Virus record (IMG/VR): IMGVR_UViG_3300020404_002605
Span: 1-27,255 of that record
Reading direction: 5' to 3' (one strand)
Length of the DNA: 27,255 bases
Origin: a virus
A program made the translations under genes and the position numbers. The notes beneath the pieces were generated by a model. It ran no database searches. It saw only the letters and a program-made list of their open reading frames with translations, and was not told the DNA's origin. This document shows, one piece after another, positions 1 to 27,255 of this stretch. Each line of letters starts with the position of its first letter. The stretch's first letter is position 1.

Positions 1-399
1 GGTGATTGGAACATTGGTGGGTTTACTGCTGATGCTGGATTAACTGGTAGAAAGTTAGCAGTAGATAATTATGGACCTAGAGTTCCACTTGGTGGTGGAG
101 CATTTAGTGGTAAGGATTGTACTAAGGTAGATAGAAGTGCAGCTTATATGGCAAGAAGAATCGCAGTAGATATCTTAGAAGAAAGAAAAACAGTACAAGA
201 AGTTACTGTACAATTAGCATATGCAATTGGATATGATAAACCTCTACAAGCAACTGCAATCGTTGATGGAGAACACGAATTTATCAAAGGATATGATTTA
301 TCACCTAAAGGAATTATTGATTTCTTAGAACTCAGAAAACCAATATTTGGTGATTCAGCTGCGTTTGGACACATGGGTGCAGGATTTTCTTGGAAATAA
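1..399 (+). CDS. metK: S-adenosylmethionine synthetase, C-terminal part (5' truncated)
   Basis: Makes S-adenosylmethionine from methionine and ATP. The frame is open from base 1, so only the last 132 residues are present; the family is usually about 380-400 residues long. The segment shows the family's C-terminal signature: a GGFTADAGLTGRK stretch near residues 6-18, then GGGAFSGKD and TKVDRSAAYMARR near 31-52, which contribute to the active site and dimer interface. The ending around FGHMGAGFSWK also fits bacterial MetK. MetK in a phage is an auxiliary metabolic gene; it could supply SAM to methyltransferases or offset SAM loss, but nothing in this window shows which. The following gene starts 51 bases later, behind its own host-type promoter. 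Family assignment is very sure; the role in infection is inference. Confidence 0.95.
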   Translation, partial: GDWNIGGFTADAGLTGRKLAVDNYGPRVPLGGGAFSGKDCTKVDRSAAYMARRIAVDILEERKTVQEVTVQLAYAIGYDKPLQATAIVDGEHEFIKGYDLSPKGIIDFLELRKPIFGDSAAFGHMGAGFSWK

Positions 400-400
400 A

Positions 401-432
401 TTTGGAATTGTAAAATAATTTTCGTATATTTG
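401..432 (+). promoter_or_regulatory. Host-type (Bacteroidota) promoter upstream of the cytidylyltransferase gene
   Basis: TTTG at 401-404, 20 bases, then TATATTTG at 425-432. This fits the published Bacteroidota primary-sigma consensus TTTG-N19-21-TAnnTTTG. The 12-mer TTTCGTATATTT (420-431) is repeated exactly at 2305-2316 and 25561-25572. It lies in the short gap between metK and the next gene, whose start codon is at 451. Confidence 0.78.
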
Positions 433-450
433 TATAACAAATAGTTTATA

Positions 451-924
451 ATGGCAAAAAAATATAAAGTAATATTAATTAGTGGTGGATTTGACCCAGT
501 CCACAAAGGACATATAGAATGTATCCAAAATGCTAAAAAGTTAGCAGATGAAGTTTGGATAGGATTAAACAACGATAGTTGGTTGTTTAGAAAAAAAGGA
601 AAACAATTTATGAAAGAAGATGAGAGAAAGTTCATAATGGAAAACCTTAAAGATGTGGATTATGCGTATATAATGAATCCACTCATACATGGAGATAATA
701 CAGCAATTGATTTCATTGACCACGCAAAAAAGAAATTTACAAATGAGAATGATGGTTGGGAAGAAGGAGTAATGGCGTTTGGTAATGGAGGTGATAGAAC
801 AGAGACCACAACACCAGAAAATGATGTTTGTAATAGTTATGGTATAGATAGTGTATGGGGATTAGGTAAAAAGATTCAATCTTCATCGTGGTTATTAGAA
901 AAATATTTAAACATAGCGGAGTAA
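451..924 (+). CDS. Cytidylyltransferase-fold nucleotidyltransferase (RfaE2/TagD-like)
   Basis: Probable nucleotidyltransferase that joins a sugar- or polyol-phosphate to a nucleotide. The N-terminus has the family's first motif, SGGFDPVHKGH (about residues 11-21), whose HxGH histidines bind the nucleotide phosphates. The usual downstream pattern follows: an A-(K)-x-LADEVWIGLN strand and a KxxDERKFIMENLKDVD helix. Near the C-terminus, GNGGDRTETTTPE and KIQSSSW occupy the places of the family's later nucleotide-binding loops. At 157 residues it is a single-domain enzyme, not the fused RfaE kinase. The substrate (heptose-phosphate, glycerol-phosphate or other) cannot be told from sequence. With the carbamoyltransferase and sulfotransferase elsewhere in the window it suggests modification of glycans or small metabolites, which is inference. 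No Shine-Dalgarno sequence is visible before the ATG. Confidence 0.82.
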   Translation: MAKKYKVILISGGFDPVHKGHIECIQNAKKLADEVWIGLNNDSWLFRKKGKQFMKEDERKFIMENLKDVDYAYIMNPLIHGDNTAIDFIDHAKKKFTNENDGWEEGVMAFGNGGDRTETTTPENDVCNSYGIDSVWGLGKKIQSSSWLLEKYLNIAE

Positions 925-928
925 AATT

Positions 929-1156
929 ATGAACATAGAACAGTTAGTAAAAGATTATCCTAATGATATGGAGTTAGGAAAAAAAGTAAGAGATTTATAT
1001 TTAAAAAATCAAAAGTATTTTGAAAAGTATAAAGATATAAAAATTTATGAATCACCAGATAAAGGTGCAACAATTTACGAAAGACCTTTTGGTGGTGATT
1101 ACACAACTAAAAAATTAGTAACAAAACAATTAAATTTATTCGATGACGTTAATTAA
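929..1156 (+). CDS. Small hypothetical protein (75 aa)
   Basis: Not recognised. It is a charged, lysine- and tyrosine-rich 75-residue protein, probably helical in its first half (NIEQLVKDYPNDMELGKKVRDLYL) and with no signal peptide or membrane segment. A GGAG sequence 8 bases upstream supports the ATG start. It begins 4 bases after the cytidylyltransferase gene and overlaps the start of peptide deformylase by 14 bases, so the three are very likely cotranscribed from the promoter at 401-432. No function can be assigned. Confidence 0.72.
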   Translation: MNIEQLVKDYPNDMELGKKVRDLYLKNQKYFEKYKDIKIYESPDKGATIYERPFGGDYTTKKLVTKQLNLFDDVN

Positions 1157-1763
1157 AGATTCAAGTAAACTAAAAACACCAATCTTACCAAAACCATTAT
1201 CTCAACAAGAGGTTGATACTATTTCTGATAAATTAAAAAAAGAATTAGAAAAACATGGTGGGTTAGGATTATCTGCAAATCAAATAGGATTAACAGATAG
1301 AGTGTGTTTAATAAATGTAAAAGAACCATTGATATTAGTTAACCCAAGGGTTACAGAAGTTTCTAAAGAAACTGTTGTATATATTGAACAATGTTTATCT
1401 TTAGAAAAAACAATGCGTAAACCAGTTAAAACACTAAGACATAAATCATTTACAGTTGAATGTGACAACTTAGGAACAGTTATATTTTCATCTGACAAAA
1501 AAGAAGGGGAAACATGGGAAACTTCAGAAGATTTTTATTCTGATGAAGGACTACTAGAGTGTGTTTGTGCTCAACATGAGATAGACCACCTTAATGGAAT
1601 CCTTATAACAGATTCTTCAAGAAAATATACACAAACAATTGTACGAGAAAAAAAGTATGGTAGAAACGAAAGGGTAATGGTTAAATTATCGAATGGAGAT
1701 ACCGAATTTATGAAATACAAGAAGGCTGAACCATTGTTGAAGAGTGGAGCAGAAATCTTATAA
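1143..1763 (+). CDS. def: Peptide deformylase
   Basis: Removes the N-formyl group from nascent proteins; a metal-dependent hydrolase. All three family motifs are visible. Motif I is GLGLSANQIG (residues 40-49). Motif II is EQCLS (82-86, metal-ligand cysteine C84), with Q in place of the usual G. Motif III is HEIDH (145-149, two metal-ligand histidines and the catalytic E146). Motifs II and III are about 61 residues apart, longer than the roughly 40 of typical bacterial enzymes; the extra residues form an acidic, threonine-rich stretch around 115-135. A C-terminal tail of some 45 residues follows the catalytic helix, whereas many phage deformylases are trimmed there. Deformylases are known in marine T4-like phages, where a role in processing phage- or host-encoded proteins has been proposed. 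Confidence 0.92.
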   Translation: MTLIKDSSKLKTPILPKPLSQQEVDTISDKLKKELEKHGGLGLSANQIGLTDRVCLINVKEPLILVNPRVTEVSKETVVYIEQCLSLEKTMRKPVKTLRHKSFTVECDNLGTVIFSSDKKEGETWETSEDFYSDEGLLECVCAQHEIDHLNGILITDSSRKYTQTIVREKKYGRNERVMVKLSNGDTEFMKYKKAEPLLKSGAEIL

Positions 1764-1775
1764 TTAAACGAAAAG

Positions 1776-2042
1776 ATGGGTAAACTTATATTTACATATA
1801 CAGACAAAGCCTTTGTAGACCTAAACAGAGAGGCATCAAGAATAGAATTTGATGTGCCAGATGATATGGATATTAATGAATACAAGGTTGTTTGTGTAAG
1901 GATGGCATCCGCCATGGGTTATGGTAATAAGAGTATTAAGAAATCATTCGGTGATTTGGTTTATGGTAATGAAGATAAAAACGAATTAAAAGAACTATTA
2001 GATGAGCTTAATATCAAAAAAAATGCAAATAAAAAAGCTTAA
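1776..2042 (+). CDS. Hypothetical protein (88 aa)
   Basis: Not recognised. It is an 88-residue acidic protein with a predicted beta-strand start (KLIFTYTDKAFVDL), a central helix (DINEYKVVCVRMASAMGYG) and a lysine/asparagine-rich tail. There is no signal peptide or transmembrane segment. It lies 12 bases after the deformylase gene and overlaps the next small gene, which suggests the same operon. No clear Shine-Dalgarno precedes the ATG. Confidence 0.68.
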   Translation: MGKLIFTYTDKAFVDLNREASRIEFDVPDDMDINEYKVVCVRMASAMGYGNKSIKKSFGDLVYGNEDKNELKELLDELNIKKNANKKA

Positions 2043-2268
2043 TGATATATTGATTAATCAAAATATAATTATTCAAACTTTAATTGAAGTTATATTAGAG
2101 AAAGATATCATTACAGAAAAAGAACTTGAATTTAAACTAGATTCTAATATCAATCAAGCAAACAATATTATAGCTGGATTTGAAAAAACCTCAGAAAAAG
2201 ATGTAGAATACGATACTGACGATGAAATCGTAAACAGTATGTATTACGGTCCAATGGGAGACTGTTAA
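2023..2268 (+). CDS. Small acidic hypothetical protein (81-88 aa)
   Basis: Not recognised. The reading frame continues to 2268 with an acidic C-terminal half (EKDVEYDTDDEIVNSMYYG) after a hydrophobic, isoleucine-rich helix (NDILINQNIIIQTLIEVIL) and a KELEFKLD segment. Two starts are possible: ATG at 2002 (overlapping the previous gene by 41 bases) or ATG at 2023 (20-base overlap). Neither has a convincing ribosome binding site; the shorter form is chosen because it reduces the overlap. It is the last gene before the host-type promoter at 2286. The helix is too polar for a confident membrane segment. Confidence 0.6.
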   Translation: MQIKKLNDILINQNIIIQTLIEVILEKDIITEKELEFKLDSNINQANNIIAGFEKTSEKDVEYDTDDEIVNSMYYGPMGDC

Positions 2269-2285
2269 AAAAAACATCAAAAAGA

Positions 2286-2317
2286 CTTGTTTATATCAAA
2301 TTTTTTTCGTATATTTA
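2286..2317 (+). promoter_or_regulatory. Host-type (Bacteroidota) promoter upstream of the lysozyme-like/gp55 operon
   Basis: CTTG at 2286-2289, 20 bases, then TATATTTA at 2310-2317, within the shared 12-mer TTTCGTATATTT (2305-2316). Spacing is identical to the promoters at 401 and 25542. The last base of the -7 box is A, not G. The next start codon is at 2343, preceded by AGGGG. Confidence 0.75.
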
Positions 2318-2342
2318 CATAGTAAATCAAAGGGGAAACCTT

Positions 2343-2927
2343 ATGAAAAAGAAAATATTAACAGTAGCAATCTCAATGTTAGCTACACTTACTTTAGTCG
2401 GATTTACAACAAGTATGTTATCACCTAAAGTAACTCCTCTCGATAAATTAGAGAGTAAACCAGTTGAAATGATTGAAATAAAACTAGAACCAGTTTCAAT
2501 CGAAATAAACGAAACAGAGATGTTTCTAAATTCAATAGGAATGAGAGAATCCTCAAACAGATACGATGTAGTTAATGGTTGGGGATATATGGGAAAATAC
2601 CAATTCGGTAAAAGAACATTAAAGAATCTTGGTTACGATGTATCAAAAAAAGAATTCTTAAACTCACCACACATACAAGAAATGGCAATGTTAGATTTAC
2701 TTTCACACAATAAAAAGATTTTACAATCTTATATTGATGAATATTCGGGTATTGTAGTTGATGGAACAGAAATCACAGAAAGTGGTATATTAGCAGCGGC
2801 ACACCTTGCTGGACCTGGTAATGTAAAAAGATACTTTAAAAAAGGAAAACAATTTAAAGATGGTAATGGTACAAAACTAACTTCGTACTTAACCAAATTT
2901 AGCGGATACAGAATAAAAATAAATTAA
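2343..2927 (+). CDS. Exported lysozyme/transglycosylase-like peptidoglycan hydrolase
   Basis: Likely cleaves peptidoglycan. The first 26 residues are a signal peptide or N-terminal anchor: a KKK cluster, then a hydrophobic stretch ILTVAISMLATLTLVGF. A linker of about 30 residues leads to a lysozyme-like fold: FLNSIGMRESSNRYD (about 61-75) with candidate catalytic glutamate E69, then GYMGKYQFG (81-89), the typical G-x-YQF segment of lytic transglycosylase-like domains. The C-terminal part has a helix followed by ILAAAHLAGPGNVKRYF, similar to the A-A-H-x-G-G segment of that superfamily. At 194 residues it fits a small endolysin or exolysin. The secretion signal suggests SAR-endolysin-like or Sec-dependent export, possibly without a holin, which is inference. 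AGGGG 8 bases upstream supports the start. It heads the operon containing the gp55-like gene. Confidence 0.75.
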   Translation: MKKKILTVAISMLATLTLVGFTTSMLSPKVTPLDKLESKPVEMIEIKLEPVSIEINETEMFLNSIGMRESSNRYDVVNGWGYMGKYQFGKRTLKNLGYDVSKKEFLNSPHIQEMAMLDLLSHNKKILQSYIDEYSGIVVDGTEITESGILAAAHLAGPGNVKRYFKKGKQFKDGNGTKLTSYLTKFSGYRIKIN

Positions 2928-2928
2928 T

Positions 2929-3204
2929 ATGTTAGAATATTTTACAACCTATAATATCATTATAGGGGTTTCAGTAATACTGAATATTATCTTATTGATA
3001 GGTGTAAGAAACCTTCTAAGACAAAATGAACAACTTGAAGATAGATTGGTTGAAACTACCAATAATACAATAGAATCTGTTGGAACTGCTCTTGATAAAA
3101 TGAGAGAACTTGATAACAGACAAGTATTTGAGAAGGATGATGAAGTGGGTGTTACTTTCCAAGAATTAAAAAAAGTAGTAGAAAACTTAAATAACGAATT
3201 ATAA
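2929..3204 (+). CDS. Membrane-anchored coiled-coil small protein
   Basis: A 91-residue protein of unknown function. Residues about 8-27 form one strongly hydrophobic helix (NIIIGVSVILNIILLIGV); a charged, coiled-coil-like region (NLLRQNEQLEDRLVETTNN) follows, then an acidic end containing FEKDDEVGVTFQELKKVVENL. The expected topology is an N-terminal anchor with the rest in the cytoplasm. From general recollection, proteins with an F-E-x-DDEVG-x-x-F ending sit next to gp55 in other marine T4-like phages, but that cannot be checked here. It starts 1 base after the lysozyme-like gene and ends 1 base before the sigma gene, so coupled translation is likely. A spanin-like role is possible but unsupported. 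Confidence 0.7.
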   Translation: MLEYFTTYNIIIGVSVILNIILLIGVRNLLRQNEQLEDRLVETTNNTIESVGTALDKMRELDNRQVFEKDDEVGVTFQELKKVVENLNNEL

Positions 3205-3205
3205 T

Positions 3206-3973
3206 ATGCCTAGAAAAAGAAGAAAAAAATCCAAAATTTATTTTGGAACACCTGCTCAGGAAGCAATCATAGAGTACAACAAATGTAAAGACCCTAAAGA
3301 AAGGTCTAAAATATATGAAGAAAGAATAAAATTCCCATTCGAAAAACTTGCAGAAAATGTTATGAATACATTTAAGTTTTCATATTTTGATGTATCTAAA
3401 AAAGATGTACAAACTGAAGTAGTTTCTACAATGGTAGAAAAAATACATATGTTTAAAGAAGGTAAGGGTAGAGCATTTTCTTATTTTACTATTATTGCAA
3501 AAAACCATTTAATTTTAAAAAACAATGGTAACTATAAAAGATGGAAACAAAATTCACTCTTATCAGCAATGCCACCAACTTGGAATCCACAAAATGATTT
3601 TTTTGAAACTGAAGAAAATGATGAGTTCAAAGAATTTAAAAATATAATGTTAAAATATTGGGATGATAATTTAAATTTTGTATTTTCTAAAAAAAGAGAT
3701 TTACAGATAGCAGATGCTATACTTGAACTATTCAGAAGAAGTGAACATATAGAAAATTTTAATAAGAAACACTTATATCTTCTTATTAGAGAAATGACTG
3801 ATTATAAAACTCACTACATTACCAAAGTTGTAAATGTAATGAAAAAGCATCAGAAAAAATTACTTAATGATTACTTAGAACATGGTGAATTACTTCTCAA
3901 CAAAAGAACACCTTTCTGGGAACCAAAAGAAAAAGAAGAAGAAAATCCATATTTAGATAATGAATATTTGTAA
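3206..3973 (+). CDS. 55: gp55-like RNA polymerase sigma factor for late transcription
   Basis: Probable T4 gp55-type sigma factor that redirects host RNA polymerase to late phage promoters. After a basic N-terminus (PRKRRKKSK), residues about 10-115 resemble the gp55/sigma region 2 core of marine T4-like phages: EAIIEYNKCKDPKERSKIY, FPFEKLAENVMNTFKF, then KKDVQTEVVSTMVEKIHMF and GKGRAFSYFTIIAKNHLI. The last two correspond to the region 2 helices that contact the polymerase clamp and read and melt the -10 element. There is no region 4, consistent with late promoters that lack an upstream box. The C-terminal 130 residues are less conserved and may contact a clamp-linked coactivator. At 255 residues it is longer than T4 gp55 (185). 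Its own gene lies behind a host-type promoter at 2286, as expected for a regulator made before late genes. Confidence 0.8.
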   Translation: MPRKRRKKSKIYFGTPAQEAIIEYNKCKDPKERSKIYEERIKFPFEKLAENVMNTFKFSYFDVSKKDVQTEVVSTMVEKIHMFKEGKGRAFSYFTIIAKNHLILKNNGNYKRWKQNSLLSAMPPTWNPQNDFFETEENDEFKEFKNIMLKYWDDNLNFVFSKKRDLQIADAILELFRRSEHIENFNKKHLYLLIREMTDYKTHYITKVVNVMKKHQKKLLNDYLEHGELLLNKRTPFWEPKEKEEENPYLDNEYL

Positions 3974-5686
3974 ATGAGTAAAGGTTATATTTTAGGAATA
4001 AGTTGCGGTTATCACGATTCAGCTGCCTGTTTAATTAAAGATGGGAGAGTATTGGGTGCGTGTGAAGAAGAAAGATTTACAGGAATAAAACATGATAATT
4101 CTTTTCCTATAAAATCAATAGCTCACTTATATGCTAAAAATAAAGTACAAAAAGATGATGTAGAGGCAATCTGTTTTTATGAGAATCCAAAACGAAAATT
4201 AGATAGAATAGAACAAACTACCAAAAGAGGTCATTGGTTATGGAATTACTTTACTAGAAGAAGAATCATAAAAAGAAATAAAAAAGAATACGATAAACTT
4301 AATATCACTTTAAATAGTATTACAGGTAAAGATACAAAAATAGTATTTTCAGACCATCACAATTCTCACATAAACTATTCTTATTTAACATCTCCATTCG
4401 AAGAAGCAAATATATTATCAATTGATGGTGTAGGTGAATGGGAAACAACAGTATTAGCTAAAGGAAATAAAAACAAAATACAAAATATTAGAAGTATAAA
4501 CTTTCCACACTCATTAGGAATGTTGTATTCAACCATGACTGCTTTCTTAGGATTCAAGCCAAATGAAGGTGAGTATAAAGTAATGGGATTAGCACCATAT
4601 GGAAATTCTAGTATCTATTTAGATAAGTTTAAAAGTTTATATAATCTAAATGAAGATGGTGGTTTTGAATTAAACATGAAATATTTTACATATGATTATT
4701 CTGATAAGATTATGTTTAATGAAAACCTTGGAGAACTTTTTGGAATCACAAATAGATTACCAGAAGAACCATTAGAAGAACACCATAAAGATTTAGCTGC
4801 AACACTACAAACAGTATATGAACTTTTATTTTTTAGGTTATTAAATAAATTATACAAAGAAAACCCAACAGAAAATATTTGTTTAAGTGGTGGGTGTGCT
4901 TATAATGGAACTGCTAATGGAAAGATATTAGATAAAACTCCTTATAAAAATATATGGATTCCACCAGCACCATCAGATGCAGGTTCTGCTGTTGGTTGTG
5001 CTTTAGAATATTATTATAAGGAAAATGATGAACCTAGAAAAGTAAATACAAGTCCATTCCTAGGACCAGAATATAGTAGAGTTGAAATTGAAAAAATGCT
5101 TTTAAAATATGATGATGATGTTTACTTCGAAGCAAAACTATATGAACAAATAGTAGAGATAGTAGCAGATGAAATTACTGATGGGAATATCATTGGATGG
5201 TTTCAAGGTAGAAGTGAGTTTGGTGCAAGAGCACTAGGTAATCGTTCTATATTCGCAAACCCAAGAGACCCTCAAATGAAATCAAGATTGAATCGTATGA
5301 TTAAAAAGAGAGAAGGGTTTAGACCATTCGCACCAATTGTACAAGAAGAATCTTTTAAGGAATACTTTGATTATGATATTAAAGTTCCATATATGAATCA
5401 GGTTGTAAAAGTGAAGCAAGAACATAGAAGAGACCTACCTTCTATAACTCATGTTGATGGTTCAGCAAGAATACAAACCCTAAACAGAAACAGACACAGA
5501 CACGTATATGATTTATTAACACAATTAAAGATACGAAACAAATATCCTATTGTTATTAATACTTCATTCAATCTAAAAGACCAAACAATGGTTCTTACAC
5601 CAGAAGATGCAATTAAAACTTTTTTAAATTGTGAGATGGATACTTTGATACTTGATAAATTTGTTGTCAAAAAAAAGATACTTTAA
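3974..5686 (+). CDS. Carbamoyltransferase (NodU/CmcH/TobZ family)
   Basis: Transfers a carbamoyl group from carbamoyl phosphate, via carbamoyl-AMP, to a hydroxyl on a sugar or other acceptor. At 570 residues it is full length. The N-terminal Kae1-like domain begins with GISCGYHDSAAC (H14, D15) and has the metal-binding segment DHHNSH (127-132) and DGVGEWETT. The C-terminal carbamoylation domain has GRSEFGARALGNRSIFANPRD from about residue 412, REGFRPFAP from about 446, and INTSFN near 535, all family hallmarks. The ATG directly abuts the stop of the sigma gene. Such enzymes recur in marine phages, but their acceptor is generally unknown: modified nucleotides or DNA, capsule sugar and lipopolysaccharide have all been considered. 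It is the last gene before the terminator at 5748. Confidence 0.93.
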   Translation: MSKGYILGISCGYHDSAACLIKDGRVLGACEEERFTGIKHDNSFPIKSIAHLYAKNKVQKDDVEAICFYENPKRKLDRIEQTTKRGHWLWNYFTRRRIIKRNKKEYDKLNITLNSITGKDTKIVFSDHHNSHINYSYLTSPFEEANILSIDGVGEWETTVLAKGNKNKIQNIRSINFPHSLGMLYSTMTAFLGFKPNEGEYKVMGLAPYGNSSIYLDKFKSLYNLNEDGGFELNMKYFTYDYSDKIMFNENLGELFGITNRLPEEPLEEHHKDLAATLQTVYELLFFRLLNKLYKENPTENICLSGGCAYNGTANGKILDKTPYKNIWIPPAPSDAGSAVGCALEYYYKENDEPRKVNTSPFLGPEYSRVEIEKMLLKYDDDVYFEAKLYEQIVEIVADEITDGNIIGWFQGRSEFGARALGNRSIFANPRDPQMKSRLNRMIKKREGFRPFAPIVQEESFKEYFDYDIKVPYMNQVVKVKQEHRRDLPSITHVDGSARIQTLNRNRHRHVYDLLTQLKIRNKYPIVINTSFNLKDQTMVLTPEDAIKTFLNCEMDTLILDKFVVKKKIL

Positions 5687-5701
5687 GTAATTATTTTACT
5701 A

Positions 5702-5733
5702 TTTATTCTAAAGAACCCTTGTCGTAGAATAAA
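5702..5733 (+). other. Hairpin after the carbamoyltransferase gene (9-bp stem, 14-base loop)
   Basis: TTTATTCTA (5702-5710) is the exact reverse complement of TAGAATAAA (5725-5733). The loop contains AACCC (5714-5718), which could pair with GGGTT in the 3' arm of the terminator just downstream. A competing fold is therefore possible, but whether it forms is unknown. Confidence 0.5.
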
Positions 5734-5747
5734 GTGGCTAGGAATAG

Positions 5748-5777
5748 AAACCCAACGAATTTAGGTTGGGTTTTTTT
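5748..5777 (+). terminator. Rho-independent terminator of the gp55/carbamoyltransferase operon
   Basis: AAACCCAAC (5748-5756) pairs with GTTGGGTTT (5765-5773) around an 8-base loop, and a run of seven T (5771-5777) follows. It lies about 60 bases after the carbamoyltransferase stop codon, and no gene crosses it. It is the strongest terminator-like structure in this half of the window. Confidence 0.88.
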
Positions 5778-5936
5778 GTACATAAATATATAAACCCCCA
5801 ATACACTTCTCTAATTGGTGTTTCAATATATATTGAAATTTTTTCTATCATATATACCATAGTTATTAGTGGATATCCCAATGTTTTGCACGATGGAAAA
5901 GTTATTAACATTAATTAAAACAAGAGGAGAAACAAT
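5778..5936 (+). other. Structured untranslated leader before the solitary membrane-protein gene
   Basis: No reading frame of note. It holds ACATAAATATA (5780-5790), which matches the reverse complement of the late motif at 10 of 11 positions and contains the T4-style ATAAATA. A bulged AAAC..CCAAT / ATTGG..GTTT hairpin lies at about 5792-5823, overlapping a perfect 18-bp palindrome at 5821-5838 (TTTCAATATATATTGAAA) that runs into a T-rich stretch. A strong Shine-Dalgarno, AGAGGAG, precedes the ATG at 5937. No exact late motif or host-type promoter was found, so the promoter of the next gene is uncertain. With the post-operon hairpin and terminator, 5687-5936 is one of the longest non-coding stretches in the window. 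Confidence 0.5.
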
Positions 5937-6167
5937 ATGGAATTTTTGAAAAAAATCGGCAATTGGGCTGATGAACTAACAAAAATCGGTATTAGCATCA
6001 TCGCTTTAGGAGTAGTATTTGAAGTACTATTCAAAGGTGCAGACATCCCATTTTGGCCAGAAGTATCAGTAGTTGATAATATTATGGCGATTTTAGGAAG
6101 TTTGAGTGCTGAGGGTCTATTAGGACTTGTAGGTGCTTTTGTTCTTTACCACATTATTAAGAAGTAA
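5937..6167 (+). CDS. Small two-helix membrane protein in its own transcription unit
   Basis: A 76-residue protein with two likely membrane helices, about 16-33 (KIGISIIALGVVFEVLF) and 58-74 (AEGLLGLVGAFVLYHII). They are separated by a polar turn with PFWPE and a short amphipathic helix (VVDNIMAILGSL). There is no cleavable signal sequence; a short amphipathic start (MEFLKKIGNWADEL) precedes the first helix. The size and topology would allow a class II holin, but no holin family motif is recognised and the lysozyme-like gene is in another operon. Terminators at 5748 and 6203 isolate the gene as a single-gene transcript, and AGAGGAG 8 bases before the ATG predicts strong translation. That arrangement suggests a separately controlled, possibly abundant product. 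Function unknown. Confidence 0.75.
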   Translation: MEFLKKIGNWADELTKIGISIIALGVVFEVLFKGADIPFWPEVSVVDNIMAILGSLSAEGLLGLVGAFVLYHIIKK

Positions 6168-6184
6168 GAATTAGAAGTAATTCT
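6167..6184 (+). other. Short hairpin at the stop codon of the membrane-protein gene
   Basis: AGAATTA (6167-6173), loop GAAG, TAATTCT (6178-6184): a perfect 7-bp stem with a tetraloop that begins on the last base of the stop codon. It precedes the terminator by 18 bases and may protect the 3' end of the transcript, which is inference. Confidence 0.45.
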
Positions 6185-6202
6185 AACAACGCGTTAAAGA
6201 TT

Positions 6203-6231
6203 AAACCTCACCGTAAAAAGTGAGGTTTTTT
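6203..6231 (+). terminator. Rho-independent terminator after the membrane-protein gene
   Basis: AAACCTCAC (6203-6211) pairs with GTGAGGTTT (6220-6228) around the loop CGTAAAAA, followed by TTT. The late promoter motif follows 8 bases later, so this separates two transcription units. Confidence 0.87.
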
Positions 6232-6238
6232 CGTTTAC

Positions 6239-6249
6239 TATATTTATAT
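6239..6249 (+). promoter_or_regulatory. Putative late promoter (TATATTTATAT) before the baseplate module
   Basis: First of five exact copies of TATATTTATAT in the window. It lies 20 bases before the ATG at 6270 and just after a terminator. No TTG box is found near the -33 position, unlike the host-type promoters. It probably drives the cluster from 6270 onward. Confidence 0.72.
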
Positions 6250-6269
6250 ACAACTAATATGGTATAATC

Positions 6270-6683
6270 ATGAGTACAAATTTTGAATTATTTCCTGGTA
6301 AGAATCTAAGTGGATTGTTTAAAAACATCTATGATAATCAGCAAAACAAGAAACAGAAGATTTCAGAACTAATTGCTGAAATGAAGAAAGTAATTAGACA
6401 TTCTGGTGATATGGCAGTGATTGGTCCAATCATAAAAGATTTAGTTGATACTTCAGTTAGAAACGATGAATCATTACTTAAGATGGCAGCTATTGCACAA
6501 AGAATGGTGGCATCAAAAGAAAAAGTAGATGGTGATACAGGATTCCTTAGTGATAAGGAGAAAGAACAACTTCTTCAACAATTAGAAGATACTGCGTTTG
6601 AAATAACAAATGAAAAAGAAAAAATTGAGGATTTAACTAACGAAGTTGAAGAATTAAAACAGAAGGTAGATACCGATGAGTAG
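6270..6683 (+). CDS. Hypothetical coiled-coil protein (137 aa), first gene of the baseplate cluster
   Basis: Not recognised by family. The N-terminal part (NFELFPGKNLSGLFKNIYDNQQNKKQKISELIAEM) and the middle (DMAVIGPIIKDLVDTSVRNDESLLKMAAIAQRMV) look helical and globular. Residues about 95-134 form a clear acidic coiled coil (LLQQLEDTAFEITNEKEKI, then EVEELKQKV). There is no signal or membrane segment. The first gene after the late promoter motif, it overlaps the gp5-like gene by 8 bases, so the two products are probably made together. The place suggests a baseplate or tail-assembly factor, but that rests on neighbourhood only. Confidence 0.72.
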   Translation: MSTNFELFPGKNLSGLFKNIYDNQQNKKQKISELIAEMKKVIRHSGDMAVIGPIIKDLVDTSVRNDESLLKMAAIAQRMVASKEKVDGDTGFLSDKEKEQLLQQLEDTAFEITNEKEKIEDLTNEVEELKQKVDTDE

Positions 6684-7914
6684 AAGGATACTTGCACAAT
6701 CAATAAACCGAAACAGACGAAGTGAGAATAAAAACATCGGACTTGGTTTGGTAATGGATATAATCTTAGATGAAAGTTCTGAGGCAATAAGTGATATAAT
6801 AGATGCTGGAGAAGACCAAACAGATAGAAACTTCAGTATGATTGGTTCTGCTAAAATAAGAAAACTAAATGATATCTCTACAAAAACAGAATCTTTAATA
6901 TATTATCAACCATATGATTATTCTTTTTTAGATTTACCAATTAAAGGAGAAATAGTAGAACTTGTAGAATCCGATACAGGTAGTGTATATTACAGAAGAC
7001 TTATTTCAGCAAACTTAAATACTGGTAATGCTAAAGTAAATGCACAATCAAGATATTTTAACGAAGATGAAGCTGGAAGTGGAAACAGTAAAAATTATTC
7101 ACAAACTTCTCAAACAGGAACTACAAGAAAAGAAAATAAAAGTTCAACTGATAATGCAGACTTCGGAGAATATTTTTCAAAAGAAAAAATAAATCATTTA
7201 AAATTATACGAGGGTGATAAAGTAATACAAAGTAGATTTGGACAATCAATTCGTTTTAGTGGATATAATAATACAGATAATGCATTTGCTCCTAGTATTG
7301 TAATACGAAATAGACAAGGAAGTAAATCTCTAAATGATTTAAAGATTGGAGATATTGTTGAAGAAAACTTTGTTGATGATGGTTCGATTATCGCTTTAAC
7401 TAGTCCAGATAAATTAATAAACTTCACACCAGGTACAGTTGATACACCATTAGAAACAGAACCAATATATGCAGAAGAACCTGAACTAAAGGGAACAGAC
7501 CAAGCACTAATTAATAGTGGTAGAATAATACTATCATCAAAAGATTCCGAAATGTTATTTTACTCAAAGGGAAATTACTCTTTTATATCAGATGGTAAAC
7601 TTACAATAGATAATGGATTAGATGGTGCTGAAATGGATTTCAATGGGGATGTATTAGTTACTACTAACGATAATGATGTAAAAATACTAGCAGGTGCAGG
7701 TGAAATATATCTTAACACAGAAGAAAATACAGAACCTTTAGTAAGAGGACAGGTTTTAGTTGATTTAATGGGTGACCTAATTGATGCAATAAATGCACAA
7801 GTGTTTTCAACACCAGCTGGACCAACTGCACCAGGACCAAACAATAGAGGTGATTTTAATAAAATAAAATCTAAGTTAGAAACATTCTTATCAACTCTTA
7901 ACTATACGGAGTAA
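6676..7914 (+). CDS. gp5-like baseplate hub/spike protein without a lysozyme domain
   Basis: Probable central baseplate (tail spike/hub) component. The N-terminal basic stretch leads into beta-rich segments at about 84-112 (DLPIKGEIVELVESDTGSVY) and 176-250 (LKLYEGDKVIQSRFGQSIRF). These look like the OB-fold of gp5-type spike proteins, interrupted by a low-complexity Ser/Asn/Thr loop at about 130-162. Residues about 275-355 are repetitive short strands (SGRIILSSKDSEMLFYSK, SFISDGKLTIDN, MDFNGDVLVTTNDNDVKI), as in a beta-helical needle. A Pro-rich linker and a C-terminal helix end the protein. The muramidase domain that sits in the middle of T4 gp5 is not seen; peptidoglycan cleavage may instead fall to the protein at 2343. 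Its neighbours gp25 and gp6 support a baseplate role. The gp5 assignment is by pattern, not proven homology. Confidence 0.62.
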   Translation: MSRRILAQSINRNRRSENKNIGLGLVMDIILDESSEAISDIIDAGEDQTDRNFSMIGSAKIRKLNDISTKTESLIYYQPYDYSFLDLPIKGEIVELVESDTGSVYYRRLISANLNTGNAKVNAQSRYFNEDEAGSGNSKNYSQTSQTGTTRKENKSSTDNADFGEYFSKEKINHLKLYEGDKVIQSRFGQSIRFSGYNNTDNAFAPSIVIRNRQGSKSLNDLKIGDIVEENFVDDGSIIALTSPDKLINFTPGTVDTPLETEPIYAEEPELKGTDQALINSGRIILSSKDSEMLFYSKGNYSFISDGKLTIDNGLDGAEMDFNGDVLVTTNDNDVKILAGAGEIYLNTEENTEPLVRGQVLVDLMGDLIDAINAQVFSTPAGPTAPGPNNRGDFNKIKSKLETFLSTLNYTE

Positions 7915-7917
7915 TAT

Positions 7918-8766
7918 ATGTCTTTCAAGATATTCAAACAAAATATGTTATCTTTCATGCAGAGAGAAACTACTGTACAAGTATCTTCAACTAAACTTGG
8001 TGTACCGGCATGGAGACCAGATTTACGATATTACAATGGTGATATTGTAAACGATAGTGGTACTGATTGGAAAGCTACAACTAAAACTCATATCTCTACA
8101 CCAGATAATGATATAGAAACAGGTAAACCATCAGTTAACAGTACTACATGGCAAGCAGTTGCTGGACTTGTAATTGACCCTTTAAATCCAACTTCTCCAA
8201 CATCTGACCAGATTACACGAGAAAATAAAACTGTAAAAATATCTAATGAAGTAGATTCATATGATGATTTTGCAAAAAAACTAACTAGTGAATATGATAA
8301 TTGTATTAAAAGAGGATTTCAACAACCTGGTATATTTGGTAAAGTACCTTTACAAGTAGGTAATACTGATTTAATGGAAACTCTTTTAAAATTAGCGTGT
8401 GTAAAGGCTCTAAATATAAAGGAAGGTAATCATGCATTTATAGATGATATTGGAGAGGCAGTTGTAAAAGGATATTGGGTAGGTGCAGAATTATCAAAAT
8501 CAATTCCACCATTAGCTACTACACCACCTGCGTTTCTAAATATTTCAACAACAACTGCACCAATAAGTAATGCTGGTGTATGGAAACCGATAGGTCCAAC
8601 TCCACCACTTGATGATGCCGAGGTTTTTTTAGATTTATTAATACCATCAATGCAAGTACATCTTACAACTATTGCAGGAACTTATATTTTAGAGTCATTA
8701 TATCCTGGTGTTCCTGTTTCTAAAAACCCATCAATATTACCATTTACAGGATATTCAGTTCCATAA
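7918..8766 (+). CDS. Structural protein with a CBM5/12-like carbohydrate-binding insert
   Basis: Probable baseplate-associated structural protein (282 aa). Residues about 31-81 have the spacing of aromatic and glycine residues found in carbohydrate-binding modules of families 5/12: W32, YYNGDIV (38-44), GTDWKA (48-53), P71 and W78. The rest reads as a conserved phage core: DSYDDFAKKLTSEYDNCIKRG, then IFGKVPLQVGNTDLMETLLK, a glycine/alanine-rich helix (GEAVVKGYWVGAELSKSIPP), proline-rich loops and a final segment (PSMQVHLTTIAGTYILESLYPG). It starts 3 bases after the gp5-like gene with GGAG in the gap region, and the late promoter at 8785 follows it. The core appears to be a tail/baseplate protein with the module inserted near the N-terminus. 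The sugar-binding role is inferred from the residue pattern only. Confidence 0.6.
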   Translation: MSFKIFKQNMLSFMQRETTVQVSSTKLGVPAWRPDLRYYNGDIVNDSGTDWKATTKTHISTPDNDIETGKPSVNSTTWQAVAGLVIDPLNPTSPTSDQITRENKTVKISNEVDSYDDFAKKLTSEYDNCIKRGFQQPGIFGKVPLQVGNTDLMETLLKLACVKALNIKEGNHAFIDDIGEAVVKGYWVGAELSKSIPPLATTPPAFLNISTTTAPISNAGVWKPIGPTPPLDDAEVFLDLLIPSMQVHLTTIAGTYILESLYPGVPVSKNPSILPFTGYSVP

Positions 8767-8784
8767 CCATAAAATTAAAGAACA

Positions 8785-8795
8785 TATATTTATAT
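8785..8795 (+). promoter_or_regulatory. Putative late promoter (TATATTTATAT) before the gene at 8816
   Basis: Exact copy of the 11-base motif, 20 bases before the ATG at 8816, in the 49-base gap after 8766. The same 20-base distance is seen at 6239. No TTG box is present near -33. Confidence 0.7.
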
Positions 8796-8815
8796 TAAGA
8801 TAAACAGATTTCAAA

Positions 8816-9400
8816 ATGAACAACAAACAATTAATAAAAGTAATAAAGACACTTGTAGAGGCCGAGGTTGCCAAAAAACAAGCACAATTTTTATCTAAAA
8901 CATTTCCTAAGATTTTAGATGAAGAAGTCAAGAAACGATTAGCAGAGGTGAAGGGAGGTGTAGTCAGCGTTCCCTCTACGCAAGTTCCACAATTAACGAA
9001 TGAGGTAGACCCATTTGAACAAGCAGAACTTGCATTACAGGAACAAAGACAGACACCGAAAAAACAATTCACTAAGAATGCTGTTATCAATGAAGTTTTG
9101 AATAATACAAAACCATTTACAAAAGAACAAAGAAGTGCAACACCAGGTGGTGGAGCATCTGTATTAGATAAATTTCAACAACCTGTAAATGAGAGTATGG
9201 ATAAAACAGTTAGTTTTACATCTCAAGGAGCAGGTGCAGGTATTGAAGGTATGAAAGCTCAGATGGCACAAAAGATGGGTTATGGTGAAGTAAGACAACA
9301 ACCAAATAAAACTGGTTTAGGAGTAAAAACAGGATTACCTGGTTTAGATAGAATTTTAAATAGAGATAATTCAGAACTTGTTAAAAAGTTTAAAAGATAA
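8816..9400 (+). CDS. Hypothetical protein upstream of gp25 (194 aa)
   Basis: Not recognised. It is basic and glutamine-rich. The first 45 residues are helical (QLIKVIKTLVEAEVAKKQAQ, then KTFPKILDEEVKKRLAEV), the middle is low complexity, and a Gly/Ala-rich stretch (SQGAGAGIEGMKAQMAQKMGYG) lies near 135-157. The C-terminus is positively charged (NRDNSELVKKFKR). Only a weak ribosome binding site precedes the ATG. It heads a late transcript continuing to gp25 and gp6 and ends 10 bases before gp25, so a tail or baseplate accessory or chaperone role is likely by position only. Confidence 0.68.
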   Translation: MNNKQLIKVIKTLVEAEVAKKQAQFLSKTFPKILDEEVKKRLAEVKGGVVSVPSTQVPQLTNEVDPFEQAELALQEQRQTPKKQFTKNAVINEVLNNTKPFTKEQRSATPGGGASVLDKFQQPVNESMDKTVSFTSQGAGAGIEGMKAQMAQKMGYGEVRQQPNKTGLGVKTGLPGLDRILNRDNSELVKKFKR

Positions 9401-9410
9401 GGAGTAAATT

Positions 9411-9842
9411 GTGGCATATATTCTTGATAAAAAAGTAGTAAAAGATACTGAAGAGTTTAACGACTTTGCATATGGTATTACTTTACCTGTACAACGAGGT
9501 GAAACAGGAATGTTTGCACAAGCATTTTCATCATTTGAACAAGCAAAATCAAATTTAAAGAATTTGTTATTAACTTCAAAAGGTGAAAGAATATTACAAC
9601 CAAATTTTGGTACTGGTTTAAAATCATTATTATTTGAACAGAACACCGATTTATTGGCTGAAAATATAGAAAAGGTAATTACAAGTAGTGTTAAGTTTTG
9701 GTTACCATATATTAATATAGATGAGATTGATGTAAAAATGACCGATGAGATGAAGGATAATAATAGAGCAGATGTATCAGTATCGTTTACAGTAGGTAAT
9801 CAAATAGATTTACAAGAAATAACATTTACAGTTAGGGGATAA
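9411..9842 (+). CDS. 25: gp25-like baseplate wedge protein
   Basis: Component of the baseplate wedge, of the T4 gp25 / type VI secretion TssE family. At 143 residues it matches T4 gp25 (132). The family pattern is visible: DFAYGITLPVQRGETG, AQAFSSFEQAKSNLKNLLLT, then SKGERILQPNFGTGLKSLLFEQ, the segment around the conserved E-R-x-x-x-P-x-F-G-x-x-L. A beta-rich C-terminus follows (IDVKMTDEMKDNNRADVSVS). The start is GTG at 9411, supported by GGAG 6 bases upstream (9401-9404). In the known assembly gp25 caps wedge gp6 and nucleates sheath polymerisation; gp6 follows 7 bases later. Confidence 0.92.
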   Translation: MAYILDKKVVKDTEEFNDFAYGITLPVQRGETGMFAQAFSSFEQAKSNLKNLLLTSKGERILQPNFGTGLKSLLFEQNTDLLAENIEKVITSSVKFWLPYINIDEIDVKMTDEMKDNNRADVSVSFTVGNQIDLQEITFTVRG

Positions 9843-9849
9843 ATAAGAT

Positions 9850-11862
9850 ATGGCATTAAATAGTGTAACAAGAAAGAGTAATCAAGGTAGAGATATAAAG
9901 TATCTTAATAAAGATTTTTCTGCATTCAGAGAAAATCTAATTGAGTATGCAAAAACATATTTCCCAAAAACATATACTGATTTTAATGAATCTTCTCCTG
10001 GTATGATGTTTATCGAGATGGCATCTTATGTTGGAGATGTTTTATCTTATTATGTAGATGATTCATTAAAAGAATCATTCATGTTATATGCGGAAGATAA
10101 GAAAAACGTATTAGCATTATCAGAATACTTAGGATATAAACCAAAAGTAACTTCACCTGCAATTACTAAATTAGCAGTTTATCAATTAGTACCAAAAATT
10201 GGTAGTGGAGATACAATAAGACCTGATTCAAAATACTACTTAAGAATTAAAGAAGGAATGGTAGTAGAAAGTACTGAAGGAACATCATTCAGAACTACTG
10301 AGTTAGTAGATTTTAATGTAGAGGATGATAGAGAAATAACAGTATATGAAACTGATGGTTTAAATCAACCAACAAAATATCTTGTAAAGAAATTTGTAAA
10401 TGCAATATCAGCTGAATTAAGAACAGTTGATGTATCATTTGGAACACCACAACAGTTTTCAAAAATAGATTTAGCAGAAGATAACATAATTGATATTTAC
10501 GATGTAAGAGATTCAAATGGTAACAGATGGTACAAAGTTCCTTATCTTGCACAAGAAATGGTTTATGTTGATTATGCAACATCAGAACAAACTGATAAGG
10601 ATTTATTACAATTTAAAGATTCAGTTCCTAATATTCTTAAAGTAATTAAAACTTCAAGAAGATTTACTACAAGAATAAATGAAGATAACTCAACAACTAT
10701 TGTATTTGGTGGAGGAAATCAAACCAATGATGAAACACTAATTCCTAATTTTAAAAATGTAGGATTGGGATTAAACAACTCAATAGATAGATTGGGTGCA
10801 TCATTTGACCCATCTAATTTCTTAAAAACAAAATCATATGGACAAGCACCATCTAACACAACACTAACAGTAAGTTACTTAGTAGGTGGAGGTGTTGCAT
10901 CAAATGTTAAATCAGGAACTATTACTAGAATAGATAGTATAGAGTTTGATGAAGATACATCATTCTTTACAACTGCTGAACAATCAGCATATAGAGAAGT
11001 TCAAAATTCAGTAGCGTGTGATAACGAAGAACCAGCAACTGGTGGAAAGGGTGCAGATACGATTGAAGAGATTAGAGAAAATGCACTAGCAAACTTTGGT
11101 TCACAAAACAGAGCGGTAACAAGAAAAGATTATCAAGTAAGAGCATTATCATTACCTCCTAAGTTCGGTGGAATAGCAAAAGCATATTGTTCACCAGATG
11201 GTGAGTTAGATTTAAATTCACCTGCTTCTATTTTATCAAGTCAAGATTCTTTAGAAGAATTTACAAGTTTAGTTCAAAGTTTAAGAGATAAAGATTTAAC
11301 AGAACAACAAGTTAAAGATGAAGTAACTAAGTTTCTTGCAAATAAGAAAAGTTCAGTTAGTGAAAAAAATAATCCATTTGCAATTAACTTATATGTACTT
11401 GGATATAATTCAAATAAAAACTTAACTACATTAAACAGAGCAGTAAAAGAAAATCTAAAAACATATTTAAGTGAATATAGATTACTTACAGATGGTGTTA
11501 ATATTATAAATGGATTTATTATAAACGTTGGAGTTGATTTTGAGATAAGAGTATATGGTGGATATAATAAAAGACAAGTATTAACAAGAGTAACTTCAGA
11601 ACTTAAAAATTATTTTAATACAGATAATTGGACATTTAATATGCCAATTAATATTTCTGAAGTTGAGTTATTAATTGCAGGTGTTGAGGGAGTTCAATCA
11701 GTACCAAAATGTGAAATCATTAACAAATGTTTAGGAAACTATTCTTCGAATTCATATAATATATCAGATGCAACTAAAGGTAAAATGGTTTATCCATCTT
11801 TAGACCCATCTGTATTTGAAGTTAAGTTTCCAAATAAAGATATAAGAGGGAGAGTAGTATAA
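9850..11862 (+). CDS. 6: gp6-like baseplate wedge protein
   Basis: Large baseplate wedge subunit that forms the ring linking wedges in T4-type tails. At 670 residues it is close to T4 gp6 (660). The typical opening is present: YLNKDFSAFRENLIEYAKTY, then FPKTYTDFNESSPGMMFIEM and SYVGDVLSYYVDDSLKE. The central J-like region has ETLIPNF and GGGNQTNDET, then GKGADTIEEIRENALANFGSQNRAV with TRKDYQVRAL, the strongly conserved baseplate J/gp6 segment near residues 395-430. The C-terminus contains INISEVELLIAGVEGVQSV. Its stop codon overlaps the next ATG (TAATG at 11860), indicating coupled translation. Family call is firm. Confidence 0.93.
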   Translation: MALNSVTRKSNQGRDIKYLNKDFSAFRENLIEYAKTYFPKTYTDFNESSPGMMFIEMASYVGDVLSYYVDDSLKESFMLYAEDKKNVLALSEYLGYKPKVTSPAITKLAVYQLVPKIGSGDTIRPDSKYYLRIKEGMVVESTEGTSFRTTELVDFNVEDDREITVYETDGLNQPTKYLVKKFVNAISAELRTVDVSFGTPQQFSKIDLAEDNIIDIYDVRDSNGNRWYKVPYLAQEMVYVDYATSEQTDKDLLQFKDSVPNILKVIKTSRRFTTRINEDNSTTIVFGGGNQTNDETLIPNFKNVGLGLNNSIDRLGASFDPSNFLKTKSYGQAPSNTTLTVSYLVGGGVASNVKSGTITRIDSIEFDEDTSFFTTAEQSAYREVQNSVACDNEEPATGGKGADTIEEIRENALANFGSQNRAVTRKDYQVRALSLPPKFGGIAKAYCSPDGELDLNSPASILSSQDSLEEFTSLVQSLRDKDLTEQQVKDEVTKFLANKKSSVSEKNNPFAINLYVLGYNSNKNLTTLNRAVKENLKTYLSEYRLLTDGVNIINGFIINVGVDFEIRVYGGYNKRQVLTRVTSELKNYFNTDNWTFNMPINISEVELLIAGVEGVQSVPKCEIINKCLGNYSSNSYNISDATKGKMVYPSLDPSVFEVKFPNKDIRGRVV

Positions 11863-12920
11863 TGTTTTATTTCGTAACCGCATCAAAGGATGCAAGTATA
11901 TATTTACAACAACCAAAACAAAATACTGGTTTTGATGAGATACTAGAAGTATCTAAAGTTTACTATGGTAATCTTAAAGATACTGCTCGTTCATTAATCA
12001 AGTTTGAAACAACACCACTTTCACAATCTATTGCTAGTGGAGAAGTTACAATGAGTTTGGCAACAATGATTATTAGACAATGTGAGGCAAACGAAATACC
12101 AACTGATTATACGATATATGCATATCCAGTTTCTCAATCATGGGATATGGGAATCGGTACAAGATTCGATGAGATATCAACAGATGGATGTACTTGGGAA
12201 TCAAGAAAAACAAGTGTTAGTTGGTTAAATGGTTCAGCATCTTTAGAAAGTTCTGGTTCATTTAATGGTAAAGGAGGAATGTGGTTCACTGGTTCATTTG
12301 CATCTCAATCATATAGTTATGAAACTGCTGATATTGAAATGGATGTAACAGTACCTTTTAATAGTTGGATTGGTGGTACACTTGGAAATGAAGGATTCAT
12401 AATAAAACACGATTCATCATTAGAAAATGATACCGTAGATTACGGACAATTAAAATTCTTTAGTAAAGAAACAAATACTATCTATCAACCAAAAGTAAGA
12501 ATAGGTTGGGATGATTCTGTTTTTAATACAGGTTCTCTAACTGCACTTACATCGGATGATATTCATGTAACATTCAAAAGACTAAAAACTAGATATAGAA
12601 GAGGAAGTAAACCTACAATTAGAGTATTTGGTAGAGAAAAATATCCTCTTAAAACCTACACCAACGAATATGCTTATACTGATGTATATTTTTTACCATC
12701 AACAACATATTACCAAATCAAAGATATAATAACAGATGAAATAATAGTTCCATTTAGTGATTACACAAAAGTTAGTTGTGATTCAAATGGTAATTTCTTC
12801 AAATTGAATTTAACAAATTGGGAAATCAATAGAGATTATTTTATTGAAATAAAAGTAGATAGAGATGGTGTAATTGAATATTTTGAAGATAGAGATTTAA
12901 CTTTTACTGTGGAATTATAA
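11862..12920 (+). CDS. Structural protein with DNRLRE-like N-terminal domain
   Basis: Probable baseplate or tail structural protein (352 aa). Residues 1 to about 125 resemble a DNRLRE domain, a beta-sandwich often found on surface or carbohydrate-active proteins: TASKDASIYLQQPKQNTGFD, EILEVSKVYYG, then RSLIKFETTPLSQ, paired hydrophobic strands, a DYTIYAYPVSQSWDMG segment and a later TDGCTWESR. The remainder is also beta-rich, with conserved aromatic residues (VRIGWDDSVFNTG; PTIRVFGREKYPLKTYTNEY). Its ATG overlaps the gp6 stop, and it ends 1 base before the next gene. There is no signal peptide. The DNRLRE similarity is by pattern; the position after gp6 is occupied in many marine T4-like phages by uncharacterised structural proteins. 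Confidence 0.62.
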   Translation: MFYFVTASKDASIYLQQPKQNTGFDEILEVSKVYYGNLKDTARSLIKFETTPLSQSIASGEVTMSLATMIIRQCEANEIPTDYTIYAYPVSQSWDMGIGTRFDEISTDGCTWESRKTSVSWLNGSASLESSGSFNGKGGMWFTGSFASQSYSYETADIEMDVTVPFNSWIGGTLGNEGFIIKHDSSLENDTVDYGQLKFFSKETNTIYQPKVRIGWDDSVFNTGSLTALTSDDIHVTFKRLKTRYRRGSKPTIRVFGREKYPLKTYTNEYAYTDVYFLPSTTYYQIKDIITDEIIVPFSDYTKVSCDSNGNFFKLNLTNWEINRDYFIEIKVDRDGVIEYFEDRDLTFTVEL

Positions 12921-12921
12921 A

Positions 12922-14136
12922 ATGGCATTATCAGATAGATTTAGAATAAACGAACTTACACAAAAAGGTTCAAAGGCAATTAGAAGAGATTCTAAGGGTA
13001 ATATTCTTGTGTCTAAGATTGATAAGAAAGAAGGGAAACCTAAAAAGAAAAGAGAAGAACCATTTGGTTCTAAGCCAATAAAAGGAAAACAAATATCTCC
13101 AAGAACTAAATCTGATTTAAATGAAGTAGAAGAACCTTTTGTACAAGAACAAACATCTTTCGATGGAGAAACATCAGGATACATTGAAAAACCAAAGTAT
13201 AACGAAGAAGAATTACAAAAGGCACTCGATACAAAGATAGATGAATTAATCAGAAAAGAAAAACTTAAAAAAGGTAAGTATGTAAAGCAAAAAAGCTTTG
13301 ATGACCTTCGAAGAGAATTTGATTTAAAAGTAGATGAACTAGAAGATTTAAGAGAAAGATTAAATAATGCACTATCACAAATTAGTGGATTAGAATCTAG
13401 AAATTTATCATTACAACAACAACTAGATGCTAGTTTACAACAGAAAGCAGTTGCAGATAATCAAAATACAATTTTGAGTGACAGATATGGAGCATTGTTA
13501 GCAGATTTCCAAAACTCTATTATAAAAGGTACAAAGGAAGCAGTTGAAAGAGTTTCACTTACTGCACAAGTAAGAGGTTTACAAGCACAAAAAGTAAGTT
13601 TACTTGAACAGATAAAATTAAAAGATAGAATAGAGGAACAAGAAGAAGCACAACAAGAAACTGCGGCAATACTCGCAAGTTTATCTGGTCCTACTAATTC
13701 ATTCGAACAAAAAGGTAATTATGCTTGGAAGATACCAGAAGACCAAATAAAAGAACAAGTTGAACTAGATGGAGGACATACATTCTACTTTAGGTCAAAT
13801 AGAAAAAGTGCTGGTTGGAAAAATGGAACAACACTTGAGTTATATAACTTTAATGAAGAAAACGAAGTATCGTATTCTTTTAGTATAAGTGCAGGTTCTG
13901 GTGGACATGGACAACCATGGTTTAAACTTTCACCTGAAACAGGAACAATACCAGCACGAAGTGGAGAAACACCTGGTAAAGTTACTTTAGATGCAAGTAA
14001 AATAAGAAATGTAAATTCTCCAAAGGGAAGAAGAAAAGTATTTGATGATGATATTACTCTAACAATAGATGATACAACATTCCAAATGAGAGCAAGATTT
14101 TATAGAAAATTAAGAACTGGAGGAAAAGGTAATTAA
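12922..14136 (+). CDS. Coiled-coil structural protein with beta-rich C-terminal domain
   Basis: Function unknown (404 aa). Residues 1-95 are basic, disordered and lysine-rich (KKEGKPKKKREEPFGSKPIK). Residues about 110-255 form a long coiled coil (FDLKVDELEDLRERLNNALS; QQLDASLQQKAVADNQNT; EQIKLKDRIEEQEEAQQETA). Residues about 265-404 form a separate beta-rich domain with HTFYFRSNRKSAGWKNGTTL and a glycine-rich loop (SAGSGGHGQPWFKLSPETG), ending in a basic tail. A trimeric or dimeric rod carrying a globular head would fit. It is tightly packed between baseplate genes (1 base after the previous gene, 2 before the next), so a baseplate or tail-fibre attachment role is plausible by neighbourhood. 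Confidence 0.62.
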   Translation: MALSDRFRINELTQKGSKAIRRDSKGNILVSKIDKKEGKPKKKREEPFGSKPIKGKQISPRTKSDLNEVEEPFVQEQTSFDGETSGYIEKPKYNEEELQKALDTKIDELIRKEKLKKGKYVKQKSFDDLRREFDLKVDELEDLRERLNNALSQISGLESRNLSLQQQLDASLQQKAVADNQNTILSDRYGALLADFQNSIIKGTKEAVERVSLTAQVRGLQAQKVSLLEQIKLKDRIEEQEEAQQETAAILASLSGPTNSFEQKGNYAWKIPEDQIKEQVELDGGHTFYFRSNRKSAGWKNGTTLELYNFNEENEVSYSFSISAGSGGHGQPWFKLSPETGTIPARSGETPGKVTLDASKIRNVNSPKGRRKVFDDDITLTIDDTTFQMRARFYRKLRTGGKGN

Positions 14137-14138
14137 TA

Positions 14139-15884
14139 ATGGCTGAACAATATTTTAAAGAAATCGTAGATAGAAAAGGATACAAGGTAGAATCCGAAGA
14201 TAGAGCGATATTTGAAAAAGAAATATCTAAATCTAACTTTGGTCTAGGTTGTGCTGATATGATTGAATTCATCTTGTATGATTCAGCTAACAATCAATTA
14301 CCACAAGGAGATTCTGGTGAATTGGTTAGATATATCTTTATTGATGATGCTAATGTTAATGATTATTTTATAATTTCAAAAAATAATAAAACAAAAAAGT
14401 TAAATGATACAATTGAGTTTATTGTTGACTTAGAAAAACTAATAACAGAAGCAGGATATGCTAATGGAATATTTAGAACTCAAGTAACTCTACTAAACAG
14501 AAGAACTGGTATTGAAAACATAGAAGGTAACAACTTATGGGTACATGAGATTTCACCATCAAGAACAGAAATAAGATTATTACCAAATAGAGCAAAAGGT
14601 AAAAATAAAGATTTAGAAAGAAGATACTCTATGTTTACAGATGAGAAAAACTTTAGAGATGATACAATATATTATGTAAATGTTTTTATTGAAAATATTA
14701 ATTTACAAAAAGTATTAGAAGATTTCTTTTTAATAAAAGGTAAAGAAGAAGATGGTGTAAGATATGCTAAATTAATTTTAAAAGAATTTAAATTAGATAG
14801 TTTTGAATTACTCTTACAAAGAGTTAAAACAAAGTTTATAGAATCAATGCAATATTATTCTCAAAAAAGAGTTTGGGATATCAATGATAATAGATATGGA
14901 AAAGCAATTGGACCAGATTATGATTGTGTAGAGTTAACTATTTCTGATATAGAAAATGCATCTTTCGAATCACTAATAAGATGTATTGATTTTTATTTAC
15001 CAAAAAGAGATATTAAAACAAAAAGTGTTTTAACTAAAGAAGAACAAATAACATTAGATAAGGTAAAACAAATTTTAAAATCAAGTACTTCTAATGCAGT
15101 TTATGAATCAACAGAACCAGATTCTGCAGAAGTAAGAGGATGTACAGACCCGAACTCATTAAATTACAATAAGTATGCAACAGTAGATGATGGTAGTTGT
15201 ATGTATCCAGATGTTGATGTAGAGATACGAGGTTGTACAGACCCTAATGCATTAAACTACAATCCTAATGCAACAGTAGATGATGGTAGTTGTACATTTA
15301 AACCAAATACAGAAACTAAAAATTACTATATCCATTCTGATGCAGGTACTATAAAATACAAAACATCAACTGGTAAAAGTGAAGAAAAGAATGGAGTAAT
15401 GTATGATTCGTTTAGTTGTACACACATAATAGGTTCTGTAACATTCAGAGGAGATGTTAGAGAATATCCAAAATTAAGACCAACAAATACGAGTTCATTG
15501 TATAGGTTAAGAAATACACGAGGTAATGGAATTGATGCAATTGGATTTAATGATATTAATCTTGATTATAAACCATTTAGAAATAACCAAGCAGGTCCTA
15601 TATCATTATCATACAAAGATGCAAGTGGAGCAACACAAAAAACAAGTTACTTATCAGCAGGTGAAGAAACAACTATATGTGCACAAGATGGTAGTATAGT
15701 TGGATTTCCAGGTATATCGGTTACAAGAATAGGTAATTGTACAGATGGGATAACACCACCACCAGATATTGTAGATACTTTTGATGAAACACCTAACTTT
15801 GAAGAGACAGTAGTTTTTGGTAATGACCCATTTGGTAATGTAACATCAGATACAATAATAATTGATTCAACTAATTATAGATAA
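14139..15884 (+). CDS. Large structural protein carrying two GCTDP-type repeats
   Basis: Probable baseplate-associated structural protein (581 aa). Residues about 1-310 are a mixed alpha/beta region with baseplate-like features (SNFGLGCADMIEFILYDSAN; INDNRYGKAIGPDYDCVELT). Two Cys-containing repeats follow: residues 334-354 and 365-385, each of the form GCTDPNxxNYNxxATVDDGSC. This repeat is common in secreted proteins of marine Bacteroidota, where it is thought to form a small calcium- or disulfide-stabilised module. The rest (about 390-581) is beta-rich with ThrSer-rich loops and a C-terminal acidic tail. The stop overlaps the next ATG (TAATG at 15882), coupling it to the giant gene. The repeats suggest exposure on the virion surface or uptake from host genes, which is inference. 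Confidence 0.65.
   Translation: MAEQYFKEIVDRKGYKVESEDRAIFEKEISKSNFGLGCADMIEFILYDSANNQLPQGDSGELVRYIFIDDANVNDYFIISKNNKTKKLNDTIEFIVDLEKLITEAGYANGIFRTQVTLLNRRTGIENIEGNNLWVHEISPSRTEIRLLPNRAKGKNKDLERRYSMFTDEKNFRDDTIYYVNVFIENINLQKVLEDFFLIKGKEEDGVRYAKLILKEFKLDSFELLLQRVKTKFIESMQYYSQKRVWDINDNRYGKAIGPDYDCVELTISDIENASFESLIRCIDFYLPKRDIKTKSVLTKEEQITLDKVKQILKSSTSNAVYESTEPDSAEVRGCTDPNSLNYNKYATVDDGSCMYPDVDVEIRGCTDPNALNYNPNATVDDGSCTFKPNTETKNYYIHSDAGTIKYKTSTGKSEEKNGVMYDSFSCTHIIGSVTFRGDVREYPKLRPTNTSSLYRLRNTRGNGIDAIGFNDINLDYKPFRNNQAGPISLSYKDASGATQKTSYLSAGEETTICAQDGSIVGFPGISVTRIGNCTDGITPPPDIVDTFDETPNFEETVVFGNDPFGNVTSDTIIIDSTNYR
15138..15293 (+). repeat. Tandem GCTDP repeat pair within the coding sequence
   Basis: Two 63-base copies at 15138-15200 and 15231-15293, separated by a 30-base linker. 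They share 16-17 of 21 encoded residues, including both cysteines, the GCTDPN start, NYN, and the ATVDDGSC end. The DNA is also close between copies at the 3' ends, consistent with duplication inside this gene. Confidence 0.85.
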
Positions 15885-18800
15885 TGGCACTAGGAGATAA
15901 ACTAAATAGAAAAGTAAGAGGACTATCTACTGATAAGGCATATACAGATAGTGTCATTGAAAATAATGGCGCAGTAATTGTAAGTGGAGGAACTCCTAGT
16001 GATAATGCACTAATCAATTCTGGTGAAGCGATAGGTACTGTAACTACTACAAGGAGTGGAGAACGAGTTGCTGAAGTTGGACCAAATACTAATCAAACAG
16101 GTTTTTTAGATAGTAGTGGAAATATGACTACTAATATAGAGATAGTAGACCAAAAACCATTAATTGAAGAACTTACATATGAAGCTCCAAGTAATACTAT
16201 TCAAGTTAATATTAAATCAACTCCTATTGGGGGAACTGTTATTGTTGATGGAAGAGATACAAAAACATTAACTAATAAACCAATGATTTTTGGTGGAAAA
16301 GAATTACTTACACCTAGAATAATTGAAGTACAAAAAGGTAAGGCAAAATCAACTGATAAGTACAAAATATATACAGTAAAACAAAACATTATAAAAAATG
16401 TTAAACCAGTACTTCCACTTGAAGTATTTGAACCCATACCAATCGATGAAACTTTTAATATTGAAAGAAGAGGATTTGGGGGAGATTACTTAGGATTTGA
16501 AAAAGCACAACCATTACCAATTCCACAAAGACCACTTACAGTTGGTAGAGTTGGATTTTCATATTATCAATTAAGAGTTGAAAAAAATGGAAAAGAAATA
16601 AATGTTAATAATCAAATTAACGATATAACAGGTACTATAAATAAAGGATTCTCAGTAGATTTAACTTTTAAACTAAAAGATGAAATTGTAATAGACCCAC
16701 CAACACCAAAAGTATATTCAATAGAAATTGAATCTAATATGGTTGATGGTGATATTAAATATATTACATCGTGGGGTGAAGAAGGACTCTTAGAAGATGA
16801 AGGTTTGATAACTTTAAGTAAGAAACCTAATCTTTCCAAAGAACAATGTTATGTTGATTTCAAACCAAATAACATAAGTAATTTAACTCATACAGTAAGT
16901 TACGATATTCAAACCCCAACAACTAAATCAATTAATACAATTAAAGCTCTTGAAACGAGAGTAATATTATCACCTGGTAATACTAAAGTAGAAGTTAATT
17001 CAGTTAAGATACCAAAAGAAGAAATAAATAAACCTACTTTAAATGTTGAAATAGATAATTTAAAATTTAATATATTATCTGATGAAGATACAAAAATTGT
17101 TTATAATACACAAAATACAGATGAGGTTGTTTATACATTAGGAAAAACATCTAGAACATTAAAACCAAATGGAACTATCATTTTAAATAAAAATGATTTC
17201 TATAATGGTGTTGGTAACTATGTAATTTACTTACAACCAAATTCTTCTAAGGCAGGTAGTGGAGATGTAAAAAGAATTAACATAAATGTAGTAAGTAAAG
17301 AATACCTACCTGGTCCAGATATTACTCATATAAACTATCCACAAAACATTGTTGGTGCAGATTTCAAAGGATTCGATGTACCATTTGATGTAAGTTGGCA
17401 ATCTATAAACACTAATTTTGTTTACGTTTATGCAGGAAAATATTCCAAAGATACTAGGTCTAATTTCTTAGGACAGTTTGAACCAAATGGTAAAGCTAAA
17501 TTCAAAGTATCGGATGTTTTAAAAGCAAGTGGAATAAACATTACAGAAAATTCAGATGTAGTACAATTCTCTTTAAACTTAGTTCCTTTTAATATTGAAG
17601 GTAACGAAAGAACAGAAGGTAAAATTGAAGTAATAAATATTACTTTTGATAAAGGAGATTTAACATTAAGAAGAGAAATTGTAATTAATGATATTAAAGA
17701 AAGTTTTAGAAAACAATTTGATAAAAAAATATTTGAAGATGTTTCTCCTTTCCTTACACATTATTTACACTTAGGTGGTGGTAATAATAAACTAATTGCA
17801 ACTTGGGATATTGATAAAAATACATTATCTACATTTAAGTTTGATGAAGAAACAAACGAAAATAAAAAGGTAGAAGAAGTAAAAGCATTAGTTTTAAAAC
17901 TATATGAACCATTACCACAAGATATAAATCTAAACCATAAAACTTGGATATCTAAAATACAATCAATTCCTATAATTGATACAATCACACTTGTAGATGG
18001 TGAAACTGCACAATGTACACCATTAACTCCAAACTTTAACTTAGATGTGGGAGATGATATAGGATATCAAATTCTTGATGATTTGATAGCTAGTGGTTCA
18101 ACAACTTCAACAGATGTTGTTAATGAGTTTATTTCTTCAAGTGAATTTGATTTATCTAAACTTGATATATCATATGTAACAAGTTCTACAACATTAGTAG
18201 AAACAGATAAAGGTACAATAAAACAAGATACAGGAGTACATGATTACAATTGGGCAGGATTTGTAAAATATTCATCTGCAGAAGAAAGAAGTGCAAACTT
18301 TTTATATAAAGTTCAATTAATAGAATCTTATGAAAATAAAATTCTTAGTTTAGATTCTGGTTCAGCAACAACAAGTTCTGTTGCAATCCAAAACGAAAGA
18401 GAAAGAACAGTAACTAAAATAAACAATGTTAAAAAAGGATTTGATTCATTTGAGAAGTTCTTATATACAAGTTCATCACTTAATGATTTAACTTATCCTG
18501 GTGCTGGTCAAAACACATTATCTGCATCAAGTGATTCAACAGTAACAGATTGGTATAGTGGTTTACAATCATCTGCAAGAACCTATGATTATGATAATAA
18601 ATCAAGATTTGTAAATAACTTACCACAACATATACAAGATGATTTCAAAGGAGAAGAGTTTACATTATTCTTTGATATGGTTGGACAACACTTTGACAAT
18701 ATATGGGCTCATATAGAAGGTATTTCTAAATCTAAGAAAACTGAAAACAAATATGATGTAGGTATTGTAAATGATTTAGTTTATCATATGTTAGAATCTC

Positions 18801-21115
18801 TTGGTTGGGATGCTGATATGGGAGTTAAATCTCAACTTCTTTGGGAATATGCATTTGGTAAACACTCTGATGGAACAGTTGTTGCTAACATGAGTGGTAA
18901 GGATAGACAATCTGAAATATGGAGAAGAATACTAAATAACTTACCATATCTTAATAAACATAAAGGTACAAAAAGAGCTCTTCATGCTGCTTTAAGTATA
19001 TATGGTATTCCACAATCACTTTTAACTGTGATGGAGTTTGGTGGACCAAAAGACCCAAGTAAAGAAGGAACTACTAAGTTCTCATTTGAAGATAGAACTG
19101 CGGCTATTAGTTTAGTTAGTGGAAGTTTCATTTCAATTCCTTGGAAAAAATATAATAGTAGTTTTTCAAATGAGTATCCTAACTCAGTAGAACTTACAGT
19201 AAATACAGACCAAAAACAAGACCAACAAATAATATCTGCAAGTAACTGGTCAGTAGATATTATAAACACTAGTACAGGTTCATTAGGACAAATACAACTT
19301 ACAGTAGGAGCACAATCTGCATCTACAAATCCAATGCCTATATTCAATGATGAATATACTCAGATAGTTGTAAATAGAGTTAGTGGAAGTACAACAGATG
19401 AATTTGAAATATTTGTAAAAGAAGCATTTCAAGGAAGAATTAGAAATAGTGTAAGTGCTTCTTTATCAGCAACAACAAAAGCATGGACAAGTGGTAGTGA
19501 GTTCCATGTAGGACAAACACTAACAGGTTCAGTTGATGAAATTAGATTATGGAGAACTGCATTAGATGAGAACAAAATTGATAATCATACTTTATTACCT
19601 GATGCAATAGATGGTAATCATATATCTGCATCAACTACTGATTTAATATTTAGAAATGATTTTGAATATCCAAAGAATAGAGGAACTGATGTAGAGATTA
19701 AAAACGTTGCATTAACAACTTCATACGCAACTTTTTCAACTGCATCAAACTTTGAAAATATATCAGATTATCCATATAATTATATCCCATATGATAGAGA
19801 TGTAACTGCAGATGTACCTGCAAGTGGATTCAATGTTGGTAATAAAATTAGATTTGAAACTCAAACTGTAATATCAGATTTAACTTACAGAAGTAGAGCA
19901 ACTAAAAAATCATTTGATAATGCACCGATTGATTCAAATAGGTTAGGATTATTTTTCTCACCAATTAAAGAAATCAACATGGATATATTAAAATCACTTG
20001 GTGGGTTCGATATAGGAAATTATATTGGTAATCCTGCAGATGATTTTTCTCCTGAATATGGTGAATTAAAAACATTAAGAAATTATTACTTTGATAGATA
20101 TTCATTAAATATAAATGAGTATATTCAATTAGTTAGATATATAGATAAATCATTATTTGATGTATTAGAATCATTAGCACCAGCGAGAGCTAAAGTATCT
20201 AGTGGTTTATTAATAGAACCACATATTCTTGAAAGAAGTAAGATTGAACAAAAACCAACTGTTGCAACTAAACACAATTATCAATCTAAAATAGATACTC
20301 AAGAAGATATTGAAATTAACTTTTCTAATAAAGGAATAGAAGGATTTGTAACTGCATCTCAAGAAATTAGTTTAGCTGGTACAAAAGATAATTATGTAAC
20401 AATAGTAACTGCATCTGATAATCATGTTCTAAGTGGAGATAAAATTGATTATCTTGGAATAATTACACAATCCGATGATGTTGTTACAACAGGTGAAATT
20501 ACAACAAACTCTGGTTCTAACATGGGAGGTATAAGTATTACTGTTGATGCATCGTTTACCGGTTCAGTACAAGGACAATTTGATTCAACCGCTTACCAAC
20601 AAATAGGAATGGGACCAGAATCACTAACACAAGCTGGATTCGGATTGTATGGTATAAATGGTACTGCTATAAGAACAAGATTAGATAAAAGTAATAATTT
20701 TGTAAAAGAAAGAGTTAAGGTATATTTATTAAAAGAACAGTTTACTGAAGATGTACCACAAAATATTGATGAAAATGATTCATCATTAGGTACAGAATTG
20801 GTTTCAACAACAAAACACAGATTTAAAGTAAATATTTTACCATTTACTGGTTCTGATGGAAATGAAACTAGTTCATCTGTTGCAGGTAATATCGTAGAGG
20901 TTACTGCACTAGATGGTTATTTCCCAACACATTATGTAAATGTTGGTGATTTAACAAGTGGAATGGAGAATTCGTTCTTCAAGGGTTCAAAACAAACAAG
21001 TGCTACTACTTTAGATGGTGGTTCACCTGTTCAAACGTTTACTACTAATCCAAATACGTTAAGAGTTTCGGATGCAGGTAGAGGTAGTGGAGAGCCAATT
21101 TTAGAAGTAGATTAA
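15884..21115 (+). CDS. Giant baseplate/tail structural protein (1743 aa), P2 gpI-like and LamG-like domains
   Basis: The largest gene of the window. The N-terminal approx. 300 residues are Gly/Thr-rich, with a PEGA-like stretch near 105-160 (TPIGGTVIVDGRDTKTLTNK). A long beta-rich, Ig-like region runs to about 660. Residues about 885-1060 resemble tail proteins of the P2 gpI type: EEFTLFFDMVGQHFDNIWAH, then SEIWRRILNNLPYLNKHKGT, KRALHAALSIYGIPQ and VMEFGG. Residues about 1070-1245 look like a laminin-G/concanavalin-like jelly roll (AAISLVSGSFISIPW ... GSVDEIRLWRTALDENKI). The last 500 residues are Ser/Thr-rich with a C-terminal acidic end. It probably forms the outer baseplate or the place where fibres attach, comparable in position to wedge gp7/gp10 of T4. 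Its ATG overlaps the preceding stop codon. Domain calls are by pattern. Confidence 0.68.
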   Translation: MALGDKLNRKVRGLSTDKAYTDSVIENNGAVIVSGGTPSDNALINSGEAIGTVTTTRSGERVAEVGPNTNQTGFLDSSGNMTTNIEIVDQKPLIEELTYEAPSNTIQVNIKSTPIGGTVIVDGRDTKTLTNKPMIFGGKELLTPRIIEVQKGKAKSTDKYKIYTVKQNIIKNVKPVLPLEVFEPIPIDETFNIERRGFGGDYLGFEKAQPLPIPQRPLTVGRVGFSYYQLRVEKNGKEINVNNQINDITGTINKGFSVDLTFKLKDEIVIDPPTPKVYSIEIESNMVDGDIKYITSWGEEGLLEDEGLITLSKKPNLSKEQCYVDFKPNNISNLTHTVSYDIQTPTTKSINTIKALETRVILSPGNTKVEVNSVKIPKEEINKPTLNVEIDNLKFNILSDEDTKIVYNTQNTDEVVYTLGKTSRTLKPNGTIILNKNDFYNGVGNYVIYLQPNSSKAGSGDVKRININVVSKEYLPGPDITHINYPQNIVGADFKGFDVPFDVSWQSINTNFVYVYAGKYSKDTRSNFLGQFEPNGKAKFKVSDVLKASGINITENSDVVQFSLNLVPFNIEGNERTEGKIEVINITFDKGDLTLRREIVINDIKESFRKQFDKKIFEDVSPFLTHYLHLGGGNNKLIATWDIDKNTLSTFKFDEETNENKKVEEVKALVLKLYEPLPQDINLNHKTWISKIQSIPIIDTITLVDGETAQCTPLTPNFNLDVGDDIGYQILDDLIASGSTTSTDVVNEFISSSEFDLSKLDISYVTSSTTLVETDKGTIKQDTGVHDYNWAGFVKYSSAEERSANFLYKVQLIESYENKILSLDSGSATTSSVAIQNERERTVTKINNVKKGFDSFEKFLYTSSSLNDLTYPGAGQNTLSASSDSTVTDWYSGLQSSARTYDYDNKSRFVNNLPQHIQDDFKGEEFTLFFDMVGQHFDNIWAHIEGISKSKKTENKYDVGIVNDLVYHMLESLGWDADMGVKSQLLWEYAFGKHSDGTVVANMSGKDRQSEIWRRILNNLPYLNKHKGTKRALHAALSIYGIPQSLLTVMEFGGPKDPSKEGTTKFSFEDRTAAISLVSGSFISIPWKKYNSSFSNEYPNSVELTVNTDQKQDQQIISASNWSVDIINTSTGSLGQIQLTVGAQSASTNPMPIFNDEYTQIVVNRVSGSTTDEFEIFVKEAFQGRIRNSVSASLSATTKAWTSGSEFHVGQTLTGSVDEIRLWRTALDENKIDNHTLLPDAIDGNHISASTTDLIFRNDFEYPKNRGTDVEIKNVALTTSYATFSTASNFENISDYPYNYIPYDRDVTADVPASGFNVGNKIRFETQTVISDLTYRSRATKKSFDNAPIDSNRLGLFFSPIKEINMDILKSLGGFDIGNYIGNPADDFSPEYGELKTLRNYYFDRYSLNINEYIQLVRYIDKSLFDVLESLAPARAKVSSGLLIEPHILERSKIEQKPTVATKHNYQSKIDTQEDIEINFSNKGIEGFVTASQEISLAGTKDNYVTIVTASDNHVLSGDKIDYLGIITQSDDVVTTGEITTNSGSNMGGISITVDASFTGSVQGQFDSTAYQQIGMGPESLTQAGFGLYGINGTAIRTRLDKSNNFVKERVKVYLLKEQFTEDVPQNIDENDSSLGTELVSTTKHRFKVNILPFTGSDGNETSSSVAGNIVEVTALDGYFPTHYVNVGDLTSGMENSFFKGSKQTSATTLDGGSPVQTFTTNPNTLRVSDAGRGSGEPILEVD

Positions 21116-21152
21116 GAAAAAACAGTATAATTATTTAATTTTATAAAATACT

Positions 21153-21163
21153 TATATTTATAT
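21153..21163 (+). promoter_or_regulatory. Putative late promoter (TATATTTATAT) before the gene at 21190
   Basis: Exact 11-base motif, 26 bases upstream of the ATG at 21190, which itself has AAGGA upstream. It lies in the 74-base gap after the giant gene. No TTG box is seen near -33. A 12-bp palindrome ATTTTATAAAAT sits just upstream (21138-21149). Confidence 0.7.
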
Positions 21164-21189
21164 ATTGAATAACAACAAGGAAAGAAACT

Positions 21190-21819
21190 ATGGCTTATTT
21201 AAATAACACAGAAATTACAGTAGATGCTATCTTGACCAAAAAGGGTAGAGAGAAGTTAGCATCTGGTGAAGGTTTAAATATCTCAAAATTCGCACTAGGT
21301 GATGATGAGGTAGATTACACACTTTACGAACCAGCACATCCAAAGGGAAGTGCATTTTATGATGCGGCAATTAAAGCAATTCCAATCACAGAAGCATCTC
21401 CAGATGAAACACAAGTATTAAAATATAAATTGGTAACATTACCAAAAGGAACTACTAAAATTCCAAAAGTAGAATTTGGTATTCCATCTATCTCTGTTAA
21501 TCAGAACTCAGGTCAAGTTCAACTTTCCCCTACTACTTCACCAAGTGGTAATACACAGAGTGGATATACTGTTATTCTTTCTAACAAAAACGCAGGTTCT
21601 ATTGTTGGAAGTGGATTATCGGCTGGAGCAAGTTCAACTCCATCATTCTTGGGTGATGAGATAACTGCAACTGCTGCAATTGAAACTGGATTAGAATTTA
21701 CATTTATTCCAAATCCAAATATAACTGCAACGATTCAAACAACTATTACAGTATATGGTAACGAGACTGGTGGTTCACAAACCGTTCCTGTAACTGTTAC
21801 TTATGTACAACCAAGTTAA
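21190..21819 (+). CDS. Conserved-looking structural protein (209 aa)
   Basis: Not assigned to a named family. It opens with AYLNNTEITVDAILTKKGRE and KLASGEGLNISKFALGDDEV, a start that from memory recurs in marine T4-like phage structural proteins of unknown role. Residues about 100-209 are beta-rich and Ser/Thr/Gly-rich (VILSNKNAGSIVGSGLSAG; ITVYGNETGGSQTVPVTVTY), like an Ig or surface-decoration domain. There is no signal peptide. A late promoter motif and an AAGGA ribosome binding site precede it, and the next gene follows 18 bases later behind AAAAAGGA. Probably a virion component; the sequence does not allow a finer call. Confidence 0.68.
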   Translation: MAYLNNTEITVDAILTKKGREKLASGEGLNISKFALGDDEVDYTLYEPAHPKGSAFYDAAIKAIPITEASPDETQVLKYKLVTLPKGTTKIPKVEFGIPSISVNQNSGQVQLSPTTSPSGNTQSGYTVILSNKNAGSIVGSGLSAGASSTPSFLGDEITATAAIETGLEFTFIPNPNITATIQTTITVYGNETGGSQTVPVTVTYVQPS

Positions 21820-21837
21820 TAAAAAGGAAAAAATAAA

Positions 21838-23040
21838 ATGGCAAATATAACAGGACAAGCAGGAGTAAATTTAACATCAGAGTTAGCAGCTTACTTAGAT
21901 GCTAACCAAGGTAACCTAACTTCTGAACAATTATCACAGATAATAAATCAGTATTTGACTGGTGGTGATAAATTAGGTGCAACTGGTGGACAGATATCTA
22001 CTGGTATTTACAAAAGATTTGGTGAGTTTGACCAAGTGACTGGTAAAGTAGAAGTAGTTACAACTGGTTTGTGGAGTGGTGATACAGGAAGTTTAACTAC
22101 ATTCTTTACATCATCTGCTCAATCAGCTGCAAGTAAAAACTATTACTATGATGTATATCAAACTGCAGACTTATCCTCAGTACAATTTGCATTAGCATAT
22201 GGACACAAATTTGGTAGTGGTTCAGTATCATTAGATAATGATGATACATCAACACTAGCAACTAAAGCAACTTATGCTCAATATAAAAACTTACTTCTTG
22301 ACCAAGGAGATGAAAAATTCTTATTTGCATCTTCATCAGGAGCAACATTTTCTTCAGATGATGTTTACATTGTAAATTTATCTCGTGCAAGATATAAAGA
22401 AAAAATGGATGCTGGAAACTGGTCATTAAAGATTAGTGGTTCAAAATCACAAGCAGTATTAATTGATGATAGTGGAAAGAAATTCTCAGATACAGTTGGA
22501 AAAGCTGGTAGAGTATTCGATGTAGTAAGTGGTTCATTAAACTTAGGAACAGAAGCAGAAGCAACAATCGGTGGAAGATATGATTTAAATGGTAGAGGAT
22601 TTGGTAAATTCTTCCCTGACCAAGGTATTATAGTTCTTAATCCAGCAGCGTTATCCGAACAATTTGGTTTAACAACGACAGGTGGAGATTTAAGTGGTTC
22701 AAATTCAATTACAGTTGAAGGACAAAATCACAAACACTTATGGAATGGTATTAAAGGTGGAGCGGATTTCCAAGCAAGAAGAACAGAGAATGTTTCTACA
22801 TCTCATTACTTCGTTAGAGCTACTAACAGAGAATTTAACTTCTCTAACAATCCAACTTACACGACTGGTTCAGATGGTTCATTTGCAGAATCAACATTCG
22901 AAAGAGACCCAAAATCATTTATAACAACAATTGGATTATTTAGTGATTCAAATGAAATGATTGCGGTGGCTAAAACATCACAACCAATCCCTAAATCATT
23001 TGATAAAGAAGTATTAATCAAAGTAAAACTTGACTTTTAA
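21838..23040 (+). CDS. Virion structural protein, paralog of the next gene (C-terminal domain shared)
   Basis: A 400-residue Ser/Gly/Thr-rich protein without signal peptide. The N-terminal region is helical (ANITGQAGVNLTSELAAYLD); the middle (about 90-300) is beta-rich with VYIVNLSRARYKEKMDAGNW. The last 70 residues include EFNFSNNPTY, SFITTIGLFSDSNEMIAVAK, QPIPKSFDKEVLIKVKLDF. The protein at 23153 has the same ending in the same order, so the two are paralogs. From general knowledge this ending recurs in structural proteins of marine T4-like phages, but no named T4 counterpart is recognised. It is followed by a strong terminator, and the late promoter upstream at 21153 probably reads through both it and its neighbour. 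Confidence 0.72.
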   Translation: MANITGQAGVNLTSELAAYLDANQGNLTSEQLSQIINQYLTGGDKLGATGGQISTGIYKRFGEFDQVTGKVEVVTTGLWSGDTGSLTTFFTSSAQSAASKNYYYDVYQTADLSSVQFALAYGHKFGSGSVSLDNDDTSTLATKATYAQYKNLLLDQGDEKFLFASSSGATFSSDDVYIVNLSRARYKEKMDAGNWSLKISGSKSQAVLIDDSGKKFSDTVGKAGRVFDVVSGSLNLGTEAEATIGGRYDLNGRGFGKFFPDQGIIVLNPAALSEQFGLTTTGGDLSGSNSITVEGQNHKHLWNGIKGGADFQARRTENVSTSHYFVRATNREFNFSNNPTYTTGSDGSFAESTFERDPKSFITTIGLFSDSNEMIAVAKTSQPIPKSFDKEVLIKVKLDF

Positions 23041-23052
23041 ATAGACAGAATT

Positions 23053-23070
23053 TTACGGTTGCAAACGTAA
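23053..23070 (+). other. Short hairpin upstream of the terminator at 23084
   Basis: TTACG (23053-23057) pairs with CGTAA (23066-23070) around the loop GTTGCAAA. Weak on its own; it lies 13 bases after the structural-protein stop codon. Confidence 0.3.
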
Positions 23071-23083
23071 CGTTCACAAGAAT

Positions 23084-23120
23084 AACCCCACCATCGGCCG
23101 ATGTACGAGTGGGGTTTTTT
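23084..23120 (+). terminator. Rho-independent terminator between the paralogous structural genes
   Basis: AACCCCAC (23084-23091) pairs with GTGGGGTT (23109-23116), followed by TTTT and G. The loop contains the perfect 12-bp palindrome CATCGGCCGATG (23092-23103), which would lengthen or fork the structure. The block is strikingly GC-rich for this genome. A late promoter motif starts 7 bases after the terminator. Confidence 0.88.
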
Positions 23121-23127
23121 GTTTTAT

Positions 23128-23138
23128 TATATTTATAT
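23128..23138 (+). promoter_or_regulatory. Putative late promoter (TATATTTATAT) before the gene at 23153
   Basis: Exact 11-base motif, 14 bases before the ATG at 23153 and directly downstream of a terminator. A transcript start here would leave a very short leader. The ribosome site AGAGGA begins right after the motif. No TTG box near -33. Confidence 0.72.
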
Positions 23139-23152
23139 AGAGGAATTATACT

Positions 23153-24322
23153 ATGTTAAAAACAATCCAAAAATCAAACATCTCTAGAAGAAGCTTTAAG
23201 GTATTTAAAGATTTCGAAATTACGAGTGGAAATGATGCAGAAGATATTAATGTAATATCAGCTTCACTAGCATCAGCTTTATTTGATTCTGGTTCTTCTT
23301 CATTTATATCAGCATCAAATCAACCACAATTATTTACTGAACCTCTTTACGATTCAATAAAAAGTAAATATTATATTAATGATGGTAATCCATTAAATCT
23401 CTTTGGACTAGTTGGAGATATCGGTAATATAAAAAGTGAAAGAAATATTGCAGATACAATTTTTATTATAAAAATTCCACAAGCAAAATATGGTGAAGGA
23501 ATTAAACCTGGTTCTGTAACAGTAGTTGATAATACAAATAGTACAACTTTTACAGATAGTGGAGATGGAGGTATGCGTGCAGGTAATTCAACTTATACTC
23601 TTCTATCTATAAACTTTGATTCAGGTGATATATCACTACAAGATAGAGATTTACAAATATTTAATGGAACAATAACCAATTTCAATGCAGAAACTGGTTT
23701 AGGTAGTATGACATTTCAAGGTCAAACTAATACAGTTTCTATTGTAAAAATAGATTTACCAAACTCAACTCTTGAAACATCAGTTAAATTAGATACTCTT
23801 TTTCCTGGTGTAGATATAGATGAAGCATTGACTGGAAATGTATTTTATTCCGATGGATTAATAGTATTTACTGGTGTAACTAATTTTCATGAATATACTT
23901 TAACATACAAATCAACAAAAACAATTTACGAAACTGAAATATTTGTAAATGCAAAAGCAGGTGAATTTAATTATTCACAAAACCCATCAGCAGTAGAAGT
24001 TGAAATTAGTGGTTCTTATGATTTCGAAACAACTTCTATATTTAACGATGAACCTGGTGGAACTAAAAAAATTACAGTAATAGACGATATTAGAAGAAAA
24101 CCTGCAATATCAGGTTCATTCAATACATCAATAAGTGGTTCTTGGGATGATTATGAAGCATCTGCTTCAATAGACCCAACAGGTTCTTATTTAGCTCCAT
24201 ATATAACAACTATTGGGTTATATGATAAGACAGGAGAAATGGTTGCAGTTGCAAAATTACCTAAACCAATAAAGAATTTACCTGATTACGATGTAAACTT
24301 TATTATTCGTTTAGATACTTAA
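23153..24322 (+). CDS. Virion structural protein, paralog of the preceding gene
   Basis: A 389-residue protein. It has an N-terminal basic/helical start (LKTIQKSNISRRSFKVFKDF), a beta-rich Ser/Thr/Gly middle (SGSWDDYEASASIDPTGSYL; DRDLQIFNGTITNFNAETG), and a C-terminal segment with GEFNYSQNPSAV, PYITTIGLYDKTGEMVAVAK, LPKPIKNLPDYDV and IIRLD. That segment is colinear with the end of the 400-residue protein upstream, while the N-terminal halves look unrelated. This suggests a shared attachment or assembly domain with different exposed parts. It is transcribed from its own late promoter, behind a terminator, so its expression can be set separately from the paralog. No transmembrane helix or signal peptide is seen. 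Confidence 0.72.
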   Translation: MLKTIQKSNISRRSFKVFKDFEITSGNDAEDINVISASLASALFDSGSSSFISASNQPQLFTEPLYDSIKSKYYINDGNPLNLFGLVGDIGNIKSERNIADTIFIIKIPQAKYGEGIKPGSVTVVDNTNSTTFTDSGDGGMRAGNSTYTLLSINFDSGDISLQDRDLQIFNGTITNFNAETGLGSMTFQGQTNTVSIVKIDLPNSTLETSVKLDTLFPGVDIDEALTGNVFYSDGLIVFTGVTNFHEYTLTYKSTKTIYETEIFVNAKAGEFNYSQNPSAVEVEISGSYDFETTSIFNDEPGGTKKITVIDDIRRKPAISGSFNTSISGSWDDYEASASIDPTGSYLAPYITTIGLYDKTGEMVAVAKLPKPIKNLPDYDVNFIIRLDT

Positions 24323-24324
24323 TC

Positions 24325-24335
24325 TATATTTATAT
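24325..24335 (+). promoter_or_regulatory. Putative late promoter (TATATTTATAT) before the gene at 24357
   Basis: Exact 11-base motif starting 3 bases after the preceding stop codon and 21 bases before the ATG at 24357, which has AAAGGAG upstream. No TTG box near -33. It would also transcribe the sulfotransferase and GIY-YIG-like genes. Confidence 0.72.
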
Positions 24336-24356
24336 AATACAAAGGAGATAGAAACT

Positions 24357-24539
24357 ATGGCATCAATACTTGATAAATACAAACAATCAGAATTTGCAAA
24401 ACTTGCAGATAAGAATAAGGATAAGACTCCTATTTCTGCAGATAACCAAAATAAACTACACAAAGATGATAAAGCTCTTGCAAATGCGAGAGGAGGAAAA
24501 TTAAATCAGACAAGATATTCTGATAACGTAACTTATTAA
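24357..24539 (+). CDS. Small hypothetical protein (60 aa)
   Basis: Not recognised. It is a 60-residue hydrophilic, charged protein with many Lys/Asp/Asn residues (DKYKQSEFAKLADKNKDK; KLHKDDKALANARGGKLN). There is no signal, membrane segment or clear motif. AAAGGAG 9 bases upstream is the best ribosome binding site in the neighbourhood, and a late promoter motif lies 21 bases before the start, so the gene is likely to be real and well expressed. A small virion or DNA-binding protein would be compatible with the composition. Confidence 0.7.
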   Translation: MASILDKYKQSEFAKLADKNKDKTPISADNQNKLHKDDKALANARGGKLNQTRYSDNVTY

Positions 24540-24548
24540 TTTTTCAAT

Positions 24549-25124
24549 TTGAGTTTATTAATTAATCGCACTCATAAATGGGTATATGTTCATATACCAA
24601 AAACAGGAGGTTCATCCATTTCTCATATACTTAATAAAGTAGAAGGAACTGAATCAATCTCAACCCATGGTTCTATATTAGAAGTAAAAGATAATATTTC
24701 TGATTATTTTAAATTCACAATAGTAAGAAATCCATACACACGATTTCTATCAGAATATTTTCATCAAAAAAGAAATAAGTTGACAAATCAAAATTTTGAA
24801 TACTACATTAGGCAAGTAGATACAAAAGATTTACACTTAATCCCGCAAAGTTACTATGTAAACACGGCGTTGGATAAAACAAAAGAATTAACTTATATTG
24901 GAAAGTATGAAAACTTTCTTAGTGAAGTTAATTTATTATTTAATAAAATAAATATTAATAAATCTATCCCACATCGAAATAGAAATCCAATCTATGATAA
25001 ACATCCAAATTTAAAACAAGAAGATTATTATAAATCTTTTTATACTGAAACATGGATGAAAGACTGGATTAGAGAGAGATACAGAGATGATTTCAAGATT
25101 TTTAACTATGAGTTGGACTTTTAA
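24549..25124 (+). CDS. Sulfotransferase family protein
   Basis: Probably transfers a sulfate from PAPS to a sugar or other hydroxyl. The 5'-phosphosulfate-binding loop is visible as VHIPKTGGSS (14-23), and the 3'-phosphate-binding segment as FTIVRNPYTRFLSEY (56-70), the family's R-N-P-x-x-R-x-x-S-x-Y. At 191 residues it is a short member of the Sulfotransfer_2 type. The start is TTG at 24549: an in-frame stop lies at 24537, and no ATG is found before the PAPS loop, so the TTG is the natural choice even though no good Shine-Dalgarno precedes it. It follows the 60-residue gene by 9 bases. The substrate could be host surface glycan, capsule or a phage component; unknown. Confidence 0.85.
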   Translation: MSLLINRTHKWVYVHIPKTGGSSISHILNKVEGTESISTHGSILEVKDNISDYFKFTIVRNPYTRFLSEYFHQKRNKLTNQNFEYYIRQVDTKDLHLIPQSYYVNTALDKTKELTYIGKYENFLSEVNLLFNKININKSIPHRNRNPIYDKHPNLKQEDYYKSFYTETWMKDWIRERYRDDFKIFNYELDF

Positions 25125-25560
25125 CGGAAGAGCAATTACAGAGATATCAGATATGCCCGAGGGGACTATCGGATTCATATACAAAATTACAAATGGACTA
25201 ACAGGTCAATACTATATTGGGAAGAAATCCTTATATTCACATCGAACACTACCACCACTAAAAGGTTACAAAAGAAAACGAAAAGTGGTAAAAGAATCTA
25301 AGTGGCAAGATTATCGTTCATCTAATCCATCAGTACAACTATGGTTTAAAGAAAACGAATTTGCTCTACTAGAAGATAGAAGAAGTGATATAAATGATAC
25401 TTTGGAGCTAAAAATACTTAGATTTTGTAAATCTAAGAAGGCTTTAACGTATTATGAGTTACAAGAACAGTTTTCAAATAATGTACTTGCTGATGAGAAT
25501 TCACTCAATGATAACCTATTAGGAAAGTTTTTTAGAAAAGACTTGGAAATTACGGAATAA
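25108..25560 (+). CDS. GIY-YIG superfamily-like putative endonuclease
   Basis: Resembles a small GIY-YIG-type protein conserved in marine T4-like phages. After SWTFNGRAITEISDMPEGTI the core motif reads GFIYKITNGLTGQYYIGKKS, with GFIY in place of GIY and YYIG for YIG. Lys/Arg-rich segments follow (HRTLPPLKGYKRKRK), then KWQDYRSSNP, LRFCKSKKALTYYELQEQF and a C-terminal NNVLADENS. T4 endonuclease II is of the same superfamily, but direct orthology is not shown. The start is taken at the ATG at 25108 (MSWTF), overlapping the sulfotransferase by 17 bases; an ATG at 25087 would add seven residues that look unlike the conserved start. Nuclease activity is inferred from the fold only. It ends just before the promoter for primase. 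Confidence 0.66.
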   Translation: MSWTFNGRAITEISDMPEGTIGFIYKITNGLTGQYYIGKKSLYSHRTLPPLKGYKRKRKVVKESKWQDYRSSNPSVQLWFKENEFALLEDRRSDINDTLELKILRFCKSKKALTYYELQEQFSNNVLADENSLNDNLLGKFFRKDLEITE

Positions 25561-25573
25561 TTTCGTATATTTG
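25542..25573 (+). promoter_or_regulatory. Host-type (Bacteroidota) promoter upstream of primase
   Basis: CTTG at 25542-25545, 20 bases, then TATATTTG at 25566-25573, with the shared 12-mer TTTCGTATATTT (25561-25572). It overlaps the end of the GIY-YIG-like gene and leads into the primase ATG at 25593, leaving only about 20 bases after the -7 box. This separates replication genes from the late cluster. Confidence 0.78.
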
Positions 25574-25592
25574 TATTGTTAAAAGTGTAAAT

Positions 25593-26537
25593 ATGCTCTC
25601 ACATCACGATAAGCAAGAGGTTATAAATATATTAAATGATGTTCTAGGGCCTGGTACATCGATGAAAAACGATGAACAAGCTCATTATTGTCCTTTTTGC
25701 CATCACCATAAGAAAAAGTTACAAATTAACTTAAAAACTCAGTATTGGCATTGTTGGGTTTGTGATGCAAAAGGTAGAAAGATTCAGAGGTTACTTAAGA
25801 GACTTCATGTAGATTCTCGTAGATTAAAGAAATTATATGAAATCTATGGTGATGATTACATAGTTTATTCAAAAGATACTGAAGATGAAAAGGTAGAGTT
25901 AAGGTTACCTAATGAGTTTCAATCACTTTTAAAAGTACCAAAAGGTAAAGTTAACCCAATATATAAAAAAGCAATTCAATATGCTAAAGATAGGAAAATC
26001 ACTAATGAAGACATTATCAAGTATAATATCGGATATTGTGATGGCGGTATGTACTCTGGTAGGATTATTATTCCTTCTTATGATTCTGATAATAGACTTA
26101 ACTATTTTATCGCCAGGTCGGTATTTATCGATGAGAAGTTTAAATATAAGAATCCACCGGTTTCTAAAAACGTTATCATGTTCGAAAACCAAATAAATTG
26201 GAATGAACCTATAACATTAGTAGAAGGTGTATTTGATGCAATTGCAGTAAAAAGAAATGCAATTCCTATATTAGGTAAGTTCGTACCTAGAAAATTAAAT
26301 GATGCTATATTTAATAATGGAGTAAAAAATCTTAACATCTTACTAGATGAAGATGCTCAAAAACAAGCGTTACAATACACTATGCAATATACCAACCAAG
26401 GTATTCAAACAAAAAATATTAAACCCACAGATAAAGATGCATCTGATATGGGATTCACACAAGTAAATAATAAATTAAAGGAATCTGAAAAGACAGGTTT
26501 CGGTGATATTATATCACAAAAGTTAAAAGGTTTATGA
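25593..26537 (+). CDS. 61: DNA primase (gp61-like)
   Basis: Synthesises RNA primers for lagging-strand replication. The N-terminal zinc-binding domain shows YCPFC (C33, C36) and HCWVC (C54, C57). A Toprim-like catalytic core follows: SGRIIIPSYDSDNRLNYFIA, then TLVEGVFDAIA with the catalytic-type glutamate E211, and LLDEDAQ with acidic residues D252 and D254; DKDASDMGF follows near the end. At 314 residues it is close to T4 gp61 (342). A host-type promoter lies directly before it. The stop codon overlaps the next ATG (ATGA at 26534), coupling it to the gp47-like nuclease, so both replication/recombination proteins are probably made together. Confidence 0.9.
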   Translation: MLSHHDKQEVINILNDVLGPGTSMKNDEQAHYCPFCHHHKKKLQINLKTQYWHCWVCDAKGRKIQRLLKRLHVDSRRLKKLYEIYGDDYIVYSKDTEDEKVELRLPNEFQSLLKVPKGKVNPIYKKAIQYAKDRKITNEDIIKYNIGYCDGGMYSGRIIIPSYDSDNRLNYFIARSVFIDEKFKYKNPPVSKNVIMFENQINWNEPITLVEGVFDAIAVKRNAIPILGKFVPRKLNDAIFNNGVKNLNILLDEDAQKQALQYTMQYTNQGIQTKNIKPTDKDASDMGFTQVNNKLKESEKTGFGDIISQKLKGL

Positions 26538-27255
26538 TAATAAATAAGGTTTACCATTTGGCAGATTTACATATTCGTAATCTCCAAAGGCACAAGGAAT
26601 ACAGATTAGTATTCAAAAAATTCTTAAAACAAGTTAAAGAAGATAATATAGAGGATTCTCTAATCTATATTGCGGGTGATATTGCTCACGCAAAAACTGA
26701 GATGTCACCAGAACTAGTACACGAAATAAGTTGGTTTCTTACCGAGTGTGCTAAGTTAAGAGAAACTGTATTAATCACAGGTAACCATGATTGTAACTTA
26801 AATAATTCACACAGACTCGATGTACTCACACCTATTATCCAAAATCTTGGAAACGATAGAATTCATTATCTTCGTGATACTGGTGTTTACAATATCCACA
26901 ATCTTACTTTTGTTGTCTATTCTATATTGGATAACAAGGAGAATTGGCCTAAAGGAAATACCATTGATGGAGAAAATACAATCTGTCTTTTTCATGGACC
27001 GGTAAACAAAGCTCAAACAGATATCGGCTATACCGTTTCTTCAAACTCATTTCAAGTAGATATGTTTGATGGATTCGATATGGCCATGTTGGGTGATATT
27101 CACAAAAGACAAACTTTTGGTGAAGGGTATGAACATATTGCATATGCTGGTTCTATGGTTCAACAGAATCATGGTGAATTATTAGAAAATCATGGATATC
27201 TACTTTGGGATATTCCAACAAGAACTTTTACAGAACATCATATCCACAATGATTA
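26534..27255 (+). CDS. 47: gp47/SbcD-like recombination endonuclease, N-terminal part (3' truncated)
   Basis: Nuclease subunit of the gp46/gp47 (SbcCD/Mre11-Rad50-type) complex used in DNA end processing and recombination-dependent replication. The 240 visible residues show metallophosphoesterase motifs in order: HLADLHIRN (D and H metal ligands), YIAGDIAHAKTEM (the GD motif), ITGNHDC (GNHD), CLFHGPVNKA (the H of motif IV) and MLGDIHKRQTF (GDIH). The start ATG at 26534 overlaps the primase stop as ATGA. The frame is open to the end of the window; T4 gp47 is 339 residues, so about 100 residues are missing. gp46 would be expected downstream. Confidence 0.93.
   Translation, partial: MIINKVYHLADLHIRNLQRHKEYRLVFKKFLKQVKEDNIEDSLIYIAGDIAHAKTEMSPELVHEISWFLTECAKLRETVLITGNHDCNLNNSHRLDVLTPIIQNLGNDRIHYLRDTGVYNIHNLTFVVYSILDNKENWPKGNTIDGENTICLFHGPVNKAQTDIGYTVSSNSFQVDMFDGFDMAMLGDIHKRQTFGEGYEHIAYAGSMVQQNHGELLENHGYLLWDIPTRTFTEHHIHND

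Follow-up and report, generated by a model that had tools for sequence, protein, structure and literature searches.

The 8 bp sequence TATTTATA, which in the phage clade described here usually lies within the 11-mer TATATTTATAT, is probably a T4-type late promoter with TAT-TT-ATA in place of TAT-AA-ATA, read by a gp55-like sigma factor without a -33 box in phages that are related to T4 and are probably phages of Bacteroidota. Five exact copies of TATATTTATAT are present in the window (the whole 27,255-nucleotide stretch of viral DNA analysed), all of them intergenic and on the plus strand with none on the minus strand, compared with a mean of 0.33 and a largest count of two in 100 dinucleotide shuffles of the window. 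When up to one mismatch is allowed there are 17 matches versus 6.44 expected. The copies lie at 6239–6249 (core 6241–6248) before the operon at 6270–8766, at 8785–8795 (core 8787–8794) before the operon at 8816–21115, at 21153–21163 (core 21155–21162) before gene 21190, at 23128–23138 (core 23130–23137) before gene 23153, and at 24325–24335 (core 24327–24334) before gene 24357, with 20, 20, 26, 14 and 21 nt respectively between the end of the motif and the ATG. This recount agrees with the first-pass annotation, which had listed the same five sites as intergenic and 14–26 nt before an ATG, and had proposed the count on both strands against shuffled sequence. It had also reported correctly that the five boxes have no TTG near -33; a TTG within 45 nt upstream is found only at 23128, with a spacer of 6. 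The sequence TATATTTATAT is the mirror image of itself, and a reversed-pattern control is therefore uninformative for it; as the annotation had pointed out, its other strand contains TATAAATA.

Genomic context of the late-type boxes

Two of the boxes directly follow terminator-like hairpins, in line with the first description. A hairpin with a T-run at 6206–6231 (plus strand) precedes the box at 6239 by 7 nt, and a second, at 23086–23120 (plus strand), precedes the 23128 box by the same distance. The same arrangement is present in 70 of the 84 core-bearing orthologous gaps upstream of gene 6270 and in all 13 upstream of gene 23153. The operon at 8816–21115 includes baseplate wedge genes (gp25-like and gp6-like, from the matches for genes 9411 and 9850), and a gp6-like relative is encoded by at least 598 candidate stretches of the uncultured group. 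The earlier description of the boxes as preceding structural-module genes fits the operons, but family searches found no confident family for any of the five operon-first genes themselves. If T4 spacing applies, transcription from the box at 6239 would be expected to start at about position 6254.

Conservation of the core in related phages

In the comparison of 128 related records, constraint falls on the 8-mer TATTTATA, which nearly always has A before it (98% of 172 non-redundant sites); the outer positions of the 11-mer are less conserved, with T at the first in only 63% and at the last in only 66% of those sites. The element is an 8 bp core with one to three further biased bases and no TTG peak at any spacer, and the 11-mer that had been called invariant is exact at the five window sites, but the conserved unit is TATTTATA with its preceding A. 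The annotation had suggested comparing the regions upstream of the same genes in relatives, and in the 128 records the core precedes 246 of the 258 orthologs found for the five window genes (88/90 for gene 6270, 108/109 for 8816, 27/33 for 21190, 13/14 for 23153 and 10/12 for 24357) versus 1 of the 1031 orthologs found for 21 other genes of the window, although orthologs share descent and the argument rests on the contrast of core and flanks, not on the count. In the core-bearing gaps the flanks agree by only 44–69% upstream and 56–78% downstream of the core. A 22nd other gene, 3974, has the core upstream in 26 of 64 orthologs.

The 11-mer is present in 24 of 24 related records, with 145 copies on one strand and six on the other when summed per record, and the motif recurs along whole genomes. 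Frequent copies in coding sequence or on the opposite strand had been named as the pattern that would speak against a promoter, and this pattern is not seen: in loci L014–L172, which overlap one another in part, 177 of the 199 copies lie between genes in sense orientation, with intergenic DNA making up 4.3%, and the copies are mostly 14–27 nt before a start. A signal unrelated to gene starts, such as one for replication, packaging or RNA cutting, could account for recurrence along genomes, but the sense orientation, intergenic placement and distance to the start codon are too regular for one, and we regard it as highly improbable. Each of 14 clade contigs has 9–26 sense-upstream copies of TATTTATA where 0.5–2.3 are expected, and the sense-upstream counts of TATAAATA in the same contigs (0–4 per record, with 0.5–2.3 expected) are near expectation. 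Loci L260–L338 were scanned separately from the ortholog table, base composition and flank comparison; of these 79 loci, 49 carry the core before an ORF, there are five sense TATAAATA sites, and many of the more distant loci are without the core, partly because they contain few late genes. The terminator and host-type counts, like the ortholog table, cover the 128 records, and the window was added for the terminator, host-type and base-composition counts.

The fairly narrow distance between box and start codon is also what might be seen if the motif were a translation signal, an A/T-rich leader element aiding ribosome start on late mRNAs. The hosts would lack Shine-Dalgarno sequences, and Bacteroidota are reported to do without them and to tune initiation by the bases upstream of the start codon (PMC6847099). 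Several observations make this explanation distinctly unlikely. Many of the 21 genes whose orthologs are almost always without the core are internal to operons, and at two genes, where a terminator-like hairpin comes immediately before the box, no other evident place is left for a promoter. The core-to-ATG distance varies among orthologs (e.g. 17–28 nt for gene 8816) and the core-to-start distance ranges from 4 to 40 nt both between and within clades, with the ORFs taken from a simple longest-ORF script whose start positions may be wrong. The pattern described for F. johnsoniae, moreover, lies close to the start codon, with A at -3 (PMC6847099).

Host-type promoters form a separate class

The window also contains host-type promoters, which are a class separate from the late-type boxes. 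These are TTG-N20-TATATTTG at 402–432 before gene 451, TTG-N20-TATATTTA at 2287–2317 before gene 2343, which opens the gene run containing the gp55-like sigma, and TTG-N20-TATATTTG at 25543–25573 before the primase gene 25593, all on the plus strand. A looser host pattern is found at 19 of 32 orthologs of gene 451, at 20 of 36 orthologs of gene 2343 (core in 0/36) and at 14 of 16 orthologs of the primase gene (core in 0/16); it overlaps the late box in 5/109, 3/12 and 1/33 orthologs of genes 8816, 24357 and 21190 respectively. TTG at spacer 20 accompanies 25 of 33 TATATTTG sites versus 4 of 136 late-type TATATTTA[TA] sites, CG precedes the box in 21 of 33 versus 1 of 136, and where late-type sites do have a TTG upstream, a spacer of 25 is the most frequent (9/136 sites). 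Within the window clade the eighth base distinguishes the late box, which has A there, from host-type TATATTTG, which has G; the A of the late class follows from the definition of the core. The host-type boxes of Flavobacterium phage immuto are TATATTTAGG, with TTG at spacer 20, and have A at that place too; one base therefore does not separate the classes everywhere.

The primary-sigma promoter of Bacteroidota is described as having TTTG at -33 and TANNTTTG at -7, and in F. johnsoniae T at -12 is nearly invariant and definition of the -33 element is weak (PMC6847099). TATATTT is common to this promoter and the late box, and host-type copies coexist with late-type boxes in these genomes. An alternative is that the late box is a variant host-type promoter recognised by the primary sigma of the host, with A instead of G as its last -7 base and without a -33 box. 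In its favour, TATATTTATAT contains TAHHTTT, the immuto host-type boxes also have A at that place, and the F. johnsoniae -33 element is only weakly defined. We consider this unlikely: the clade has two classes by TTG spacer and by CG, the late box has no TTG at spacer 20 and A for G at the eighth base of TAHHTTTG, the TA that comes next is invariant in the core, and the late genes and phage sigma occur together.

A related question is where the box came from. The first-pass annotation had proposed a late promoter that evolved from the host -7 element. A promoter-like class before late genes, with no upstream box, distinct from the host-type class and present in phages with a gp55-like sigma, is borne out. 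A single base separates the 11-mer from TATATTTG-TAT, a sequence found after TTG at 402 and 25543, and derivation from the host -7 element and not from a T4-type late box is possible but is not the origin that we favour; we give it a minor share of the probability. Against it, the clade-wide core is 8 bp, the length of the T4 box, with TAT..ATA flanks, immuto has A or C and not TA before the core, the position matching the host -12 is T at only 63% of the 172 sites, and the sigma resembles T4 gp55 in its predicted fold.

A predicted gp55-like sigma factor

A putative gp55-like sigma is encoded at 3206–3973 (plus strand), as predicted from an AlphaFold2 model and alignments, with a region-2-like N-terminal part, an extra C-terminal helical domain (approximately residues 130–226) and a short tail. 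Among solved structures the nearest with a compact fit to the model is T4 gp55; the VIA alignment to 7d7c_F gives Z 10.0 and 3.7 Å over 110 residues, a Z near 10 being one that can arise by chance for helical proteins. Foldseek of the model gives E 2.6 and hhalign against T4 gp55 a probability of 4% with E 0.0098. Sequence searches of Pfam, PHROG and PDB with the sigma gave no placement in the gp55 family, and PHROG 234 was found in none of 11 non-T4 records. Among 156 gp55-like proteins the equivalent of Y97 is always Y, that of T99 is T in 138 and S in 18, and that of N13 is G, T or S in all 156; it is N in T4, S-PM2 and HTVC008M. N13 belongs to the A-9 pocket in T4 gp55 (PMC7892883), whose two deep pockets hold A-12 and A-8. 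In the T4 register the box would keep A-12 and A-8 and change A-10 and A-9. H95 lies in the same pocket as N13, and a change of H95 to F was considered as the sole residue explaining the changed bases and dropped, as S-PM2 and HTVC008M share it; no single residue explains them.

The C-terminal domain is modelled with pLDDT 76.5 and pTM 0.68, and its best fold matches, HTH- or SRP-like, are weak (Z at most 5.3), with no gp33 or sigma-4 domain among the best 50; Pfam and PDB sequence searches with this domain gave no family. A clamp-binding tail shared with DNA polymerase was also considered but found no support, the C-terminal tails of PolB in Mel-JY01 and G001 being unlike that of the sigma. 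PF16805 detects gp33 in T4, S-PM2 and HTVC008M (3/3) and in none of 24 non-reference records, which include the complete genomes of immuto, Mel-JY01 and RM378 and many fragments, and in which divergence could hide gp33. The clamp model PF02916 misses even S-PM2 and HTVC008M and is hence uninformative. Profile searches for the clamp-loader PHROG 168 gave strong matches in G001, G025–G028, Mel-JY01 and LR756508, weak ones in G029 and G030, and none in immuto, RM378 or G002. One speculative and rather doubtful proposal is a one-piece late sigma, in which a gp55-like region 2 is joined to a C-terminal domain that replaces gp33 on the polymerase flap, and which reads the recoded box TAT-TT-ATA. A fused late sigma is said in PMC2988020 not to have been found in nature, its absence being posed there as a question.

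The box in named phages

In the complete genome of immuto the core is present before the terminase, portal, sheath, tube and tape genes, with none upstream of the major capsid gene. There are 21 sense-upstream copies of TATTTATA versus 1.6 expected, and 15 of the 60 structural-region ORFs have the core versus 6 of 151 elsewhere (Fisher p 2e-5, with the late regions picked after the annotation and site list were known). An exact core within 55 nt upstream is present at only 16 of 37 inspected late-region starts. Mel-JY01 has 11 sense-upstream copies of TATTTATA versus 2.0 expected. The same test in T4 recovers 11 sense-upstream copies of TATAAATA versus 0.6 expected, and the T4 piece also has six of TATTTATA versus 0.6 expected, several of which are at back-to-back TATAAATA boxes. 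In 50 kb of S-PM2, ATAAATAA and AATAAATA are recovered (7 versus 0.3 expected each). The named record with the nearest gp55-like protein by identity is LR756508 (46% over 79%); contrary to what the proposed reading would suggest, the box is in 0 of 57 upstream regions in 50 kb of it, and there are 7 + 3 copies of ATATTTATA in its 484 kb.

Rhodothermus phage RM378 has a motif, TTATTTAA(A), upstream of 26 of 142 genes versus 1.1 expected, on both strands. Like the box described here it is a sense-strand element with TATTTA before genes, but it has a different 3′ end and is usually 5–8 nt before the ATG. RM378 was considered as a member of the window clade and dropped, its sigma (PHROG 1740) having no alignment to the window sigma.

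Comparison with T4 and implications

T4 late transcription uses a replication-coupled phage sigma, and the T4 late box in the coding direction is TATAAATA. The box described here, TATTTATA, has the T4 length and TAT..ATA flanks, with the central AA changed to TT. The T4 late promoter is described as an 8 bp box in the -10 region without -35 conservation, used with gp55, gp33 and gp45 (PMC2988020). Both systems have an 8 bp A/T box before late virion genes, here presumably also in the -10 region, no upstream element and A/T-rich DNA just downstream, and both have a small sigma, here with a predicted region-2-like fold matching gp55; in contrast to T4, no gp33 match was found in any of the 24 non-reference records and the sigma carries an additional domain at its C terminus. 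Late boxes of T4 relatives are reported to be highly similar, with variation between lineages, as in KVP40, 44RR, S-PM2 and Aeh1; the variation described is at the upstream edge of the box (e.g. a/gC for TA at -13/-12 in Aeh1; PMC2988020), whereas here it is in the central pair. In the open-licence literature searched we found no paper that names the box or describes late promoters in phages of this kind.

We infer that the box drives transcription late in time, with host RNA polymerase carrying the phage gp55-like sigma melting the box and, without using any -33 element, initiating about 6 nt beyond it, which would give leaders of 10–22 nt in the window. The sigma operon itself appears to be served by a host-type promoter, TTG-N20-TATATTT[G/A], and the order would therefore be host sigma, phage sigma and then late genes. 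If the one-piece sigma proposal is correct, the recoding of T4 A-9 to T would accompany the loss of the Asn in contact with this base in T4, and immuto and RM378, in neither of which a T4-type clamp loader was found, would carry out late transcription without a clamp.

A very large uncultured group of phages keeps the T4 late layout but has a different central pair in the box, and it seems to be without gp33. It offers a natural system for probing DNA recognition by gp55, a means of marking late operons in uncultured phages, probably of Bacteroidota, and a likely orthogonal promoter–sigma pair, and the isolated relative Flavobacterium phage immuto allows direct testing.

Copies of the motif in the window and in related phages

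The 11-mer TATATTTATAT is present as five exact copies in the window (0.33 expected from shuffled sequence), all on one strand and each in an intergenic gap, 14–26 nt before the ATG of genes 6270, 8816, 21190, 23153 and 24357 (genes are named by start coordinate). This recount agrees with the first-pass annotation, and two further claims made there also hold in the window sequence: TTG is absent near −33 of all five copies, and a terminator, seen here as a hairpin with a T-run, precedes two of them. All five plus-strand occurrences of the conserved 8-mer core TATTTATA, a late-type box, fall at these sites; the minus strand has two, both intragenic (16636 and 25622).

Each of the 24 longer records searched contains the 11-mer; adding up the records, the majority strands have 145 copies and the opposite strands 6. 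Loci of relatives (L014–L172) hold 199 copies, of which 177 are sense intergenic, 16 are sense within ORFs, and the antisense remainder are intergenic (five) or in an ORF (one); intergenic sequence makes up 4.3% of bases in these loci.

Counted within ≤60 nt before gene starts, the core precedes 9–26 genes per contig in 14 contigs (0.5–2.3 expected), 21 genes in immuto (1.6 expected) and 11 in Mel-JY01 (2.0 expected). The T4 late box TATAAATA is found 0–4 times in the 14 contigs, six times in immuto (1.6 expected) and twice in Mel-JY01 (2.0 expected). In the T4 control (50 kb) TATAAATA precedes 11 genes and TATTTATA six, several in back-to-back boxes, with 0.6 expected for each; the letters of TATAAATA, which we take to be the T4 late consensus, were recovered here from T4's own sequence. 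In S-PM2, ATAAATAA and AATAAATA each precede seven genes (0.3 expected), and neither box was found upstream of genes in HTVC008M. LR756508 has no TATTTATA before genes in 50 kb (L255, 80001–130000), despite encoding a gp55-like protein at 46% identity. In RM378 (L254, L256 and L257), TTATTTAA precedes 26 of 142 ORFs on both strands (1.1 expected), often with 5 nt from TATTTAAA to the ATG, which at T4 spacing would give leaderless mRNAs.

Conservation at orthologous sites

Comparison of the same genes across 128 records, as the first-pass annotation had proposed, shows that the core is kept ≤70 nt upstream of orthologs of genes 6270 (88/90), 8816 (108/109), 21190 (27/33), 23153 (13/14) and 24357 (10/12). 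For 21 of the 22 remaining window genes it is upstream in one of 1031 ortholog cases; the exception is the carbamoyltransferase gene 3974, with the core in 26 of 64 orthologs. The window copy of this gene (3974–5686; Pfam PF02543 and PF16861) lies directly after the putative sigma gene and has no upstream core.

Among core-bearing orthologs the base preceding the core is identical in all sampled pairs at all five genes, with flank agreement of 44–69% upstream and 56–78% downstream, and the core-to-ATG spacing differs. A constant core and preceding base within variable flanks and spacing indicate that about nine bases, ATATTTATA, are under selection in the window clade. The first of these is A or C in immuto.

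Two classes of putative promoter

Of 33 upstream sites with the host-type box TATATTTG in the clade, 25 carry TTG at spacer 20 and 21 have CG ahead of the box; among 136 TATATTTA[TA] sites the corresponding counts are 4 and 1. The window has three host-type promoters (402, 2287 and 25543) and the five late-type boxes. The promoter at 2287 heads the gene run containing the putative sigma gene (3206–3973, plus strand), and none of 68 sigma orthologs has the late core upstream, an arrangement that fits a cascade from host sigma to phage sigma. The immuto host-type box is TATATTTAGG after TTG-N20, so the class is marked there by TTG and the following bases and not by the eighth base. Some twenty TTG-N20-TATATTTAGGTAT sites, many followed by CAATAATTAAA, lie before small genes at 60.9–76.3 kb of immuto (L007, about 10900–26300), and are likely an array of early promoters.

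In favour of a promoter role, the late-type box is nearly restricted to the first genes of runs, and a terminator-like hairpin ends just before it in 70 of 84 orthologous gaps at 6270 and 13 of 13 at 23153, and is rare at 8816 (3/107), 21190 (2/27) and 24357 (3/10). In immuto it precedes the terminase, portal, sheath, tube, hub and tape-measure genes, and is at 15 of 60 structural-region ORFs versus 6 of 151 elsewhere (p 2e-5); the TTG-type host pattern has the opposite trend (3/60 versus 26/151, p 0.025), the regions in both comparisons having been picked after the data were seen. Counting against a promoter role, the exact core is missing at 21 of 37 inspected late-region starts in immuto, including that of the major capsid gene; four of the 21 carry TATTTATT. 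A sulfotransferase-like gene (24549–25124, PHROG 3347) adjoins the tail genes in the window.

Relatives and host

The 27,255 bases of the window are the complete extent of the virus record. Relatives of both the gp6-like protein (a predicted baseplate wedge) and the putative sigma occur in very many IMG/VR contigs (at least 80 loci listed for each). They are also found in immuto, a Flavobacterium phage, at 38.6% identity for the gp6-like protein and 37.4% for the sigma, and in Mel-JY01 (42.1% and 37.4%) and LR756508 (40.8% and 46.3%). From the host of immuto and the host-type promoters we infer a Bacteroidota host. TTG at spacer 20 before TATATTTG is the Bacteroidota promoter form, and all four TATATTTG upstream sites of Mel-JY01 (PP395634, L010–L013), labelled a Microcystis phage, have it. 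As Mel-JY01 also groups with the window clade by its gp55-like and gp6-like proteins, its host label looks doubtful.

A gp55-like putative sigma factor

The putative sigma (255 aa) matched no Pfam or PHROG family. Its AlphaFold2 model (pLDDT 73, pTM 0.42) has T4 gp55 as best compact fold match (7d7c chain F; Z 10.0, 3.7 Å over 110 residues). The top-ranked match is an integrative polymerase model at 16.9 Å rmsd, one of three listed that combine RNA polymerase and ribosomal proteins; nearly all others listed are titled sigma factors. Foldseek alone gave no match with E below 0.001, and an hhalign comparison with T4 gp55 scored weakly (probability 4%, E 0.0098) but fell in the same register as the multiple alignment.

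According to the structural account in PMC7892883, T4 gp55 contacts A-12 through Y97, A-8 through T99, and A-9 through N13 and H95. The alignment equivalents of Y97, T99 and N13 in the putative sigma are Y93, T95 and G14; among 156 clade proteins these positions are Y in all 156, T in 138 and S in 18, and G in 124, T in 31 and S in one. The change of H95 to F is common to S-PM2 and HTVC008M and not specific to the clade. If TATTTATA occupies the T4 box position (−13 to −6), it would keep A-12 and A-8 and have T for A-9, a change that would be no more than correlated with loss of the Asn.

A gp33 profile model matches T4, S-PM2 and HTVC008M and none of 24 other records. The T4-type clamp loader is strongly matched in seven of 12 non-reference records, weakly in two, and absent from three (immuto, RM378 and G002). 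The putative sigma is longer (229–266 aa in 66 representatives) than the 185 aa of T4 gp55, and its extra C-terminal domain is predicted to be helical with an HTH-like fold, with no clear relative. In many members of the clade the C terminus is a conserved tail resembling NPYLDNEYL, preceded by a variable linker; this tail, possibly a partner-binding peptide, is missing from immuto and others. The lack of a gp33 match together with the longer sigma makes a one-piece late sigma conceivable; no natural late-sigma fusion had been found by 2010, according to PMC2988020.

Origin of the motif from the Bacteroidota −7 element, as the first-pass annotation had proposed, is possible but not favoured; its late-promoter reading is supported, and the box is real and conserved and is best read as a re-coded late promoter of T4 type.
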